From: Nitratidesulfovibrio sp.
GTDB taxonomy: Bacteria > Desulfobacterota > Desulfovibrionia > Desulfovibrionales > Desulfovibrionaceae
Direction: 5' to 3'
Assembly: GCF_040373385.1 (NCBI RefSeq)
Contig: NZ_JBDXXH010000001.1
Location: 673,400-737,399, forward strand
DNA: 64,000 nt
The notes beneath the pieces were generated by a model, which worked only from the letters and a program-made list of their open reading frames with translations, was not told the origin of the DNA and made no database searches. Made by a program: the position numbers and the translations under genes. Shown in pieces: positions 1 to 64,000 of this stretch; within the stretch, counting starts at the first letter, position 1; the number at the start of each line of letters is the position of its first letter.

Positions 1-13
1 GCCGGGTATCGAT

Positions 14-54
14 GCACAATGGCCGCCGCTCTGAGGGAGCGGCGGCCATTGTGC
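14..54 (-). terminator. Long perfect stem-loop downstream of the glycosyltransferase
   Basis: An 18-bp perfect inverted repeat (14-31 against 37-54) surrounds a 5-base loop. It lies 41 bases beyond the stop of the leftward glycosyltransferase gene. No clear T-run follows on the minus strand, so it may act as an RNA-stabilising 3' hairpin or a weak terminator rather than a classical intrinsic terminator. Confidence 0.6.
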
Positions 55-95
55 GTGCGCCATGCGCCGTGCGAGGCGTGGATCGGCGTTCGGTA

Positions 96-1457
96 TCAAT
101 TCCTTGTGTCGTCGGCCAGTTCCGCGCGCACCGCTTCGATCACCTCAAGGTACCGGGCAAAGACCTGCTCGTCGTCCTCCACGCTGCCGAAGTCGGTGCC
201 GGCCTCCACGTCGCGCAGGTCGAAGATGGCGTTGGCCAGCGCCCACGGATCCGGCTGGTCCAGCACCCGGCCCGTGCGGCCATCGTCGATGAGGTCGCAG
301 GCGCCCGTGGCGCGGGTGGTCACCGTGGGCACGCCCATGGCCTGCGCCTCGGCCACCACGTTGCCGAAGGTGTCGTAGAACGAGGGGTGGCAGAGCACGT
401 CCAGCCCGGCGTAGAAACGCGGCATGTCGGCGGCCTTGACCTTGCCGAGGAACACCACCCGCTTCTCCACCCCCAGCGATGCGGCGTAGTCGGCGTACTT
501 GCGGCTGCGTCGCCCCCCGGCCGCCACCAGCACGTATTCCTCGGGCAGGTGGGCCAGCGCGGCGATGAGCCGGTCCAGTCCCTTGAGCTCGAAGTTGCTG
601 GAACAGAACCCGATGGCCCGGTGCTTTTCGCGCAGGCCCACGATGCGCCGGGCCTCGCCGCGCAGGTCGGTGAAGCGCCGGATGTTGAAGCGCCGGGTGT
701 CCACCCCGTTGGGGATGACCACCACCGTGGCCGGGGAATGGGGAAACTGGCGCGCCACGGCGGCCCGCACGTTCTGCGAGATGGCAATGACGCGCCGGGT
801 GGCCGGGTGGTTGTAGATTTTCCGGTCCAGCACGGTCATCAGCAGGTTGTTGGGGTTCAGCAGGCGCGAGAGCGCCTTGGTGAACCGCCGCAGGGGCGAG
901 CGCTGCGCCGCCAGGCTGTTGTGCATGAAGTCGCGGTGCGGCCCGCCCGACCTGTGGATGTGGCACCCCGCCATGTTGCCGAAGCTGACGCTGATGGTGG
1001 TCGGCGGCAGTTCGCGCAGGGCGCGGGTGGCGGCCAGGTGCAGGCCAAGGTTTTTCATGAACCGGCCGGGCCGCCACAGCCCCAGCACCCGGATGTCCAC
1101 AGCCAGCGGCGCGGCGTCGGGATCGGCCTTCGGGCCGTCGCCGTCCCGGCGCAGGGTTGGGGCCTTGGCACCGGGCACGTCGGGGGCCATTTCGCCGCAC
1201 AGCACACGGACGGGCACGCCGTGGGCGCGCAGGTATTCATGGAAGCGGTAGCAGAAATGCTCCACGCCGCCGTAGCGCGAGTAGGTGCGGATGAATAGTG
1301 CGACCTCTGGCAGAGCGACCTCTGGCAGGGCGACCTCTGGCGGGATGGATTCGGGATGGGGGGGCGCGGGGTGAGGAGCCTCGTGCCGGGTGGCATCCGG
1401 AAGGACGGCTCCGGGCTGGGTGTCGTCGGGCGTGGGGGCGGTGGGCGTGTCTGGCAT
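96..1457 (-). CDS. GT4-family glycosyltransferase (group 1)
   Basis: Predicted cytoplasmic nucleotide-sugar-dependent glycosyltransferase of the GT4/GT-B fold, probably acting in surface polysaccharide or LPS synthesis; donor and acceptor cannot be told. The N-terminal Rossmann half begins near residue 54 (ALFIRTYSRYGGVEHF). The C-terminal half shows VVIPNGVDTRRF, SNFELKGLDRLI, VVFLGKV and the nucleotide-binding stretch HPSFYDTFGNVVAEAQAMG, a variant of the EX7E motif with Asp in the first acidic position. The first ~50 residues are Pro-rich with three copies of PEVAL encoded by 15-bp repeats; since the fold starts after them and no good Shine-Dalgarno precedes 1457, the true start could lie further in. 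It is monocistronic in the window, and no other polysaccharide gene is adjacent. Confidence 0.85.
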   Translation of the reverse strand: MPDTPTAPTPDDTQPGAVLPDATRHEAPHPAPPHPESIPPEVALPEVALPEVALFIRTYSRYGGVEHFCYRFHEYLRAHGVPVRVLCGEMAPDVPGAKAPTLRRDGDGPKADPDAAPLAVDIRVLGLWRPGRFMKNLGLHLAATRALRELPPTTISVSFGNMAGCHIHRSGGPHRDFMHNSLAAQRSPLRRFTKALSRLLNPNNLLMTVLDRKIYNHPATRRVIAISQNVRAAVARQFPHSPATVVVIPNGVDTRRFNIRRFTDLRGEARRIVGLREKHRAIGFCSSNFELKGLDRLIAALAHLPEEYVLVAAGGRRSRKYADYAASLGVEKRVVFLGKVKAADMPRFYAGLDVLCHPSFYDTFGNVVAEAQAMGVPTVTTRATGACDLIDDGRTGRVLDQPDPWALANAIFDLRDVEAGTDFGSVEDDEQVFARYLEVIEAVRAELADDTRN

Positions 1458-1687
1458 GGTTGGGTGGGTCGGGGTGTGCGCCGGGGCGCGGGATGGGGCG
1501 CAAGGCCCGAACGCCCGCTTGGTCTAGCAAACGGCCACGACCGGTGCAAGGCCGGCCTGGAGTGGGCGGGTTCGCCCGCGAAGGCGCGGTGCCTCCGGCT
1601 CCATCCTTCCGTCCTGCTCCCTGCGCCCGTTCGCCCCCCGTTCGCTCAATCCGGCCCCGCAAGTGCCCAGGTTCGCGGGGCGCTGCT

Positions 1688-2872
1688 TCAGCCCTGCGCG
1701 CCGGAGGGCGGGTAGTCCTTCTCGGTGCGCGCGCGGGTTTCTTCCAGCGTTTCTTCCGAGTCGGCGTAGCGGTCGGCGATGTCGCGGAAGGTTTGCAGGT
1801 TGGCCAGAAAGGCGTCCACCACGTCCGGGTCGAAGTGCGATCCGCGCCCCTGGCGAATGATCTCGACAGATTTCTCCATATCGAACGGGGGCTTGTACAC
1901 CCGGCGGCTGATCAGCGCATCGAATACGTCGGCCAGGGCCATGAGCCGGGCCGAAACGGGAATCCCGTCGCCGGAAAGCCCCAGGGGGTAGCCGCTGCCG
2001 TCCCACTTCTCGTGGTGGCAATAGGCGATCTCGCGTGCGTGGCGCAGGAACGAGACAGGCGTATCCAGTTGTTTCTCCGCCGCGATGATGGCGTCGCGCC
2101 CCAGCGCGGGGTGGCGCTTCATGTCCTCGAATTCCTCTGGCGTGAGCTTGCCGGGCTTCAGCAGGATGCGATCGGCGATGCCCACCTTGCCGATGTCGTG
2201 CAGGGGGGCGGATTTGAACAGCAGGGGGATGTCTTCCGGCGTGAGCGCGGCGGAAAAGCGCGGATGGTCCGACAGATGCTGGGCCAGCACCTTCACATAG
2301 TGCTGGGTGCGGCGGATGTGGTTGCCGGTTTCGTTGTCGCGCGTTTCGGCCAGCGAGGCCATGGCCATGATGGTCACGTCCTGCACGGCGGCCAGTTCGC
2401 GCATGCGGCGGGCCACCTCGTCCTCGAGGAATTCGTTCTTGTCCTTCAGAAAGTCGCGGGCGGCCTTTACCTGCAAGTGGGTGCGCACCCGGGCCAGCAT
2501 GATGGACGGGCTGACCGGCTTGGTGATGTAGTCCACGGCCCCCAGTTCAAGGCCGATGCGCTCGTCGTCCTCTTCCGACAGGGCGGTGAGAAAGATCACC
2601 GGCACGTCCGCCGTGCCGGGCAACTCCTTCAGTTTGCGCAGCACCGCGTAGCCGTCCATGCCGGGCATCATGATATCCAGCAGCACGAGGTCCGGCGGGC
2701 TGCCGGAGGACAGGATGCGCAGGGCCTTTTCTCCACTGTTGGCCACCTTGACCCGGTAGGCGTCCTTCAGCAGGTCGCTGAGCAGGGTCAGGTTGTCGGC
2801 GGTGTCGTCCACCACCAGCACGGTGCGCCGGGTGTCGTCAGCAGGAAGGGGGGGAAGGGGAGTGTCGGTCAT
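1688..2872 (-). CDS. Response regulator with HD-GYP phosphodiesterase domain
   Basis: A 394-residue cytoplasmic two-domain regulator predicted to hydrolyse cyclic di-GMP when phosphorylated. The receiver domain (about 15-130) has the acidic pair VVDD, phospho-acceptor Asp in LVLLDIMMPGMDGY (near 66) and the ITKP lysine. A helical linker follows, then HD-GYP (about 165-370) with the metal-binding HDIGK (near 225) and the full HHEKWDGSGYP signature (near 285), so the enzyme looks intact. The start at 2872 is preferred over the upstream ATG at 2899 because GAGG lies 5 bases before it and no ribosome site precedes 2899. The hybrid kinase gene upstream on the same strand, with 164 bases between, is an obvious candidate phosphodonor; that pairing is inference. 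Confidence 0.93.
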   Translation of the reverse strand: MTDTPLPPLPADDTRRTVLVVDDTADNLTLLSDLLKDAYRVKVANSGEKALRILSSGSPPDLVLLDIMMPGMDGYAVLRKLKELPGTADVPVIFLTALSEEDDERIGLELGAVDYITKPVSPSIMLARVRTHLQVKAARDFLKDKNEFLEDEVARRMRELAAVQDVTIMAMASLAETRDNETGNHIRRTQHYVKVLAQHLSDHPRFSAALTPEDIPLLFKSAPLHDIGKVGIADRILLKPGKLTPEEFEDMKRHPALGRDAIIAAEKQLDTPVSFLRHAREIAYCHHEKWDGSGYPLGLSGDGIPVSARLMALADVFDALISRRVYKPPFDMEKSVEIIRQGRGSHFDPDVVDAFLANLQTFRDIADRYADSEETLEETRARTEKDYPPSGAQG

Positions 2873-2934
2873 GGCTGCCTCGCGTGGCTGGGGTGACATT
2901 CGTGCCGGGCATGGGGACTCGTTACGGAAAGGGC

Positions 2935-2966
2935 CAGTGGGACAGTGGGACAGTGGGACCGTGGGA
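2935..2966. repeat. 8-bp tandem repeat (4 copies), non-coding
   Basis: Three exact copies of CAGTGGGA and one variant (CCGTGGGA) lie between the HD-GYP gene and the hybrid kinase stop. The array is non-coding and close to where a promoter for the HD-GYP gene could be, so copy number might affect expression. Confidence 0.8.
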
Positions 2967-3036
2967 CCGGAAGGCAGGGGGGCTGGAGGGGGGGCGAGCA
3001 GCGGCCTGACTCCCGGTGCGGCTGTTTGTCGCCCGC

Positions 3037-6000
3037 TCAGCCTTCGCGCGCGGGCCGGGCCGAGCGCAGCATTTCCAGGGCGGTTTCGAACTCGAAGGCG
3101 CGCAACGCCTCGCCCATGCCGACCACCAGGGCCTGCCCCAGGGCGGCGCGCAGGGCCTCTGCGTGGGTGTTGAAAAGGTCGACGGCTTCGCTGTCGTCTT
3201 CCTCGATGAGCGTTTCCAGCCGGTCAAGCAGCGTGTCTGGCAACGTGTCTGGCAACGTGTCGGGCACGGCGTGCGGGGGCCCTTCTGGCAGGTCACTGCC
3301 CGTCAGGTTCCTGTCCGGTCCGGCGGGCGTATCCGGCGCGGCGTTTGGCGCATTGCCGTCCGCGTCCCCGGGAGCATGGGGGCTGGTGGTGCCCTCCGGG
3401 CCGGGGGGCGCGTCATCCAGCAGGCGGTGCATGGCCCGCACCGCCTCATCCAGCGAGGTGCGCAGCAGCGCCAGCACCTCTGCCGCGCGCGCGGTGGGGG
3501 CCTCGTGGCGCAACACCCCTTCCAGGTCGGCGGCATGGGCCTGCACCGTACGTGCGCCCAGGGTACCAGCCACGCCCTTCAGGGTGTGCGCCTCGCGCGT
3601 GGCCGCTGCCCCGTCGCCGGACTGGATGAACCCGGCGATGCGCGTGGCAGCGTCGGCGTGCTGGGAAACAAAGCGCCGCAGCAGCGTGTGGTAGGTGGCC
3701 TGCTTGCCCAGTACCCGGCGCAGTCCCGCCTCGGGATCAAGAACGAGCCGGGCCTCGTCCTGCCTGTCTTGCCGGTCCTGCAAGTCCTGCCGGTCCTGCA
3801 AGTCCTGCCGGTCCTGCAAATCTGGGCGGGGCACGGGCGGCATCCCGTGGGATGCGCCGGGCGCTGTGTCTGATGGCGCGCCGGGGGGCATGCCGGTGGC
3901 GGGTGTGTCCGCCGTTTCGCCCAGTTGCGTCTCGTCCCGTGCCTCCGCACTGGCCCGCCGGGGCAGCCAGCGGATCAGCGCCGCGAACAGTTCGTCCGGG
4001 TCGATGGGCTTGGCCACGTGGTCGTTCATGCCCGCCGCCAGGCATGCCTCGCGGTCGCCCTGCATGGCGTTGGCGGTCATGGCCACGATGGGCAGGCTGC
4101 TGGCCCCCTGGGTGCGGCGGATGGTCCGGGTGGCCTCGTATCCGTCCATGACGGGCATCTGCACGTCCATCAGCACCAGGTCGTAGCCGCCCTCAGTGAC
4201 CATGCGCACCGCCTGCGCCCCGTCTTCCGCCGCATCGGGGACCAGGCCCGCCTCGGCCAGCAGGCCCATGGCCACCTCGCGGTTCAGTTCGTTGTCCTCC
4301 ACCAGCAGCACGCGCGCGCCCCGTACGCCGTCGAGCATGGCGGGCCGGGTGTCCGGCGGCGGCACGGCGGCCCGTGGCACGGGAAGCACCGCGCCCAGCA
4401 GGCGCATGACCGTGTCGAACAGCAGGGATGGCTGTACCGGCTTCACCAGCACGGCGGCCACCCCCACCCCCTCGGACGCGGCGAAAATTTCTTCGCGCCC
4501 GTGCGCGGTAACGATGGCCACGGGCAGGTCCGGCGTCAGGGCGCGGATGTTGCGGGCCGTCTCCAGCCCGTCCATGCCGGGCATCTGCCAGTCCAGGAAG
4601 ACCATGCCGAAGGGAGTGCCCGACGTCTGGGCCTCTTGCAGCAGGCGCAACGCGGCCTCGCCGCCGTCCGCCTCCACCGCGCGGAAGGTCATGCCTTCCA
4701 GTAAGTGGGCCAGCACCATGCGGGCCTGGGGGTTGTCGTCCACCACCAGCACCCGCAGGCCGCGCAGGTCGATGCGCGGTACCAGCGCCCTCCGCCCGGT
4801 GCCCAGCCCCAGCCGGGCCGTGAACCAGAAGGTGCTGCCCCCGCCGGGGGTGCTGTCCACGCCCACGTCGCCGCCCATCAGGTCGGCCAGTTTCTTGGCG
4901 ATGGCAAGGCCAAGGCCGGTGCCGCCGTACTTGCGGGTGGTCGAGGTGTCCGCCTGCTGGAACGAGACGAACAGCCGGGCCTTCTGCTCGTCGGTGAGGC
5001 CGATGCCCGTGTCGCGCACGGCAAAGCGCAGCAGCACATCGGTATCGCCTGTTTCCAGCGTTTCCACCCGGACCACGATTTCGCCGTGCTCGGTGAATTT
5101 CACCGCGTTGTTGGCGTAGTTGATGAGAATCTGACCCAGGCGCAGCGGGTCGCCCCGCAGCATGGGGGGCACGTCGGTCGCCACGTCGAGCACGAATTCC
5201 AGCCCCTTGGCGGCGGTTTTTTCCGAGACGAGGTTGGCCACGGTGTCGAGCACGGTTTCCAGTTCGAACTCGGTGTGCTCCACCGTCAGCTTGCCCGCCT
5301 CGATCTTGGAGAAGTCGAGGATGTCGTTGAGGATGCCCAGCAGGTGCTGCCCGGAGGCGCGTATCTTGCGCACGTAGTCCGCCTGGCGCGGATCCAGTTC
5401 CGTCTTCAGGGCCAGGTGGGCCATGCCGATGATGGCGTTCATGGGGGTGCGGATTTCGTGGCTCATGTTGGCCAGGAAATCGCTTTTGAGCTGCGTGGCT
5501 TCTTCGGCCACTTCCTTGGCCCGGCGCAGTTCGGCCTCTGCGCGCTTGCGCTGGGATATGTCGCGCAGGGCGCCGCAGGCGCTCATGGGGTGCCTGTCGG
5601 ACGGGGGCAGCTTGCTGAGGCTGATTTCCAGCGGCAGGCGGGTGCCGTCCTTGCGCACGCCCACCACCTCGCGCTCGTGGCCGATGACCTGGAGCGGCGA
5701 GGCCAGAAAGTCGTTGCGCAGCTTCACGTGGCGTTCGCGTACTTCTTCAGGCAGGAATTGTTCTACCAACTGCCCGGCAAGTTCGCCCGTCTCGTAGCCC
5801 AGCAGCCGTTCAAGCTGCGGGTTGCACAGCACGATGCGCCCCTCTCCGTCCACCACCACCATGGCGTCCGGGGCGGAATGCACGATGCCCCGGTACCAGG
5901 CCTCGGTATCCTTCAGTTCCGCCTGCTGCTCCTTGAGCTCGGTAATGTCGTTGATCAGGGTGACCCGGCGGGGGGTGATGTCCTTGTCGCCGATGAGCGC

Positions 6001-7728
6001 GCAACGCACGTCGGCCCAGCGCACCTCGCCGTCGGGGCGCAGGTAGCGGTGCTCTGCCCGTACGGTAAGGGTGGAACGCGTCGGGTCCGGACCTTCGGCA
6101 TCCTGCCCGGCATGCTCCGGGCTGCCGTATTGCAGGTGGGCATATTCCGGCTTGTCGGGGTCCAGGCGGCCCAGCAGGGCTTCCAGCGCTTCCCGGTCGT
6201 CGGGGTGAAAGAAGTCCTCAAGGTCACGCCCGCGCAGTTCCGGTTCGCTGATGCCGATGAAATCGATGAAGGCAGGGTTGGCCCTGTCGATGCCAAGTCC
6301 CTTGCGTTCGCTGACGATGCCGATGCCCGCCGTTTCGAACACGGCGCGAAAGAAGGCCTCGCTGCGGCGCAGGAGTTCTCGGCTTTCCTCCAGTTCCGTT
6401 GCCTGGGTGCGGGTCTGCTCCAGCAGGCTGCGGGTGTGCAGGTTGCGCTCCAGCACTTCCTGCGACAGGGCGGCCATGGGCAGCATGTCCTCGAACAGGG
6501 TGGCGGCGCGCGGGGGCAGCGGTCCCAGGGTGGCCAGTTCCAGCACGCCCAGCAACCGTTCGCCCAGCAGCAGCGGATAGGCCCGCAACGAGGCGGGGTG
6601 CACGTCGCCGAGCCCGGTGGCGAAACGCAGGGTTTCCCCTTCCGGCGGCGTGAGTTCCACCGGCACGCGCATGGCCGCGCAACGGCCAACCAGCCCATCG
6701 TCCTTGGCAATGCTGGCGGGCGGACCGCCGACGATGCCCCCCAGCGAGGCCACAAGGTCCAGGTGCACGCCATCGTCGTTGGGCACGTACAGCGCCGCGT
6801 AGGGGGCGCCGGAAACTTGCGCGACCACGGCGGACAGGCGCTGGCCGAAGGAATCCAGGTCACCCGCCTGTTGCAGGGCGGTGGCCGTTTCGGACATCTG
6901 GGCCTTGATCCAGCGCTGCTGTTCCATCTGGCGTGAAACGCCCCGCAAGACTTCCAGCGAGCGGGCCATGGCCCCCATTTCGTTGCGTTCCTCGCCGTAG
7001 GGTACCTGCACGTCCAGGTCGCCGTCGGCCAGTGCCTTGACGCAGCTGGTCAGGGCCAGCAGGCGTCGCCGGATGCTCCAACTGACAAGATAGGTGATGG
7101 CGATGACCATGGCGCAGAACAGCCCGTACGCCGCAGTGGCCTTGAGCTGCATGGTATGGTTTTCCGCCACCGAGGACTGGAAGAAATGTTCCGCCGTGGA
7201 TCGGGCCGCGTGCATCAGGTCGTCGATGGCGTGCACCAGCCGATCGGCCGGGTTCTCGGGCGAGGATTCGGTAAGCCGCCACGCTTCCTGTATCTCGCGG
7301 TTTTCGGCCAGGGCCATGGCTCTGTCGCGCATGGACAGGAAGTCGTCGTAACGGCTTGCCATGGCGTCGATGAGGGCCGGGTTGCCCCGGAAGTTGACGC
7401 GCACGGCCTCCATGCAGTCGTGGAACAGGCGTTCCTCGCGCCGCAGGGTGGTCATCTGTTCGGCCTTGATGGACTCATCCACCTCGATGATCTGCTCGCG
7501 CATGGCCGCACGCATGCGCTCCACGCTTTCCTTGGCCTGTTGCAGGCTGCTGGTGGCGATGAAGGTGTGCCGATAGACGGTGTTGGCGTCTTCGGCCATG
7601 TCGCGCATAAGGCTCAGGGTGCTGTAGCCGAGCACGATGCTGAAGGCGACGATGAGCAACGTGCCGATGAGCAGCCGCTGGAAGACGGAAAGATGGCGGA
7701 ACAGCATGGGGCCCGAGGGGGTGGGCAT
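3037..7728 (-). CDS. Membrane hybrid sensor histidine kinase (4HB-HAMP-GAF-PAS-PAS-HisKA-HATPase-REC-REC-Hpt)
   Basis: A 1563-residue inner-membrane phosphorelay kinase. Order seen: TM1 (18-40), a helical periplasmic region of four-helix-bundle type, TM2 (about 200-218), HAMP (218-270), GAF-like (280-425), PAS (455-590), PAS (605-725), HisKA with [15 protein letters not shown] (His near 752), HATPase with [16 protein letters not shown] and GGTGLGL, receiver 1 ([10 protein letters not shown]), receiver 2 ([16 protein letters not shown]) and a C-terminal Hpt with [12 protein letters not shown] (His near 1376). All catalytic residues are present. A low-complexity linker between receiver 2 and Hpt carries DLQDRQ repeats; another linker has LPDT repeats. 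The start at 7728 is set by AAGGAG six bases upstream; an upstream in-frame extension is not supported. The ligand is unknown. The adjacent HD-GYP regulator is a plausible output. Confidence 0.93.
3772..3825. repeat. 18-bp in-frame tandem repeat in kinase linker
   Basis: Three 18-bp units (3772-3789, 3790-3807, 3808-3825; the first two identical, the third diverged at its end) encode the DLQDRQ repeats between receiver 2 and the Hpt domain. Gain or loss of a unit changes linker length by six residues and keeps frame. Confidence 0.9.
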
Positions 7729-8102
7729 GGCGGGGCTCCTTCCGGCCGTAGGGATGCCCGCGAGGCCGGGCGGGGATACGTGGGGCAGTATAGGCGAGTG
7801 CGGGGAATATTGTCCAGAAGGAGGGAAATAACGAGGTGGGGGGCACGGTAAGGGGGGGCGATGGCGACGGGGGATGGCGGCGCGGAAATCCGGGCCTGGG
7901 GAGCCATGCAGGGGCGGGGCTGGCCCTGCGCAGGGATACGCTGGCCGATGACGTGCCAGGGATGGCTGGCAGTGGTGGTGGCCCCGTGGGCGGTGAATAC
8001 CCGGTGGGTGTCCGGTGGAAGCCGGGGGGGGCGATGGGGGGCAGACAACGCCGCGTCGGCCAGATGAACCCGGGGGACAGTCCGGCTGGCCGGGGCGCCA
8101 GA
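7729..8102. other. Intergenic stretch, nothing recognised
   Basis: About 370 bases upstream of the hybrid kinase and before the stop of the next leftward gene. The kinase promoter is probably near 7760-7830, where the sequence is less GC-rich, but no convincing -35/-10 pair stands out. No RNA gene, repeat or coding signal was recognised. Confidence 0.5.
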
Positions 8103-8456
8103 TCATTCGGGCAGGACGCTCCACAGGCGATACACGGCGGCTTCCGCCGCTGTCGCATCGCGCGCGTCACGGGCCAGGGCCAGGGCCTCGGCGTTTGTGG
8201 CGGCGGGGTCGTGGCGCGTGGCACCGTCCACGGGGTGCCAGCGGATCAGGAACGACGGCGCGGGGTTGGGGCCGCGCCCTTCGGACCACACGGGGCGGTC
8301 GCCGACATTGGGGCGGTGGCGGTGGGACTGCGGCGGCTCGGTCCGCCAGGTGCTGGCGTGCGCGCAGGAATCCGTGGAGACGGCGGATTGTGCCGGGCAG
8401 GGAAGCGCCTGGGGCGCAGGCGAATGCGGCGCGGGCAGAATGGGGGTGGCGTGCAT
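8103..8456 (-). CDS. Small hypothetical protein of the phage immunity island
   Basis: A 117-residue soluble protein of unknown family. The N-terminal half is Pro/Ala/His-rich and looks disordered; the C-terminal ~60 residues (from [15 protein letters not shown] to LWSVLPE) look folded, with an Ala-rich helix. No transmembrane segment or catalytic motif is seen. The start at 8456 is supported by GGAGG four bases upstream. A 17-bp palindrome matching the operator next to the repressor gene lies 33 bases before the start, so the gene is probably under the same repressor. It is transcribed toward the host hybrid kinase and could be a lysogenic or particle-related gene; its function is unknown. 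Confidence 0.65.
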
Positions 8457-8488
8457 GGGACCTCCGTGTTCCGATGTGGAAAACGTAT

Positions 8489-8505
8489 TCGCACAAAATG
8501 TGCGA
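8489..8505. promoter_or_regulatory. Repressor operator copy 1 (perfect palindrome)
   Basis: TCGCACA-AAA-TGTGCGA, a perfect 7-bp inverted repeat with a 3-base centre, lies upstream of the 117-residue gene. It shares the core GCACA-N3-TGTGC with the site in the repressor promoter (9427-9439). A weak leftward -35-like TGGACC sits at 8508-8513, just beyond it, echoing the layout of the repressor promoter. Confidence 0.75.
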
Positions 8506-8666
8506 GTGGTCCAGCAGAGTGCGCCGCAAGGGATGGGGAACGAGGCCACCGGGAGTGGTATCCGGGGGCTGTGGCCGGGGCGTGACGGGTGGCAGGGGGC
8601 GCGACGGGCACGACCAACCGCTGTGGGCATGCCGGTACCGGACGGGCGGCAAGATTGGACGCTGGG

Positions 8667-9413
8667 CTACAGTTCCTTGCCCGCCCAGATGACCCGACCG
8701 ATGACTTCCCATTGCAGGGTGTCGTCGCGCGGGTCGATCTCGATGTCCTGATAGGCGAATTCCGGGTTGTCCCCCCGGAAGTGATAGCGCCCCGGCGTGC
8801 GGGAAAACCGTTTGATGTAGATCTCGTCCTGCACGCGCAGCACGTAAATACGGTCTTCCGCCAGTGCATGGTCGTGCTGGTTGACCAGCACCAGGTCGCC
8901 GTCGTGCAGGGTGCGTTCCATGGAACGGCCCATGACCTCCATGAGACACAGGCCGGTGGTGGACCGTGCCCGACCCAGCACCCAGTCCAGCCGGAAGGCA
9001 TGCTGCTCCTGTGGGCGCCCGCCGGTCTGCAACGAGCCGCCGCCCGCGCTGGGGCGTGCCTCCGCCCTGTCCACCAGGACGAATTCTTCGGCCAGACGCC
9101 GGGCTTCTTCCGGCGCCTCCGGTTGCCCGGCGGACGGGCGCGGGGTCTCCCCGTAGGGGCGCAGCATGCGTTCGTGCAGGCCGCGCCGGTGCGACGGCCC
9201 GCCGGTGACGGAAATGCGGTCCAGGTGCTCGGTGAGCCGCGCGAGATTGGTGCGGCTGGGAAACCGCTCGCCGTTCTTCCAAGCGTAGACGGTGCGCTCG
9301 CTGACCCCCGCGATTTCCGCAAGGCGCTTCACGCCACCCACGCTGTGCAGCGCGTCGATGACGTACTCCCGAAGCTCGTCCCAGTCGGTTCCCGTGGAAT
9401 CGTACTCGTTCAT
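8667..9413 (-). CDS. CI/LexA-like phage repressor (HTH plus S24 peptidase fold)
   Basis: A 248-residue DNA-binding repressor. The N-terminal helix-turn-helix is about residues 20-60 (RLAEIAGVSERTVYAWKNGE). The C-terminal S24/LexA-type domain (about 135-248) holds the Ser of GRSMERTLHDGD and the Lys of IYIKRFSR, the expected Ser-Lys dyad for RecA-stimulated self-cleavage. The linker has an Ala-Gly (SAGGGS) that could be the scissile bond, but this is unproven. The start at 9413 is chosen because a promoter-like pair lies just before it (-10 at 9421-9426) and the further ATG at 9449 would overlap that promoter. No Shine-Dalgarno is present, so the mRNA is probably leaderless. An operator between -35 and -10 suggests autoregulation. 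Divergent early genes start at 9716. Confidence 0.9.
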   Translation of the reverse strand: MNEYDSTGTDWDELREYVIDALHSVGGVKRLAEIAGVSERTVYAWKNGERFPSRTNLARLTEHLDRISVTGGPSHRRGLHERMLRPYGETPRPSAGQPEAPEEARRLAEEFVLVDRAEARPSAGGGSLQTGGRPQEQHAFRLDWVLGRARSTTGLCLMEVMGRSMERTLHDGDLVLVNQHDHALAEDRIYVLRVQDEIYIKRFSRTPGRYHFRGDNPEFAYQDIEIDPRDDTLQWEVIGRVIWAGKEL

Positions 9414-9420
9414 GCATGTG

Positions 9421-9448
9421 ATGTTAGCACATTCTGTGCGGATGTCCA
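9421..9448 (-). promoter_or_regulatory. Repressor promoter with embedded operator copy 2
   Basis: On the minus strand, -35 TGGACA (9443-9448), a 16-base spacer and -10 TAACAT (9421-9426). The spacer holds the inverted repeat GCACA-TTC-TGTGC (9427-9439). Transcription would begin at about 9412-9415, that is at the ATG itself. Confidence 0.7.
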
Positions 9449-9478
9449 TGAAAAATTGCCATCGGTGTACCGATACTC

Positions 9479-9513
9479 TTGACGTTTGTGTGCGAAGTAT
9501 GAAATATCTGTGC
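9479..9513 (+). promoter_or_regulatory. Candidate divergent early promoter with operator half-sites
   Basis: TTGACG (9479-9484), a 17-base spacer and AAATAT (9502-9507) form a plausible rightward sigma-70 promoter for the early genes. A half-site TGTGCGA (9489-9495) lies in the spacer and another TGTGC (9509-9513) directly after the -10, consistent with repression by the neighbouring CI-like protein. Spans without a gene on either side (9414-9715) show nothing else. Confidence 0.5.
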
Positions 9514-9715
9514 GCACGACAGGTCGCGACCCTTGATGTCCTTGTGCGGCGCCGTGTGGCCTGCCGATCTGGGTGGTGAAGCGGGTGGGAGATCGGGCCG
9601 GTTGCCAGCGGGAGCGGCGAAACGGCGATTCAATAGGATAACTGATACAGCTGTCGTCCGACCGGGAGGTTTCCACGTGGATGGTTCCGGTTCTGGGGCA
9701 ACGAGAGGGTTGGGA

Positions 9716-10012
9716 ATGTACGCGATGTCACGCGGTGGCCGGTGCGCCGTATGCGGTAGCTCGTCCGGCATGGAAGATGCCGCGGTGGTGGCTGGCGTGG
9801 TGCTGTGCCCGGCTTGTGCCGAGGGATGCAGCCTGCATGACCGGCGGCTGCCCATGATGTTCATCGAGGTTGACGAGCACCGGCGACTGCTTGGTCTGTA
9901 CCATGCAAGCCACGACGAGGCCCGCCACCCCACGCCCGAGACTGCGCGCGCCCGGCTGCGCGCACTGGAGGCGTGCAACCGTTTTTTTGAAGGAGGTGCG
10001 TCATGCCGATAG
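9716..10012 (+). CDS. Small zinc-knuckle protein, early phage block
   Basis: A 98-residue protein with CAVCGSSSG followed ~20 residues later by CPACAEGC, a four-to-five cysteine zinc knuckle in the N-terminal third. The rest contains a short hydrophobic stretch (MMFIEVDEHRRLLGLYH) and an Arg/Ala-rich helix. No known family is recognised; a nucleic-acid or protein-binding accessory role is inference. The start at 9716 has GAGAGG seven bases upstream; an in-frame ATG at 9680 with GGGAGG further off is the alternative. The 3' end overlaps the next gene by 10 bases, so the two are translationally coupled in one early operon with the SSB-like and HTH genes. Confidence 0.7.
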   Translation: MYAMSRGGRCAVCGSSSGMEDAAVVAGVVLCPACAEGCSLHDRRLPMMFIEVDEHRRLLGLYHASHDEARHPTPETARARLRALEACNRFFEGGASCR

Positions 10013-10434
10013 TGACTTGCCTGCATTGCGGTACTCCGTTTTCCGTCAATCCGGCTCGGCTGCTGCACGGTCGGGGGCGGTATTGCAGCCGGGCCTGCCA
10101 TGCGGCGGCGCGGACCCTGGAACGCCCCGAACGTTGCCAGTTGTGCGGGGGAGCCATGCCGCCGGGGCGCGCCCATCGCCGCTACTGCTCGCGGGAGTGC
10201 GTATCGCTGGCCGCCGCCGGGCAGGCCCGGCCGCAGCCACGCGACTGCGCGGTGTGCGGGCGCAGGTTCACCCCCGCCACGCTGCGGGACAGGTTTTGCG
10301 GACCCGGCTGCGAGGCGGCGGCGCATGGCATGGATCACGGGTTGTTCGAGGACCCGTGGGCCTCGGGGGACATTCCGCCGGATTGCTATGGCCGCGACCT
10401 GTTCCGCATGCCGGACATGGTGCTTGGATTCTGA
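10003..10434 (+). CDS. Triple zinc-finger protein, early phage block
   Basis: A 143-residue protein made of three tandem Cys4 units: CLHC...CSRAC (residues about 6-31), CQLC...CSREC (45-66) and CAVC...CGPGC (80-102). Each is CxxC, a 14-19 residue spacer rich in Arg and aromatic residues, then CxxxC, like MYM/FCS or treble-clef fingers. A 40-residue acidic/aromatic tail follows. It probably binds nucleic acid or protein; no enzymatic motif is present. The start has AAGGAGG eight bases upstream, placed inside the end of the preceding zinc-knuckle gene. Known phages often carry single fingers of this kind; three in a row filling the whole protein is less usual. Confidence 0.75.
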   Translation: MPIVTCLHCGTPFSVNPARLLHGRGRYCSRACHAAARTLERPERCQLCGGAMPPGRAHRRYCSRECVSLAAAGQARPQPRDCAVCGRRFTPATLRDRFCGPGCEAAAHGMDHGLFEDPWASGDIPPDCYGRDLFRMPDMVLGF

Positions 10435-10604
10435 GGCCCGCCGAAGGGCGAACGGTCGTTACCGGCGAGGGGATTCATGCCGGTTGGCCGCCACACGGCG
10501 AGCACGCCGTCCGGCGCGCCCCGCGCCGGTACGGGATATGCCGACCCGCGTGAGCAACGCGACGCGGCTGGTGCGACGTGGACCGTCGCAGAGGAGGATG
10601 CCGC

Positions 10605-11171
10605 ATGGCGGCTGTGAACAGAGTGATGCTGCTCGGGCGCGTGATGGCCGCGCCCCGGCCCGTAGCCGGTACATCGGGTGATTGCGTGCTGTTTTCCGTC
10701 AGCACCGAGGGCGCCGGACAGGACGACGCGGGCCAGCGGCACCGGGTGCGCGTCACCGGCGACCAGGCCGCATGGTGCCTTGCGCGGTTGCGGCGCGGCA
10801 TGCTGGTGCACGTGGAGGGAGAATTGCTGGCCTGCGCGCAGGGGGGGGAAGCCTGCGCCGTGGTGGCGGCGTGGCTGGTCCAGGCCGTGGAGAACGACCA
10901 GCGTTCGGGGGCGCCCGTACATCCGCCTGCACATCCGCCTGCACATCGGCCCGTGCGTGCGGCTCTGCAACCCGCCGTATTTTCCGCCGCGTTTCCCGGC
11001 GTGCGGGACGATGCCCCACTGCCCGGTGCGCACTGCGCCCGGTCGGAACCCCTTGATCGCGGGACCGATGAACATGCCGGTGGCGATGCTGGCGCATTGT
11101 CGCTGCCGTGGCGGCGTGCTCCGGATATGGCCGGTGGCGTGCCGGGCATGCCGTCATGGCGCATGCATTGA
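10605..11171 (+). CDS. ssb: Single-stranded DNA-binding protein (OB fold), phage-type
   Basis: A 188-residue SSB-family protein. The OB fold occupies about residues 3-95: NRVMLLGRV at the start, VLFSVST in strand 3, HRVRVTGDQAAWCLARLRRG and VHVEGELLA in the later strands. The C-terminal half is Pro/His/Ala-rich and low in complexity, with HPPAHPPAH repeats. It ends in PSWRMH and lacks the acidic tip (DDDIPF type) by which cellular SSBs recruit partner proteins, so it is unlikely to be the housekeeping SSB. The start at 10605 follows GAGGAGG by seven bases. It belongs to the early operon; a role in phage replication or recombination is inferred. Confidence 0.8.
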   Translation: MAAVNRVMLLGRVMAAPRPVAGTSGDCVLFSVSTEGAGQDDAGQRHRVRVTGDQAAWCLARLRRGMLVHVEGELLACAQGGEACAVVAAWLVQAVENDQRSGAPVHPPAHPPAHRPVRAALQPAVFSAAFPGVRDDAPLPGAHCARSEPLDRGTDEHAGGDAGALSLPWRRAPDMAGGVPGMPSWRMH

Positions 11172-11270
11172 GGTAAGCGGGCCGGTGCGTGGTGGAGGCG
11201 GCCGGTGTCGGGCGCCCGTGAAGCAACGTCAGACGCGGTCGAGGTGCCGCGAAACAGAGAGGAAGGACGC

Positions 11271-11780
11271 ATGCAGGGCGCGCAGCAACAGCGACAACTG
11301 TCTTTGCACGATCACGTTCCGGAGGTGGCCCGGATGCCTCGCGGCATCTGCGGATGCGAGGAATCCGGGGTCTTGGGGGGCCGGCCGGAGGCCTCGCTGC
11401 CCTGGGGATGCCGGACAGGTATCCACCGGGCGGTTGCGGGCCGGGAGACGGCGCGCGATTCCGTCCCGGGACAGGGGCGGGGGGGGATGCACGGGCAGCC
11501 GTTCGTGCTGGTGGGGCTGGACGCCATTGGCCGCGCCGTGGGCGCGGGGCAGGGCGCGGTGAAGCGTTGGATTCGCGAGGATGGATTTCCTGCCCGCAGA
11601 TGCTCGGACGGTACCTACCGGGCCGATCCCGACGCGGTACGGCGATGGTTTTGGGGAGGGCATGAAGCAACCCCGTGCGGAGTATACCATCCCGGCAGCG
11701 CAGCAGAAAATTCTTCCGGAACGGTCGGGGACGGCATTGCCCATAGCGCCCGTGGCGACGGGCCGGGGCGCGGGCACTAG
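11271..11780 (+). CDS. Helix-turn-helix DNA-binding protein, early phage block
   Basis: A 169-residue protein. The only folded region visible is a winged-helix/MerR-Nu1-like helix-turn-helix at about residues 84-130: LVGLDAIGRAVGAGQGAVKR then WIREDGFPARRC, YRADPDAVRRWF. The first 80 and last 40 residues are low complexity. Proteins with this fold in phages serve as excisionase/AlpA-type regulators or DNA-packaging (Nu1-like) recognition subunits; the sequence does not decide. The start at 11271 has AAGGA five bases upstream. It is the last gene of the rightward early cluster; a strong stem-loop follows at 11843. Confidence 0.65.
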   Translation: MQGAQQQRQLSLHDHVPEVARMPRGICGCEESGVLGGRPEASLPWGCRTGIHRAVAGRETARDSVPGQGRGGMHGQPFVLVGLDAIGRAVGAGQGAVKRWIREDGFPARRCSDGTYRADPDAVRRWFWGGHEATPCGVYHPGSAAENSSGTVGDGIAHSARGDGPGRGH

Positions 11781-11842
11781 CCGGAAGCCCGGCCCGTGCG
11801 GCACCGGAAGCCGGTGTGGCAGTGCCCGGACTTCCGGAACTT

Positions 11843-11877
11843 GCGTGGCCGGGCGGCAGATTGCCGCCCGGCCACGC
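11843..11877. terminator. Strong bidirectional stem-loop between convergent genes
   Basis: A perfect 16-bp stem (11843-11858 with 11862-11877) and 3-base loop lie between the end of the rightward early phage cluster and the stop of the leftward DUF4136 lipoprotein gene. It marks the right border of the immunity/early island. The plus strand continues GCATTGCTTTTG, a short T-rich tail. Confidence 0.75.
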
Positions 11878-11908
11878 TGCATTGCTTTTGCCCCGGTGAC
11901 GGCAGCCT

Positions 11909-13057
11909 TTATTGCCCCTGAATGGTCACGTTGAATTCGTCGTCCACGGCCACCTTGACGTTGGCCGTGATGCCGATCCAGCGCGAGGCCGCCACGGTAA
12001 GCGCGGGCAGGGCACTCTGGATGTCACGCGAACTGCCGGTGCTGGTCACCACCACCTTCCACAGCACGGGGCCGGTAAGTTCGCTCGGAGAGGGCAGGCC
12101 CTCCATCGTGCCCAAGGGGGTGCCGTAGGGCGGGCGGGCGTACTCGGGCAGGTCCGTGGGGGGGGCGGAAGCAGTGCCTGCGGGGGGTGCCGGGCGTGCG
12201 GCTTCGCCAGCGGGATCCGCGCTGCCCGGCGGCATGAGGGGGGCGGGCGGTGGTGCGCCCTGCTGGCCAGGGGCCACAGGCCCCGGTGCCTTCCGCACGG
12301 TTGCACCTGAACCGGTCGTGTCCTGCCCGATCATGTCTTGTCCGATCATGTCCTGCCCGGCCCGGCTCGAAGATGGCGTTTCCTGGACGGCGCCATGGCC
12401 GGAGCGCAGGTCGCGGGCCTCTATGGACAGGGTGCGGGTATGCACCACCGTCATGGGCGGTGGGTAGCCGTAGCCGGTGCCGAACCCGCGATAGCCGCCG
12501 TAGCCCCAGCCGCCGTAGCGGCTGCCGTAGGCCCCGCCGTACCATGGCCACGAACCGTAACCGACGCCGATGCCCACGGTCGGTCGTGAGGAATACGACG
12601 GGTCCGGCACCTCGTGCGGGCCGTCCACCTTCCATTCCACCACCACGGCCATGTCCGCCGCCTCCGGGCTGGCGGCCTCGCGGTAGCCGTGCCCTGTGAG
12701 CACGGCGCGCAGCCGCTGGGTGGACTGGCGAAACATGTCGGCGTTGATGGCGTTCAGCGTGGAAAGCGCGGTGCCGGGCACCAGCACGTAGCTTTGTCCG
12801 GCCTTGCGAAAGCCGGGGGCCGACACGGCCTGCACGTCTGCCTTCATGCGCGGGGCGCACCCTGTGACCAGCAGCACGCCCATGAGGAGCAGGCAGACGA
12901 GAAGGCAGATCCGCAGGCGCGGGATGTCCGGCGGGCGGAGGGCAAAGCGGGCGTTTTGGCCGGTCAGGCCGGTCCCGCCGGTCCCGCCGGTCCAGTCGGT
13001 CCAGCCGGTTCGGCCGGTTCGGCCGGTTCGGCCAGTCGGGGCGATCTGGGCGATCAT
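11909..13057 (-). CDS. DUF4136-type outer-envelope lipoprotein
   Basis: A 382-residue exported lipoprotein. A hydrophobic signal (about 48-66) ends in the lipobox LVTGC (Cys near 67). The mature part begins like DUF4136 proteins (MKADVQAVSAPGFRKAGQSY, then MAVVVEWKVDGPHEV), has a Gly/Tyr-rich segment (WPWYGGAYGSRYGGWGYGGY) and a Pro/Ala-rich linker with GQDMI repeats. It ends with a C-terminal segment VLWKVVVTSTGSSRDIQSAL that resembles the end of the domain. Unusually, ~35 residues of Thr/Gly-rich 9-bp-repeat sequence (TGRTGRTGRT) precede the signal. The start at 13057 has AAAGGA seven bases upstream, so the extension appears to be translated. Function unknown; family members are periplasmic or outer-membrane anchored. 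Confidence 0.8.
   Translation of the reverse strand: MIAQIAPTGRTGRTGRTGWTDWTGGTGGTGLTGQNARFALRPPDIPRLRICLLVCLLLMGVLLVTGCAPRMKADVQAVSAPGFRKAGQSYVLVPGTALSTLNAINADMFRQSTQRLRAVLTGHGYREAASPEAADMAVVVEWKVDGPHEVPDPSYSSRPTVGIGVGYGSWPWYGGAYGSRYGGWGYGGYRGFGTGYGYPPPMTVVHTRTLSIEARDLRSGHGAVQETPSSSRAGQDMIGQDMIGQDTTGSGATVRKAPGPVAPGQQGAPPPAPLMPPGSADPAGEAARPAPPAGTASAPPTDLPEYARPPYGTPLGTMEGLPSPSELTGPVLWKVVVTSTGSSRDIQSALPALTVAASRWIGITANVKVAVDDEFNVTIQGQ
12961..13040. repeat. 9-bp-period repeat encoding a pre-signal extension
   Basis: Imperfect 9-bp units of the CCGGTTCGG / CCGGTCCCG type, about eight to nine copies, encode the TGRTGRTGRT and TGGTGGTGLT stretch in front of the DUF4136 lipoprotein signal peptide. 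Confidence 0.75.
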
Positions 13058-13497
13058 GGGATGTCCTTTGCCATGCGGCAGGTGATGTCCGTCGCTGAGG
13101 CCCGAAGTGTCCGTTGCGTAGGGGGGCAGGTCGCTCGCCCTGTTCCCGGAAGGGGCATGGGCCTCGGACTCAATGTGTCGCGGCCACGCGACGGTCGAAT
13201 GGACCTCTGCTTTCCGGAATATGTGCATGCAAGCGGGGGCTGTCCATGCACCTGCCGCCGGAAGGTGGGGGGCGGAGGATGCGTTGGGGGACGCCCCGCA
13301 GGCGCGGCGCGGCATGATGGGGCGTGTCCAGGCCCTGTCGGTGTGTGGGGGGATGGGAGATTCTGCGCGGATTCCGCATGCATGCGGGCACGGGGGCACT
13401 GGAGATAGCGCGCGCGTGGGCCTTTGCCGCGCCGTCCGCCGTTCCTGGCCATCCAGGTCGCACCCCTCCCATGCCGACTACGCCCTTAGCAACGGTC
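13058..13497. other. Intergenic stretch between lipoprotein and kinase genes
   Basis: About 440 bases lie between the start of the DUF4136 gene and the stop of the leftward kinase gene. The lipoprotein promoter should lie near the start. No convincing terminator for the kinase operon, no RNA gene and no protein with a ribosome site were recognised. Confidence 0.45.
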
Positions 13498-16056
13498 CTA
13501 GCGCTGCCGCAGGGGCAGGGTGAACGTGAAATGCGCCCCCTTGCCCGGTTCGGAGTGCAGGGCAAAGCTGCCGCCATGGTTGTGGGTGATCAGGAAGTAC
13601 GACACCGACAGGCCAAGGCCTGTGCCTTCACCGGGGGGCTTGGTGGTGTAGAAGGGATCGAAGACGCGGGCGCGCACCTCGGGCGTCATGCCCGGCCCGT
13701 TGTCGCTCACGGTCACCGCCACCAGGTCGTGGTGACGTTCGGTGCGGATGGTCAGGGTGGGCGGCGCGCCGTCGGGCGGCGGCATGGTGGCAAGGGCCTG
13801 GGCGGCGTTCTTGAACAGGTTCAGCAGTACCTGCTCCACCTCGGTGGGCAGGCAGGGCACCGGCGGCAGCATGGGGGAGTACTGGCGCACTATGCGCATG
13901 GTGCAGAAGTCGTAGAGCTTTTTCAGGTCGTAATCGTTGGCGGCCAGTTCCAGGGTGTTCTCGATGAGCCGGTGCAGGTCCTGCGGCATGAATGCGCCGT
14001 CGGTGCGGCGACTGAAGTCGAGCATGTTGGCCACGATGTGCGCGGCCCGCGCGCCAGAAGCGGCGATGTCGTCGAGCATGCGCAATATCTCGCGCCGCTC
14101 CAGGTAGCCGCGCACCTGGCCCAGGGTCAGCCCGGCCTCGCGGGCGGCGGATTCGTTGTCGGGCCGTCCCGTTTCCACCCGGCGGCGCATGTTCTGCACC
14201 GCCTGCAGGATGCCGCCGAGAGGGTTGTTGATCTCGTGCGCCATGCCCGCGGCAAGGCCGCCCACGGTCAGCATCTTTTCCGTCTGGATCATCATCTCGC
14301 GGATGCGTTCGCGCTCGGTCACGTCGTCAACGCGGATGACGGCGCCCTGCGTGCCGTTGGCCACCAGGGGAAAGACCGTCACGTCCTCGTAGCGCACCAT
14401 GTCGCCATCTGGGTGCAGCAGGCGCTGTCCGTCGCGCACCTGGCCGTCTTCCAGCGCCTCGAACACCAGCGGCTTCAGCTTTTCCAGCCGGGGAAACACC
14501 TCGCCCAGGGGGCGCCCCACGGCCTCGCCGGCAGCCTGGCCGGTGGCGTCCGCAGCGTGGCGGTTCCAGTGGGTGACCAGTCCTTCCGGTGATACGCCGA
14601 CGATGACCGAGGGCATGGAATCCAGGGTGTTGGCCAGCAGGTTGCGCAACCGCCGCAACTGCCGTTCCGAGGCGGCCCGGCGACGCATCATGTGGGCCAG
14701 CACGAGGATGGTGGACGCCAGCGAAACCACGAACAGGATCAATACGTTGATGTGGACGCGGTAGGTTCGGTAGAGCGAGAAGGGGCGGTCCACCACGGTG
14801 CTGCCAGCGGGCAGGCTGCTTTCGGATATGCCCCACCGCGCCAGCGCGGGGGCACGGTACACGAAGCGGTTCACCCCTTCCGCCTGCACGGGAATGTCTT
14901 CGACGCGCGAGCCGGAAATGACCCGCAAGGCCATGCGGCCCAGCGCCTCTGCCTGAAAGGCCGCCCCGGATACCTTGCCGCCCACGGTGGCGCCGTTCAG
15001 GTTGAAATCGACAAGGCAGTGCACGGGCACGTGGGCGGCAGCGGCGATGCGTTCGCCCATGTCCTCGAAGGTGGTGGCATACCCCACGCTGTCGGTAAAA
15101 TAGACGCCCAGCAGCACGGCCGCGTCCGGCGGCAGGGTGGCCAGTCGCGAGAGCAGGTCGTCGAAGGGCAGCGGCGGGAATTCGTGCACCTGCACGCCGC
15201 CGGGCAGGTCCGCAAGTTGCCCCCGCATGTCGCGGGCCACGGCCTGCCCGGTCTCCGTGTGGTCGTTGACGAGAAAGAGGTTGCGCGTGCCGGGGTGCAT
15301 CCCCAGCAGGGCCAGCGCGGTCTCGCGCGCGGAAAAGGTGCTCAGCACGCCCGAAAGGCGGGGAATGGCCGCCACCAGGCTGTCGTGGAAATGGTTCACT
15401 CCGCAGAACAGCACGGGCACGCCGGGAAACAGCGCGGCGTGGTGCGCCTCCAGAAAGTCGAGGGCATCGTCGTCGCTGGTCAGGATGAGGGTGGGGGTGC
15501 GCCCGGCGTATTTCAGGGCCAGCACGGCGGCAAAGGCCCCAAGGTATTCCGGGGTGTGCACGCGCTTGGAGTCCAGGTTTTCCACGCGCAGGGCGATGTG
15601 GTTCTCCGTGGGGGCCAACATGCGTTCCACCGTGTCGGTGATTTCGCGCACCCGGCCCATGCCCTGCTCGTAGGAATGCAGCAACAGTACCAGGTGTCGG
15701 CCATCCTGTACGCCGCGTGCGGTGATGGCATCGGCCAGGGTCTGGACCACGGAATCGGCCACCGAACGGGCCACGGCTTCCGGCGTGGCGTTGGCCTGAA
15801 CATTGTCCTGTACGGTGCCCCGCGTCCCGGTCAGCGTCCCGGTCAGTGGGGCGGCCAGTGGGGCGGCCAGTGGGGCGGTTAGTGGCGCGGCATCGGCGTG
15901 ACGGGGCTCCGTCCCCGTCCCGGCATCGGCGGCGCGGGCAACGGGAATCGCCGGGGTTGCGCACAGGCAGGCGAGCATGCAGGCCAAAAGGCAGGCGCAC
16001 GACAGGGCGCGTGCCAGCCGGGGCCACCTTCGGGCGCGAGGGATGGCGGCGCTCAT
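13498..16056 (-). CDS. Sensor histidine kinase with ABC substrate-binding-type periplasmic sensor (copy B)
   Basis: An 852-residue membrane kinase. Signal/TM1 is about 10-43. The periplasmic domain (95-400) resembles the ABC_sub_bind family of periplasmic binding proteins (HLVLLLHSYEQGMGRVREIT, LILTSDDDALDFL, LFPGVPVLFCGVNHF, VLLGVYFTDSVGYATTFEDM). Then TM2 (436-456), PAS (470-590), HisKA with GLAAGMAHEINNPLGGILQA (His near 607) and HATPase (715-850) with NAAQAL, SDNGPGM, FDPFYTTKPPGEGTGLGLS. All catalytic residues are present; there is no receiver domain. It overlaps the stop of the upstream paralogue by ATGA (16053-16056), so the two are co-translated. No response regulator is adjacent, so the partner is unknown. 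A 12-bp repeat encodes LAAP units just after the signal peptide. Confidence 0.92.
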   Translation of the reverse strand: MSAAIPRARRWPRLARALSCACLLACMLACLCATPAIPVARAADAGTGTEPRHADAAPLTAPLAAPLAAPLTGTLTGTRGTVQDNVQANATPEAVARSVADSVVQTLADAITARGVQDGRHLVLLLHSYEQGMGRVREITDTVERMLAPTENHIALRVENLDSKRVHTPEYLGAFAAVLALKYAGRTPTLILTSDDDALDFLEAHHAALFPGVPVLFCGVNHFHDSLVAAIPRLSGVLSTFSARETALALLGMHPGTRNLFLVNDHTETGQAVARDMRGQLADLPGGVQVHEFPPLPFDDLLSRLATLPPDAAVLLGVYFTDSVGYATTFEDMGERIAAAAHVPVHCLVDFNLNGATVGGKVSGAAFQAEALGRMALRVISGSRVEDIPVQAEGVNRFVYRAPALARWGISESSLPAGSTVVDRPFSLYRTYRVHINVLILFVVSLASTILVLAHMMRRRAASERQLRRLRNLLANTLDSMPSVIVGVSPEGLVTHWNRHAADATGQAAGEAVGRPLGEVFPRLEKLKPLVFEALEDGQVRDGQRLLHPDGDMVRYEDVTVFPLVANGTQGAVIRVDDVTERERIREMMIQTEKMLTVGGLAAGMAHEINNPLGGILQAVQNMRRRVETGRPDNESAAREAGLTLGQVRGYLERREILRMLDDIAASGARAAHIVANMLDFSRRTDGAFMPQDLHRLIENTLELAANDYDLKKLYDFCTMRIVRQYSPMLPPVPCLPTEVEQVLLNLFKNAAQALATMPPPDGAPPTLTIRTERHHDLVAVTVSDNGPGMTPEVRARVFDPFYTTKPPGEGTGLGLSVSYFLITHNHGGSFALHSEPGKGAHFTFTLPLRQR
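15833..15892. repeat. 12-bp in-frame tandem repeat (LAAP)
   Basis: GGCCAGTGGGGC-type 12-bp units, four to five near-identical copies, encode LTAPLAAPLAAPLTG at the start of the periplasmic part of kinase copy B. The paralogous kinase lacks it. Confidence 0.85.
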
Positions 16057-18539
16057 GACGTGCCCCCCAGCGGCAGCGTGAAGGTGAAGGTGGCACCCTG
16101 GCCGGGTTCGGAAGCCACGCTGAACGTGCCCTTGTGGTTCTGGGTGATGATGAAGAACGCCACTGACAGCCCGAGCCCGGTGCCTTCTCCGGGCGGGCGG
16201 GTGGTGTAGAACGGGTCGAAGACTCTGGTGCGCACCTCCGGTGGCATGCCGGGGCCGTTGTCGGCGACGGAAATGGCCACCCCTTCCGGGTGCTGTTCGG
16301 CCCGTATGGTGATGGTGGGGGGCGCGCCGTCCGGCGGGATGAAGCCTGCCAGGGCCTGGGCGGCGTTGCGCAGCAGGTTCAGCAGCACCTGCTCCACCTC
16401 GGTGGCCAGGCAGGCGGGCCGTGGCAGGTCGGGCGGGATCCGGACGTCCACCCTCAGCCTGCGGAAATCGTGATTCTTGCGAAAGCTGTAGTCATTGGCG
16501 GCAAGGTCCACGGCGGTGGTCACCAGCGTGCCGATGTCGCATTCCATGTGCGACGAGGTGCTGCGGCGGCTGAAATTGAGCATGTTGGCCACGATGCGGG
16601 CGGCCCGCAGCCCCGCTTCGCGCACCCCGGCGGCCATGCGCAGCACGCCGCGCCGTTCCAGGTAATCGCGCACCTGCTCCACGGTGCAGCCCAGGGCCTG
16701 GGCCGCCTCGTCGTTGGCGGCGCGCCCCGGTTCTACGCGGCGCAGCACGTTCTGCACTGCCTGCAGGATGCCCCCGAGGGGGTTGTTGATTTCGTGGGCC
16801 ATGCCCGCCGCCAGCCCGCCCACCGACAGCATGCGCTCGGTCTGGATCATCATTTCGCGCACCCGTTCGCGCTCGGTCACGTCGTCCAGGCGGATTACCG
16901 CGCCCTCCATGCCGTTGGCGGCCAGGGGGAACACGGTGACGTCCTCGTACCGGGGCACGCCGTTGTCGGTGCGGGTCATCCGTTCACCGCGCACGGGTGT
17001 CTGCTTGTCCAGGGCTTCATGCACGCGCGGCAGTTGCGGGGCTAGGCGTGGAAAGACATCTTCAAGGCTGCGCCCCAGGGCCTCGGCAGGTTCCACGCCG
17101 GACATCAGCACCGCCTGGCGGTTCCACTGGATGATGCGCCCCTCTGGCGAGACGCCCACCACCACCGAGGGCATGGAATCAAGAATGTTGCCGAGCAGGT
17201 TGCGCAGCTTGCGCAGTTCCGCCTCTGTTCGTGCCCTGTGCCGCATGACGATCACCAGCGCCGCGATGGTGACGAGCATGGCCGCCACGAAGAACCCGGC
17301 CACATGGATTTCGCGGGAATAGGCACGATAGGCGGAGAAGGGGCGTTCCACCACCTCGCTGTCGGGGGGGAGCGAGGCTTCGCTGATGCGCCAGCGCCGC
17401 AACTGGGTGTAGTCGAAGCGGAATTCGCCCGGCCCGCGCCGGACGGGGATGGCCCCCGGGTCTTCGCCCGCCAGGATGCGCCGCCCCAGTTCAGCCATGA
17501 TGCGCCCCTGCGACTGGCCGGTGATCAGCTTGCCCCCCACCATGTTGCCGCCAAGGTTGAAGCCCATGGTGCAGTACACCGGCACCCTGGCCGCAGCGGC
17601 AATGCGCAGGCCCGCCTCCTCGTAGGTCACGATGCGTTCGGATGCGTCGGAATAGTACACGCCGAGCAGCACCACGGTTTCCGGTCCCAGGGCGGCCACC
17701 TGCCGCAGCAGGTCGTCCATGGGTACGTCGGAATTCCAGCGCAGCCGAACGCGCCCTTCCAGCGGGCGCAACGCTTCGGCCAGTTCCGCCGCCGTGGAGC
17801 GGCCGCTTTCCGTGTAGTCGTTGATGACGAAGATTTCTTCCACGCCGGTGTGGGCGCGCAGCAGGAATTGCGCGGTCTCGTAAGGATAGTGTTCCTCGGT
17901 GACGCCGGTCACCCCGGTCATGCCCTGCACGCGCGCCTGCGTGAAGTTGTTGGCGCCGCCGAAAACCACGGGTACGCCGGGAAAGAGCGCGTCGCGGTAG
18001 CGGCGCAGGAAGTTCAGGGCATGGTCGTCGGAACACAGCAGCAGCGCGGGGCGCACCGTGGCGTACTTGGCGCGTAGCATGGCGGCATAGGCGGCGAAGT
18101 AGGCATCGTCGTGCACCGCCTTGGCATCCATGTTCTCCACCCGCAAAAGCACGTTGCCGCCCGGCGGTGCCAGGTCGGCCTCCACCTCGGCGGTGAGTTC
18201 GCGCACCCAGTGCATGCGCTGGTCGTAGGAGTTGATGAGCAGGGCCTGCACCGGCGGGGTGGCGGGCAGGGCATAGGGATCGGCGAAGGTGATGGCGCCC
18301 AGCAGGGCGCAGCCGCCAAGCAGCAAGGCGGGGAGCAGCCAGCGCAACGAGCCGGGCCGGAATCCGCGCGGAGCGGTGCGGCCCGTTCCCCGGTCGGATG
18401 CCGCTTCCGATGCCGTCTCGGGCACCGTGCCTGCCAGGGCCGGGTCGTGGCCTGTCTCGCAGCCCGGCGACGGTTCGCTGCCGGTGGCGGAGTCGTGGGT
18501 CTGGAAACGCCCGGGCTGAGCGTGGCGCGAAGCGGGCAT
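16053..18539 (-). CDS. Sensor histidine kinase with ABC substrate-binding-type periplasmic sensor (copy A)
   Basis: An 828-residue paralogue of the kinase that follows it, with the same order: cytoplasmic Pro/Thr/Glu-rich N-tail, TM1 (WLLPALLLGGCALLGAITF), binding-protein-like periplasmic domain (QALLINSYDQRMHWVRELTA, LLLCSDDHALNFL, VVFGGANNF, VVLLGVYYSDASERI), TM2 (AGFFVAAMLVTIAALVIV), PAS, HisKA (GLAAGMAHEINNPLGG) and HATPase (NAAQAL, VADNGPGM, FDPFYTTRPPGEGTGLGL). The sensor domains are clearly homologous but diverged, suggesting different ligands. The start at 18539 is tentative: no good ribosome site precedes it, and a longer upstream frame looks non-coding and repetitive. It is the first gene of a two-kinase operon, coupled to copy B by ATGA. 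Confidence 0.88.
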   Translation of the reverse strand: MPASRHAQPGRFQTHDSATGSEPSPGCETGHDPALAGTVPETASEAASDRGTGRTAPRGFRPGSLRWLLPALLLGGCALLGAITFADPYALPATPPVQALLINSYDQRMHWVRELTAEVEADLAPPGGNVLLRVENMDAKAVHDDAYFAAYAAMLRAKYATVRPALLLCSDDHALNFLRRYRDALFPGVPVVFGGANNFTQARVQGMTGVTGVTEEHYPYETAQFLLRAHTGVEEIFVINDYTESGRSTAAELAEALRPLEGRVRLRWNSDVPMDDLLRQVAALGPETVVLLGVYYSDASERIVTYEEAGLRIAAAARVPVYCTMGFNLGGNMVGGKLITGQSQGRIMAELGRRILAGEDPGAIPVRRGPGEFRFDYTQLRRWRISEASLPPDSEVVERPFSAYRAYSREIHVAGFFVAAMLVTIAALVIVMRHRARTEAELRKLRNLLGNILDSMPSVVVGVSPEGRIIQWNRQAVLMSGVEPAEALGRSLEDVFPRLAPQLPRVHEALDKQTPVRGERMTRTDNGVPRYEDVTVFPLAANGMEGAVIRLDDVTERERVREMMIQTERMLSVGGLAAGMAHEINNPLGGILQAVQNVLRRVEPGRAANDEAAQALGCTVEQVRDYLERRGVLRMAAGVREAGLRAARIVANMLNFSRRSTSSHMECDIGTLVTTAVDLAANDYSFRKNHDFRRLRVDVRIPPDLPRPACLATEVEQVLLNLLRNAAQALAGFIPPDGAPPTITIRAEQHPEGVAISVADNGPGMPPEVRTRVFDPFYTTRPPGEGTGLGLSVAFFIITQNHKGTFSVASEPGQGATFTFTLPLGGTS

Positions 18540-18872
18540 GGAGTGCACTCGTGCTGCATGGGGTGAACGTGGAACTTCATCCAGTATTGGCAGAACGCGC
18601 TGGCGAACGCAACGGGTAACGCCACAAAGGGCGAGCCCGCGAGAGGGGGGAGGTGTGGGCGAACCCGTGAGGGGGGGAGGTGCGGGCGAACGAGCCGAAC
18701 GGATATGGCGGCGCACGGCCCCGGTGGATGCGCCGGGGTGCTGCGTGGTCGAATGGAGTACCGCCCGACGGGCACGGGCAGCGTGCAACCCGTCGGGCAG
18801 GGGGGGGCGGCCATGGACGACAGCCGGTGCGCGGGGGCGGGGGAGGGAGAGGATGACGGCGGGGTGCTGCTT
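18540..18872. other. Intergenic stretch with a 27-28-bp tandem repeat
   Basis: About 330 bases between the kinase operon start and the stop of the next leftward gene. It includes two imperfect 27-28-bp units at about 18629-18656 and 18657-18683 (GGGCGAGCCCGCGAGA and GGGCGAACCCGTGAGG as starts) and the beginning of a third. No coding signal, RNA gene or clear terminator was seen. Confidence 0.6.
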
Positions 18873-19433
18873 CTAGCTGCCTGGGGGGCAGGTGGCACGT
18901 GCGGCGGCCTCTGCCCGGCGCAGCAGTTGGGCAAGCACCAGGGCGGGCAGGCGGACGTAGTACCAGTCGGTGATGGTGGTGCCATCGGCGGGCAACCATT
19001 CGCCGCTCCGCTCGAAATGGTCGAGCAGGGCCTGTTCGGCATCGTGCGGGGGGTCTTCCGGCGCGCGCAGGCTGCGTTCACGGAACAGGGCGGCCATGTC
19101 CTCCACCAGCATGAAGGCGGCATCGTCCAGTTGACCGTCCGCTGGCCCGGCCGGTGGGTTCGCCTGGGCTGCCGTGGAAGCCAGCATGGCCACCGTGGCG
19201 GCGAAGTGCGCGGCAAAGGCGTTGGGCCGGACGATGAGCCGGTCGTACTGCTCGGCGTTGGCGGCAAGGCTGCGCAGTCCGGTGGCGCACAGCGCGCGCA
19301 GGGCGTGGGGGCCAGTCGTACCAGCGGCGCAGGTTGCCTGCCCGGACGCGCATGGCGAAGAGTCCAGCCACGCCGCCAGGGCCAGCATTGCATCGCGCAG
19401 GCGCACGAAGGAATGGGCGGGAGTGGTATTCAT
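18873..19433 (-). CDS. Hypothetical soluble protein
   Basis: A 186-residue Ala-rich, mostly helical protein that I do not recognise. The N-terminal third has several Cys (SSPCASGQATCAAG, ALCATGL); the middle reads like helical hairpins (RLIVRPNAFAAHFAATVAML, DDAAFMLVEDMAALFRE). The C-terminus holds a compact segment ERSGEWLPADGTTITDWYYV followed by RLPALVLAQLLRRAEAAA. No signal peptide or transmembrane segment. A promoter-like TTGCAT-17-TATAAC pair ends only 7 bases before the ATG, so the mRNA may be leaderless; no Shine-Dalgarno is present. It is divergent from the PilZ-motAB operon. Confidence 0.7.
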   Translation of the reverse strand: MNTTPAHSFVRLRDAMLALAAWLDSSPCASGQATCAAGTTGPHALRALCATGLRSLAANAEQYDRLIVRPNAFAAHFAATVAMLASTAAQANPPAGPADGQLDDAAFMLVEDMAALFRERSLRAPEDPPHDAEQALLDHFERSGEWLPADGTTITDWYYVRLPALVLAQLLRRAEAAARATCPPGS

Positions 19434-19440
19434 GGAAAGC

Positions 19441-19469
19441 GTTATAGCTTTTTATATATAACCATGCAA
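19441..19469 (-). promoter_or_regulatory. Leftward sigma-70-like promoter, probably leaderless
   Basis: Minus strand: -35 TTGCAT (19464-19469), a 17-base AT-rich spacer and -10 TATAAC (19441-19446). The predicted transcription start is within a few bases of the ATG at 19433. Confidence 0.6.
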
Positions 19470-19572
19470 CTGCAAATGTGCGGCAGGGGGGCGTCTGTCG
19501 CGCCGGGGCAAGGTCAGCGGGTGCGATGCGCAGTGCCCCGCCGGAGTATGGTGGCATTGGGGCCTCCCCCAC

Positions 19573-19601
19573 TTTCCATGTGGTGCGTTCTCGGCTACAA
19601 T
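19573..19601 (+). promoter_or_regulatory. Candidate promoter for the PilZ-motA-motB operon
   Basis: TTTCCA (19573-19578), a 17-base spacer and TACAAT (19596-19601). If used, it would give a ~260-base leader containing three ~20-bp repeats (19721-19780). No sigma-28 or sigma-54 flagellar promoter was recognised. Confidence 0.4.
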
Positions 19602-19720
19602 TGCGTAAATGCACAGTGTGCGGACCGGCGTCTGCCTGCCCGCATCGGGTTCGTGCCATCCGGGCACCGGGTGCGGAGCCGTGGAATGGACGACGTCGGC
19701 AACTGGCCAGCCGTTCGCAT

Positions 19721-19780
19721 CCGGGCACGGCATGTCCGAACCGGGCACGGCATTCCGAATCGGGCACGGCATGTCCGAAG
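19721..19780. repeat. ~20-bp tandem repeat (3 copies) upstream of PilZ gene
   Basis: Three imperfect units beginning GGGCACGGCAT and ending TCCGAA lie in the putative leader of the PilZ-motA-motB operon. The remaining non-coding bases from 19470 to 19865 show no other feature. Confidence 0.75.
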
Positions 19781-19865
19781 CATGGCCGGAGTCCGACCGG
19801 CAACCGGCTGGAGCCTGGTCGGCAGTGGTCCAGTCAACCCAGACGTGTCAGCCGGGACAGGCGGA

Positions 19866-20486
19866 ATGGACGAGCCCGAGCGCAGGAACAACTACAGGGT
19901 GGACGCCCCGCCGGGCTTTCTGCGCGAAGTGGCCCTGTGGTCCGGTCGGAATGGTGCCGATGGCCGCCTGACGCTGGAAGACCTGGGTGCGCCCGACGTG
20001 CTGGGGCTGGCTGGTGCGGGTGGTATTGCCCTGACGGACGTGAGCACGCGGGGGATGCGCCTGCGCCTTTCGATGGATGTCGCGCAATGTCTGGGCCTGA
20101 CGTCGGAAGGGCGGATGCGCGTTGATCTGCCCACCGTGGGGTTGCACGTGTATCTCAAGCTGCTGTCCCCCATCGTTGGCGCGCCGGACCGAAATTATAC
20201 GCTTTTCCTGGGTGCGCGCGTGACGCATGGGGAACATGTGCCCGGCGCGGTATTGCTGGGGCTGCACATTACGTCGCGCGGCGTGCCGGAAAAGGCCGAA
20301 AAGGCCTTCCGCATGTTTGATGTGGGACGTTACGGCGTAAAGGAACTGACCCGCTGGTGCGACGAGGTGGCCCGCATGGGCCGGGGCCTACAGCCCGCGC
20401 CCTCGCCCGGCCTTGACCTTGAGCATCTGCTTGCGGAACTTGATGCCGCGCATTCGTGCGGCGCCATGCAGGCCAACAGGAACTGA
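19866..20486 (+). CDS. PilZ-domain protein, stator operon
   Basis: A 206-residue cytoplasmic protein with a PilZ-type c-di-GMP-binding domain: ERRNNYRVDAPP at the N-terminus (the Arg-rich RxxxR motif) and DVSTRGMRLRL near residue 60 (the D/NxSxxG motif), followed by beta strands (YLKLLSP, YTLFLGARVTH, AVLLGLHI). The C-terminal ~60 residues are helical. The gene ends nine bases before motA, so it is in the stator operon and probably adjusts motor output in response to c-di-GMP, as YcgR-like proteins do; that role is inference. The start at 19866 is chosen because the PilZ fold begins there; upstream sequence in frame is repetitive and non-coding-like. Confidence 0.85.
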   Translation: MDEPERRNNYRVDAPPGFLREVALWSGRNGADGRLTLEDLGAPDVLGLAGAGGIALTDVSTRGMRLRLSMDVAQCLGLTSEGRMRVDLPTVGLHVYLKLLSPIVGAPDRNYTLFLGARVTHGEHVPGAVLLGLHITSRGVPEKAEKAFRMFDVGRYGVKELTRWCDEVARMGRGLQPAPSPGLDLEHLLAELDAAHSCGAMQANRN

Positions 20487-20495
20487 CACCACGCC

Positions 20496-21341
20496 ATGTT
20501 CGTCATAATCGGTTTCGTTGTCGTCTTCGGCTCGATCATCGGCGGCTACCTGATGTCGCACGGCGTTCTGCACGTGCTGTTCCAGCCTGCGGAAATGATC
20601 ATCATCCTTGGCGCGGCCTTTGGCGCGTTCATCATCTCCAATACCAAGTATTCATTGGGATTGGTGATGAAGAGCATGAAGGTGATCATGGGCGACCCCG
20701 GCATGAGCAAGGCCAAGTATCTGGAAATCCTTGGCCTGCTCAATTCGCTGTTCGTCAAGATGCACCGCGAAGGGGTGATCAGCATCGAACAGGACATCGA
20801 AAAGCCGGAAGGCAGCTCCATCTTCAACAAGTACCCCTCCATAGCCAAAGACAAGCACACCGTGCATTTCATCGGCGACACGCTGCGGGTATACCTGACC
20901 ACCGGCGATCCCAACGAGATCGACAGCCTGATGGAAGTGGACATGAAGTCCATGCACGAGGAGGAATCCATCGCACCCCACTCCATCGGCCGCATGGCCG
21001 AATCCATGCCCGGCATGGGGATTGTGGCGGCGGTGCTTGGCGTCGTGCTGACCATGGGCAAGATCAGCGAACCCCCCGAGGTGCTCGGTCACCACATCGG
21101 CGCCGCGCTGGTGGGTACCTTCATCGGTATCCTGTTCTGTTACGGCGTGTTCGGCCCCATGGGCGCCAAGATCGAGCAGACCAACCACGAGCACCACATG
21201 TATTTTGCGGTGATCAAGGAGGCGGTGGCTGCCGCCATCCGGGGGTCCACGCCGATCATCGCGGTGGAGTACGGGCGCCGGGCCATTCCGCACACCTTCC
21301 GGCCCACGTTTGCCGAGATGGAAGAAAAGCTGAAGAGCTGA
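20496..21341 (+). CDS. motA: Flagellar motor stator protein MotA
   Basis: A 281-residue inner-membrane protein of the MotA/PomA family, forming with MotB the ion-conducting stator that turns the flagellum. Transmembrane segments are visible at residues 1-22 (FVIIGFVVVFGSIIGGYLMS), 30-50 (PAEMIIILGAAFGAFIIS), ~170-190 (PGMGIVAAVLGVVLTMGKI) and ~203-222 (IGAALVGTFIGILFCYGVFG). The large cytoplasmic loop between TM2 and TM3 carries the charged segment that contacts FliG. Length and topology are typical. It sits between the PilZ gene (9 bases upstream) and motB (67 bases downstream), a normal motAB pair plus a c-di-GMP receptor. Confidence 0.95.
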   Translation: MFVIIGFVVVFGSIIGGYLMSHGVLHVLFQPAEMIIILGAAFGAFIISNTKYSLGLVMKSMKVIMGDPGMSKAKYLEILGLLNSLFVKMHREGVISIEQDIEKPEGSSIFNKYPSIAKDKHTVHFIGDTLRVYLTTGDPNEIDSLMEVDMKSMHEEESIAPHSIGRMAESMPGMGIVAAVLGVVLTMGKISEPPEVLGHHIGAALVGTFIGILFCYGVFGPMGAKIEQTNHEHHMYFAVIKEAVAAAIRGSTPIIAVEYGRRAIPHTFRPTFAEMEEKLKS

Positions 21342-21408
21342 CGTACCGCGTGTCCGGCGGCGGAAATTCCGCTCGCCGCGCACGGCGCGCCATACAGGGA
21401 GGAACGCC

Positions 21409-22134
21409 ATGGCTGGCGGTGGATCATGGAAAGTTGCCTACGCCGACTTCGTGACGGCGATGATGGCCTTCTTCCTGCTGATGTGGATTCTGAACATGAC
21501 CCCGCCGGAGACCAAGCAGGCGCTGGCGGGGTATTTTTCCACGGAGCGGGCCCTGTTCGATTCGAGCAACGTTTCTCCGGTGGCCAACAACCCCTTCGTG
21601 CAGGGGGTGGACAAGTTGGACACGCGCGATTTCAAGGTGTCGGAAACCGAAAAATCGCACTACGCCATCGCCCAGAAGCTGAAGCAGATGATGATGGCCG
21701 ACGCCATTCCGCAGAATGCCAGCGGCATCAGCGCCGACGACGTGGGCGTGCTGCTGCGGGTGAACAGCGATGTGATGTTCAAGGCCGGTTCGGCGGAACT
21801 GATGCCGGAAGGCAGCAAGGTGCTGGACGAGGTCATCAAGATCCTGCGCGAATACAACCTGTACCTGATGGTGCGCGGCCACAGCGACAGCGGCGAAGTG
21901 GCCGCAGGCAGCCCGTACCCCTCGAACTGGGAACTTTCCGGCGCGCGCGCGGCGGCTGCCGTGCGCTACGTGATCGAGCACGGCGGCATCAAGCCCACCC
22001 GGCTGCGCGGTATCGCCTATGCCGACACGCGGCCCATGGAGCCCAACACCAGCCCCGAAAGCCGCAGCAAGAACCGGCGCGTGGAATTTCACTTCCACCG
22101 GCCAGAGGTGATGTCGTACAACGTGGTGTATTAG
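21409..22134 (+). CDS. motB: Flagellar motor stator protein MotB
   Basis: A 241-residue stator subunit. The short cytoplasmic N-terminus leads into one transmembrane helix (KVAYADFVTAMMAFFLLMWI) containing the ion-binding Asp of AYADF. A plug/linker region follows, then an OmpA/MotB peptidoglycan-binding domain (about 110-230) with VMFKAGSAEL, VRGHSDSG, NWELSGARAAAAVRYV and the Arg-rich SRSKNRRVEF end. GGAGG lies 7 bases before the ATG. It anchors MotA to peptidoglycan. A stem-loop follows at 22170. Confidence 0.95.
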   Translation: MAGGGSWKVAYADFVTAMMAFFLLMWILNMTPPETKQALAGYFSTERALFDSSNVSPVANNPFVQGVDKLDTRDFKVSETEKSHYAIAQKLKQMMMADAIPQNASGISADDVGVLLRVNSDVMFKAGSAELMPEGSKVLDEVIKILREYNLYLMVRGHSDSGEVAAGSPYPSNWELSGARAAAAVRYVIEHGGIKPTRLRGIAYADTRPMEPNTSPESRSKNRRVEFHFHRPEVMSYNVVY

Positions 22135-22169
22135 GGGCTCGCGCGCAGGCGCGGACATCGTTCTTTCGT

Positions 22170-22197
22170 GCGGGGCGGGCCGGGTGGTCCGCCCCGC
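22170..22197 (+). terminator. Terminator after motB
   Basis: A 9-bp stem (GCGGGGCGG, 22170-22178, with CCGCCCCGC, 22189-22197) and 10-base loop, followed by TTGCTCTTT. It lies 36 bases after the motB stop and probably ends the PilZ-motA-motB transcript. Confidence 0.7.
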
Positions 22198-22252
22198 TTG
22201 CTCTTTGGGGGATGGGCGGGTATTCGCGACGTTGTCGACCTACACGGCCAGC

Positions 22253-22291
22253 CAGTTTTGCCGGTCAGTTTTGCCGGTCAGTTTTGCCAGT
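22253..22291. repeat. 13-bp tandem repeat (3 copies), non-coding
   Basis: Three direct copies of CAGTTTTGCC(G/A)GT without spacing, AT-richer than the surroundings, lie in the ~320-base gap between motB and the TPR lipoprotein gene. Apart from the terminator nothing else was recognised in that gap; the array is ~165 bases before the lipoprotein start. Confidence 0.85.
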
Positions 22292-22457
22292 CGGGCGAAA
22301 GCGATTGGCCCGCAAGCGGCATCAGTACATTCCCGGTCGCAAGGCGCCATTGCGAATCGCGCGCGGGCGTGCCCTTGTACAACGATCTTCCTTCCAGCCA
22401 TCCATGATCCCCTCATCACCGTCGGGCCGCACGGCCCACCGCATACAGGAGACGGAC

Positions 22458-23099
22458 ATGCCGTTCACGTTGTTCCGCACCGCCACCACCGCACCATTTT
22501 CCAGGGCGCGTACCCATGCCACGGGCCGTTCGCTGCTGCTGGCGGCGCTGTTGCTGCTGGCGTTCTCCCTGACGGGTTGCGCCTCGCAAGAACCGCTGAA
22601 GCCTTACAACCCCATGGGAATTTCCGGAAAGGTCACCCCAGAGGCGGAAAAGTACTTCGCCATGGCCCATGTGTTGTGGAAGGGCGGCGAAACCTGCACC
22701 GAGCCGGAAAAGGCCGTGGCCTACCTGAACAAGGCCATCGAACTCCAGCCCGACTACTGGCAGGCCTTTGCCCGGCGCGGGCTTGCCTACAGCGAAATGG
22801 GCCTGTGGGACGAGGCCTTCGACGACCTTACCCGCGCCGTGCGCCAGCACCCCTCGGCAGAGAACTATGCCTGGCGGGGGCTGGTGGCCTTTCGCATGGG
22901 CAACCAGTTGGGCGCGCGCAAGGACCTGGCCCGGTCCATTGAACTGGATTCCGCCCAGCACCGGGCATGGAACTATCGGGCGGCCGTGGAACTGGCGGAA
23001 GACGAGATTGTCGCCGCCTGCGCGGACTTTGCCACGGGCTGTTCCAACGGCGACTGCACGGGCATGGAGTCCGCCCGGCGGGAAGGCATCTGCAAGTAG
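22458..23099 (+). CDS. TPR-containing lipoprotein
   Basis: A 213-residue exported protein. A signal sequence (SLLLAALLLLAFSL) ends in lipobox LTGC (Cys near 41). The mature part holds at least three tetratricopeptide repeats (about 75-185): KAVAYLNKAIELQPDYWQAF, RRGLAYSEMGLWDEAFDDLT, GLVAFRMGNQLGARKDLARS. A Cys-rich end follows (CADFATGCSNGDCTG), which may be disulfide-bonded. The start is supported by AGGAGA six bases upstream. TPR lipoproteins of this size act as scaffolds in envelope assembly (PilF/NlpI type); no specific partner is adjacent, so function is not assigned. Confidence 0.85.
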   Translation: MPFTLFRTATTAPFSRARTHATGRSLLLAALLLLAFSLTGCASQEPLKPYNPMGISGKVTPEAEKYFAMAHVLWKGGETCTEPEKAVAYLNKAIELQPDYWQAFARRGLAYSEMGLWDEAFDDLTRAVRQHPSAENYAWRGLVAFRMGNQLGARKDLARSIELDSAQHRAWNYRAAVELAEDEIVAACADFATGCSNGDCTGMESARREGICK

Positions 23100-23297
23100 C
23101 CGTGGCCCGTCATGCCGAAAATGCGGGTTGACCTGGACGCGGTCGCGCCCCATCATCAGGGCATGGTACAGTAACAGGCACGCGGAATGGACCGACGGTG
23201 TCCGTGCATCATCCAGGGCATCACATCCTGTCCATGGCGAACGGGGCCCGGTCGGAAACGCCGGTCCCGCGTGTCATCTCCCCAGCGCGAGGCTGCC

Positions 23298-23750
23298 ATG
23301 CGAGACATCACGGCAAGACCCTCGGCGGCAACCGCCGCCGCGAGCGGCAAGTCCCCCCTTTTTTGGGGGGCGCAACGCGCGTTCGGCGCGCCGGGGGGCA
23401 CGTTGGCCCGGCTGGTGCGTGTTCTGGCCCTGGCCGCCGCGCTGTGGGGCATGATCGTGCCTGCCGCCCGCGCGGAGGTGTCGGACCAGGATCTGGAGGT
23501 CTGCCTTGCCTACGCCCAGATCGAACTGGCCAGCCAGTACGGTTCGCCTTCCAGCCTGACCTTCATCAATGACGGACGCGCCACCATGGAACGGTACGAC
23601 GGCATGGTGGACGGGCATTACGTGTCCACCATCCTGCGCATGGATGGCGTGTTGACCACCCCGGACGGGGTGCCCCGGCCCGTGCGGATAACCTGCCTGC
23701 TGGCCAGCGTGGGCGAACCCGTGGGGCTGCGACTGGAACCCCGGCGCTGA
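23298..23750 (+). CDS. Hypothetical periplasmic protein
   Basis: A 150-residue exported protein. A long Arg/Ala-rich N-region precedes a hydrophobic signal (VRVLALAAALWGMIVPAARA) with a likely cleavage after AARA-near residue 59. The ~90-residue mature domain begins EVSDQDLEVCLAYAQIELAS, has two Cys that could pair (near 68 and 137) and an alternating beta pattern (RYDGMVDGHYVSTILRMDG, VRITCLLAS, GLRLEPRR). No family is recognised. GAGG lies 5-6 bases before the start. The following ~190 bases to the next stop are non-coding. Confidence 0.65.
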   Translation: MRDITARPSAATAAASGKSPLFWGAQRAFGAPGGTLARLVRVLALAAALWGMIVPAARAEVSDQDLEVCLAYAQIELASQYGSPSSLTFINDGRATMERYDGMVDGHYVSTILRMDGVLTTPDGVPRPVRITCLLASVGEPVGLRLEPRR

Positions 23751-23940
23751 GTCCGTTCTGAATCCGGCGCTGTTGCCCGCGCGGTATCCGCCGTCGGACA
23801 CCCGGTCATTTTCCTGCTGCGCCATGCGCAAGCATGCGTTCGGGTGCGCCAGCAACCCAGGCGTGCGGCAAGACCCGCCCGCGCCCCGACGGAGTGGCGC
23901 GGGCTGCGGGCCGGTGCTAACCGGCTGGCGGGTGGGCCCG

Positions 23941-24144
23941 CTATCCGTACCAGTTTTCGATGATGTCCAGCAGGCGGTCTTCGCCGACCACGGCCAGGAT
24001 GGCGGGGTCGGCATGGCAGGCGCAGTCGAGGCAGAAGTGTTCGTCGTGCAGGGTACGCAGTTCGCGTTGGGGTTGTTCCGGAGACGCATCGAAGCTGCGT
24101 CCGCAGAAGGTACAGGTTACCTGGTCGGGCATGGGGTCCTTCAT
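23941..24144 (-). CDS. Small zinc-ribbon protein
   Basis: A 67-residue protein with CTFC (near residue 9) and CLDC (near 37) plus a further CACH, consistent with one zinc ribbon, then a short helical C-terminus (AILAVVGEDRLLDIIENWYG). The start at 24144 has AAGGAG six bases upstream; the longer upstream frame is not supported. Small proteins of this type are common and usually of unknown role. It sits just below the terminase small subunit on the same strand, where a terminase large subunit would be expected, but has no relation to that family. Confidence 0.7.
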   Translation of the reverse strand: MKDPMPDQVTCTFCGRSFDASPEQPQRELRTLHDEHFCLDCACHADPAILAVVGEDRLLDIIENWYG

Positions 24145-24310
24145 GGGTCGCTCCTTGCGGTTGCGTCCGGCATTCACCCAGCGGAACGCCGGTGACGCAT
24201 GGCCGACTATACTTTTGGTACGGCTGCCCTCGTCAACCCTCCATTATTTTTCCGGGGGCTCGGACCCGCGCCGCCGGGTAGCGCCGAAAGGTGCGCATGG
24301 TGACGCCGGG

Positions 24311-24344
24311 TTGCCCGTGACGGAAAAGTTTCCGCCACGGGCAA
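24311..24344 (-). terminator. Extended stem-loop downstream of terS
   Basis: A 9-bp outer stem (TTGCCCGTG/CACGGGCAA) with a second 6-bp stem inside (CGGAAA/TTTCCG) forms one long hairpin in the 341-base gap between terS and the zinc-ribbon gene. It probably ends the leftward holin-terS transcript. Nothing resembling a terminase large subunit remnant is visible in this gap. Confidence 0.65.
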
Positions 24345-24485
24345 GGTCGGTCCATCCGGGCATGACGCGCATCATGCGGAGCGCGTCATTCGGGCGGCCT
24401 TCGCGCGGTACCGTCCCATCGCCTTTCCCGGCGTCCCGCCATTCCGCCGTCGCAATGCCTCCGGCGTCCCTGCCGCCCGCACTGT

Positions 24486-25337
24486 CTATGCGGAGCCCCA
24501 GCCGTCACCGTCGAAGCCGTCGTCCTCCCTGTCTTCCGTGTCTTCCTCGTCCCCATCATCCGTACCGCCCGCGCCCTCTCCGCCATCCACGCAGTCTCCG
24601 CCGTGGCCCTGGACGGAACCGGCGGCCCGGAGCGGGTACAGTTCGTCGATGCGGGCACGCAATTCCCCCGGAAGTTCGGGACGCGCGCCGCCGCCAGGGG
24701 GCGCATCACCATCAGCGCCCGTGGCCGTCCCGAACATGCCAAGATGACGGGCCAGCATTTCCAGGGCCTTGAGCTTGGAATGCAGCTTCACCTGCACCCC
24801 GCCGCGCACCGGCGCTTCGGGCTGTTCTTCCTCCGTGGTGCGTGCCGGGCGCGTGGCGCGTGCGCCCCGTGCGGTGCGCGCCGTGGACGCCTCGCGCACC
24901 TCGGCCACGGCGGCGGCCTGCGCGCGGGTCAGTTCCACGGAATCGCGCAGTCGCACCCCCTCGTCGGACCAGTGGCACAGGTCGGTCATCACCGCGAACC
25001 CAACGGCGGCCAGTTCGCGCACCACGCGGTCCTGGGTTACCCCGGTGCGTGCGGCGCGGCGGTCCATGGCCTGCTCCACCGCCTGTTGCACGGCGGGGGC
25101 GCCCAGCAGCCGGGCGGCCGTGCGCGCGGCGCGTACCGGGGCGTATCCCGCCCGTTCGGCGGCCCGCACGGGCGACATGTCCACCAGGTATTCCTCCACG
25201 AAGCGGCGTTGGCGCACCCCCAGCCGGGGAGAGCGCTCTTCGCCTTCCCTCTGCGCATCCGCAGGTCGCCGCGAAGCCACGGCAGTTCCGGTGGTCCGGG
25301 GGGCGGTGTCCGCGCCGTCGCATTCCGGGGTCTTCAT
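24486..25337 (-). CDS. terS: Phage terminase small subunit
   Basis: A 283-residue DNA-packaging recognition protein of the Terminase_2 type. The family core spans about residues 35-200: RQRRFVEEYLVDMSPVRAAE, RAGYAPVRAARTAARLLGAP, VVRELAAVGFAVMTDLCHWS, then VKLHSKLKALEMLARHLGMF, the usual final helix. The last ~80 residues are a very acidic tail (DDGDEEDTEDREDDGFDGDG), longer than usual. It overlaps the preceding TM/coiled-coil gene by ATGA. In phages the large subunit follows directly; here the next 340 bases are non-coding and no terminase ATPase/nuclease is found anywhere in the window. Confidence 0.87.
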   Translation of the reverse strand: MKTPECDGADTAPRTTGTAVASRRPADAQREGEERSPRLGVRQRRFVEEYLVDMSPVRAAERAGYAPVRAARTAARLLGAPAVQQAVEQAMDRRAARTGVTQDRVVRELAAVGFAVMTDLCHWSDEGVRLRDSVELTRAQAAAVAEVREASTARTARGARATRPARTTEEEQPEAPVRGGVQVKLHSKLKALEMLARHLGMFGTATGADGDAPPGGGARPELPGELRARIDELYPLRAAGSVQGHGGDCVDGGEGAGGTDDGDEEDTEDREDDGFDGDGWGSA

Positions 25338-25678
25338 CGGGCCTCCCTTTCCGTGGCGGCGGGCACGCGGGCCTCGGCGCGCAGGTGGCGCAGATCGGTG
25401 CGCATTTCTTCCAGCGCGCGCTGCACGGCGACCAGCCGTTCGTCCATGCGGGCAACGCAGATGGCGGTTTCGCGGGCGGCCCGCATATCGCCGTCAAGAA
25501 CTGCCGCGCGGGCCTCCATGGCATCCAGCCGGGCCTGCACCGTACCCGCCAGCATCACCGCCCCCGCAAAGGCCGTGGCCGCAGCCGCCAGCGCCTGCAC
25601 GCCCACCCGGCGGTCCAGCCGCCAGCCTTCGCCCCGGCGCTCGGCACACTGCTCGGCGGTGTCATCCGGAGTGGTCAT
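25334..25678 (-). CDS. Small membrane/coiled-coil phage protein (lysis accessory?)
   Basis: A 114-residue protein with a charged N-terminus, one transmembrane helix (about 31-49, VGVQALAAAATAFAGAVMLA) and a C-terminal coiled coil (RLDAMEARAAVLDGDMRAAR, VARMDERLVAVQRALEEMRT). This topology resembles i-spanin (Rz-like) or DUF2730-type proteins found next to holins. It overlaps the holin upstream and terS downstream, each by ATGA, so all three are translationally coupled. No lipoprotein partner (Rz1) was found embedded. Confidence 0.7.
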   Translation of the reverse strand: MTTPDDTAEQCAERRGEGWRLDRRVGVQALAAAATAFAGAVMLAGTVQARLDAMEARAAVLDGDMRAARETAICVARMDERLVAVQRALEEMRTDLRHLRAEARVPAATEREAR

Positions 25679-26211
25679 CTCGGGGCGCCCTCCCCGGCGC
25701 GGGAACGCAACTCGTCCTTGCGGAAGGATCCCAGCGACGAGCCCATGTAGTAGTTGACCACCGCGCCGAAGGCCGTGCCCAGCGAGCCGAGCAGCAGCAG
25801 GGCCGGTTCGCTTACCGATGGCTGCTCCAGCACCACCCGCAGCATGCCGAAGAATCCGGCCACCACCACCAGTGCCACCAGCCCGGTTACCCACGCGCCG
25901 CCGTGCCCGGCACGGGCCAGGGCCACCTCTCGCGCGCGGGCATCGCGGGTGTTGTCCAGTTCGGCCCGCAGTTGCTCGGCCTGCCAATCCAGCAGGCGTG
26001 TCCGTTCGCGCACCTCCAGTTCTCGCAGGGTGGCCAGCGCTTGCGGGTCGCCCAGGGCAGCGGCCACGCTGGCCGGTTCCGGAGCCACGCCCAGCGCCGA
26101 TCCCAGCAGCGCCCCCGCCGCGCCCGCCACCGCACCCACGGGGCCGCCCAGTGCCGCGCCCAGTAACGGGGCCACCCGGGCCACCGTGGTGCCTATGCCA
26201 TTCCAGTCCAT
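25675..26211 (-). CDS. Phage holin of the 3-TM (GTA_holin) type
   Basis: A 178-residue membrane protein with three hydrophobic segments: about 8-40 (Gly/Ala-rich, ARVAPLLGAALGGPVGAVAG), 104-127 (GAWVTGLVALVVVAGFFGML) and 135-157 (ALLLLGSLGTAFGAVVNYYM), with a helical charged segment between the first two and the family-typical end YYMGSSLGSFRKDELRSR. It matches the holin family first described for gene-transfer-agent release. AAGGAG lies six bases before the ATG. It heads a three-gene leftward cassette (holin, coiled-coil protein, terS). No endolysin gene accompanies it. Confidence 0.85.
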   Translation of the reverse strand: MDWNGIGTTVARVAPLLGAALGGPVGAVAGAAGALLGSALGVAPEPASVAAALGDPQALATLRELEVRERTRLLDWQAEQLRAELDNTRDARAREVALARAGHGGAWVTGLVALVVVAGFFGMLRVVLEQPSVSEPALLLLGSLGTAFGAVVNYYMGSSLGSFRKDELRSRAGEGAPR

Positions 26212-26431
26212 GCCATGCTCCTTCCGCGCCTGGGCCGTCGGGCGGCATGCCCGACCCGCCATGCGCGAGAGGATGTGCATACACCTGCCATGCGGGGCGG
26301 TGCGGACCGCAGCGGGGTGGCAAAGGGGGCGCATGGCCGTCCCGAGGGTGCGCGGACATGTCGGTGCGGACAGGGCTGGACGGGGGGCTGCGTAGCGGCG
26401 GGGGACAAGGAGAGGTGGGCGCGCAAACGAA

Positions 26432-26456
26432 GACGCCCCCGCTGGGCGGGGGCGTC
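26432..26456 (-). terminator. Terminator of the exported-protein gene
   Basis: A perfect 11-bp stem (GACGCCCCCGC/GCGGGGGCGTC) with a 3-base loop, followed on the minus strand by TTCGTTT. It is 22 bases past the stop of the leftward gene at 26478 and upstream of the holin cassette. Confidence 0.8.
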
Positions 26457-26477
26457 GGAAGTGCGGGGATGGGGTGT

Positions 26478-27419
26478 TTACGCGGCGATGAAGCTGTCGG
26501 AGGCGTCCTGAATGCTCACCGGACCCTTCTCGTTGCGGGGCAGGCGCGGGGCCTTGTCGGACTTGCCCGGTTCCGTCCCGTCGGCCTTGCCGGATTTGGC
26601 CTTGCCGACGCGGGCCTTGTCCGCCTGCTCGGGCTTGGTCGAGCGGGCCACCTGCTTGCCCTTGGCTTTCTTGGCGGCCTTCTTGTTCGCCACGATCTTG
26701 CCCTTGCCGTCACTGCCCACGTGGTCTTCGGTCAGGCCGAAAGGGGTCCAGTCGGCCAGGGCGATGTCCAGCGACTCGAACGAGCGGCCCGATGCGTAGA
26801 TGACCGGCACGCTGCCTTCTGGAGTGGAGGCGAACAGCACGGTGCCGTTGGCGCCGGGCTCGGGCATGGCGGCGGTGTGGGGGCCGGGGATGTTGGCCGG
26901 ACGCGAGGCATCCAGTGTCACGGTGGAGGCGGTGGCGCCGTCGGAAGCCTTGGCTGCGGCCAGCAGTTCGGACGCGGCATCGGCCTGGTCGCTGCCGTTG
27001 GCGGCGGACTGGTTGCGTCCACCGCGCAGCACGTACAGGAAGTCGCTGCCGGTTTCGCCCACCATGGCCACCATGGTGCTGCCGCCGCGCGTGGCCAGCA
27101 GGCTGACCGGCACGGTGCCACCGTGGATGCCGATGTAGGCCGGGCGCGAGCCGCCGGGCATGTCGATCCAGCCGTCGTCATCCGCCTGGGCCTGCACCTC
27201 GGAAGAGTGCAGGGCCACGCGGCGGGCATCGCCAGCGCCATTCACTGCGGCCCGGCCATGGCCGGACAGGGAATCGGGCATGTCGCCGCGCTCCGCCTCG
27301 GTGACGGTGGGTACGGCAAACACGAGCAGCGCCAGCAGCGATGCCAGCAGCCGGGATGTGGTTACATTGCGGAAATATATGGAGGGGCAAGGTACACGCC
27401 GAACGTTGTCGCCGCGCAT
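26478..27419 (-). CDS. Hypothetical exported protein with lysine-rich tail
   Basis: A 313-residue protein with an N-terminal signal (LLASLLALLVFAVPTVTEA, cleavage near residue 42). The mature part is Ala/Ser/Gly-rich with short beta-like segments (YIGIHGGTVPVSLLATRGGS, SDFLYVLRGG, GTVLFASTPEGSVPVIYASG). It ends in a Lys/Ala-rich basic region (KIVANKKAAKKAKGKQVARS) reminiscent of nucleic-acid- or polyanion-binding tails. No family is recognised. The ATG at 27419 is preferred to the GTG at 27470 because the predicted promoter (27479-27507) would leave the GTG almost no leader. It is flanked by its own promoter and terminator. Confidence 0.7.
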   Translation of the reverse strand: MRGDNVRRVPCPSIYFRNVTTSRLLASLLALLVFAVPTVTEAERGDMPDSLSGHGRAAVNGAGDARRVALHSSEVQAQADDDGWIDMPGGSRPAYIGIHGGTVPVSLLATRGGSTMVAMVGETGSDFLYVLRGGRNQSAANGSDQADAASELLAAAKASDGATASTVTLDASRPANIPGPHTAAMPEPGANGTVLFASTPEGSVPVIYASGRSFESLDIALADWTPFGLTEDHVGSDGKGKIVANKKAAKKAKGKQVARSTKPEQADKARVGKAKSGKADGTEPGKSDKAPRLPRNEKGPVSIQDASDSFIAA

Positions 27420-27478
27420 GGTGATGTTTACCGTGAGTCCTTCGGATGGTGTTGTATGGCGTATCGCCACGTGTGCAG

Positions 27479-27507
27479 GCTTTATTGATTCGGGCGGCCC
27501 CTGTCAA
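27479..27507 (-). promoter_or_regulatory. Sigma-70 promoter for the exported-protein gene
   Basis: Minus strand: perfect -35 TTGACA (27502-27507), 17-base spacer, -10 TAAAGC (27479-27484). The predicted start near 27472 gives a ~50-base leader to the ATG at 27419. Confidence 0.65.
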
Positions 27508-27795
27508 GGGTGCGGAATGGTACGCAGAAATATTTTTTTAGCGCTTACATTTCAGTATGTTGCAAAGTGTGCACGATGGTGGGGTGCCCCTGCGAGGCCC
27601 CCCGTGGCGCGACCTGTGGCCGGGCCTTGCGCGATTTTGGTAAAACAGCAGCTTTTCAAGGCGATTAGCTGATGTTGGGAACTCTAGAGAATTGGCCCTG
27701 CCAAGGCCGTTTCGGGCCGTTTTTTGCCCTGGCCCGGCGTTGCGCTGGCCGAATATTCACCGGCTTGGGGTGTCCGGTCGTGTTCCCGGAACAGA
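27508..27795 (+). other. Intergenic region with a rightward terminator and no gene
   Basis: AT-richer stretch upstream of the exported-protein gene and downstream of the hydrolase stop. Between 27692 and 27726 it has two small hairpins (TTGGC-CCT-GCCAA, then GGCC-N6-GGCC) followed by GTTTTTT on the plus strand, a rightward intrinsic terminator without any protein gene in front of it. An unannotated small RNA ending at about 27726 would explain it; no promoter is clear, although AGTATGTT near 27552-27559 resembles an extended -10. Confidence 0.3.
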
Positions 27796-29229
27796 TCAGC
27801 GTGGTGCGGGGGCGTCCTGCTTGCGCGGCTTGCCGTCCTTTTTCCGTTTTTCGTCCCTGTCGCCCTTGGCCTTGCTTTTGGCCGAGGTGGCGTTGGTTGC
27901 CGGGAGGGGGGGCTGTTGCACCTGCAATGCTTGGGGTTCCGGCTCCGGGGGCGGCGCGGGCAGGGGGGGGCCAGCCTCGCCCAGGGTGGACAGGAAAAAG
28001 CGCACCAGGCGGGCGTTGAGGATGCGGTGGATGGTTTGACGGGTGTCCTCGTCCACCCCGCCGCACAGTTCCGGCAGGTCGCGTTGCAGGGTGGGGGGGC
28101 AGGCGGCCATGAGCGCGTAGTGGTCCGCACCGGCCAGCACGGTGAATTCCGGCGGGCGGGGCAGGGCGGCGCGCAGGGCGTCGGCGTGCAGGGGGGCGCG
28201 GTTCACCTCATCCTCATCGGCCTTCAGGATGGCCACGGGAACGGTGACCCTGGTCAGCGATGCACGGGGAAAGAGCATGCCGTAGCCGGGGGCCACCAGC
28301 GCCACGGCACGTACCCGGACGTCCGTCATCAATGCCTGGGGGGCCTGGGGGGCCTGCGAGGGTTGTGAGGTCTGGCTGGGCGGGAATGGCGTTGCGGGGG
28401 GGACGGCGGATTCCGTGGCCCCGGGGCCGGATTGCAGCGGGCGCAGGGCCTCCGGCAGGCGGGCCAGCCGTTCGGAGGCCCACTTGGTGCAGTAGGGGTC
28501 TCCGGGGGTGGTGCGTTCGCAATAGCCCGCATAGCGGCCGCCGTCGGGACGGGCGCCCGCCAGCAACAGGGCGGTGGCCCCGCCAGTGCCGAAGCCGATG
28601 ACCCCGATGCGGGTGGGATCGATCATGGGGGCGGTTTCCGGGGCGCGCAACAGCCTGCTGATGGTGGTGCTGATGTGCCTGGGCCGGGCCGTGAGCTGCT
28701 CGGGCAGGAAAAGGGACGAGGTGTCGTTGCTGTTGTCGCCGGGGTGGGTGGGTGCCGCCACCACAAAGCCCGCACGGGCCAGGGCTTCTGCCGTGTCGTG
28801 GTGGGCTAGGCGCGAACCTGCGGTGCAGTGCGAGATGACCAGCAGCGGGAAGCGGCCCGGCACTTCCTTGCCGCCGCGCGCCACGTCCAGCGTCCAGTCG
28901 CCGAGGTGGATTTCGGATGGGGCGCGGACGGAAGGGTACCACACGGCCACGTCGAGCCGTTCGCCGGTTTCGGGAATCCAGATACCCATGGTGCGGAAGC
29001 CGGGCTGGTACGAGGCGGACTCGTCCGCGCGGGCGTCTTTCGCGATGGGCAGGAAGCAGCCGGATACGCCTGCCGTCAGGGTTGGGGGGATGCTTTGGGG
29101 CATGCCCACGGGCAGCAGCAGGGCGGCGGCCAGCGACGCGGCCAGCAGGGTGCGCGGCACGCTCCGGGCGGGGCCGGACGCGTGGAGACGGGTGGGGATC
29201 GGGGTACGGGGCGCGTGGCCGCGCGGCAT
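27796..29229 (-). CDS. Exported alpha/beta-hydrolase-fold protein lacking the nucleophile
   Basis: A 477-residue protein of the dienelactone-hydrolase/predicted-esterase type. A signal peptide (TLLAASLAAALLLPVG) is near residues 28-45. The hydrolase core (about 75-410) shows LDVAVWYPSVRAPS, FPLLVISHCTAGSRLAHHDT, GFVVAAPTHPGDNSND, IGVIGFGTGGATALLLAG, AVALVAPGYGMLFP, VPVAILKADEDEVN and the late His of AGADHYALMA. At the nucleophile elbow the usual GFSxGG reads GFGTGG, so the catalytic Ser is Gly and the protein may be a non-enzymatic binder. The C-terminus is a Pro-rich then Lys-rich tail (NATSAKSKAKGDRDEKRKKD). The start at 29229 has GGAGG six bases upstream. Confidence 0.82.
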   Translation of the reverse strand: MPRGHAPRTPIPTRLHASGPARSVPRTLLAASLAAALLLPVGMPQSIPPTLTAGVSGCFLPIAKDARADESASYQPGFRTMGIWIPETGERLDVAVWYPSVRAPSEIHLGDWTLDVARGGKEVPGRFPLLVISHCTAGSRLAHHDTAEALARAGFVVAAPTHPGDNSNDTSSLFLPEQLTARPRHISTTISRLLRAPETAPMIDPTRIGVIGFGTGGATALLLAGARPDGGRYAGYCERTTPGDPYCTKWASERLARLPEALRPLQSGPGATESAVPPATPFPPSQTSQPSQAPQAPQALMTDVRVRAVALVAPGYGMLFPRASLTRVTVPVAILKADEDEVNRAPLHADALRAALPRPPEFTVLAGADHYALMAACPPTLQRDLPELCGGVDEDTRQTIHRILNARLVRFFLSTLGEAGPPLPAPPPEPEPQALQVQQPPLPATNATSAKSKAKGDRDEKRKKDGKPRKQDAPAPR

Positions 29230-29289
29230 GGGAGACCTCCGGTATGTCCACGAGCGAGATACCGCATGCGCCCCCACCCGGCAAGGCCC

Positions 29290-29345
29290 CATGCGATCGG
29301 ACGCGATCGGGCGCGACCCTGTGCGACCCTGTGCGACCGGACGCG
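29290..29345. repeat. ~10-11-bp tandem repeat upstream of the hydrolase gene
   Basis: Imperfect units of GCGATCGG(A/G)C and GCGACCCTGT type lie in the short gap between the DUF3298 gene stop and the hydrolase gene start. Non-coding. Confidence 0.7.
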
Positions 29346-29352
29346 CGCCGCG

Positions 29353-30414
29353 TCAGCGCGCCCTGCCCCAGTAGGAGAGGTGCGGCGCGCACTGCAACAG
29401 CGGCTCGATGGGCACCTCCACCTCCAGTGGCGGATCTGCCGGAGTCCTGTGGCCGTCCATGGGAAAATTGCCTGGCACGCTGGAGGTACCGCCGACGGAG
29501 GCGTTCTGCCAGCAGCACGAGCCGGGCAGCACCATGAGACCCCGAGGGGTGAGCCAGAAGACGACCGGGGTTTGCGCATTGTCCGGGCTCGCGTTGCCCA
29601 AACCCCTCGCGCCCGTCGACATCATGAGCAATTGCCTGCCTTCGGCCACGGTGCCAGATGCCAGGCCAGACGCCAGGCCAGATGCCAGGCCAGACGCCAG
29701 GCCAGATGCCAGGCCAGACGCCCGGCCAGACGTGCCGGGTCGGGTCCCGGACGGGGCGGTCCCACCGTCTTCCCCAACGTGAGGGGCACCGCCGATCCGC
29801 CGCCGCAGATGGGCGATCAGCACGGCGTCGGCGCAGTCGTCGTCGCCGAACAGGTCGTCGAGTTCGATGCGCCGCCCTGCCGCCAGGTCGTAGCTAACGG
29901 CCAGCAGGTCATGCTGTACGGTGGCGTTTTCCCGGCCCCACAGGCCGGTCTGCACCTCGAAGATCACCGACACGGCGTTGGCCGATGGCCGGGAAATGCG
30001 GTGGGTGGCGCTAAGCCAGTCGCGTCGGGCCGGGGTGTAGATGTCCGCGATTGCCGGCGGGGCGCCCTGCGGCGCGGCGTTGGACGTGCCGCCATGCGAT
30101 GGTGTGGCCCCGTCCGCCTCTTCTGGTCCGTTCGCCTCGGCTGGCAGGCCGGGCCGAAGAGGGCGCGGCCCTGCGGCGGACTGCGGGGGCAGGCCGTGCC
30201 CGGCCACGCGGCGGAAGGCGTCGGTAAGTTTCCAGACGATGCGCCCGATGTCTGCATCCACGGCGGGGTGGTGCAGCACGGGGTAACTGATGGAAACGTC
30301 GTAGTGTTCGCCCACCTGTTCGTACCGTGTCCCGGCTCCCGTGACCGGGGCAGGAAACGCAGGCAGGACGAAAACGGCGAAAAGCGCGGCCAGGACCGCG
30401 TGGCGGATGGGCAT
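29353..30414 (-). CDS. Exported DUF3298/DUF4163-type protein
   Basis: A 353-residue periplasmic protein: signal peptide 1-27 (AVLAALFAVFVLPAFPAPVT), then YDVSISYPVLHHPAVDADIG, the opening of a DUF4163-like domain, and later AVSVIFEVQTGL, AVSYDLAAGRRIELDDLFGD (the DUF3298 hallmark, as in RsiV), VVFWLTPRGLMVLPG and a C-terminal strand with PIEPLLQCAPHLSYWG. Two low-complexity inserts interrupt it; one is a run of GLAS units encoded by a 12-bp tandem repeat. RsiV-type domains bind lysozyme; no sigma factor is adjacent, so function is open. The start has AGAGG six bases upstream. 123 bases separate it from the downstream hydrolase gene, which has its own ribosome site. Confidence 0.8.
   Translation of the reverse strand: MPIRHAVLAALFAVFVLPAFPAPVTGAGTRYEQVGEHYDVSISYPVLHHPAVDADIGRIVWKLTDAFRRVAGHGLPPQSAAGPRPLRPGLPAEANGPEEADGATPSHGGTSNAAPQGAPPAIADIYTPARRDWLSATHRISRPSANAVSVIFEVQTGLWGRENATVQHDLLAVSYDLAAGRRIELDDLFGDDDCADAVLIAHLRRRIGGAPHVGEDGGTAPSGTRPGTSGRASGLASGLASGLASGLASGLASGTVAEGRQLLMMSTGARGLGNASPDNAQTPVVFWLTPRGLMVLPGSCCWQNASVGGTSSVPGNFPMDGHRTPADPPLEVEVPIEPLLQCAPHLSYWGRAR
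29654..29728. repeat. 12-bp in-frame tandem repeat (GLAS)
   Basis: About six 12-bp units (CCAGGCCAGATG alternating with CCAGGCCAGACG) encode the SGLASGLASGLA run in the DUF3298 protein. The alternation of two variants gives a higher-order 24-bp period. Confidence 0.9.
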
Positions 30415-31057
30415 TCCAGCCTCTGAAGTACGCGGATGTCTACGGAAAACAAATACAGCTAGCAGGGATCGGCAGTGCGGCCAAGGCGGGAAAGCCCCCT
30501 ACCTGGGTACGGCACCCCGCATGATGCGTGCTTCCTGGCCGTTTTTCCTGCGTTGCGGCCACGGTCCGCATGTGCCCGGCCAACGCGTACCGCAGCCAAT
30601 GCGCAGCCCGGCCAATGCGTCCCCGATCCGCACGTACCCGTGCGTGACCGGAGCCGCTGCGCCATCCATCTGTATCGGTAGGGAAGCGGTTCTTCTTAAC
30701 CCACGGGTGCATGCCGCCGCACATGTCCCGCCTTTTCGGCGCCACGTGCCGTATCCGTTCGCAAGCGCATCGCTGCCTGCATTCCCCCCATTGTTTCGGG
30801 CTGTTGCCTTTCCTTGCCCCTCTTTCCCCTCCTTTCCTGCCGGGCATTCCCGGCATTTTTCACGCTGGGCGGGCCGTGCGTTTTTTTTGCGTCATGCCCG
30901 CGCATGCTTCGTACACCGCTACGCCCCCCTTCCAACCCCCTTCCGGTCGCATCCGCCCGAAAAGCGGGGTGTACCACCGGTTCACGCGGCGCGGCCGTGG
31001 TGGTCGGGTGGTCCGGCCCCGCGAGACGTCCGCACACCGAAGCAAGGAGGCAATGCC
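30415..31057. other. Non-coding stretch left of the virion gene cluster
   Basis: About 640 bases between the leftward DUF3298 gene and the rightward virion genes. Both promoters should lie here. The right half is pyrimidine-rich and low in complexity (30770-30900). A terminase large subunit gene, expected just before the portal cluster, is not present; no frame here carries a Walker A motif or other terminase signature. No tRNA or attachment site was recognised. Confidence 0.5.
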
Positions 31058-31285
31058 ATGGGTGGTGGCGGCAAATCGTACAAGGCCCCGGAACCCCCGG
31101 CTCCCCCCGCTCCCCCCGCCGCCGACGAGGTGGCCGAGCAGGAGGCCAAGGCCGTTGAGGACGCGCGCGAGGATGCCCGCCGCGCCGCGCTGCGTGCGCG
31201 GGGCAGGCAGGGCACCATCCTGACCGGGGCGCTGGGCGTGCCCGGCACGCCCGATACCCAGCGCAAGACGCTGCTGGGATTGTGA
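31058..31285 (+). CDS. Small phage protein preceding the portal
   Basis: A 75-residue protein: Gly-rich start (MGGGGKSYKAPEPPAPP), a charged helix (EVAEQEAKAVEDAREDARRA) and the end GTILTGALGVPGTPDTQRKT. Proteins of this size and pattern are regularly found directly before Head-tail_con portals in podoviruses and are thought to be minor virion or assembly proteins. AAGGAGG lies eight bases upstream. It opens the rightward structural operon, 10 bases before the portal gene. Confidence 0.75.
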   Translation: MGGGGKSYKAPEPPAPPAPPAADEVAEQEAKAVEDAREDARRAALRARGRQGTILTGALGVPGTPDTQRKTLLGL

Positions 31286-31295
31286 GGAGCCTGGC

Positions 31296-33116
31296 ATGAC
31301 CAGCCAACGACTGCGCGACGCCCGCGAGGCGGTGGACTTTCTGGAACGGCAGCGCGCGCCGTGGGAAGAGGCGTGGCGCGACATCGCCGCCTACGTCCTG
31401 CCCCGGCGCGGGCGCATGCACGGGCGCGACCCGCTGGGCGCTCCCGCTTCCGGCGCCGGGGCTGGCTCGTCCGGCGTGACGGGCGGCTCCACCGGCTCGG
31501 CCGACACGCGCGGCGGGCGGGTCATCGACGCCACGGCCACCCGCGCCGTGCGCATTCTGGCGGCGGGCATGCAGGGGGGGCTTACCTCGCCCGCGCGGCC
31601 CTGGTTCCGCCTGCGGCTGGCCGACGGGGCCGACGCGGAATCCGGCCCGGCCCGCCGTTGGCTGGATGCGGTGGAACAGCGGCTGTACTGGGCGCTGGCC
31701 CGCAGCAACTTCTACCAGGCATCGCATGCGCTCTATACGGAATTGGCCGCCTTCGGTTCCGCCGACCTGTACCATGAGGTGGACCCGGAACGGCTGACCC
31801 GCTTCGCCGCGCTGACCTGCGGCGAATTCGCCTGGGCCTGCGATGCGGCGGGCCGCGTGGACACCGTGGCGCGGCGCATGCTGATGACCGCCCGCCAACT
31901 GGCGGAACGCTACGGCGAGGCGCGGCTGTCCAGCGGCACGCGGCGCATGCTGCGCAAGGAACCCAACCGCCACGTGGAGGTGGTGCATCTGGTGCGGCCC
32001 CGCGCCGTGCGCACCCCCGGCCATGACGGCAACCTGCACATGCCCTTCGAGTCGCTGGTGTTCGAGGCGGACGGTGCCGCCGGAGACCTGCTGCACGAGG
32101 GCGGCTTCGAGGAATTCCCGCATCTGGCCGCGCGCTGGGACGTTACCGGCAGCGACGTGTACGGGCGCTCGCCCGGCATGGACGTGCTGCCCGACGTCAA
32201 GATGTTGCAGGAAATGGCCCGCAGCCAACTGTTGGCCATCCACAAGGTGGTCAACCCGCCCATGCGCGTGCCCACCGGCTTCAAGCAGCGCCTCAACCTG
32301 ATTCCCGGCGCGCAGAACTACGTGGCGCCGGGCCAGCCCGAGGCGGTGGCCCCGCTTTACCAGATCAACCCGGACATCGCGGCGGTGACGCGCAAGATCG
32401 ACGACGTGCGCAAGGCCGTGCGCGAGGGGTTCTTCAACGACCTGTTCCTGATGTTCACGGCGGATGGCCGCTCCAACGTCACGGCGGCGGAGGTGGCCGA
32501 ACGCGGGCAGGAAAAGCTGCTCATGCTCGGCCCGGTCATCGAGCGGCACCAGACGGAACTGCTCGATCCGCTGCTGACGCGCACCTACGGCATCCTGCGC
32601 CGGGCCGGGGCGTTGCCGCCCAACCCGCCGGAGCTGGAAGGGCTGGAGATGCGCGTGGAATACGTCTCGGCGCTGGCCCAGGCCCAGCGGATGGGGGCGG
32701 CGCAGTCCATCCGCCAGTTCGCGGCGGAGGTCACGGCCCTGTCGGCCACCGCGCCCGGCGTGCTGGACAAGATCGACTTCGAGCAGGCCGTGGACGAGTT
32801 GGCCGCCATCGGCGGGGTGCCCGCGCGGGTGGTGCGCTCCGATGCCGAGGTGCTGCGGCTGCGCGCGGAACGCGAGGCCGTGCAGGCGGCGCAGGGGGCT
32901 GCCGTGGCGCGCGGTGCGGCGGGTGCCGCCAGTGCACTGGCAAGGGTGCTGGGCGTGGACGGAGGGGACGGCGCGTCGAGCGGGGGCGTCGGCAGTGGCG
33001 GGAGCGGGGCGTCAACTGGGGGTGTCGGTGCCGCCGCATCGGTCACGCCTTCTGCGCCCTCCCGGCCTTCTGTCCCGCCTGTCCCGGCGGGCCGGGGCAC
33101 GGAGGCGCTCGCATGA
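31296..33116 (+). CDS. Podoviral portal (head-to-tail connector) protein
   Basis: A 606-residue portal of the Head-tail_con family (T7 gp8-like), forming the dodecameric vertex through which DNA is packaged and ejected. Family landmarks: FLERQRAPWEEAWRDIAAYV at the N-terminus, VIDATATRAVRILAAGMQGG then LTSPARPWFRL, QASHALYTELAAFGSADLYH, a central KMLQEMARSQLLAIHKVVNP stretch, and PLYQINPDIAAVTRKIDDVR, FFNDLFLMF. The last ~60 residues are Gly/Ser/Pro-rich low complexity, beyond the usual fold. GGAGCCTGGC precedes the start. It overlaps the next gene by ATGA. The frame is intact over full length. Confidence 0.93.
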   Translation: MTSQRLRDAREAVDFLERQRAPWEEAWRDIAAYVLPRRGRMHGRDPLGAPASGAGAGSSGVTGGSTGSADTRGGRVIDATATRAVRILAAGMQGGLTSPARPWFRLRLADGADAESGPARRWLDAVEQRLYWALARSNFYQASHALYTELAAFGSADLYHEVDPERLTRFAALTCGEFAWACDAAGRVDTVARRMLMTARQLAERYGEARLSSGTRRMLRKEPNRHVEVVHLVRPRAVRTPGHDGNLHMPFESLVFEADGAAGDLLHEGGFEEFPHLAARWDVTGSDVYGRSPGMDVLPDVKMLQEMARSQLLAIHKVVNPPMRVPTGFKQRLNLIPGAQNYVAPGQPEAVAPLYQINPDIAAVTRKIDDVRKAVREGFFNDLFLMFTADGRSNVTAAEVAERGQEKLLMLGPVIERHQTELLDPLLTRTYGILRRAGALPPNPPELEGLEMRVEYVSALAQAQRMGAAQSIRQFAAEVTALSATAPGVLDKIDFEQAVDELAAIGGVPARVVRSDAEVLRLRAEREAVQAAQGAAVARGAAGAASALARVLGVDGGDGASSGGVGSGGSGASTGGVGAAASVTPSAPSRPSVPPVPAGRGTEALA

Positions 33117-33658
33117 GCCGCCATTCCTCCCCCATTCCTTCCCGTACGGCGGACGGCGGGCGTCACCCTGATTCCGTGCAGCGGGCCGCCTCTGCGCCGC
33201 AGGCCGACCCCATTCCGCAGCCCGACATGATCCTGGCCGACCTGCTGGCCCGCACCGCCATGGCGGATGCCGAAGGCCCCGGTGTCCTCAATGGCCCCGA
33301 TGGAGCGGACGGCCTGCTGACCGACCTGCTGGGGCCGGAGGTGGAAGAGGCCCGCCGTGCCCGGCGCGAGGAAACCACCCGTCTTGCCGCCTATCTCGAC
33401 GACCTTGCGGCGGTGCTGCGCACGCAGGGCGGGGTCGGGGTGCGCGTGCTGCGCCACTGGCTGGATGCCGCCTGCGCCAACGACCGCCTGTCCCGGCCAG
33501 AGCCCGCCATCCACGGGGCAGCGGCCCTGTACGACTATGCCCGCGACCGCACGGCGGAAATCGCCATGGCCGACCCGGCCAGCCTGCTGCGCATCCAGTT
33601 GGAAGGGGCGCGGCGCTGGGCCGGGGAACAACTGAACACCGGCGGGCGGCGGGACTGA
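33113..33658 (+). CDS. Phage structural-cluster protein (Bbp19-like?)
   Basis: A 181-residue protein following the portal. The first 85 residues are low complexity; the C-terminal half is helical: TTRLAAYLDDLAAVLRTQGG, VGVRVLRHWLDAACANDRLS, AAALYDYARDRTAEIAMADP. Position and the GxRVLxxWL...LYxxARxxAxxI pattern resemble the Bbp19-like proteins that sit between portal and scaffold genes in BPP-1-like podoviruses, but identity is tentative. It is translationally coupled to the portal by a 4-base overlap. Confidence 0.65.
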   Translation: MSRHSSPIPSRTADGGRHPDSVQRAASAPQADPIPQPDMILADLLARTAMADAEGPGVLNGPDGADGLLTDLLGPEVEEARRARREETTRLAAYLDDLAAVLRTQGGVGVRVLRHWLDAACANDRLSRPEPAIHGAAALYDYARDRTAEIAMADPASLLRIQLEGARRWAGEQLNTGGRRD

Positions 33659-33753
33659 TTCCGCCCGCGCCGCATCGGTACGCGTTCAACGGGCGCATCT
33701 TCAACAGACGCGCTTTCACCACGCACGCCTGCAACCCAGCAACGGAGAACACC

Positions 33754-34458
33754 ATGGAACAGACACTGGCCCCGGCACCATCACCCATCATGGCGGGCGG
33801 CGCATCCGGCGCATCGGGCGCATCCGGCCCATCTGGCATGTCCGGCCCTTCCGCCCCGGCGAACCCGGCTACCGCATCGGTGGCCCCCGCCATTCCCGCC
33901 GATTCCGGCACCGTCCCCGGCCTGCCCGGCCTGCCCGGCGTGCCCGGCCCGTCCGATTCCCCCGATTCGCCTGCTGCGCCCGGCAGCCCCGCCGCCCCGC
34001 GCAACGCCGCAGACTACGCCTTCGACCTGCCGGACCACCTCACGGTGGATACGGCTGCGGCGGACCGTTTCCGCGCACTGTGCGCCGCCCAGGGGCTGAC
34101 CCCGGAACAGGCCCGCGCCGCCGTGAACTTCTACGTGGCCGAGCACGAGGCGGCGGGGGGCCTGGCCGCCGACGGCTGCGAGGCGGGCCTGCGCACCCTG
34201 TGGAAGGGCCGCTACGACGAGCGCATCGATACCGCCCGCCGCGCCGTGCGCGGCCTGGACGCCCGCATGGAGGGGCGGCTGGCCCCGCTGGTGCGCGCCG
34301 GGCTCGGCAACCATCCCGCCTTTGCCGAACTGATGGCCCTGGTGGGCGAGCGCATGGGCGAGGATTCGCTGGGCGCGGGCACCGGCCCGGCGGGCGCGCG
34401 CGGCGAGGCCATGAGCACCGAGGATTTCCTGCGGACCGTCGTGTTCGCCAAACGTTAA
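33754..34458 (+). CDS. Probable capsid scaffold protein
   Basis: A 234-residue protein located between portal and major capsid genes, where podoviruses encode the scaffold. The first ~85 residues are a Gly/Ala/Ser/Pro repeat region (GASGASGASGPSGMSGPS, PGLPGLPGVPGP) and may be removed or disordered. The C-terminal half holds the scaffold-like pattern YAFDLPDHLTVDTAAADRFR, AQGLTPEQARAAVNFYVAEH, LWKGRYDERIDTARRAVRGL and a final GLGNHPAFAELMALVGERMG. In known phages this protein directs capsid assembly and is absent from mature heads. GGAGAA lies before the ATG. Confidence 0.75.
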   Translation: MEQTLAPAPSPIMAGGASGASGASGPSGMSGPSAPANPATASVAPAIPADSGTVPGLPGLPGVPGPSDSPDSPAAPGSPAAPRNAADYAFDLPDHLTVDTAAADRFRALCAAQGLTPEQARAAVNFYVAEHEAAGGLAADGCEAGLRTLWKGRYDERIDTARRAVRGLDARMEGRLAPLVRAGLGNHPAFAELMALVGERMGEDSLGAGTGPAGARGEAMSTEDFLRTVVFAKR

Positions 34459-34477
34459 CCGCCAGGAGGCATCCGGC

Positions 34478-35392
34478 ATGGGCAAGACGCTGAAGGAACT
34501 GAGCAACGAACAGGCATCCACGCAGCCGCAGCAGGTGGACGGGCTGACCGAGGAGGCCCCCATCCTGGGCATCGTTCCCTTCGAAGAGGCCAGCCACGGC
34601 CTGTGGAACATGTACGAGGACGTGGAAGAGGTGCAGGGCGCGGGCTGGGTGGAGATGAACGCGCCCTTGCCCTCGGTGGAGGTGACCAGCAACCTGCGCA
34701 AGGTGGATCTGTCCATCCTTGGCGGCGAGATCGAGGTGCCGGAAGACACCGCCCGCATGTTCGGCGGCAAGGAGAAGTACTTCTCCAAGAAGATGCCCAA
34801 GGTGCTGCGCCGCTCGGGCATGTCGGCGGAACAGCGCATCATCTACGACAACTTCCGCGCCTTCGCCCTGGACCACGGCAAGGTCACCGACGCCGGGGCC
34901 GAGGCGGGCGGCTGCTATTCCATGCTGGCCGTGCGCTTCGTCGAAGGCGAAACCTGCGGCCTGTACAGCCCGGAATGCTTCAAGCAGGGCACCGTGCTGG
35001 ACGTGCAGTCCATCAACGGCGGCGAACTCTACAAGGCCACCAGCGGCCAGTACCAGGGCGTGCTGGTCTTCGGCCTGCGGCTGAAGTCGTACCTGGGCAT
35101 CCAGATCGCCAACCCCCACAGCGTGGCGGCCATCGTCAACGTGAACCGCGACAACGTGCCCACCGAGGCCATGATCGACGACATGCTGGCCCAGGTGCGC
35201 GCCACCTCCGGTTCCACCTACCTGTTCATGCACGAGCGCGCCCGCAACCTGCTGTACCGCTACAAGGCCGGTGCCTTGCAGATCGTGCCGGGCGGCAAGG
35301 ACATGGACCGCCAGATCACCCACTGGAACGGCATCGAGATCGTCACTTCCTACAACTTCAAGGATGGCACCGAACAGGTGCTTGCCCTGTAG
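34478..35392 (+). CDS. Major capsid protein
   Basis: A 304-residue protein with the layout of the Bbp17/gp7-type major capsid proteins of podoviruses: IVPFEEASHGLWNMYEDVEE, ALPSVEVTSNLRKVDLSILG (partly), EVPEDTARMFGGKEKYFSKK, FGLRLKSYLGIQIANPHSVA, MIDDMLAQVRATSGSTYLFM, ARNLLYRYKAGALQ and the end NGIEIVTSYNFKDGTEQVLA. It builds the icosahedral shell, presumably in the HK97 fold. Composition is less repetitive and codon use tighter than its neighbours, as expected for a highly expressed structural gene. AGGAGG lies eight bases before the start. Confidence 0.88.
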   Translation: MGKTLKELSNEQASTQPQQVDGLTEEAPILGIVPFEEASHGLWNMYEDVEEVQGAGWVEMNAPLPSVEVTSNLRKVDLSILGGEIEVPEDTARMFGGKEKYFSKKMPKVLRRSGMSAEQRIIYDNFRAFALDHGKVTDAGAEAGGCYSMLAVRFVEGETCGLYSPECFKQGTVLDVQSINGGELYKATSGQYQGVLVFGLRLKSYLGIQIANPHSVAAIVNVNRDNVPTEAMIDDMLAQVRATSGSTYLFMHERARNLLYRYKAGALQIVPGGKDMDRQITHWNGIEIVTSYNFKDGTEQVLAL

Positions 35393-35473
35393 CGGCACCG
35401 CGCCGTTCCCCTTCCACTTCCGCAACACCATGACGGCAACCGCCCGGCGGTGCCGATGAACAAGGAGAGACGC

Positions 35474-35872
35474 ATGTACGGACACATGCTGCGTGTGCAT
35501 GGCGAACATCTGGCCAAGGGGCAGGAACTGCCCAGGAACGCCCAGGCCGTGGGCAACGGCGGCCCGCAGCGCGCGGGTTCGATGATGGGCGCAGCCGAGG
35601 TCGCCGCCGTGGCCGCCACGCCAGTCACCCTGGGTGACGGCAAGAGCCTTACCCTGATGCTGGAAGACAGCGACGACGGCACCGCCTTTGCCGCGTTGCC
35701 CGTGTCGTTCCGGCGCAGCACCCCCGGCGGGCGCACCTGGGCCGGGGGCGAGGTGCTGGGCCGCCTGCCCCTGCCCTCCGACTGCCGCCGCCACGTGCGC
35801 GTGGTGATCGGCACCGACGACGCCGGGGCCTCCGGCACCGTGGACGTCGTCTTCGACTACCTGCCGCGCTAG
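35474..35872 (+). CDS. Capsid cement/decoration protein (Bbp16-like)
   Basis: A 132-residue protein directly after the major capsid gene. The N-terminus (MYGHMLRVHGEHLAKGQELP) is extended; the remainder alternates strands (SLTLMLEDSDDGTAFAALPV, RHVRVVIGTDDAGASGTVDV, VFDYLPR), fitting a beta-rich capsid-stabilising protein such as BPP-1 Bbp16. AAGGAGA lies six bases upstream of the chosen ATG. An in-frame ATG at 35456 would add six residues but has no ribosome site. Confidence 0.72.
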   Translation: MYGHMLRVHGEHLAKGQELPRNAQAVGNGGPQRAGSMMGAAEVAAVAATPVTLGDGKSLTLMLEDSDDGTAFAALPVSFRRSTPGGRTWAGGEVLGRLPLPSDCRRHVRVVIGTDDAGASGTVDVVFDYLPR

Positions 35873-35955
35873 CGCGGCCACGGACCGCAACCCCCGCCCG
35901 CACCCGCCATACCACGGCGGGTCGGGCGGGGAACATGGCACGGAGGTGCCCCACC

Positions 35956-36570
35956 ATGACCAATGACATGACCAAGGATGGAGCGCCGGGCCACGTCCCG
36001 GCGGTGCACGAGGAACCGGCGGTACACGAGGAACCGGCAGGGTGCGTCCCCGGTGCGGCGGCGGCCCCCGCTTCGCCCGCCTTGCCCGGCTCCCCGGATG
36101 TGGCGGAAACGTCCGAACCCGCCGAACCGCCCACCCGCGCGGACGTGCGCCGCTTCCGCCTGGCGACCCTGCGCGCCCGGCTGGCCCTGCTGGGGGTGGC
36201 CTTTGACCCGTCCACCGACGAGGCCACCCTGCGGCGCATGCTGCGCGCAGCGGAGGGCCAGAGGGACGAAGCTCCCGTGATGGGCGCGCCCAATGCGCCC
36301 GATGTGTCCGGTTCGCCCGATGCGTCCGGTGCGTCCGGTGCGTCTGGCGCGTCTGGCACAACAGGTGCCGCCGACCCCGCCCCGGCGGTGCCCGACCTGC
36401 CGCCCAGCGCCGCCATGCGCCGGGCCACGGCCCGCCACCTGCGCGAACGCCAGCGCGTGGCGGCGGAGGATACCGGAGTCAGCGGAGTAACCGGGTCCCC
36501 CAGAACCCCCAGAACTGACGGAACTGGCAGAACCGTCGGGGGCCGCCCGCGCGGCAGGGGGCGGTCATGA
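35956..36570 (+). CDS. Phage structural-cluster protein with repeat-rich linkers
   Basis: A 204-residue protein. Only the middle (about 60-105) looks folded: TRADVRRFRLATLRARLALL then GVAFDPSTDEATLRRMLRAA, a helical SAP-like or adaptor-like pair. The flanks are low complexity with AVHEEP repeats and SGASGASGAS encoded by 9-bp repeats (about 36300-36365), and the end is Arg-rich (GGRPRGRGRS). CGGAGG lies nine bases before the ATG. It overlaps the tail tubular A gene by ATGA. Small linker-rich proteins in this slot are seen in related phages; function unknown. Confidence 0.65.
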   Translation: MTNDMTKDGAPGHVPAVHEEPAVHEEPAGCVPGAAAAPASPALPGSPDVAETSEPAEPPTRADVRRFRLATLRARLALLGVAFDPSTDEATLRRMLRAAEGQRDEAPVMGAPNAPDVSGSPDASGASGASGASGTTGAADPAPAVPDLPPSAAMRRATARHLRERQRVAAEDTGVSGVTGSPRTPRTDGTGRTVGGRPRGRGRS

Positions 36571-37163
36571 GCGCCGGTTTTACCCCCAATGCGGTCGCCA
36601 GTTCCCCCCAGACCAGCGAGGTGTCCATCTGCAACAAGGCCCTGCGCTACCTGGGCGCCCCGGAAATCGTGGCCCTGGACCAGCCCTCGCGCGAGGCGGA
36701 CCTGTGCTCCCGCTATTACGCGGAAGCCCGCGACGAATTGCTGGAACACCACCACTGGAACTTCGCCACCCGCTACACCTCGCTGGCCCCGCTGGCTGCG
36801 GTGCCGCCCTTCGGCTTTGCCTGCGCCTACCGCCTGCCCGGCGACTGCCTGCGGGTGCGCCGCCTGCGCAGCGAGCCGCCCTTCGAGGTGGTGGAGGCGC
36901 GCACCCTGTACACCGACGCGGCCCCGGCAGAAGCGGTGCTGACCGTGCGCGTCACCGACCCGGCCCGCTTCCCGGCCCTGTTCGTCGAGGCGCTGGCCCG
37001 CCGTCTGGCCGCCGCGCTGGCCGTGCCGCTCATGAACAGCTCGCGCACCGAGCAGGCCATGCTCCAGCGTTTCGGGGATGCCCTGGAGGCCGCCCGCGTG
37101 GCCGACGCCGCCGAGGGCGCGTCCGACCCCGTGGAGATCAACCCCTGGCTTCTGGCGAGGTAA
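36567..37163 (+). CDS. Tail tubular protein A (T7 gp11-like adaptor)
   Basis: A 198-residue neck protein of the T7 gp11 family that forms the ring under the portal. The family pattern is clear: SEVSICNKALRYLGAPEIVA, EADLCSRYYAEARDELLEHH then HWNFATRYTSLA, FACAYRLPGDCLRVRRLR, and the helical end FPALFVEALARRLAAALAVP, TEQAMLQRFGDALEAARVAD. Length is typical. It is coupled to the genes on both sides (ATGA overlap upstream, 3-base gap downstream to tail tubular B). Confidence 0.88.
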   Translation: MSAGFTPNAVASSPQTSEVSICNKALRYLGAPEIVALDQPSREADLCSRYYAEARDELLEHHHWNFATRYTSLAPLAAVPPFGFACAYRLPGDCLRVRRLRSEPPFEVVEARTLYTDAAPAEAVLTVRVTDPARFPALFVEALARRLAAALAVPLMNSSRTEQAMLQRFGDALEAARVADAAEGASDPVEINPWLLAR

Positions 37164-37166
37164 CCC

Positions 37167-39245
37167 ATGGCGCGCACCACCCTGATCCAGAACAGCTTCA
37201 ACGCGGGCGAACTGTCGCCCCTCATGGCCGCGCGGGGCGATCAGGCCCGATACGCCAGCGGCTGCCGCGTGCTGCGCAACATGCTGCTGCACCCGCATGG
37301 CCCGGCTTTCCGGCGGCCCGGCCTGCGCTTCATGGGGCCGTGCGCCGACGAAACGACACCGCCCCGGCTGGTGCCCTTCGTATTCAACGAGGAACAGGCC
37401 TACGTGCTGGAGTTCGCCCCGGAACGGCTGCGGGTGTGGTGGCGCGGGGGGCTGGTGCTGGGGGGTGACGGCGCGCCGCTGACGGTGCCTACCCCCTACG
37501 CGGCGGGACACCTGCCCACGTTGCGCTGGTGCCAGTCCGCCGACGTGCTCTACCTGGTCACGCCCCATGCCGCCCCGCGCAAGCTGGAGCGCCACGGCCA
37601 CGCCGACTGGCGGCTGGTGACGGTGGATTTCGGCCCGCGCGTGGCCACGCCCACGGGGTTGCGCTCCACGGGGGCGCCGTCCGGCACCCGCCTGCACCGC
37701 TACGTGATCACCGCCGTGTCCGTGGACACCGGCGAGGAAAGCCTGCCCACAGCGGAACTGGGCGTCACCGCCGGGACTCCTGCGGAAGGTTCCGCCGTCA
37801 ACCTGGCCTGGGACGCCGTGGAAGGGGCCAGCGAATACCGGGTGTACAAGGCCGGGGGCGGGGCCTCGGTGTACGGCTTGCTGGGCACCGCAGCCACGGG
37901 CGAAACCTATGCCGATACGGGCCGCACGCCGGACTTTGCCGAAGGCCCGCCCGAGCACCGCAACCCCTTCGAAGGGGCGGACGACTACCCCTCGTCGGTG
38001 CAGTTCTGGCAACAGCGGCTGTGCTTCGCCGGGTCGCGCAGCCATCCGCAAACCATCTGGGCCAGCCGTACCGGCTGCTACGAGAACATGGACGTCTCGC
38101 GTCCGCTCCAGACCGACGACGCGGTCACCGTCACCATCGCCTCGGAAACGGTCAGCGCCGTGCGCTGGATGATGCCCGCCCGCAAGCTGCTGGTGGGCAC
38201 CGGCGGCGGCGAATGGACCCTTTCCGGGCAGGGCAGCGAGCCGTTCTCGCCCTTGTCGTGCCTGCTGGAATTCCAGTCGGCGCGCGGCTCGGCGGAACTG
38301 CCGCCCCTGGCCGTGGGCGACGGGGTGCTGGCCGTGCAGCGCGGGGGCCGGGCTGTGCGCGACTTTCGCTACAGCCTGGACGTGGACGGCTATTCCGGCG
38401 CGGACCAGACCATTCTGGCCGAACACATGCTGCGGGGCCGCAACATCGTGGACTGGGCCTACCAGCAGTCGCCCCATTCTGTGGTGTGGTGCGCCATGGA
38501 CGACGGCACCATGGCCGGGCTTACCCTTATCGCCGAGCATCAGGTGGCGGGCTGGCATCGCCACGATACCGGCGGCGCGGTGGAGGCGCTGTGCGTGGTG
38601 CCCGGCCCGCCTTCCGACCCCGCAGGGGGCGACGAGTTGTGGCTGGTGGTGCGCCGCGACGTTAACGGCGCGCCGCGGCGGTACATCGAGCGGCTGGACC
38701 CGGCCTTCGAGTCGGATACCCCGGCCCCGGCGTTTTTCGTGGATTCCGGGCTGTCGTATCAGGGGCCGCCCGTGGCCGCGCTGGGCGGGCTGGAACACCT
38801 GGAAGGGCGCGAGGTGTCCATACTGGCCGATGGCTGGGTGCATCCGCCGCGCACCGTGGCGGGCGGGCACATCGAACTGGACCGTCCGGCCTCGGTGATC
38901 CACGCCGGGCTCGGCTATGCCAGCGACCTTGCCCCGGTAACGCAGGAGTTCGTGGCGGGCGATGGTCCCACCCAGGGCCGGGTGCGCCGGGTGGGCCGGG
39001 CGCGGGTGCGGCTGTATCGCTCGTCGGGGTTCAAGGCCGGGCCGGACGCGGACCACCTGCGCGAGGTGCTGTTCCGCACCGCACAGGACCCGCCGGGGCA
39101 GGCGCTGCCGCTGTTCGACGGCGACCGCGAGGTGACCCTGGATGCGCGGCTGGGCACGCAGGGCAGCCTGCACGTGCGGCAGGACGACCCGCTGCCGCTG
39201 ACGGTGCTGGCGGTGATCAGCGAAGTGGAGGTGGGCGAGGCATGA
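37167..39245 (+). CDS. Tail tubular protein B / nozzle (T7 gp12-like)
   Basis: A 692-residue beta-propeller tail nozzle protein. It opens with the family signature TTLIQNSFNAGELSPLMAAR then GDQARYASGCRVLRNMLLHP, followed by FRRPGLRFMG. A fibronectin-III-like insert is at about 165-250 (RYVITAVSVDTGEESLPTAE, GASEYRVYKAGG). Later FWQQRLCFAGSRSHPQTIWA, SRTGCYENMDVS and GGGEWTLSGQG belong to the core found in podoviral nozzles. Full length and intact. It overlaps the next gene by ATGA. Confidence 0.9.
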   Translation: MARTTLIQNSFNAGELSPLMAARGDQARYASGCRVLRNMLLHPHGPAFRRPGLRFMGPCADETTPPRLVPFVFNEEQAYVLEFAPERLRVWWRGGLVLGGDGAPLTVPTPYAAGHLPTLRWCQSADVLYLVTPHAAPRKLERHGHADWRLVTVDFGPRVATPTGLRSTGAPSGTRLHRYVITAVSVDTGEESLPTAELGVTAGTPAEGSAVNLAWDAVEGASEYRVYKAGGGASVYGLLGTAATGETYADTGRTPDFAEGPPEHRNPFEGADDYPSSVQFWQQRLCFAGSRSHPQTIWASRTGCYENMDVSRPLQTDDAVTVTIASETVSAVRWMMPARKLLVGTGGGEWTLSGQGSEPFSPLSCLLEFQSARGSAELPPLAVGDGVLAVQRGGRAVRDFRYSLDVDGYSGADQTILAEHMLRGRNIVDWAYQQSPHSVVWCAMDDGTMAGLTLIAEHQVAGWHRHDTGGAVEALCVVPGPPSDPAGGDELWLVVRRDVNGAPRRYIERLDPAFESDTPAPAFFVDSGLSYQGPPVAALGGLEHLEGREVSILADGWVHPPRTVAGGHIELDRPASVIHAGLGYASDLAPVTQEFVAGDGPTQGRVRRVGRARVRLYRSSGFKAGPDADHLREVLFRTAQDPPGQALPLFDGDREVTLDARLGTQGSLHVRQDDPLPLTVLAVISEVEVGEA

Positions 39246-39988
39246 GCGCGCATCCTGTCCACGTCACTCGCCCCGCCCATGTCACTCGCCCTGTCCACGC
39301 CACTCGCCCCGTTCACGTCACTCGCTCCGCCCACGCCGTTGCGGATTCCCCGGCTGTTCCGCCCCCCCCAGCCCCGGCAGTCCCGGCATCCCCGGCCCCC
39401 GTGCCCGCAAGGCGCCCGGCGGGCACGGTGCGCACGGGCTTTGCCCGGCCCGGCGCGAATGGGCGCACCCGGCTGCACGTGGTCCCGGCGCGTCGCCAGC
39501 ACCTGCGCCAGGTGCTGCCCCGCTTGCGCCCGCGCGACCGGGCGGAACTGGAGGCCCTTGGCCCGCGCGGCGCCGTGGCCGAGGCGGCGCGGGCCTTCGC
39601 CCTGTCGCCCCTGCGCTGGGCGGTGTTGCGCGGCGGGCGGTGCGTGGCCCTGTTCGGCGCGCGGCCCTTTCCCGGCATGCCGGACACGGCGGCACCGTGG
39701 CTGTTCGGCACCCCGGACCTGGATGCGGAAGGCCGGGCGCTGGCCCGGCTGGGGCCGCTGTTTGCCGCACGCATGCGCGCGGCATGGCCCCGGCTGGTGA
39801 ACATGATCCACGCCCCGGCCCTGGCGGGGCGCCCGGCCACGGCGCGCTGGCTGGCCCGGTGCGGATTTGCCGTGGCAGCGCACCCCATGCCGCTGGGGCA
39901 TGGCGGCGCGCCGTTCCATCCCTTTACTTCCGGCGATTTCCCTGCGGCCAGCGTTGCGCCGGAACAACCGACCAACACGGGAGGATGA
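39242..39988 (+). CDS. Gp13-like internal virion protein A (acetyltransferase-like fold)
   Basis: A 248-residue protein. After ~75 low-complexity residues (HVTRP/HATRP units encoded by 12-15-bp repeats, then Pro/Ala) comes the family core: HVVPARRQHLRQVLPRLRPR, DRAELEALGPRGAVAEAARA, ALSPLRWAVLRGGRCVALFG, APWLFGTPDLDAEGRALARL, HAPALAGRPATARWLARCGF. This matches phage Gp13 (T7 internal core/assembly) proteins, which share a GNAT-like arrangement without proven activity. It sits between nozzle and internal virion protein B, the T7-like order. Confidence 0.78.
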   Translation: MSAHPVHVTRPAHVTRPVHATRPVHVTRSAHAVADSPAVPPPPAPAVPASPAPVPARRPAGTVRTGFARPGANGRTRLHVVPARRQHLRQVLPRLRPRDRAELEALGPRGAVAEAARAFALSPLRWAVLRGGRCVALFGARPFPGMPDTAAPWLFGTPDLDAEGRALARLGPLFAARMRAAWPRLVNMIHAPALAGRPATARWLARCGFAVAAHPMPLGHGGAPFHPFTSGDFPAASVAPEQPTNTGG

Positions 39989-39989
39989 C

Positions 39990-40499
39990 ATGTGCGGATT
40001 GCCCCAGGCCCTGGTGGCAGCGGCCATTCTGCAGGGCGGCTACACCCTGATGGATTCGAACCGGACCGCCAGCGCCACCAAGGCGCAGCAGGAATACCAG
40101 GCGGCCACCCAGCGCAACGCGGCCTTGCAGGCCAATTACCAGATCGAGGAGACCCAGCGCGACGCCGAGCGCACCGAACGGGCACTGAAGCGTCAGGCAC
40201 GTTCGCAGCAGGCGGGGGTGCGCTCGCTGCTGGCGGCGTCGGGCATGGACGCCGGGTCGGGCAGTGCGCTGGACGTGTTGCAGGACCAGTCGCTGGCCGC
40301 CGAGGTCGACGTGCTGGACGTGCGGCGGCAGTCGGAACGGCGGCAGCGGGCCCTGGAATATCAGGCGGCGGGGGCGGACAGCAGTGCCTCGCTGCTGATG
40401 GGCATGGCCAACGACCCGTGGTCGCGGGTGCGCCAGGGCTGGCGCAGCGGCATGATCATCGGCAACACCGTGCAGGGCGCGGGCAACCTTCTGATGTAG
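39990..40499 (+). CDS. Internal virion protein B (T7 gp14-like)
   Basis: A 169-residue protein: hydrophobic start (ALVAAAILQGGYTLMDSN), a long helix rich in Gln/Arg/Glu (QQEYQAATQRNAALQANYQI, ETQRDAERTERALKRQARSQ), then the conserved LLAASGMDAGSGSALDVLQD motif of gp14-like ejection proteins and a final amphipathic helix. In T7 this is ejected into the outer membrane. The large ejection proteins that should follow (gp15, gp16 with transglycosylase) are absent: the next gene, 90 bases on, is the fibre. GAGG is four bases before the ATG, which begins one base after the previous stop. Confidence 0.82.
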   Translation: MCGLPQALVAAAILQGGYTLMDSNRTASATKAQQEYQAATQRNAALQANYQIEETQRDAERTERALKRQARSQQAGVRSLLAASGMDAGSGSALDVLQDQSLAAEVDVLDVRRQSERRQRALEYQAAGADSSASLLMGMANDPWSRVRQGWRSGMIIGNTVQGAGNLLM

Positions 40500-40589
40500 G
40501 CCTTCCTGCCATGGTACCGGCCCCGGGCGGTATCCGGGGTTGGAAACTGCCCCCAGGGCAGTGCCATCAGGAACGCAAAGGAGCGGACA

Positions 40590-42185
40590 ATGACCATCGT
40601 ATCGACGAACACCGTCGAACAGTACACCGGCAACGGCACGCAGACGGAGTGGCCGGTGACCTTCCCGTTCCTGCGGCCCGAGGACGTGCGGGCCGTGGTG
40701 AGCGGGACCGGCGGCGACAGGGTGCTGGCGTACGGCACCGACTACGTGGCCGCCGCGCTGCCGGGTGGCGGGGGCAGCGTGATTACCATGCCGGGCGCAC
40801 CGGGCGCGCCCGGCGTGGTGGGCGCGGGCGAACACCTGACGCTGTGGCTGGACCAGCCCTTCACGCAGGAGATGGACCTGCGCAACACCGGCGTGCTGGA
40901 CGCGGAAATGCTGGAGCACGGCTTTGACCGGCTGACCCTGATGGCCCAGCAACTGCGCGAGGAAGTGGGGCGCTGCGTCAAGGTGCCCCTGACCGACCAG
41001 TCCACACGGCCCGACGCCCTGCTGGAGGGCATTACCGCCAACGTGGGCCGTGCGGAACTGGCGGCGCTGGCCGCGCAAGATCAGGCGGCACTTGCCACGG
41101 ATTGCGCGGAACGGGCGGAAACCGCCGCCACCAGCGCCGATGCCGCGCTGACCGGTGTGCAGCAACTGCATGGCGAGGTGATCCAGGCCGTGGCGGATGC
41201 GCGGGAAGATGTGGCGGGGTCCGCCGCGTTCGTGCCCATCGGGGCCATCCTCGACTTTCCGGTGAACACGGTGCCTGCGGGCTTTCTGGTGTGCGCCGGG
41301 CAGGTGGTGACGCGGGCGGCGTATCCGGAACTGGTCACCTACCTGACCGGGGGGCCGGAAGCCCTTTCCGCCACCCTGCCCGATTACCGGGGCACGCTGA
41401 GCCGCGCGGCGGACCTTGGGCGCGGGCTGGCCCCCGACGTGGTCGTGGGCGGCTACCTTGCCGATGCCTTTCAGGGGCACTGGCATTCGTTCTATCGGCA
41501 CCAGAATGACCAGGTGCCGTCCGGCGGCGGGCAATATCTCACGGTCAACAACCCCACAATTCCCGTGCTTGTGGGCAATGGCGTGGTGCGTGGTGCCGTT
41601 GCCGACGGCGTGAACGGCACGCCGCGCGTGGCGGCGGAAACACGCGGCAAGAGCTACGGCGTGGTGCGCTGCATCAAGGCGTATCACGCGCCCATGGGCG
41701 CGGAACCGGTGGATATTGCGGAAGTGATGGACCGGCTGGATGCCATGGCGGCGGTTGTCAGCCCCGAAGTGGGGCGATTCTGCCTTGTTGGTGCGACCAC
41801 CAGTGGCCAGTCGTTTCCCGCCAATGTGAACACCACTGTCGCCGCCCTTGGCGGAAGAGTTCAGTTCGGGGGGGAAGCATGGCCCGACGCGGGCGACGGT
41901 TCGCTGTCCATCATCGTTCCCGAGGCTGGGACGTACGAGATCGAGGCCAAGCTTACCCTTCTCAGCGGGACGAACAGTTCGGCATTCGCGTGGATTTCCG
42001 TGAACGGCAGCCTCCTTTCCGCGTCGATAGCCTATGCCCCCACGACATACTGGACTTTTTTGCATCCCCGTGTGGTGCGGACGCTTGCAGCGGGCGACAT
42101 CGTGCGCATCGTGACGCAATCCACGGCCACGACGCAGAGCGGCTCAGGCGGGACGGCGACGTTGACCCTACAGCGCGTGAGGTAG
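40590..42185 (+). CDS. Tail fibre / tail collar protein
   Basis: A 531-residue adhesin in three parts. N-terminal (1-130): T7-fibre-like virion-binding domain (NTVEQYTGNGTQTEWPVTFP, DYVAAALPGGGGSVITMPGA). A helical stalk follows (LAAQDQAALATDCAERAETA). Middle (about 210-380): phage tail collar domain (PIGAILDFPVNTVPAGFLVC, TLPDYRGTLSRAADLGRG, AFQGHWHSFY). C-terminal (about 390-531): a separate beta-rich, C1q/TNF-like domain (GQSFPANVNTTVAALGGRVQ, YEIEAKLTLLSGTNSSAFAW), less GC-rich than the rest, probably the receptor-binding tip. AAAGGAG lies six bases before the start. Fibre C-termini are commonly swapped between phages. Confidence 0.88.
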   Translation: MTIVSTNTVEQYTGNGTQTEWPVTFPFLRPEDVRAVVSGTGGDRVLAYGTDYVAAALPGGGGSVITMPGAPGAPGVVGAGEHLTLWLDQPFTQEMDLRNTGVLDAEMLEHGFDRLTLMAQQLREEVGRCVKVPLTDQSTRPDALLEGITANVGRAELAALAAQDQAALATDCAERAETAATSADAALTGVQQLHGEVIQAVADAREDVAGSAAFVPIGAILDFPVNTVPAGFLVCAGQVVTRAAYPELVTYLTGGPEALSATLPDYRGTLSRAADLGRGLAPDVVVGGYLADAFQGHWHSFYRHQNDQVPSGGGQYLTVNNPTIPVLVGNGVVRGAVADGVNGTPRVAAETRGKSYGVVRCIKAYHAPMGAEPVDIAEVMDRLDAMAAVVSPEVGRFCLVGATTSGQSFPANVNTTVAALGGRVQFGGEAWPDAGDGSLSIIVPEAGTYEIEAKLTLLSGTNSSAFAWISVNGSLLSASIAYAPTTYWTFLHPRVVRTLAAGDIVRIVTQSTATTQSGSGGTATLTLQRVR

Positions 42186-42189
42186 AGCA

Positions 42190-42507
42190 ATGCACAACGA
42201 ACGCATGCACGAGGCCTTGTGCCGCCTGTACCCCGATGCCCCGGAAGGCGCGTGGGAACTGGCGTGCGGCCCGGAGACGGATTGGGACGTGATGATTTCG
42301 GAGTGGAGGCTGGAAGAGGCGCAGCCCGCGCAGGCGGCGCTGGACGCGGTGTACGCGCAACTGGCGCAGGAAGAGGCTACCCCTCGCCCGCCCGAACCGG
42401 AAGCGCTGGACCTGAATGCCATCACCTATGCCCAGGCCGATGCCATCATCCGCGCCGAAAGCGTGGAGGATTTGCGGCTGGCAATGCTGGACGTGCTGGG
42501 GTTGTAG
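42190..42507 (+). CDS. Small fibre-adjacent protein (assembly chaperone-like?)
   Basis: A 105-residue acidic protein: MHEALCRLYPDAPEGAWELA then DWDVMISEWRLEEAQPAQAA, LDAVYAQLAQEE and the end DLNAITYAQADAIIRAESVE, LRLAMLDVLGL. The pattern of a short protein with P-x-x-xW-x-x and 'ISEWR' right after a fibre gene resembles XkdW/fibre-associated proteins; assignment is loose. It starts four bases after the fibre stop and is the last gene of the structural operon. From here to 42734 no feature is seen. Confidence 0.65.
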   Translation: MHNERMHEALCRLYPDAPEGAWELACGPETDWDVMISEWRLEEAQPAQAALDAVYAQLAQEEATPRPPEPEALDLNAITYAQADAIIRAESVEDLRLAMLDVLGL

Positions 42508-42734
42508 GGGAGGGGCGAAGGAAAGAGGACAAGAGGCAGCGGCAGGCAGGGGCTACGGCTGGCAAGAAGCCGTTGAACACAGGGGCAGCGGCGGACACGG
42601 AAGAGCAGAGGACACGGAACAGAGGAGTGCAAGGGCACCGCTGGACCGGGTTTCGTTAAGGCACGGCACCGCGCGTGGATGATGGATGCGGGCGGTGATG
42701 CCCAGCGCGAGTGGCGCGCGTGGCGCGGAATGAC

Positions 42735-42760
42735 AAGGCCCCCGGCATGCCGGGGGCCTT
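42735..42760. terminator. Bidirectional terminator at end of virion cluster
   Basis: A perfect 26-base palindrome, AAGGCCCCCGGCA/TGCCGGGGGCCTT, followed by TT on the plus strand and preceded by a short T-run on the minus strand read (TTGTCA). It separates the rightward virion operon from the leftward pentapeptide gene. A near-identical palindrome lies beyond the other end of that gene (44885-44914). Confidence 0.85.
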
Positions 42761-42794
42761 TGCATGGGCGTAAAGGTTGAGGGAGAGAGGTGTG

Positions 42795-44705
42795 CTAGTC
42801 CTTGCCGGGGGGCGGGGTCGCGGGGGATGTGGGGGGCGCCGGGGGCGCGGGTGGTGTGCCGTCGGATGCGGTTTCGGGGCGTGGCCAGTCGGAGAAATCG
42901 CCGGTGAAGATGGCGCCTTCTATGGTGGCGGCATCGGCGCAGTGTTCGCGGGTGAAGGGGATAGGGGAGGGGCGGCCAGCAGCGTCGATGTCGCCATATA
43001 TGAATGCGCCGATGAAGTTGGCATTAGTGAGGTTGGTGTTGCAGAGGTAGGCGCGTGAGAGGTTGGCGGTGGTGAGGTTGGCGGCAGTGAGGTTGGCCCT
43101 TCTGAAGGTGGTTTCCGTGAGGTTGGCGCTTGTAAGATTGGCGCGCGTGAGGTTTGCCTCGTTGAGTGTGGATTGCGTGAGGTCGGTCGCTACAAATTGA
43201 GCCTGTGCGAGGTTTGTTGTCTCAAGATTGACATGAGTGAGAAAAGCTTCTCTGAAGTCCGCTTGCCTGCAATCTGATTGTGAAAGATTTGCCTCTAGAA
43301 GGTCGGCCCCTTCAAGGTTTGCGCGCTTGAGGTTTGCAAACGTGAGTCGTGCTTCGGTAAGATCTGCATTTATGAGCGTGGCCTCTACTAAGTTTGCAGC
43401 GGTGAGCACAGCCTTCGTAAGTATTGCGGCAGTAAGATCGGCGCGCGTAAGCTTTGCGGACATGAGGTCCGCTTGGGTGAAATTTGTCCGTGCCAGATTG
43501 GCGTTAGTGAGAGTGGCTTGAACAAGCTTAGCCTCAGACATTTCTGCTTCCGAAAGATCGGCCTCGGCTAGAATTGCTAGAGTTAAATCGGCGTCTTCAA
43601 GGTTTGCTTGGTTGAATTTTGTCTTTTTGAGGTAAGCTCCTCGGAGAATCGCCCCTGTTAGTCTTGCTCTTTCAAAGTTGGTCCGCGCAAGGTTGGCAGC
43701 TGTGAAGTCGGCGCCGACAAGGCTGGCACCGATGAGATTGGTCTCTGCCATGTTGGCGGTAATGAATTTAGCTTGGAAAAGTATAGCCCCAGGCAGTTGC
43801 GCGCTGGTGAGGTCGAACCGGTAGCCGGAAGGGAGCGGGAAGGCGTCCGTGGATTCTTTGGAAAGCAATGTCACGGCGGCCCGTACGTCATTGCGCATGG
43901 TGGCGCGTTCGTGAGTGGCCGGGGCGGATTTGCTCCCATCTTCACCCCCAGTCCGGGAATATCCATCGCACGAAGCATCCGGCGTGGGTTCGCGGATGAA
44001 GGCGCAGAGCATGTCCAGCACGGCGCGCTTGTCGTCTGCATTTTTGGAATCCTTGCCGGTGCGCCAGAGCATGAAGATGCCGCCCAGGCGCGAGGCCATC
44101 TGCTCGCTGCCGAGCAGCTTTGCGGCCTCGATGAAGCGGTCGGTAATGTGCCCCTGCGCAGTGGTGCGGGTCTGCACGTCGTGGCACCAGCCGCGCCACG
44201 CGGCAAGGCCGAAGGCCGTTGCACCGCCGATGATCAGCGACAGCTTGTAGATGATTTCCAGCGGGGTGGTTCTGGTGCTGCTCGCATCGTCGCCCGGTGC
44301 AAGCGGTCCGCCGAGAAAGTCGCTGACGGACGTCCAGAACAGGGTTACGGCGATGATGGTGCAGAGCAGGACAACCCCGCAGAAGGCAAGCCAAAATGAC
44401 GGTTGTCTAAGCAGGTTGCCCACGGCAACACCAACCCCGTCCGGCAGCCCCGCCCATGTCCACGCCCGGCTCCACGCGTGCCGCCACGCCAGCGTCAGCC
44501 CCGCAAGCAGCGCGAGGACGATCAGCGCCTGCGCCCCGGTCAGAAAGAGGCTGGCCGTGCGCGGCGAGATGTGTCCGGCAGTCAGTTCGAAAACAGGCGC
44601 GCATAGCGTGACGGCCAGGCTGGCCGTCCATTCCGGAACGCGCAGCAGGTGCACGTAGGCGCAGCCAGCAAGCAGAAACAGCACAAGGATGACGATGCGG
44701 CGCAT
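42795..44705 (-). CDS. Membrane-anchored pentapeptide-repeat protein (phage cargo?)
   Basis: A 636-residue protein. The N-terminal membrane part has about four helices: 4-22 (IVILVLFLLAGCAYVHLL), 52-73, 103-124 (FWLAFCGVVLLCTIIAVTLF) and 152-170 (YKLSLIIGGATAFGLAAW). Then a linker with the pattern ITDRFIEAAKLLGSEQMASR, LGGIFMLWRTGKDS, RAVLDMLCAFIREPT, common to this protein class. Residues ~300-575 are an almost unbroken right-handed pentapeptide beta-helix (ANLxx: ADLTLAILAEADLSEAEM, ANLTRANLTSANLTETTF). The C-terminus is Pro-rich. The repeat region is clearly AT-richer than all neighbours, a sign of transfer. AAAGGA precedes the ATG at 44705. It stands convergent to the virion operon, between twin palindromes; a superinfection-exclusion or defence role is possible but unproven. 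Confidence 0.87.
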   Translation of the reverse strand: MRRIVILVLFLLAGCAYVHLLRVPEWTASLAVTLCAPVFELTAGHISPRTASLFLTGAQALIVLALLAGLTLAWRHAWSRAWTWAGLPDGVGVAVGNLLRQPSFWLAFCGVVLLCTIIAVTLFWTSVSDFLGGPLAPGDDASSTRTTPLEIIYKLSLIIGGATAFGLAAWRGWCHDVQTRTTAQGHITDRFIEAAKLLGSEQMASRLGGIFMLWRTGKDSKNADDKRAVLDMLCAFIREPTPDASCDGYSRTGGEDGSKSAPATHERATMRNDVRAAVTLLSKESTDAFPLPSGYRFDLTSAQLPGAILFQAKFITANMAETNLIGASLVGADFTAANLARTNFERARLTGAILRGAYLKKTKFNQANLEDADLTLAILAEADLSEAEMSEAKLVQATLTNANLARTNFTQADLMSAKLTRADLTAAILTKAVLTAANLVEATLINADLTEARLTFANLKRANLEGADLLEANLSQSDCRQADFREAFLTHVNLETTNLAQAQFVATDLTQSTLNEANLTRANLTSANLTETTFRRANLTAANLTTANLSRAYLCNTNLTNANFIGAFIYGDIDAAGRPSPIPFTREHCADAATIEGAIFTGDFSDWPRPETASDGTPPAPPAPPTSPATPPPGKD

Positions 44706-44884
44706 GCGGAGTCCTTTGGCCGGAGGGCGGACACGGGAAGAGGCGCGGGCCGTCCGAAAGCGCGCGCACCAGTGGTTGCCGATGGTGCGGAGAACGGTGT
44801 CGCCTCTATACGGCACCGCGCGAAATTTCGGAAGAGCGGTATGCGGGACGGGATAGCGGGTGGCGGTGCCGCCCCTCCAAACGG
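44706..44884. other. Region upstream of the pentapeptide gene
   Basis: The leader and promoter of the leftward pentapeptide gene should be here. No clear -35/-10 pair was identified. Beyond the terminator at 44885-44914 another ~170 bases without features run to the stop of the chemoreceptor gene. Confidence 0.4.
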
Positions 44885-44914
44885 CAAGGCCCCCGGCGTG
44901 TGCCGGGGGCCTTG
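44885..44914. terminator. Bidirectional terminator downstream of the chemoreceptor gene
   Basis: A 13-bp perfect stem CAAGGCCCCCGGC/GCCGGGGGCCTTG with loop GTGT, followed on the plus strand by TGTCTTTTCTT. It shares its stem with the palindrome at 42735-42760, so the pentapeptide gene lies between two matching terminators. Confidence 0.8.
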
Positions 44915-45082
44915 TGTCTTTTCTTGTGGGAGTGGTCTCCGTCCGTCTCCGTCCGTCGCCGTATGCCATCGTCTGGCATCGTCCGGGATCGTATCCAGAT
45001 GCCTGCGGGTGCCGGATGTCCCGAATGCCTCCGGGGGCCGCGCGCTCATCCGCGCCCGCACCCGTTGGTCACGCGGCCTGCA

Positions 45083-47104
45083 TCACTTCATGGAATCCAT
45101 CAGCCGCCGCAGGGCGGCTGCCTGCGATGAAAGCTCGGCGATGGCGGCTTCCGCCTCGGACATGCGCGTGGCCGTGGAACCGGAGATTTCGTTCACCTCG
45201 GCGATGATGCGGTTCAGTTCGTCGCCGGTGGCGGCCTGTTGCTCGGCGGCGGTGGCGATGGAGTTCACCTGGTCGGATGCCTGCTGCACCGCCTGCACGA
45301 TCTCTTGCAGCATGCCGCCCGCCTCGTTGGCCAGGGACTGGCTGTCGGTCACGCCGCGCACGGCAACGTCGGTGGCCTCGGCACTGCGCCGGGCGGACTG
45401 CTGGATGGCCCCGATGGCCGCCTCCACCTCGCGGGTGGCGTTCATGGTCTTTTCGGCCAGTTTGCGCACCTCGTCGGCCACCACGGCAAAGCCGCGCCCG
45501 GCGTCACCGGCGCGGGCCGCCTCGATGGCCGCGTTCAGCGCCAGCAGGTTGGTCTGGTCGGCAATGTCGCTGATGACCCCCAGCACGTTGCCGATGTCGC
45601 TGGCCTGGGTGCCCAGTTTTTCCATTTCGTTGCGCAGTTCGCGCGAATGGCTGCCCAGTCCTTCGATGGCGGCGGCCACCTTTTCCACGATGTTCGCGCC
45701 CTGTTTGGCGCGTTCGGACATTTCCGTCGTGGTGCGGTTGGTGTCCGAGGCATTGCGGGCCACCTCGCGCACCGTGGCGGCCATTTCATCCATGGCGGTG
45801 GCGGATTCGGAACTGCGTTGCAACTGCCTGTCGGCCCCGCGCGCGGCCTCGCCCACCCGGTCGGAAAGCTGGTTGGCCGCATCGGCCACCGTGGTGGCAA
45901 TGGCGTCGGCATCGCGGGCCACCCCGGCAATGCGTTCACTGCGTTCCAGTGCCTCCGTCTCGCCGCGCTTCACGGCGGTGATGTCCTGCCGGATTTCCAT
46001 GTACCCCACCAGCGTGCCGTCGGGCTTGCGCACCGTGGCCGCGCGGGAATGGAAGTAGCGCGTCTCGCCGCCCATCTGCCGGGTGAAGTCCAGTTGCGTT
46101 TCGGATTCGCCGGTGCGGGCCAGCCGGTCGATGGGAGGCTCGGTGCCGTAGATTTCGGTCCCCTGGTAGCTGCCCAGCGGCTTGCCGATCAGGTCGTTTT
46201 CGGCATGGCCCAGCAGGGTGCAGGCGGCGCTGTTCAGGGCGCGGATGTTGCGGCGCGGGCCGGTGACGATGATGGGGTCGGGCACGCGGTTGATGATGGC
46301 CCGGTTGTAGGCCACCCGCTCGCGGATGGCGTCCACCATGTGGGTGATGGTTTCGTGCAGTTGCCCCATTTCCGCCGTGAAGCGGTACGAGCTCTTGTAT
46401 TCGAAGTCCCCGTCCGCGATGCGCGTGCCGAAGTCTGTCAGTGCCGCCAGCGGGGCCTGGATGGAGCGGTACAGCCCCACGGCCATCAGTCCGCCCAGCA
46501 GCACGGCCAAGGAGAACGCCACGGCCGCGCCGGTGCGCAGCATGGACCCGGTGTCGTTGGTTTCTTCCGCGTGTTCACGGGTGGCCTCGATGGTGACCTT
46601 GGTCAGTTCGTCGAGGGCCTGTTCCAGCTTGTGAGCCTGTTCGCGCCCGGCGTCGAAGCGGATGTTGGCCTGCTCGGCGGAAAGCCCGGCCGCCGGGGCC
46701 TCGCGCGTCAGGCTGGCAAAGGAGGATAGGTACGGCCCGCTCAGCGAGCGGATGGCGGTCACCTGGCGCAGCAGGTCGGTCAACTCCGGCATGACGCGCA
46801 ACATGCGCTCGGCGGCTTCGGTGTGGGCGGCGAGGTCGGTGGCGGCCTTTTCGTGCCGGGGCAGGTAACCGCGCAGCCGTTCGGCATTGGCGATGTTGAG
46901 CAGGGCGTCCTTTTCGTAGCGGCGCAGCTGGCTTACGTCGTGTCGCATGGCGTACACGGTTTCTTCCAGTTCCACATGCTCGGAGACCAGTTCGTCCACC
47001 AGCCTGTTGATGTTGCCGAGGGCCAGTACCATGGCCACGCCCATGACCAGGTTGAGCAGGGTCAGCGTGCCGAGTCCGTAGATCAGTTTCTGGCGTATGG
47101 TCAT
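45083..47104 (-). CDS. Methyl-accepting chemotaxis protein with PAS domain
   Basis: A 673-residue transmembrane chemoreceptor. TM1 at 8-30 ([20 protein letters not shown]); a helical periplasmic domain with four-helix-bundle pattern (about 31-190); TM2 near 192-213 ([20 protein letters not shown]); HAMP (213-265); a PAS domain (270-390, [20 protein letters not shown] then [11 protein letters not shown]); and the signalling hairpin (400-673) with the tip [20 protein letters not shown] and [20 protein letters not shown]. It signals to CheA/CheW, which are not in the window. No C-terminal pentapeptide tether for CheR is present. The leftward transcript should end at the stem-loop 44885-44914. 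Confidence 0.95.
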
Positions 47105-47258
47105 CGGGCGGTCCCCCCAGGGATGAGGATAGGTTTGTGACGGTGCGTTGCGGGGTGAGGGCAGACGGCGGGCACCATACGAGTGTACAGGACTTTTTCG
47201 GTAAACTAGGGCACAACTTTAGCCGATGCGCAAGGATTCTTCATGGCGGGGCGCGAAA

Positions 47259-47286
47259 AAGGCCCGGTGGTTTCCCGCCGGGCCTT
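47259..47286 (-). terminator. Terminator of the DUF438 gene
   Basis: A 9-bp stem AAGGCCCGG/CCGGGCCTT with a 10-base loop; on the minus strand it is followed by TTTTTCGC. It lies 85 bases beyond the stop of the leftward DUF438 gene and before the chemoreceptor promoter region. Confidence 0.8.
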
Positions 47287-47370
47287 CCTGATGCTATGCC
47301 AATTCCCGTCAGTTCTTGGCCGTTTCGCCAGTTGCTGAAGTCGGGCGGCGAGCCGGCACGAGGTGTGCGG

Positions 47371-48969
47371 TCAGCTCCATTCCAGCAGGCGGCGCTGGCC
47401 GGTCAGGGCGCGAATGTCCGTGACGTCCTGCGACACTTCCAGGCAGCCAAGGTAGGTGGAGTCTGTGTCGCGCACCGCAAAGTAGCGGATGTGCAGGAAC
47501 CGCCCGCCCATCTCTATCCAGAACTCCGCCGTGTCCCGCTCGCCTGCCTTGAATTTGGCCAGGATGTCCTCGACCATGTGCACCGATTTCGGCGGGTGGC
47601 AGTTGCGCACGTTGCGCCCGATAACCGCCGCGCTGCGCGGAAAGATGCGGTGCGGCACGTCGGAATAGTAGGCCACCCGGTCGTCGGCATCCACGAAGCT
47701 CAGGTCCACGGGCAGACTGCGCAGCATCTGGTTGAGCACGTTGGGGGCCAGCGCGCCGGTATCCAGGTGCACCAGTCGGGCGCCCTGCGTCTGGCTGGCG
47801 GCGGTGGCGCTGGCCACATCGGTCAGATCGGTCGTCTGCGGGGTCCATTGGTCGCCGGGCGTCACCCAGGCGTAGCCGATTTCGTCCTCGCCGTGGCGCA
47901 CCCGCGCCCACTGGGCTTCGGTCAGCGATTCCAGGGCCATGGGAAAGAGCACCTTCTCTTCCTTGTAGACCATGTCCTGCACGGCTTCCGCCGCGTCGCG
48001 CGCGGCCAGGGCGGCCGTGGTGGCGGCCAGGTTTTCCATGGCCGCGCGGGCGGCCTTGAACAGCCTGCGGATGTCGTCGTGCACTTCCCACATGACCTTG
48101 GGCGGCGCTTCGATGCCGTTTTCCTCCAGCAGGGGGAACAGCTGGTTTTCCTTGCGGGTGTAGTGCACTTCGATGTGGCCCAGGTCTTCCAGCAGTTCCT
48201 TTACGTAGCGGCTGCTGAACGACCAGGCCATCTCGTCGATGGGCGAGGTGCGGTCGCCGGGGGTGCGGTGCATGCGGTCCACCTGGGCGATGATCTCGTC
48301 GGCCAGTTCCATGGCCTTGGCGTTCTCGTCCATGTAGGTGCGCACCGGGTGCCCGGCGGGCGCGGACACCGCCGGGGCCTCGTCCAGCGCCCCCTTGAAC
48401 AGGTCCACGTGCAGCGAGCACAGGCGCTTTATCTCGGCTTCGGGCAGGCCCTCGGCCACCAGCGCCTGTTCCAGCCGGGCAATGTCCCCTCCGGAAATGT
48501 CGCCCACGGCGGCGGCAAAACGCGCCTTCAGCGCCGCCGGGTCCGCCCCGGCGTGCAGTTCGCGGATGAGGTCCTTCAGGGTGCCCATGCGGGCGGTGTC
48601 GGAAAGGGGCGCGGCGGCGGACGCGGTTGGCTGTCCGGCATCGCACGGCGTGCCGCAGGCGGTGGCGCAGGGCGATGCCTGTGCCTGGATGGCGGGCTTT
48701 GCGCCCGTGCCGGGCGCGCCCTTGGGCACGATGGTCACCGCTTCGACGGAATGGTCCAGCACGCCGCGCGCGATGTGCAACATCAGCCCGTTGACCTCCA
48801 GCCCGGCGATGTCCGCCGCCTGCTGCAACGTGGCCACCCGGCCCAGCGTGTTGCGCAGGAGCGGGTTCTTCAGCTTGGCGAAGGCGGGGGCGAAGTCGGC
48901 CAGCACGTCGATGATGTAGGGATGTTCGGCAACAAGGTCGTGTATGGACGTGGACGGGGCGAGATGCAT
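47371..48969 (-). CDS. DUF1858-DUF438-hemerythrin-PAS sensor protein
   Basis: A 532-residue cytoplasmic protein with four parts. Residues 1-75: DUF1858-like (TSIHDLVAEHPYIIDVLADF). ~125-195: DUF438 (LKDLIRELHAGADPAALKAR, LEQALVAEGLPEAEIKRLCS). ~205-360: hemerythrin-like helical bundle with His/Glu positions typical of a di-iron site (GHPVRTYMDENAK, GHIEVHYTRKENQLFPLLEE, WEVHDDI, YKEEKVLFPMALE). ~400-525: PAS domain (VDLSFVDADDRVAYYSDV). Family members are found mainly in anaerobes and are thought to sense O2, NO or redox state; target unknown. The start at 48969 has GGGAGG four bases upstream, better than the ATG at 49005. Its terminator is at 47259. Confidence 0.9.
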   Translation of the reverse strand: MHLAPSTSIHDLVAEHPYIIDVLADFAPAFAKLKNPLLRNTLGRVATLQQAADIAGLEVNGLMLHIARGVLDHSVEAVTIVPKGAPGTGAKPAIQAQASPCATACGTPCDAGQPTASAAAPLSDTARMGTLKDLIRELHAGADPAALKARFAAAVGDISGGDIARLEQALVAEGLPEAEIKRLCSLHVDLFKGALDEAPAVSAPAGHPVRTYMDENAKAMELADEIIAQVDRMHRTPGDRTSPIDEMAWSFSSRYVKELLEDLGHIEVHYTRKENQLFPLLEENGIEAPPKVMWEVHDDIRRLFKAARAAMENLAATTAALAARDAAEAVQDMVYKEEKVLFPMALESLTEAQWARVRHGEDEIGYAWVTPGDQWTPQTTDLTDVASATAASQTQGARLVHLDTGALAPNVLNQMLRSLPVDLSFVDADDRVAYYSDVPHRIFPRSAAVIGRNVRNCHPPKSVHMVEDILAKFKAGERDTAEFWIEMGGRFLHIRYFAVRDTDSTYLGCLEVSQDVTDIRALTGQRRLLEWS

Positions 48970-49559
48970 GGGGCCTCCCGTGGGGTTTCGTGTGTCTGTC
49001 TGCATCCGGCGCGCACGTGGCGGCTGGCCGGAAAGGCGTGGCCGGATGTGCCGTCAGGGCCGGGACTGTTGTTGGGCCGGGACTGTCGTCATGACCGGGA
49101 CTGTTGTTGGGCCGGAACTGCCGTCAGGGCCGGATATGTAGATAGTGTAGGACCGGACGCGGCCATGTGCCGTGACGGGCGTCACGCCGGACAGCATAGC
49201 ACGGATGTTTCCGAAGCGGCAGGGGGGCAGGGCGCGCGGCGGTGCCGGGCAGCCCCGGCATGCGGTGCCGAGCGCATGCGTGTCCCGTCCGGCGTTTCGC
49301 ACACTGGACAAAATGCCTGCGGTCTGCAAAAGCACAAGGGCCGCGTTTCGTCGGCATATCCCCGAACACGGCAGTGGAGCCGTTTCCGTACGCCAGTGCC
49401 GCACCGCCCGCGCGGTGCCCCGCGCAGCACGCGACGCCACGATCGGCGCACCCCGTGCGCGGCGCGCCCCCGGCCAACTGCCCGGCGGCCAGGCCCCGGC
49501 CCGGAAACCCCAAGCAAGACAACAACTCCGACCAGAGAACAACCCCGAAAGGTGGACCA
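48970..49559. other. Divergent intergenic region with a ~17-18-bp repeat
   Basis: About 590 bases between the leftward DUF438 gene and rightward ettA. Four imperfect units of the GGGCCGGGACTGTTGTT type run from about 49058 to 49135, followed by an AT-richer patch (GTAGATAGTGTAGGA) that may be a promoter. The ettA leader from ~49200 on contains no recognisable gene or RNA element. Confidence 0.55.
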
Positions 49560-51242
49560 ATGAGCAACGAACCGGACAAGATCATCTATTCGATGATCCG
49601 CGTCACCAAGCGCCACGGCCAGCGCGAGGTGCTGAAGGACATTTCCCTTTCCTATTTCTACGGCGCCAAGATCGGCGTGCTGGGCCTGAACGGCTCGGGC
49701 AAGTCGTCGCTGCTGAAGATCCTGGCCGGGGTGGACACCAACTTCGACGGCAAGACCGTGCTCGCGCCGGGGCACACCATCGGCTACCTGGAGCAGGAGC
49801 CGCTGGTGGACGAAACCCGCACCGTGCGCGAAGTGGTGGAGCAGGGCGTGCAGGACGTGGTCGACCTCGTGAAGGAATTCGAGGAGATCAACGCCAAGTT
49901 CGCCGAGCCCATGGAGCCGGACGAGATGGACGCGCTTATCGAGCGCCAGGGCAAGGTGCAGGAACAGATGGACGCCAAGGGCGCCTGGGATCTGGACGCC
50001 CGCCTCGAAATGGCCATGGACGCCCTGCGCTGCCCCCCCGGCGACACGCCCGTGTCGGTCATCTCCGGCGGCGAGCGCCGCCGCGTGGCCCTGTGCCGCC
50101 TGCTGCTGCAAAGCCCCGACATCCTGCTGCTGGACGAACCCACCAACCATCTGGACGCCGAATCGGTGGCCTGGCTGGAACGCTTTCTCCAGACCTTCCC
50201 CGGCACGGTCATTGCCGTCACCCACGACCGCTACTTCCTCGACAACGTGGCGGGCTGGATTCTTGAACTGGATCGCGGGCGCGGCATTCCGTGGAAGGGC
50301 AACTATTCCTCGTGGCTGGAGCAGAAGGAAAAGCGCCTGCAACAGGAAGAAAAGTCCGAGGTGGAACGCCAGAAGACCCTCCAGCGCGAACTGGAGTGGA
50401 TCCGTATGTCGCCCAAGGGCCGCCACGCCAAGGGCAAGGCGCGCATCAACGCCTACGAGGCCATGCTGAGCCACGAAAGCGAAAAGCGCGCCGCCGACCT
50501 TGAAATCTACATTCCGCCGGGACCCCGCCTGGGCAAGGTGGTGGCCGAGGCCAAGGGCATCAGCAAGTCCATGGGCGACAAGCTGCTGGTGGAGGACATG
50601 AACTTCATCATCCCCGCCGGGGCCATCGTGGGCATCATCGGCCCCAACGGCGCGGGCAAGACCACCCTGTTCAAGATGCTGGCGGGCCTGGAAGCGCCCG
50701 ACGCGGGCGAACTGAAGGTGGGCGAGACGGTGCAGTTCGCCTTCGTGGACCAGAACCGCGAATCGCTGACCCCCGGCAAGACCGTGTACGAGGTGATCAG
50801 CGAAGGCTACGAAACGGTCAAGCTCGGCAACCGCGAGGTGAACGCCCGCGCCTACTGCTCGCGCTTCAACCTGATGGGCCAGGACCAGCAGAAGAAGGTG
50901 GACGTGCTGTCCGGCGGCGAGCGCAGCCGGGTGCACCTTGCGCGCATGCTGAAGTCGGGCGCCAACGTCATCATGCTTGACGAACCCACCAACGACCTTG
51001 ACGTGAACACCATGCGGGCGCTGGAAGACGGCATAGAGAACTTTGCGGGTTGCGTGCTGGTGATCAGCCACGACCGCTGGTTCCTCGACCGCATCGTCAC
51101 GCACATCATGGCCTTCGAGGGTGATTCCAAGGTGGTGTTCTTTGACGGCAACTACTCGGAATACGAAGAAGACCGCAAGAAACGCCTGGGCAAGGACGCC
51201 GACCAGCCGCACCGGATAAAGTTCCGCAAATTGACGCGGTAA
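49560..51242 (+). CDS. ettA: Energy-dependent translational throttle protein EttA (ABC-F)
   Basis: A 560-residue soluble ABC-F ATPase that binds the ribosomal E site and couples translation to the ATP/ADP ratio. Two ABC cassettes: the first with Walker A GLNGSGKSS (near 43), signature ISGGERRR and Walker B ILLLDEPTNHLD; the second with GPNGAGKTT (near 360), LSGGERSR and MLDEPTNDLD. The inter-domain P-site tRNA motif region contains WIRMSPKGRHAKGKARINAY, characteristic of EttA. No membrane segment. Length and order are typical. GGTGGACCA before the ATG serves as a weak ribosome site. A copy of its last 12 codons and terminator lies 219 bases downstream. Confidence 0.96.
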   Translation: MSNEPDKIIYSMIRVTKRHGQREVLKDISLSYFYGAKIGVLGLNGSGKSSLLKILAGVDTNFDGKTVLAPGHTIGYLEQEPLVDETRTVREVVEQGVQDVVDLVKEFEEINAKFAEPMEPDEMDALIERQGKVQEQMDAKGAWDLDARLEMAMDALRCPPGDTPVSVISGGERRRVALCRLLLQSPDILLLDEPTNHLDAESVAWLERFLQTFPGTVIAVTHDRYFLDNVAGWILELDRGRGIPWKGNYSSWLEQKEKRLQQEEKSEVERQKTLQRELEWIRMSPKGRHAKGKARINAYEAMLSHESEKRAADLEIYIPPGPRLGKVVAEAKGISKSMGDKLLVEDMNFIIPAGAIVGIIGPNGAGKTTLFKMLAGLEAPDAGELKVGETVQFAFVDQNRESLTPGKTVYEVISEGYETVKLGNREVNARAYCSRFNLMGQDQQKKVDVLSGGERSRVHLARMLKSGANVIMLDEPTNDLDVNTMRALEDGIENFAGCVLVISHDRWFLDRIVTHIMAFEGDSKVVFFDGNYSEYEEDRKKRLGKDADQPHRIKFRKLTR

Positions 51243-51323
51243 GTTTGCGGCGCAATGCATGAAAAGGCCCCCGCATTGGAAACGGTGCGGGGGCCTTGTG
51301 CGTGTTCGGGGTAATGCGGCTGG
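51203..51323. repeat. Direct repeat copy 1: ettA 3' end plus terminator
   Basis: This 121-base segment contains the last codons of ettA, the stop, the terminator stem (AAGGCCCCCGCA at 51264-51275 with TGCGGGGGCCTT at 51286-51297) and ~25 bases beyond. It recurs at 51422-51542. In copy 1 the final codons are AAA TTG ACG CGG TAA. Confidence 0.95.
51264..51297 (+). terminator. ettA terminator
   Basis: A 12-bp stem with a 10-base loop, ending CCTTGTG, placed 22 bases after the ettA stop. A second copy with one G fewer in the right arm follows at 51482-51514. Confidence 0.85.
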
Positions 51324-51421
51324 TCGGCGGCGCGCAGCGCCGCGCCGGGCGAGGCGGGCTTCGCCTGCCCGCACGGCTCAGGGCATCACGAGCGTAGCGA
51401 GTGTGCCCGTCATGGAGTGAT

Positions 51422-51542
51422 CCAGCCGCACCGGATAAAGTTCCGCAAGCTGACCCGCTAGGTTTGCGGCGCAATGCATGAAAAGGCCCCCGCATTGGAA
51501 ACGGTGCGGGGCCTTGTGCGTGTTCGGGGTCATGCGGCTGGT
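51422..51542. repeat. Direct repeat copy 2: displaced ettA 3' end plus terminator
   Basis: Second copy of the ettA tail. It encodes the same last residues (QPHRIKFRKLTR) but with AAG CTG ACC CGC TAG, so all coding differences are synonymous; the terminator copy has lost one G. The 98 bases between the copies (51324-51421) are non-coding and contain REP-like inverted repeats (GGGCA...TGCCC, and GGCGAGGCGGGCTTCGCC). Here copy 2 has no open gene in front of it. Confidence 0.95.
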
Positions 51543-51554
51543 TTCAGGATGGGG

Positions 51555-53447
51555 CTACCCTTCCTTGAACCGCGCGATGACCTCGCCAAGGCGTTGCGCC
51601 TCGGCGTTCAGGTCGTCCAGCGAACGTTCCGCGTCGCGCATGGCCTTGGCGGTGTCTTCGCTGATGGTGGTAACCTCGCCCAGCGAGCGCACGATGTCCG
51701 CGCTCACCGCCGCCTGTTCCTTGCCCGATGTGGCCACGGCGCGCACCTGCCCGGACACGCCGGAGGCCAGCCGCACGATCTCCTCCAGCGAGCTTCCGGC
51801 GGTATCCGCCTGGGCATTGGCCTGGGTCACCGCCTCCACGGCGGTGTCCACCTGGCGCGCGCTGGCCGTGGTGCCGTCCTGAATGGCCCGGATGGCCTCG
51901 CCCACCTCGCGCGTGGCGTTCATGGTCTTTTCGGCCAGCTTGCGCACTTCATCGGCCACCACGGCAAAGCCGCGTCCGGCGTCACCGGCGCGGGCCGCCT
52001 CGATGGCGGCGTTCAGCGCCAGCAGGTTGGTCTGGTCGGCAATATCGCTGATCACGGCCATGATGCCGCCAATGCTTTCGGCCTTGCGCGAAAGGTCGGC
52101 CATGCTTTCGTGCAGGCTGGCCGCGCCTTTCTCCACCCGGACCACGGCCTCCTTGACCCGCTGCACGCCTTCGGCACCCTCGCCCGCCTTGGCCCGGGCG
52201 CTGTCGGCGGTCGCGGCGGCGTCCGCCGCCCCCCCGGCCATGCCCGCCACGGCGGCATCCATGCGTTCCATGGCATGCGAACTTTCGGCAACCCGGGTCT
52301 TCTGGGCGTCCGCACCGCCGCCCGCAAGGCTGACCTGCCGCCCCACGGTATTCGCCACGTCAACGATGGCGGCGGCGATGCCTTCCAGCATGCCCGCTGC
52401 CTCCTGCATGCCGTCGCGCCGGGCCTGTTCCGCCCGCATTCGGGCCGCCTCGGCCTCGGCGGTGGCGGCCTCGGCGCGCCGGGCATGCTCGGCTGCCTCG
52501 GCGGTGCGCGAACCGGCTTCCTCGATGCGCATGCGCAGCGATTCCACCATGCTGGCGATGGAGTGCTTCAGCCCGCGCAACTCGGCGCGGAACGTGCCGC
52601 GCGGCTGCGCACCCAGGTCGCCCGCCGCCACGGCGCGGGCATAGGCCACCAGCGCGTGCAGCGGCGTGCGCACGGACCGCGTGACCAGCAGCGTCAGCAG
52701 GCAGCCCACGGCGAGAATGGCGGCGGTGACCGCCAGCACCGTGTTGCGCAGGCGGTTCGCCTCTGCCTCCAGGTCATCCACGTACACCCCGGTACCGATG
52801 ATCCATCCCCACGGCTTGTAATGGGCGATGTACGATTCCTTCGGGTAGGTCTGGTCGGTCACGCCGCCGCCCTGCTTCGGCTTGGGCCACACGTAGGCCA
52901 CCAGTCCCTCGCCGCGCTGCTGCGCGACATCCACGAAGGCCTGGAACAGGTTGCGGTTGCCGCCGGGGTAGTCGGTTGCCGGGGCTCCCGGCGCGGCCCG
53001 CCAGTGGGTGGCCCGGTTGTAGGCGGGCTTGTCCAGGGTCTGGCCTTCCAGCGCGGGGGCTGTGGGGTGCATGACCATGGTGGGGTAGGGGGTGCGGTCG
53101 TCGTTGATCCAGAAATAGTCGCCGTTGCCGTAGCGCATCTGCCGGATGGCGTCGGCCGCGCGCCGCTTGGCCTCGTCAAGGGACACCTCGCCCCGGCTGG
53201 CCCTGGCGTCCAGCCCCTCCACCAGTTTCATGGCTGCCTGTACCAGATGGTGCAATTCGCCCTGCCGGGCCCGGAGTGCGTCGGAGCGGACCTGGGGCAG
53301 GAATCCGCCAAGAATGGTGGCCACGAACAACAGGGCGATGAACGTGGCCAGGGATATGATGCGCAACGCCACCCCCGCCTCGAAGCGGGGCGCGGCAGGC
53401 GCGGGCATGGGCGGCAGCGTGGCATTTCCGGCGGCGGGGTGGGGCAT
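51555..53447 (-). CDS. Methyl-accepting chemotaxis protein with single Cache sensor
   Basis: A 630-residue transmembrane chemoreceptor. TM1 near 30-50 ([20 protein letters not shown]); periplasmic sCache_2-type sensor (about 55-235) with [40 protein letters not shown] then [22 protein letters not shown]2 (238-258); HAMP; long coiled-coil; signalling tip [20 protein letters not shown] and [20 protein letters not shown]. sCache_2 domains usually bind small organic acids. GGAG lies six bases before the start at 53447. The signalling tip is nearly identical to the other receptor in the window, as expected for one array. Confidence 0.95.
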
Positions 53448-53714
53448 GGGATACTCCGCTATGATGTGGCGTGCGCGGGGCAGAGGGTGTTCGTTGGCCG
53501 GACAAGCGTATCCGCCCGCTGTTGCGGGCTGAATTATAACAATGGAGCGGCTGGGGGCGGCATGGGCGGGGGGGCGGGGCGTAGCGGGCGCGCGGTGCCC
53601 GTTGCGCGCTTGCGCGGGGGGGCATTTCTGCTAGGCTGGGGGTAAGGCGGCGGACCCTTCGTGGACCGCGCGCCCACCGTCTTTTTTGCCACAGCGACCC
53701 GCAAGGAGGTGCCC

Positions 53715-54092
53715 ATGACCCGACAGGCTTCGTTCACCCGGCTGGAGCAGGCGCAGTTGCCCGGCTTTCGGGAACGTCTGGACCGCGCCGAATCGCCCGA
53801 CGAGGTGCGCAGGTTCTTCGCCGAAACCGTGGCCACGCTGCTGTCCGACGCCCTGGGCACGGCAGGGGCGGTGCGCCACGACGATGTGGCCCTTTCTCCG
53901 GATGCGGCCGAAGGGTATGCGCTGACGCCGTCGGTCCGTGCCCTGCCCGGCTTTGCGGACATCTGGAGCGATTCCGACATGCCGCGCATCGCGGGCGACT
54001 TTGCCCGCCTGGCCGTGAAGCGCCACCGCCATCTGGCGGGCAACCCGGAGCGCACCGAAGCCAAGACCCGGCACAAGGACGGCAAGCGCTAG
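53715..54092 (+). CDS. Small conserved-looking hypothetical protein
   Basis: A 125-residue soluble protein not matched to a family. It starts MTRQASFTRLEQAQLPGFRE, has a helix (SPDEVRRFFAETVATLLSDA), a central acidic segment (VRHDDVALSPDAAEGYAL) and a basic end (LAVKRHRHLAGNPERTEAKT). AAGGAGG lies six bases before the ATG, a strong ribosome site. It is divergent from the Cache receptor and convergent with corA. No signal peptide. Confidence 0.75.
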   Translation: MTRQASFTRLEQAQLPGFRERLDRAESPDEVRRFFAETVATLLSDALGTAGAVRHDDVALSPDAAEGYALTPSVRALPGFADIWSDSDMPRIAGDFARLAVKRHRHLAGNPERTEAKTRHKDGKR

Positions 54093-54242
54093 CAATCCCG
54101 TGGCGGAATGGTCCGGAGCAGTATCGGTTTCTCCGCCGTATCGCAGTGCGCTCACCAGCACTTTTTCCCGGCTTCGCCGTGCTGCGCGGGTTTGCGAATT
54201 GCCCTCTGCGGCGTACGGATTTCGCTTCTTCCCCAACGCACG

Positions 54243-54273
54243 ACGCCCCGCACGGCAAGGCCATGCGGGGCGT
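54243..54273. terminator. Bidirectional terminator between the hypothetical gene and corA
   Basis: A 10-bp stem ACGCCCCGCA/TGCGGGGCGT with an 11-base loop, followed on the plus strand by TTCGTTGC. It lies 24 bases beyond the leftward corA stop and 150 bases after the rightward gene. Confidence 0.75.
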
Positions 54274-54297
54274 TTCGTTGCTGCGTCAGGGGCGCGG

Positions 54298-55230
54298 CTA
54301 CAGCCAGCGCTTCTTGATGAACACCAGCCAGGCCACCAGGCACAGCCCCACGGTCACTCCGGAGACGATGCCGAAGGCATAGGGCGAATCGTGCAGGGGG
54401 GTGTCTATGTTCATGCCGTAGATGCCGGTGATGATGTTGGGAATCATCAGGATGATGGTGAACCCGGTCAGGAACTTCATCACCGTGTTCATGTTGTTGG
54501 AAATGATGGAGGCAAAGGCATCCATGGTGCCGGAAAGGATGTCGCTGTAGATGTTGGTCATGCCGATGGCCTGGCGGTTCTCGGTGATGGCGTCTTCCAG
54601 CAGGTCGCTTTCTTCTTCGGTGATGCGCAGCGAGCGGGTGCGCAACAGCTTTTCCATGATGATGTCGTTGGCCCTGAGCGACGTGGTGAAGTACACAAGG
54701 CTCTTTTCGATGTTCAGCAGCTCGATGAGCTCCTGATTGCGCATGGACTGCTGCAAGCGCTGTTCGATGAACGCGGTGCGCCGGTTGATGTCCTTCAGGT
54801 CGTTCAGATAGGCGATGGAGGTGCGTTGCAGCAGGTGAATGGCCAGGCACAGGCGGCGTGCCGTATCCATGGTGCGCGCGCGTCCGTTCAGCAGTTCGCT
54901 GACGATGTCGCGCGGCGAACGGCACACCGTGACCACGGCGGTGCGGGTGATCACGATGCCGATGGGCAGCGTCAGGTAGGGCACGCGCACGTCGGTCTCG
55001 TTTTCCAGCGGCACGCGGATGACCAGCAGCAGCACGCCGTCCTCGTGTTCCAGCCGGGCGCGCTCGTCGGCGTCCAGCGGGTCGGTCAGGTGGTCCAGCG
55101 GAATGCCCAGCAGCACCGAGGCGCGGCGCAGTTCTTCATCCGAAGGATTGGAAAGATTCACCCAGCAGTCGGGTTCGATGTGGTCCACGGGCGTCAGCAC
55201 GCCGTCGATGGTCTTGTGAATGGTGAACAC
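54298..55230 (-). CDS. corA: CorA-family magnesium/divalent-cation channel
   Basis: A 310-residue inner-membrane channel for Mg2+ (or Co2+/Ni2+). A soluble alpha/beta N-domain and long stalk helices (RRTAFIEQRLQQSMRNQELI, SDLLEDAITENRQAIGMTNI) precede two C-terminal transmembrane helices: about 250-270 (TVMKFLTGFTIILMIPNIIT) and 285-305 (FGIVSGVTVGLCLVAWLVFI), with the invariant selectivity motif YGMN between them (near 272). The basic end IKKRWL is typical. The start codon is GTG at 55230, with AAGGAG seven bases upstream. No Mg-sensing riboswitch was recognised in the leader. Confidence 0.93.
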   Translation of the reverse strand: MFTIHKTIDGVLTPVDHIEPDCWVNLSNPSDEELRRASVLLGIPLDHLTDPLDADERARLEHEDGVLLLVIRVPLENETDVRVPYLTLPIGIVITRTAVVTVCRSPRDIVSELLNGRARTMDTARRLCLAIHLLQRTSIAYLNDLKDINRRTAFIEQRLQQSMRNQELIELLNIEKSLVYFTTSLRANDIIMEKLLRTRSLRITEEESDLLEDAITENRQAIGMTNIYSDILSGTMDAFASIISNNMNTVMKFLTGFTIILMIPNIITGIYGMNIDTPLHDSPYAFGIVSGVTVGLCLVAWLVFIKKRWL

Positions 55231-55810
55231 GGCAAGGCTCCTTGCGTCCGTTCCGGGGTGCGGTCTGGCGCGCGGCGTGTGCCGCGCGTGCCGGGAACAG
55301 CGGTGCGCCGTGCAAGACCCGATGCCTGGGGATCAGGGCTGGGCGCGGCGGCGGAAGCAACGGAGCGTCACGAGTACGGGTCCGCGGAGCGGGCCACGGA
55401 ACGCACGCGACGGTGCATCCGGCAGCGGGCGCGCCGGATGGAACGGTCGGAGAATACGGAAGATGCGGAAAGCAGGGAAAGCGGTGTGCGGAACATGGTC
55501 CACCTCCGGGGGCGCGCAGCGCCGCCGGGCGGACCGGGAAGGGATCAGGCCCGGACGTGACGGCGGCAGCGGCGCTGGTGCGTCGTTGCGAAACGGTGCG
55601 ATGCGATGGGGCATCTACTACTGTCGCCGGAATCCACGTCTGTGCTCCTGTTGGGGGTGCGCGGCGGGCCGTGTGGCCGCCGGCGGGGTGCGCCAGGGAT
55701 GGGTATGCCCATGCCGTGGGCACGCTGCGGGGTCTGCTTTACGCCCGTGGGGGCCGCTTGGCAACCGGAAATGCACCGGGCGGCGGGCTGGCGGGTGCCG
55801 GGGGCGGCCC
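55231..55810. other. Intergenic stretch upstream of corA
   Basis: About 580 bases between the corA start and the stop of the leftward DUF1499 gene. A GC-rich inverted repeat (GGCGCGCAGCGCCGCC) near 55513 echoes the element between the two ettA tail copies. No gene, tRNA or clear promoter was recognised. Confidence 0.45.
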
Positions 55811-56329
55811 CTAGCGGGACAAGCCCAGAAATCTGCGCCGCAACTGCTCCGCGCGGTCTCGGTTGACGCCGAAGTCCCACCAGCCGGAACGGGCGGCGGA
55901 GCGCAGGTGCACGACGGATGCCGCCGGGTCTGCCACGCAGGTCACGTCGTCGATGAAGCCGAAGACCTTGCTGCGGCACTGGGCGCGCACGGTCAGGCCG
56001 TCCATGTCCGTCACGGTGCAGCCGGGCAGGGCGCCCAGGGCCACGGCCACACGGCGCATGGCCGTGGCCGCGTCGCCGGTGAAGGGCAGCGGCTCGATGT
56101 ACTGCCCGTCACGCACGGCGCCTTCGGCCTGGGTGATGACGCAGTTGGGGCGGTCGGGGCAGGCGGGCAGGCGCACGGGCTCGGCAGGCAGATTGGCGCT
56201 GACAGGCTGGTCTGGCAGACCCGGCTGCGCGCCATGGGCGGGCCGGGCAGGGCATGCGCACGCCGTCAGAAATGCCAGTAGCAACAGCGCGGGCACGGCA
56301 ACGACAGAGGAAAGAAGGGATGCGGACAT
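55811..56329 (-). CDS. DUF1499 lipoprotein
   Basis: A 172-residue exported lipoprotein. The signal (LLSSVVAVPALLLLAFLTAC) ends in lipobox LTAC (Cys near 24). The mature domain is DUF1499: PACPDRPNCVITQ near the start (the CP..PNCV motif), LPFTGDAATAMRRVAVALGA, then the C-terminal hallmark VFGFIDDVTCVADPAASVVH, LRSAARSGWWDFGVNRDRAE and LRRRF. The family is widespread with unknown function; four Cys may form disulfides. GGAGA lies four bases before the ATG. Confidence 0.9.
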   Translation of the reverse strand: MSASLLSSVVAVPALLLLAFLTACACPARPAHGAQPGLPDQPVSANLPAEPVRLPACPDRPNCVITQAEGAVRDGQYIEPLPFTGDAATAMRRVAVALGALPGCTVTDMDGLTVRAQCRSKVFGFIDDVTCVADPAASVVHLRSAARSGWWDFGVNRDRAEQLRRRFLGLSR

Positions 56330-56435
56330 GGGCTCTCCATGGGCACTTGCGGGGGCGCCTTCCGTTGGACGTTGCAGGACATGGACCATGACCGGAATGC
56401 GCGCCGTGGATCGTCGCCCCATGACACATGACAAA

Positions 56436-56463
56436 GGGCCGCCCCGTATGCGCGGAACGGCCC
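56436..56463 (-). terminator. Weak terminator downstream of the TetR gene
   Basis: A 6-bp stem GGGCCG/CGGCCC with a 16-base loop; the minus strand continues TTTGTCATG. It lies 27 bases beyond the stop of the TetR-family gene. Confidence 0.5.
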
Positions 56464-56489
56464 CGTGGAAAACGGCGCGGAGGTTTCCG

Positions 56490-57071
56490 CTACGGCTTCA
56501 GGAAGCGGCTGACGTTGTCGATGACGTTGCGCAGCAGGTCGTCGGTGGGTTCCACGAACTGGAAGTGGATGGTGCGCACGATGCCCACCATGATGCCCAC
56601 GATCATGCATGCGGTGTCCTCGACGCTGATGTCGGTACGCACCGAGCCGTCCTTCTGGCCGTCGCGCAGGGCGACCAACAGGTATTCGTTGAGATACGTG
56701 TAGATTTCCTTGATGGCCAGGAACACGTCGTCGTTCCGTTCGCCGTAGCGGGTGGGCGCGTCGCGGAAGATCAGGCAGAACTCCATGCGGTTCTTCTTCA
56801 CGAACACGTAGAACGACTTGATGATGGAGACCACCTTCTCCACGCTGGTCTCGGGCGCGCGTACTTCGAGATACTTCTCGATGTCGCTGATGAGCTGATC
56901 CTTCACGTTGCGGATCAGGGTGAGGAAGATGTCGTCCTTGGTCTTGAAGTGACGGAAGATGGTGCCTTCCGCCACGCCCGCCTCTTTGGCGAGAAGGCTG
57001 GTGGGGGTGTTGTTGAACCCGCGCTCGGCAAACAGCTTGGCGGCGGTAAGCAGGATGGTGTCGCGCTTCAT
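56490..57071 (-). CDS. TetR/AcrR-family transcriptional regulator
   Basis: A 193-residue repressor. The N-terminal helix-turn-helix (about 5-50) is canonical: ILLTAAKLFAERGFNNTPTS then LLAKEAGVAEGTIFRHFKTK and DDIFLTLI. The C-terminal ligand-binding domain is helical, with VSIIKSFYVFVKKNRMEFCL and a hydrophobic last helix pair (CMIVGIMVGIVRTIHFQFVE) that would form the dimer. The inducer and target are unknown; no efflux pump is adjacent. AAAGGA lies six bases before the ATG. Its promoter (57137-57165) overlaps a 12-bp palindrome, suggesting autoregulation. Confidence 0.92.
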   Translation of the reverse strand: MKRDTILLTAAKLFAERGFNNTPTSLLAKEAGVAEGTIFRHFKTKDDIFLTLIRNVKDQLISDIEKYLEVRAPETSVEKVVSIIKSFYVFVKKNRMEFCLIFRDAPTRYGERNDDVFLAIKEIYTYLNEYLLVALRDGQKDGSVRTDISVEDTACMIVGIMVGIVRTIHFQFVEPTDDLLRNVIDNVSRFLKP

Positions 57072-57136
57072 GTCGGAATCCTTTCAGTGTCTGCCGCGAT
57101 ACGGCAGAAGCGAGGAGTGAACGCTCAAACGAGAGA

Positions 57137-57172
57137 AGGCTAACCCCACTCCTGAGCGGTGTCAACGTTGAC
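57137..57172 (-). promoter_or_regulatory. TetR gene promoter with palindromic operator candidate
   Basis: Minus strand: -35 TTGACA (57160-57165), 17-base spacer, -10 TAGCCT (57137-57142). The perfect palindrome GTCAACGTTGAC (57161-57172) covers the -35. Predicted transcription start near 57130 gives a ~58-base leader. Confidence 0.65.
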
Positions 57173-57281
57173 GTGGGGGGCACCCGCGATCCGCGTGAAA
57201 TTGGTGACCGTACCGGTATGTTCCGGCTTGCGGCGGCTGCCGCAACGCCCGGAAAAGACAGGAAACCGCATGGCAAACGGG

Positions 57282-57308
57282 CGCCCCGGCCGGTGATAGG
57301 CCGGGGCG
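57282..57308 (-). terminator. Terminator of the degenerate kinase gene
   Basis: A 10-bp stem CGCCCCGGCC/GGCCGGGGCG with a 7-base loop, 31 bases beyond the stop of the leftward 1737-residue gene. On the minus strand it continues CCGTTTGCC. Confidence 0.75.
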
Positions 57309-57339
57309 GCAATGGGTGAGGTGGTGTCCGGTATGCGGT

Positions 57340-60300
57340 TCAGCTCCGGCGGGCGGCCTGCCCGGCACGCGGGGCCAGGGCGATGCGGTTGCGCTCCACC
57401 GCAGCCTCCAGTTCGGGCAGCAGGTCGCGCACCGCTTCCATGTCGTCTGCGGTGGCGGCCCGCTCCACGCAACGGGCGATGCGTTCCAGCACCCGCAGGC
57501 CGAAGCTTTCTGCCTTGCCCGCGATGCGCGCCGCCGCTTCCTGCACGGCAAAGGTACTGCCGTCGGCCCGGCCCCGCCGGGCGTCGTCCAGGGCGGCATC
57601 CAGGGTTTCCAGCAGGCCGGGGATGAAGGGTTCGATGTCGTCGCCCATGTGCCCGTGCGGCTCTGTCCGTTGCCTGGTCGAGGGCGCCGGGGGAACTGCG
57701 TGAGCGGGGGGAGCGGGACGCGCCGGGGCACGCCGCGCCGTATCGCCTTCCGGATTCCTGGCACGGTCCGCGCCCCGGCCAAGGTGCACGGCGATGCGTT
57801 CCGCGATGCGCTCGGCAAAGCTTTTGGCGGGAGGGGACTGCGGCGGGGTGTCCGCCTGCGAGTGGCCCGGCGCGTGGGGGGCCTGCCCCTGTCGGGTGCC
57901 GGGCGGCACAGGAGACGGCGGAGCGGACATCTGGCCGGGCTGGGGCCGGGTGTACTGCATCTGCTGCGGCAGGGGCTGGGTGGCCTGCTGGCCGGTGGGC
58001 CATGTCGGCGTTGCCGGGACGACGGGCGGGACGGGAGCGGCCTGCGCCTGTCCGTGCATGGTCTGGCCGACCGTGGCCTGCCCGTCCGTGGTCTGGCCGC
58101 GTACCGCTTGCCCGTGCAACGCCTGTCCGGCGGTTTCCTGTCCGGCGGTTACGGGGGCGGCAGGCTCGGCGGGCTGCTTGGGGCGGTAGCCGGGGCGCAC
58201 CTCTGCCGATACGTCGCGGATGGGCCGGGTATCGGGTTGCTGGGCCTGTGCGGGTGTCTGGTCCGCCTGTTCCGGCTGTGGATGGGGCATGGCGCGCTGG
58301 CCTTGCTGCTGCGCCCGCTGGGCGCGTTCCCAGCGTTCCAGGCGCGCGGCCGCCCCGTAGGACGACGAGGCGCTGGGTCCGGCATGGGCCGTGGCCCGGT
58401 GCGGCTCCATGGGCATGGGGTCGCCCACCCATTCGCCGCCGTCGGCGGTGGTGGCGGGCTTGCGCACCACGGTGGCAGTGTCGTCGGGGCCAGTCCCGGC
58501 GCGTTCGTCGCGGGTCGTGGCGGTGGCCGGACTCGCAATGCCCGGACTCGCAATGCCCGGCTGTGGCCGGGGAGCCGTCACGGGCATGGGCTCGCCCACC
58601 GACTCCTCGAAAGCGTCGCCCCAGGCCGGGGCGGGAACAGGGGCCGGAGTGGGCGCAGCCGGAAGAACGGCGGCGGGTTCGCCCGCCACAGCCGCAAGGG
58701 GCGCAGGGGCCAAAGTCGCTGGCGCAAGGCTCGCCGGGGCCGTGGCGTCACCAGCGGGTTCGAAATCCTCTGCATCGGTGACGATGAGGTCCAGTAACGA
58801 TCCGCCTTCGGGCAACGACCCGCCTTCGGGCAGCCCGCCGCCGTACGACACGTCGGTCGTCAGGATGATGCGGGCCGCCGGGGCGGCACCGGATGCTGAA
58901 GCTTGGTGGCTGGCGGCGGGATCGGTGTGCCCCACGGCAAAGATGTCCGCACCGAACAGGTCCGGCAGTTCCTCGGCCTCGTCAGAACCTGCCCCGTCAG
59001 AACCTGCCCTGTCTGGGCCTGCCTCGTCGGCCATGCCGCGAGCCACATCGGTGTCGGCGGCATCGGTTTCGGGTGTGGCAGGCGCGTCCGGCATATCGGG
59101 GGCCTCGGGCGACTGTTCCGTTTCGCCCACCACGGGGCGGTCCCAGGGGTGCCACGCCGTGGGCGCGTCCGCCACTGTCGCCATGCTGGCGGGTTCCATG
59201 GAGTCAGACGAAGCGTCCGCTTCCGCGGGGGCATCCCCTGTCGCCGCATCCGGCAATTCCGGTAGTGCGTCCATGCCCGGGGCATGGTCGTGGGCCGGGG
59301 TGTCATACAGGTACGCATCGTCCCGAGCGGCATCGGGCGCGTCCCAATGCGTGCCTGCATCCCATGCCGGGGGCGCATCATCGACCAGCGAAAGATCGCC
59401 CGCCCCGCCATGCCCCGCATCGGCGCCAATCTCGGCACCGGACAGGAACAGGTCGGGCAGGTCCGCAAATTCCGGCGGCGCGGCGTGAGGGGCATCGTCC
59501 GCATCGTCGTACGTCATTTCGGTAGGGCCAAGGCCGTATCCGGCGTGAGCGGCGTATTCAGGCTGCGGCTTCGGTTCGGCATGGGGCGGGGCCAGTTGTG
59601 CCACGGCGGCGCGCAGGCCGCTGCGGGTCAGGGGCTTTTCCAGCGTTTCGGTGCATCCGGCGGCCAGCATGCGCTCGGCCTGCGCCTCGTGCGACACAAG
59701 GGCCAGCACCGGCACCGGGGCCAGCCCGTGTTCCTGTTCGAAGGCGCGGATGGAGGCCACGGCCGCCACGATGTCGTCCTCGGGCATGTCGCCATCCATG
59801 ATGACAAGGCCCGAGGGTGCGCGCCGGTACAGGATGCCCGCCTCGGTGGCTCCGCGCGCCTCCAGCGGCGCGTGGGGCAGCCCCTCCAGGAAAAAGGCCA
59901 GCAACTGGCGGTTGCTGGGCACGTCGTCGGCCACGATGACCTGCAACGGGCGGCGCGGGGCCACCGGCCCAAGGTGCAGCTGGTCTGCCGCCGTGACGGC
60001 GTCGGGCGTGGGCCGGGCCACGCGCAGGTCGTCGGTCAGGTCCACGCCCACGAAGGGGCGCGGCGCGGTGGCGTCGCCCGAAAGGGCCACCAGCCGCGCG
60101 GTGAACGAAATGGTGGTGCCCTGGCCCCGCCCGCTTTCCACGGTCAGGGTGCCCCCGGCGGCGTCGGCCATTTCCCACGCGCGGGCCAGCGCGCTGACGC
60201 TGCGCCGGTGCGGCGGGCCGCCTGCGCCGGAATCGCTGACGGTGAACAGCAGGTGGCCGGGGTCGGTACTGTCGGGCACGCGGCGTACCGACATGTGCAC

Positions 60301-62553
60301 CGACCCCTTGTCGGTGGAACGCACCGAACTTTCGGCCAGCAGGCGCAGCAGTTCGCCCAGTTGGGCCGCATCGCCTTCATACAATTGCGAGAGATGCGGC
60401 GCCATGAACCACGAGATGGCCAGCCCCTTGCGTTCCGCGCGGTCGGCCACGGCGTCGTGGGCGTCGCGCAGCAGGCGTTGCAGGTCGAATACGGACCGAC
60501 GCGGGGCGGTGCGCAACGGCGCGGCCACCCGGCCAAGATCCTCGGCGATGGAGGCCAACTGGCGTCCGGCGGTGCCCACGGCCTCGGCGTGGCTGCGGGC
60601 GGCGGGGGGCAGCGCGCAGTTCTCCAGGCCGTCCAGTTCCTGCAACATGGCATCTATGGGGGCCAGCAGGGCCTCTTCCATGCGGGCCAGGGCCAGCGGG
60701 TCGAGTCCGGTGGGGGCCGTGGACACGGTGGAGGCGGCGTTGGGGGACATGTTGGCACCGTCGTCTGGCCCGTCTGGCCAGCCAGGCCCGTCCCGTTTGT
60801 CCAGCCCGTCTCCCGAGTCCCTGGTCAGGCCGAAACCGGTGGCAAGATCGTCCCGTCCGGCCATGGCCACGGCACGGGCCAGGCGGCGCGAGCCGCGTGC
60901 GGTCGGCGTGTCACCCAGTTCCGGCACCACGTCGCCAAGCGAAAGCTCAAGCGGTTCTTCGGCAGCGCTGCCGCCAGCGGTACCTGCACCTTCAATGTCG
61001 CCGGTCCCGTCAGGATCGTGTGCGTCCGCCCTGGCGGGCGTGCGCGGGGACGGAGCAACCCCGCCGCGCAACTCTTCGGGCGAGATCAGGCGCAGGGCGG
61101 GTTCGTCGGCCAGCGGGTCGTCCAGGTCGGGGCGTTCCGCTGCCGGACTCTTGCGTACACGGTAGCCGCGTCCGCCGGTCAGGGTGCCCTCGGCCCCGGC
61201 CGGGCGCGGTGCGCTGGTGCCCGCCACCAGCAGGGCCAGCAGGGCCAGTCCCCATAACGGTGCCGTGGATATCCATGCGGCTGGCACCGGCGATGCCAGC
61301 CCCGCGACGCCCACCCCGGCACCGGCCAGGGCGGCCAGGCATCCGGTCAGGAAACGCCGCGAACCCGGCAGGTTGCGGAATTTGCAGGACACGGCGGCGG
61401 GCAGCACCAGCACCAGCAGAAGCGGCCACAGCGCCAGCAGGCGCGAGGACCAGGCCATGCCCGGCACCAGTGGCAGCAGGACCAGCGCGGCCCCGGCCAG
61501 CGAAACCACGCGCAATTGCATGTCCGCGCTGGCAGCCTGCTCGCGGGTGCGCAGCAGATGGCGCCCCACGTGGGGCAGCAGCATCAGGGCAAGGCCGGGT
61601 GCCAGCACGCCGGGCAGGCCGCGCAGCGGCACGTACCCGGCGGGCGTGGGGGGCTGCCCCGCAACGGCCTGGGCCAGTACGGCGGCGGCGAACAGGCTTG
61701 TCCACAGCCGCCATTCGCCCCGTTCGAAAACCCCGCGCAGCAGGCACAGGACCAGCACGGCCACCAGCACTCCGATCACCAGCGGGCGGGCCAGGGCGTC
61801 GTTGCTGGTGGCGGCGTTCTGGGGGGTGCGCAGCATGGGCGCGAACCACGGCCCCGGCACGCCGTCCAGTTTGACGTAGATGGGCAACGGTTTGCCCACG
61901 GGATCGGGCAGGGTGAACACGTTGCCGCCTTCCGGTGCCTGCGCCTGCCATTCGTTGGGTTCGCCGGGCTGGTTGCGCTTGGCCAGGAACAGCGTGGCCC
62001 TGCCGGGAAGGTCGCGGCCCAGGTCGAGCAGCAACTGGCGGTTCTGCCCGTCCGTGGGCCGGGGGGCCAGGGTCAGGCGCAGCCAGGTGGAGCCGGAGCG
62101 GAACAGGGGCAGGCCGTTGCCCAGCGGGGTGAACCCGGCCTGATGCGAGGGAGAGAGCAGTTCGTCCACGCTCAGCGTGCCGGTGGGGTCCACCAGAAAT
62201 TCGAGGAACGGGGCCAATGGCTGGGTGGCCAGCAGCGAAGACGCATCCAGCGCGCGGGTGGCGTTGGACAGCGCGGGAGCGGCGGCGGGCATGGCGCCGG
62301 GCTGGCTGGAACCGGACGGGCCGGAACTGGGCGCGGGCGCCGCAGTGGCGGCAGACGCGGAAGGAACCGGCCACGTCGCAAGGCAGCAGGCCAGCAGGAG
62401 GCATGCGCCCACGCGGAGTAGGGTGGCGCGGCGGCCGGATGAAAAGGGGCGGAACACCGGAACACCGGCGGAGGGAACGCGGGCGGAGGGGACGCGGTGC
62501 GACAGGACGCGGGGCGAACGAGGGGCCGAAGCGATGGTCGGGGCGTGCGGCAT
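57340..62553 (-). CDS. Giant degenerate hybrid histidine kinase (7TMR-DISMED2, pseudokinase, REC, Hpt-like)
   Basis: A 1737-residue membrane protein. Signal near 42-69; extracytoplasmic DISMED2-like domain (about 110-260, LWLRLT-like STWLRLTLAPRP, LLLDLGRDLPGRATLFLA); about seven hydrophobic helices (255-450). The kinase region (620-820) keeps the shape but not the residues: the H-box position reads EEALLAPIDAML with no His, the N-box reads LAESSVRSTDKG without Asn, while DSGAGG and GRGQGTTISF remain. A receiver (870-990) keeps VIMDGDMP and LEKPL. Residues ~1000-1640 are Pro/Ala/Asp/Gln-rich low complexity with GIASP and GQ-x3 repeats. The C-terminal ~90 residues resemble Hpt, but the motif reads ARIAGKAESFG, Ala replacing His. 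Likely a non-catalytic scaffold or receiver-output protein. The start is tentative; no ribosome site is convincing. Confidence 0.8.
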   Translation of the reverse strand: MPHAPTIASAPRSPRVLSHRVPSARVPSAGVPVFRPFSSGRRATLLRVGACLLLACCLATWPVPSASAATAAPAPSSGPSGSSQPGAMPAAAPALSNATRALDASSLLATQPLAPFLEFLVDPTGTLSVDELLSPSHQAGFTPLGNGLPLFRSGSTWLRLTLAPRPTDGQNRQLLLDLGRDLPGRATLFLAKRNQPGEPNEWQAQAPEGGNVFTLPDPVGKPLPIYVKLDGVPGPWFAPMLRTPQNAATSNDALARPLVIGVLVAVLVLCLLRGVFERGEWRLWTSLFAAAVLAQAVAGQPPTPAGYVPLRGLPGVLAPGLALMLLPHVGRHLLRTREQAASADMQLRVVSLAGAALVLLPLVPGMAWSSRLLALWPLLLVLVLPAAVSCKFRNLPGSRRFLTGCLAALAGAGVGVAGLASPVPAAWISTAPLWGLALLALLVAGTSAPRPAGAEGTLTGGRGYRVRKSPAAERPDLDDPLADEPALRLISPEELRGGVAPSPRTPARADAHDPDGTGDIEGAGTAGGSAAEEPLELSLGDVVPELGDTPTARGSRRLARAVAMAGRDDLATGFGLTRDSGDGLDKRDGPGWPDGPDDGANMSPNAASTVSTAPTGLDPLALARMEEALLAPIDAMLQELDGLENCALPPAARSHAEAVGTAGRQLASIAEDLGRVAAPLRTAPRRSVFDLQRLLRDAHDAVADRAERKGLAISWFMAPHLSQLYEGDAAQLGELLRLLAESSVRSTDKGSVHMSVRRVPDSTDPGHLLFTVSDSGAGGPPHRRSVSALARAWEMADAAGGTLTVESGRGQGTTISFTARLVALSGDATAPRPFVGVDLTDDLRVARPTPDAVTAADQLHLGPVAPRRPLQVIVADDVPSNRQLLAFFLEGLPHAPLEARGATEAGILYRRAPSGLVIMDGDMPEDDIVAAVASIRAFEQEHGLAPVPVLALVSHEAQAERMLAAGCTETLEKPLTRSGLRAAVAQLAPPHAEPKPQPEYAAHAGYGLGPTEMTYDDADDAPHAAPPEFADLPDLFLSGAEIGADAGHGGAGDLSLVDDAPPAWDAGTHWDAPDAARDDAYLYDTPAHDHAPGMDALPELPDAATGDAPAEADASSDSMEPASMATVADAPTAWHPWDRPVVGETEQSPEAPDMPDAPATPETDAADTDVARGMADEAGPDRAGSDGAGSDEAEELPDLFGADIFAVGHTDPAASHQASASGAAPAARIILTTDVSYGGGLPEGGSLPEGGSLLDLIVTDAEDFEPAGDATAPASLAPATLAPAPLAAVAGEPAAVLPAAPTPAPVPAPAWGDAFEESVGEPMPVTAPRPQPGIASPGIASPATATTRDERAGTGPDDTATVVRKPATTADGGEWVGDPMPMEPHRATAHAGPSASSSYGAAARLERWERAQRAQQQGQRAMPHPQPEQADQTPAQAQQPDTRPIRDVSAEVRPGYRPKQPAEPAAPVTAGQETAGQALHGQAVRGQTTDGQATVGQTMHGQAQAAPVPPVVPATPTWPTGQQATQPLPQQMQYTRPQPGQMSAPPSPVPPGTRQGQAPHAPGHSQADTPPQSPPAKSFAERIAERIAVHLGRGADRARNPEGDTARRAPARPAPPAHAVPPAPSTRQRTEPHGHMGDDIEPFIPGLLETLDAALDDARRGRADGSTFAVQEAAARIAGKAESFGLRVLERIARCVERAATADDMEAVRDLLPELEAAVERNRIALAPRAGQAARRS
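58539..58575. repeat. 15-bp in-frame repeat (GIASP)
   Basis: Two exact units of CCCGGACTCGCAATG encode GIASPGIASP in the low-complexity region of the giant kinase. Further coding repeats nearby encode GQ-led units (about 58055-58150) and LPEGGS (about 58797-58835). Confidence 0.75.
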
Positions 62554-62880
62554 GGTTCCGTGGGCGCGCGGGGCGCGCGGGTTGCGTGTTGACCGTGCGC
62601 GGCGCGGCGCTCGGGCCGCGCCCCGTCGGAACATAGCGCACTTCGGCATGGGGGGCGAGCGGAAATGAAGGCCCGGCGCGGCAGGCGGGGCACCGGCAAC
62701 CGCTGCGCCAGCACCACGCAGGCACCACGCTGTCGCCATCCGGCACCGAATGACGCAAGGCGCCCCCGGAGGGCGCCGGTTGGTGTCATGTGGTACCGGC
62801 CGTACCAGGAGCACAAACGAAAAGCGCGCGGCGGCACGTGGCCGCCGCGCGCATCCGCACGGTGTGAGGCAAGGCCCCGG
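62554..62880. other. Intergenic stretch with two stem-loops
   Basis: About 330 bases between the start of the giant kinase gene and the stop of the TPR gene. A 7-bp stem at 62759-62777 (GGCGCCC/GGGCGCC) and the strong stem at 62824-62852 are the only structures seen. The kinase promoter should lie here but is not recognisable. Confidence 0.5.
62824..62852 (-). terminator. Terminator of the TPR gene
   Basis: A perfect 12-bp stem GCGCGCGGCGGC/GCCGCCGCGCGC with loop ACGTG; the minus strand continues TTTCGTTTG. It lies 28 bases past the stop of the leftward TPR gene. Confidence 0.8.
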
Positions 62881-63528
62881 CTACTTGTTCTGCTGCTGCA
62901 ACGACTGCATCATTTCCTTCAGCGGCTGGCCGTTGGGGGCCTTGGCATCGGGGTTGATAGCCAGCAGTTCTCGCCAGGCCTTCATGGCGTCGTCCTTCCG
63001 CTCCAGGTCGAAGTACAGCACGATGCCCTTGTTGAAGCGGGCGACCTGATGCTTGGGGTTGGCGGCAATGGCCTTTTCGAAGGTGGCCAGGGCGCGGTCG
63101 TGCTGGTGGTCTTCGCGGTACATCACGCCAAGGTCGGTCAGCACGTCGGGGTCATTGGGCTTGAGCGCCAGCGACTTCTCGTAGGCGGGGATGGCTTTCC
63201 TGGGTTGCTCGGTATCGAAGTACAGGTGTCCCAGCTTGGTCCATGCGGCCACGTCGTTGGGGTCTTTCAGCACCGCCTGCTCCATTTCCAGGATGCGGCC
63301 CATGACGTCGGGCGATATCTGGCTGGCCGCGCCGCTCGGGGTCTGCTGGCTGGGGGCGGACACGGCGCGCTTTTCCTGCGCGGGTGCGGACGAATACATG
63401 CTCGCCACCTGTACGCCCAGAAACGCGCCGACGATCAGCGCCACGGCCACGGCCATGTACATGGTGGACTTGCGGACGTATGCGTCGTCCTGCTGCTGGC
63501 GGCCCTGGGTTCGGTGTGTCTGCGACAT
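62881..63528 (-). CDS. Membrane-anchored TPR protein
   Basis: A 215-residue protein with a short cytoplasmic N-terminus, one transmembrane helix (about 25-44, MYMAVAVALIVGAFLGVQVA) and an exported TPR domain (about 75-200): ILEMEQAVLKDPNDVAAWTK, LGHLYFDTEQPRKAIPAYEK, LGVMYREDHQHDRALATFEK, FNKGIVLYFDLERKDDAMKA. It resembles NrfG/CcmI-type TPR proteins that help cytochrome c maturation, and similar orphan TPR proteins in sulfate reducers; no ccm gene is adjacent, so the role is not settled. The start at 63528 has GGAG five bases upstream, better than the ATG at 63543. Confidence 0.85.
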   Translation of the reverse strand: MSQTHRTQGRQQQDDAYVRKSTMYMAVAVALIVGAFLGVQVASMYSSAPAQEKRAVSAPSQQTPSGAASQISPDVMGRILEMEQAVLKDPNDVAAWTKLGHLYFDTEQPRKAIPAYEKSLALKPNDPDVLTDLGVMYREDHQHDRALATFEKAIAANPKHQVARFNKGIVLYFDLERKDDAMKAWRELLAINPDAKAPNGQPLKEMMQSLQQQNK

Positions 63529-63743
63529 GGATGCTCCGTTCATATGTAGGGAAGTATGTGCCGGTAGCGCGGCGCGGCAGGCGCACCGAGTGTCCCGGTC
63601 AGGTGGGCAGTGTTACCTGCGCGTGCGGCATCCGGCAAGAGGCAGAGCGGAAAGGGGGGAAAGCATGGCGCTGCTTGCGAATTATTAACACTTTAGAAAA
63701 CGGTGTGTTGCGTGCAAGTTTCAAGCTTTGCGCAAAAACCGTG

Positions 63744-63773
63744 TTGACACCTGGCCGCCTGATGCCCTAGATA
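63744..63773 (+). promoter_or_regulatory. Strong rightward promoter P1 of a probable stable-RNA operon
   Basis: Perfect -35 TTGACA (63744-63749), 17-18-base spacer and -10 CTAGAT/TAGATA (63767-63773). No coding sequence follows inside the window. The bases after the -10 contain CGCCGCGAC (63781-63789), which recurs in the same place after P2. The 215 bases between the TPR gene and P1 (63529-63743) show no gene. Confidence 0.65.
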
Positions 63774-63910
63774 CCCCCTTCGCCGCGACCGATTGCCCCG
63801 GTCACTTCGTGCAGGGGCAAGCAGACACGGCACCGCTCTTTTCAGCCGATGCAGTTGCCGCTTTCCTGTTTCGCCAGCGAGTTTCGCTGAAAGGCCACGG
63901 GGTCTTCGAG

Positions 63911-63967
63911 AAAAATCGAAGAAAACGAAAAAAGCGGTTGACACTTGGCGGGGCGCTGGGGCATACA
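63911..63967 (+). promoter_or_regulatory. Strong rightward promoter P2 with A-rich UP element
   Basis: An A-rich tract (63911-63933, AAAAATCGAAGAAAACGAAA) directly precedes a perfect -35 TTGACA (63938-63943); after 18 bases comes CATACA (63962-63967). UP element, tandem promoters and a GC-rich leader with CGCCGCGAC at 63975-63983 are typical of rRNA or tRNA operons. The operon itself would begin beyond base 64000. Confidence 0.7.
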
Positions 63968-64000
63968 TGCTCCTCGCCGCGACGGGAAGCTCCGGCGGGG

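Follow-up and report, generated by a model that had tools for sequence, protein, structure and literature searches.

The window analysed here, a stretch of 64,000 nucleotides from Nitratidesulfovibrio sp., contains three phage islands, as the preliminary description had recognised: a repressor with early genes, a minus-strand island of holin-like, coiled-coil and small terminase (TerS) genes (24486-26211), and a plus-strand island running from portal to fibre in the gene order of phage BPP-1 (31058-42507). Virion genes of the window encode a portal, scaffold-like and capsid proteins, tail tubes, gp13/gp14-like proteins and a fibre (Table 1). The large terminase subunit (TerL) and a companion gene form a fourth island just left of the window. 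The four islands are split by ordinary host genes, as noted earlier (seen here: histidine kinases, motAB, TPR and dienelactone hydrolase-type genes), with gaps of approximately 5, 13 and 19 kb. All structural frames were intact, in agreement with the earlier claim, and the 18 tested phage genes were all open in five of five genomes (our own and four of the same genus). ATGA overlaps of four bases, taken from the ORF ends, occur at five junctions (25334-25337, 25675-25678, 33113-33116, 36567-36570 and 39242-39245), so that calling the frames "mostly coupled" was an overstatement. No relatives of the large BPP-1 proteins bbp10 and bbp11 were matched in the window, and no endolysin, integrase, polymerase or primase was found among the window proteins scanned, which covered part of the window ORFs.

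Table 1. Phage-related features of the locus, in window positions unless genome and contig are named.
Feature	Position	Strand	Matches and remarks
Terminase large subunit (TerL)	G000:C1:661525-663165	-	phrog_38 9.4e-55; approximately 10.2-11.9 kb left of the first base of the window
S24 (LexA/CI-like) repressor with HTH	8667..9413	-	PF00717 2.9e-18; phrog_4 1.9e-25
Divergent Zn-ribbon early protein	10003..10434	+	phrog_1271-like
SSB-like protein	10578..11171	+	PF00436 1.2e-06; phrog_44 1.6e-4
HTH ORF, excisionase/regulator-like (weak)	11205..11780	+	phrog_66 E 0.011
Terminase small subunit (TerS), PF03592 domain retained	24486..25337	-	PF03592 1.4e-26; phrog_51 2.3e-28
Coiled-coil protein with membrane-anchor-like stretch, spanin-like by eye	25334..25678	-	weak phrog_726
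Holin-like protein (by eye)	25675..26211	-	phrog_1544 3.9e-21 (function unknown in PHROGs)
Candidate element upstream of holin-TerS island, common to TerL island	26338..26360	-	only partly supported
phrog_831 protein, first of structural cassette	31058..31285	+	1.5e-11
Portal (head-to-tail connector)	31296..33116	+	PF12236 4.7e-176; PDB 8ck0 1.6e-108
Conserved cassette protein, no PHROG match	33113..33658	+	matched in 10/14 loci compared
Scaffold/protease-type head protein	33754..34458	+	phrog_3742 6.9e-16; phrog_458 2.7e-12
Major capsid protein, BPP-1/epsilon15 HK97-like type	34478..35392	+	phrog_212 2.4e-06
Protein in BPP-1 bbp16 position	35474..35872	+	bbp16 similarity of homologues in G026 and G157
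Low-complexity fast-evolving ORF	35935..36570	+	dN/dS 0.48-0.67
Tail tubular protein A (TTA)	36567..37163	+	phrog_394 2.7e-48
Tail tubular protein B (TTB)	37167..39245	+	phrog_376 2.1e-194
gp13-like internal virion protein	39242..39988	+	phrog_308 8.2e-19
gp14-like internal virion protein	39990..40499	+	phrog_418 1.6e-11; PF24072 3e-08
Tail fibre with collar domain, fast evolving	40590..42185	+	PF07484 9.5e-11; dN/dS 0.35-0.60
Fibre-assembly-like protein (XkdW)	42190..42507	+	PF09636 2.8e-07

Gene content of the islands in the window

The repressor was present in all eight genomes of the genus, our own included, with 89-100% identity, and in 8/8 genomes of a second genus, g22 (which contains Halodesulfovibrio), with 57-64% identity; in one of the latter, G028, only a part was in frame. 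Its Ser (GRSM), Lys (YIKRF) and the motif SAGGGS were identical in 13/13 aligned sequences; we take the two residues to be the S24 dyad and SAGGGS to be an Ala-Gly cleavage-like motif. The Zn-ribbon gene adjoins the repressor in all 13 genomes examined (42-100% identity), and residues 89-149, approximately, of the HTH ORF are kept between the genera (42-72% over 48-97 aa, eight of eight g22 genomes). The small terminase is 283 aa long and its PF03592 match, covering residues 42-202, presumably includes the DNA-binding part. The coiled-coil protein had no Pfam match, and its gene adjoins that of TerS in both genera.

In the structural cassette, the conserved protein following the portal had no match in G014, L020, L021 and L023, and the protein in bbp16 position is, we assume, decoration-like. 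The capsid matched 3j4u by profile (E 0.0043) and 3j4u and 8cjz by Foldseek (6.1e-07 and 3.3e-06), both Foldseek matches coming from a low-confidence model with a mean pLDDT of 54, so that the fold matches are supportive only. No capsid match at E 1e-5 was found among 50,697 phage and 72,556 plasmid records. Pieces of the locus of 13-19 kb are listed in IMG/VR as viral contigs, an example of how loci of this kind appear to virus callers.

The displaced terminase and a candidate upstream element

The preliminary description had stated that TerL is missing and had proposed a search of the whole genome. The statement holds within the window and fails for the genome. PF03237, phrog_2 and a profile of eight phage and prophage TerLs recovered no TerL in our genome, their two best weak matches being RecD-like and PhoH-like by eye; the gene, which belongs to another TerL family (phrog_38), was found only via the syntenic locus of g22. 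It was syntenic in the three of three same-genus genomes with the flank fetched, and in these three, out of the four, TerL and its companion were open. Within the family TerL was matched in 47 of 149 genomes, among them 8/8 of the same genus and the eight g22 genomes listed, and its dN/dS was 0.18-0.23. A quick tree with 31 rows united the 14 dispersed TerLs in one clade (SH-aLRT 97) and paired G004 with G005 (support 80), whereas RpoB places G005 outermost. Contiguous related prophages with the same TerL family occur within the bacterial family (G024:C8 and G086). The genus g8 has a separate TerL clade.

An element upstream of the holin-TerS island may be common to the TerL island. The genome scan gave four matches, two of them exact (the source sites of the pattern) and two at three mismatches, and revealed no further island; a reversed-pattern control also gave four. 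Alignments of the TerL and holin upstream regions scored 17.0, 17.0 and 17.5 in G000 (our genome), G004 and G007 against host-host maxima of 15.5, 16.0 and 15.5, these three genomes being related and so not independent. The same pair gave nothing in G157 and G124 (10.5 and 9.0 against 11.0 and 10.5). In G157 and G124 the upstream regions of the phrog_831 and holin-like genes reached 13.5 and 16.5, where the host-host maxima are 11.0 and 10.5; 15.0 in G000 and 14.5 in G004 were under the maxima but over the 99th percentile, and 10.5 in G007 was nothing. TerL and phrog_831 upstream regions gave nothing (12.5, 11.0, 10.5, 12.0 and 7.5) except for the 12.0 of G157, which is the ribosome-binding stretch. 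One of the controls in G004 lay partly on an island, with an island-host score of 217.

Synteny, co-divergence and selection

The preliminary description had called for a comparison of synteny and dN/dS in relatives, and this gave syntenic islands and core genes under purifying selection. Islands and intervening host genes were syntenic in the four same-genus genomes fetched. The islands are found again in the corresponding neighbourhood of g22, with the same host genes next to them: holin/TerS adjoins the same TPR gene, the structural cassette adjoins the same TetR and sensor genes, and the repressor with the Zn-ribbon gene lies in the same neighbourhood. Distances of nine phage proteins correlated with those of RpoB over the two genera (r = 0.90-0.99), and in the concatenated phage-protein tree of 14 rows the two genera and the subclades agreed with RpoB where their forks had support. 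For the repressor r was 0.909 (13 rows), or 0.986 without G028. Inside g22 alone the permutation p was 0.03-0.05 for capsid, decoration protein, TTA, TTB and TerS, and lower for the rest. A telling test of such a system is whether it co-diverges with its host at a single site; it was made here and passed.

Values of dN/dS were 0.07-0.23 for capsid, portal, TTB and TerL. In a neutral simulation with 0.2-0.25 substitutions per site, at most three of ten cassette frames stayed open (mean 0.4-0.6), while all ten cassette genes of the simulation set were open in 5/5 genomes. A carbon-per-residue test was mixed, with no clear signature. The set is patchy within the family, with the capsid matched in 28 and the holin-like protein in 27 of the 149 genomes. 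In g22, the genes for capsid and tail are lost from G028, where the repressor no longer reads in a single frame, and no holin-like gene was found in G146. The patchiness and these losses indicate that the system is dispensable.

Comparison with known particles and interpretation

The cassette follows the BPP-1 (NC_005357) order of portal, bbp20/19, protease, capsid, bbp16, TTA, TTB, IVP and fibre, and the low-confidence capsid model matches its capsid fold. Capsid and gene order thus point to a BPP-1/epsilon15-like ancestor rather than to T7 itself, which had been suggested earlier. In contrast to BPP-1, the window showed no relatives of bbp10 and bbp11 and, among the proteins scanned, no integrase, polymerase or primase, and TerL, which in a complete temperate phage of this type adjoins the portal in one contiguous stretch, is displaced and matches phrog_38 best, against phrog_979 in BPP-1.

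D. desulfuricans, host of the particle Dd1, presumably belongs to the same bacterial family as our genome. No link to Dd1 emerged: according to PMC6854486 the predicted Dd1 TerS, Ddes_0720, has 125 aa and lies directly upstream of TerL, while TerS here, more than twice as long and with PF03592, is approximately 35 kb from TerL. Ddes_0720 is said to be without a DNA-binding domain (PMC6854486 and PMC11841831), and GTA-type small terminases have no detectable one (PMC11841831), whereas TerS here matches PF03592. A search for Dd1 matched 11 of 79 genomes of one genus, eight of them strongly.

Gene transfer agents (GTAs), as defined in PMC9662315, are Caudoviricete-derived proteins forming tailed-phage-like particles, with a genome fully endogenised, often over several loci, with mostly vertical inheritance and co-diversification with hosts, and with a head too small for all of their own genes, in which mostly random host DNA is delivered to other cells. 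The present system has portal, capsid, tail and terminase homologues of Caudoviricete type, four islands that keep their site in the genomes fetched from the genus and their neighbours in g22, and mostly vertical inheritance with host co-diversification. From TerL to the fibre-assembly gene it spans approximately 54 kb; the BPP-1 genome, our guide to a related head, has 42.5 kb. RcGTA (Rhodogtaviriformidae) and other defined GTAs share the phage-derived virion genes in several loci, vertical inheritance and host co-divergence. In R. capsulatus the genes lie in five loci and the particles resemble a siphovirus (PMC11409702), in contrast to the short-tailed ancestry and the co-inherited S24 repressor here. 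FpGTA of Faecalibacterium (PMC12946183) is likewise podovirus-like, lies in separated loci (two operons) and has no replication genes, but it belongs to another phylum and a single operon there combines TerS, TerL and portal, where here TerS, TerL and structural genes occupy three islands besides that of the repressor. No paper among those listed by the literature searches was recognised as a description of this locus. Published hints are Podoviridae-like particles from D. vulgaris Hildenborough treated with mitomycin C (PMC8146710) and one short-tailed particle from a D. species.

We consider it quite probable that the locus encodes a GTA-like particle system that derives from a podovirus and is inherited vertically. 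Domestication, proposed earlier, is well supported over a prophage in decay by synteny in two genera, RpoB co-divergence and purifying selection. A partly deleted prophage with frames open by chance could draw on the replication, integration and large ejection genes not seen among the window proteins scanned, on the deletion and broken repressor of G028 and on the fast evolution of some cassette genes; set against the open frames, the low dN/dS of core genes and the same place and co-divergence with RpoB across two genera, it is improbable. The joining of separate prophages by assembly error, for which no supporting point was found, is practically negligible, since the arrangement recurs in four other assemblies of the genus, that of G007 being a single contig.

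Also unlikely is a domesticated particle that moves no DNA (a killing, decoy or structural device), with TerL and TerS kept for another reason. The large ejection proteins not found in the window and a fibre evolving fast, as in target recognition, agree with it; nevertheless, DNA packaging is the known role of TerL, TerS and portal, all of which are kept, and TerL is constrained and present throughout both genera in the genomes listed. Related prophages that are contiguous and carry this TerL family make it conceivable that the locus is a defective phage or satellite able to move even now, its replication module elsewhere or supplied by a helper; this is very unlikely given a chromosomal site that is unchanged among the genomes fetched from the genus, the same neighbours in the second genus, the gaps filled with host genes and the dispersed TerLs forming their own clade.

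The GTA-like system would go back to a BPP-1-type podophage, domesticated long ago, which the host has retained in the form of four co-located islands of its chromosome. We infer that a stress signal, probably DNA damage, leads to self-cleavage of the S24 repressor, and that part of the population then makes short-tailed particles; this SOS-cleavable repressor probably releases the system. With no phage genome remaining to replicate, TerS and TerL would fill the particles with host DNA, and the holin-like protein, with lytic enzymes coded elsewhere, would open the cell. Relatives would take up the DNA, and as the window showed no large ejection proteins, its entry may depend on an uptake route coded by the recipient, for which RcGTA offers the analogy. 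That this intact-looking gene set was handed down with the host suggests that cells may use the particle to package their own DNA and transfer it. There is about an even chance that such a GTA was domesticated once, in an ancestor of at least two genera of Desulfovibrionaceae, as four islands with the SOS-cleavable repressor kept, without large ejection proteins of its own and reliant on the recipient for entry; the separate TerL clade of g8 would extend this single domestication to more of the family. Should host DNA prove to be the cargo of the particles, sulphate reducers of the environment would possess a gene-exchange device that arose independently and is inherited, and the long-standing question of Desulfovibrio particles would become testable in named strains.

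Gene content of the islands and the terminase

Profile scans of the window proteins against PHROGs and Pfam assigned portal, capsid, tail and fibre proteins, in agreement with the preliminary description of a podoviral virion gene set in three islands of the window.

Phage-related features of the window
Feature	Position	Strand	Family match or remark
Virion cassette	31058-42507	+	first gene a phrog_831 protein
Portal	cassette, after phrog_831 protein	+	PF12236, 4.7e-176
Protein without assignment	cassette, after portal	+	
Scaffold/protease-type protein	cassette, before capsid	+	
Capsid	cassette	+	phrog_212
Decoration-position protein, then low-complexity ORF	cassette, after capsid	+	
Tail tubular protein A (TTA)	cassette	+	phrog_394
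Tail tubular protein B (TTB)	cassette	+	phrog_376, 2.1e-194
gp13-like protein	cassette	+	phrog_308
gp14-like protein	cassette	+	PF24072
Fibre with collar domain, then fibre-assembly-like protein	end of cassette	+	
Holin-like protein, coiled-coil protein, TerS	24486-26211	-	phrog_1544 (holin-like), PF03592 (TerS)
S24 repressor, Zn-ribbon protein, SSB-like protein, HTH ORF	8667-11780		

The order of genes in the cassette is that of the Bordetella podophage BPP-1; no relatives of its proteins bbp10 and bbp11 were found in the window. A profile search with the capsid matched the BPP-1 capsid 3j4u (E 0.0043), and the predicted capsid model, which is weak (mean pLDDT 54), gave PDB matches under 0.001 only to chains of BPP-1 (3j4u), Carin1 (8cjz) and epsilon15 (3j40). 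A capsid search of 50,697 phage and 72,556 plasmid records found nothing at E 1e-5; in IMG/VR the capsid matched seven contigs, four at 95-99% representing the same locus and three at 38-39%. Portal identity to phages was at most 39% among the best 20 of 179 matching records, and the portal was found in none of 24 genomes from other families of the order.

The terminase large subunit (TerL), described as missing at first, was located outside the window. Three profiles failed to find it in the own genome (G000), namely PF03237, phrog_2 and one built from eight phage or prophage TerLs; their weak matches were RecD-like and PhoH-like proteins. The matching locus of G157, from a second genus containing Halodesulfovibrio (g22), carries a TerL between TerS and portal that belongs to a different family (phrog_38, 1.5e-59). 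With this protein as query, a TerL was found at G000:C1:661525-663165(-), 10.2-11.9 kb to the left of the first base of the window (673400-737399), with 75% and 69% identity in two pieces and a phrog_38 match of 9.4e-55. It keeps what we take to be the ATPase and nuclease motifs, AREHYKST, VYDD, VDPAGERKKGSD, YEKYG and HDDMLD. In both genera TerL is followed by a companion gene for which profile scans gave no family match. All eight genomes of the own genus, G000 included, have a phrog_38-type TerL. Across the family, 47 of 149 genomes gave a TerL match; one of these matches was short, and three had E above 1e-6 and count as weak. Identity to phage TerLs was 22-32% among the best 20 of 416 matching records.

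Location and descent in related genomes

The synteny comparison proposed earlier showed the islands to be placed alike in the relatives compared. In G004, G005 and G007 of the same genus the window phage genes and intervening host genes keep order, strand and similar spacing, and TerL is placed alike; G001 has the same arrangement in the parts covered by its two contigs. The capsid was found in six of the eight genomes; the two without a match, G003 and G006, are each in about 800 contigs. In g22 islands have the same neighbours: the holin-like/coiled-coil/TerS island (7/8 genomes; G146 had no match to the holin-like gene) adjoins the same TPR gene in 7/7, and the same TetR gene stands behind the structural cassette in 8/8. 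TerL lies between these two islands on one contig in G157, G124, G028, G108 and G135. The repressor was found in all eight g22 genomes at 57-64% identity (other S24 proteins of both genera, at most 39%), with at least one other island on its contig in seven, the exception being G166 with about 80 contigs, and with the Zn-ribbon gene and HTH ORF adjoining it in every case; on these grounds we regard the repressor island as part of the system. G028 lacks capsid and tail, and the two parts of its repressor no longer share a frame, so the system can be lost, two islands failing together.

Protein distances of TerL, portal, scaffold-type protein, capsid, decoration protein, TTA, TTB, holin-like protein and TerS followed those of RpoB. 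Over the two genera (11-13 genomes) r was 0.90-0.99. Within g22, with 6-8 genomes, it was 0.905-0.995, and the permutation p lay at 0.03-0.05 for five of these proteins and below that for the other four. Adding D. cuneatus (G026) and G024, where seven of the proteins were found, gave r of 0.89-0.98; the repressor gave r = 0.909 over the full 13 rows and 0.986 once G028 was left out. The seven-protein phage tree, in 14-row and 13-row versions, and the RpoB tree agree with full support on both genera and two g22 subclades. They also place G005 outermost in the genus, at bootstrap 80-83 for the phage trees and 95 for RpoB, and pair G026 with G024 (85 and 94, long branches). In a quick TerL tree of 31 rows picked from matches, a single clade (SH-aLRT 97) unites the 14 dispersed TerLs and leaves contiguous prophage TerLs outside; within the genus G004 pairs with G005 (support 80), contrary to RpoB. 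The seven TerLs used from another genus, g8, form a separate clade.

Some of these genomes carry further related loci. Contiguous related prophages co-reside with the dispersed set at L118 (G005:C15), L101 (G135:C21), L102 (G087:C19) and L184 (G024:C8). In g8 (G014, G143, G078, G154, G164; loci L042, L043, L179, L180, L190, L192) TerL, companion and portal are clustered, and G014 has a BPP-1-like capsid at a greater distance; the cluster is possibly a second domesticated form.

Several local differences were recorded. Directly behind the cassette lies an AT-richer stretch (42508-45082, GC 0.54 at 43-44 kb) with a minus-strand ORF (42795-44969) that had no match in 14 relatives compared, the flanks on both sides being syntenic in the genus. 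In place of the window's collar-domain fibre, the last protein of the g22 cassette is one of 454-615 aa that PHROGs did not match (L107:6597-8312). The early island of G028 holds an endolysin-like M15 peptidase between the SSB-like and HTH genes (L260:4951-5442; phrog_894, 7.9e-14), of which G157 apparently has only a short remnant and none was seen in the window. A secreted-looking host protein occurs in two diverged copies (28% identity) in the own genome, one adjoining the structural cassette (window 29353-30414) and the other the TerL island (L174, about 6568-7038); the pair may be a trace of how the ancestral prophage was split.

Selection, control and nature of the system

All 18 phage genes tested are open in five of five same-genus genomes, as are TerL and companion in the four where fetched. 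The dN/dS check suggested in the preliminary description (NG86, own genome against four of the same genus; three pairs each for TerL and repressor) gave low values for capsid (0.07-0.18), TTB (0.10-0.12) and portal (0.15-0.21). TerL had 0.18-0.23, the repressor 0.05-0.16, TerS 0.35-0.41, the fibre 0.35-0.60 and the low-complexity ORF up to 0.67. Synonymous distances of phage genes ranged from 0.06-0.14 (capsid) to about 0.6, and against G005 reached 0.68-0.76 for fibre, gp13/gp14-like and Zn-ribbon genes; 16 neighbouring host genes gave 0.09 to 0.64. Under simulated neutral drift of 0.2-0.25 per site (300 runs, indels ignored) a mean of 0.4-0.6 of ten cassette genes stayed open, three at most, whereas all ten are open here. 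Together with the low dN/dS of capsid, TTB and portal, this makes a decaying prophage unlikely.

In the genus, the blocks lying upstream of the islands are conserved. Those of TerL and holin islands resemble each other more than host promoters do in the genus of the window, and in two g22 genomes the same holds for holin and structural islands; other island pairs were no more alike than host promoters, and a genome pattern scan with the shared element gave no further site. A common activator of the islands is possible. Since the S24 motifs are kept in all 13 repressors aligned, SOS control would be a natural guess.

As judged from its genes, the set fits a particle that could be built and filled, with no phage genome in view as its contents. 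Gene transfer agents (GTAs) follow this logic. The organisation is unlike that predicted for Dd1, the particle reported from Desulfovibrio desulfuricans (PMC6854486). The GTA definition of PMC9662315 has six features, of which endogenisation and vertical co-diversification with hosts were both tested and found. A third joins phage descent of the particle proteins, which was found here, to the formation of particles, here putative; the others concern cargo, a limit set by head size, and delivery. TerS retains its PF03592 domain, unlike the GTA-type TerS of PMC11841831. On this basis the system is called GTA-like rather than filed as a GTA member.
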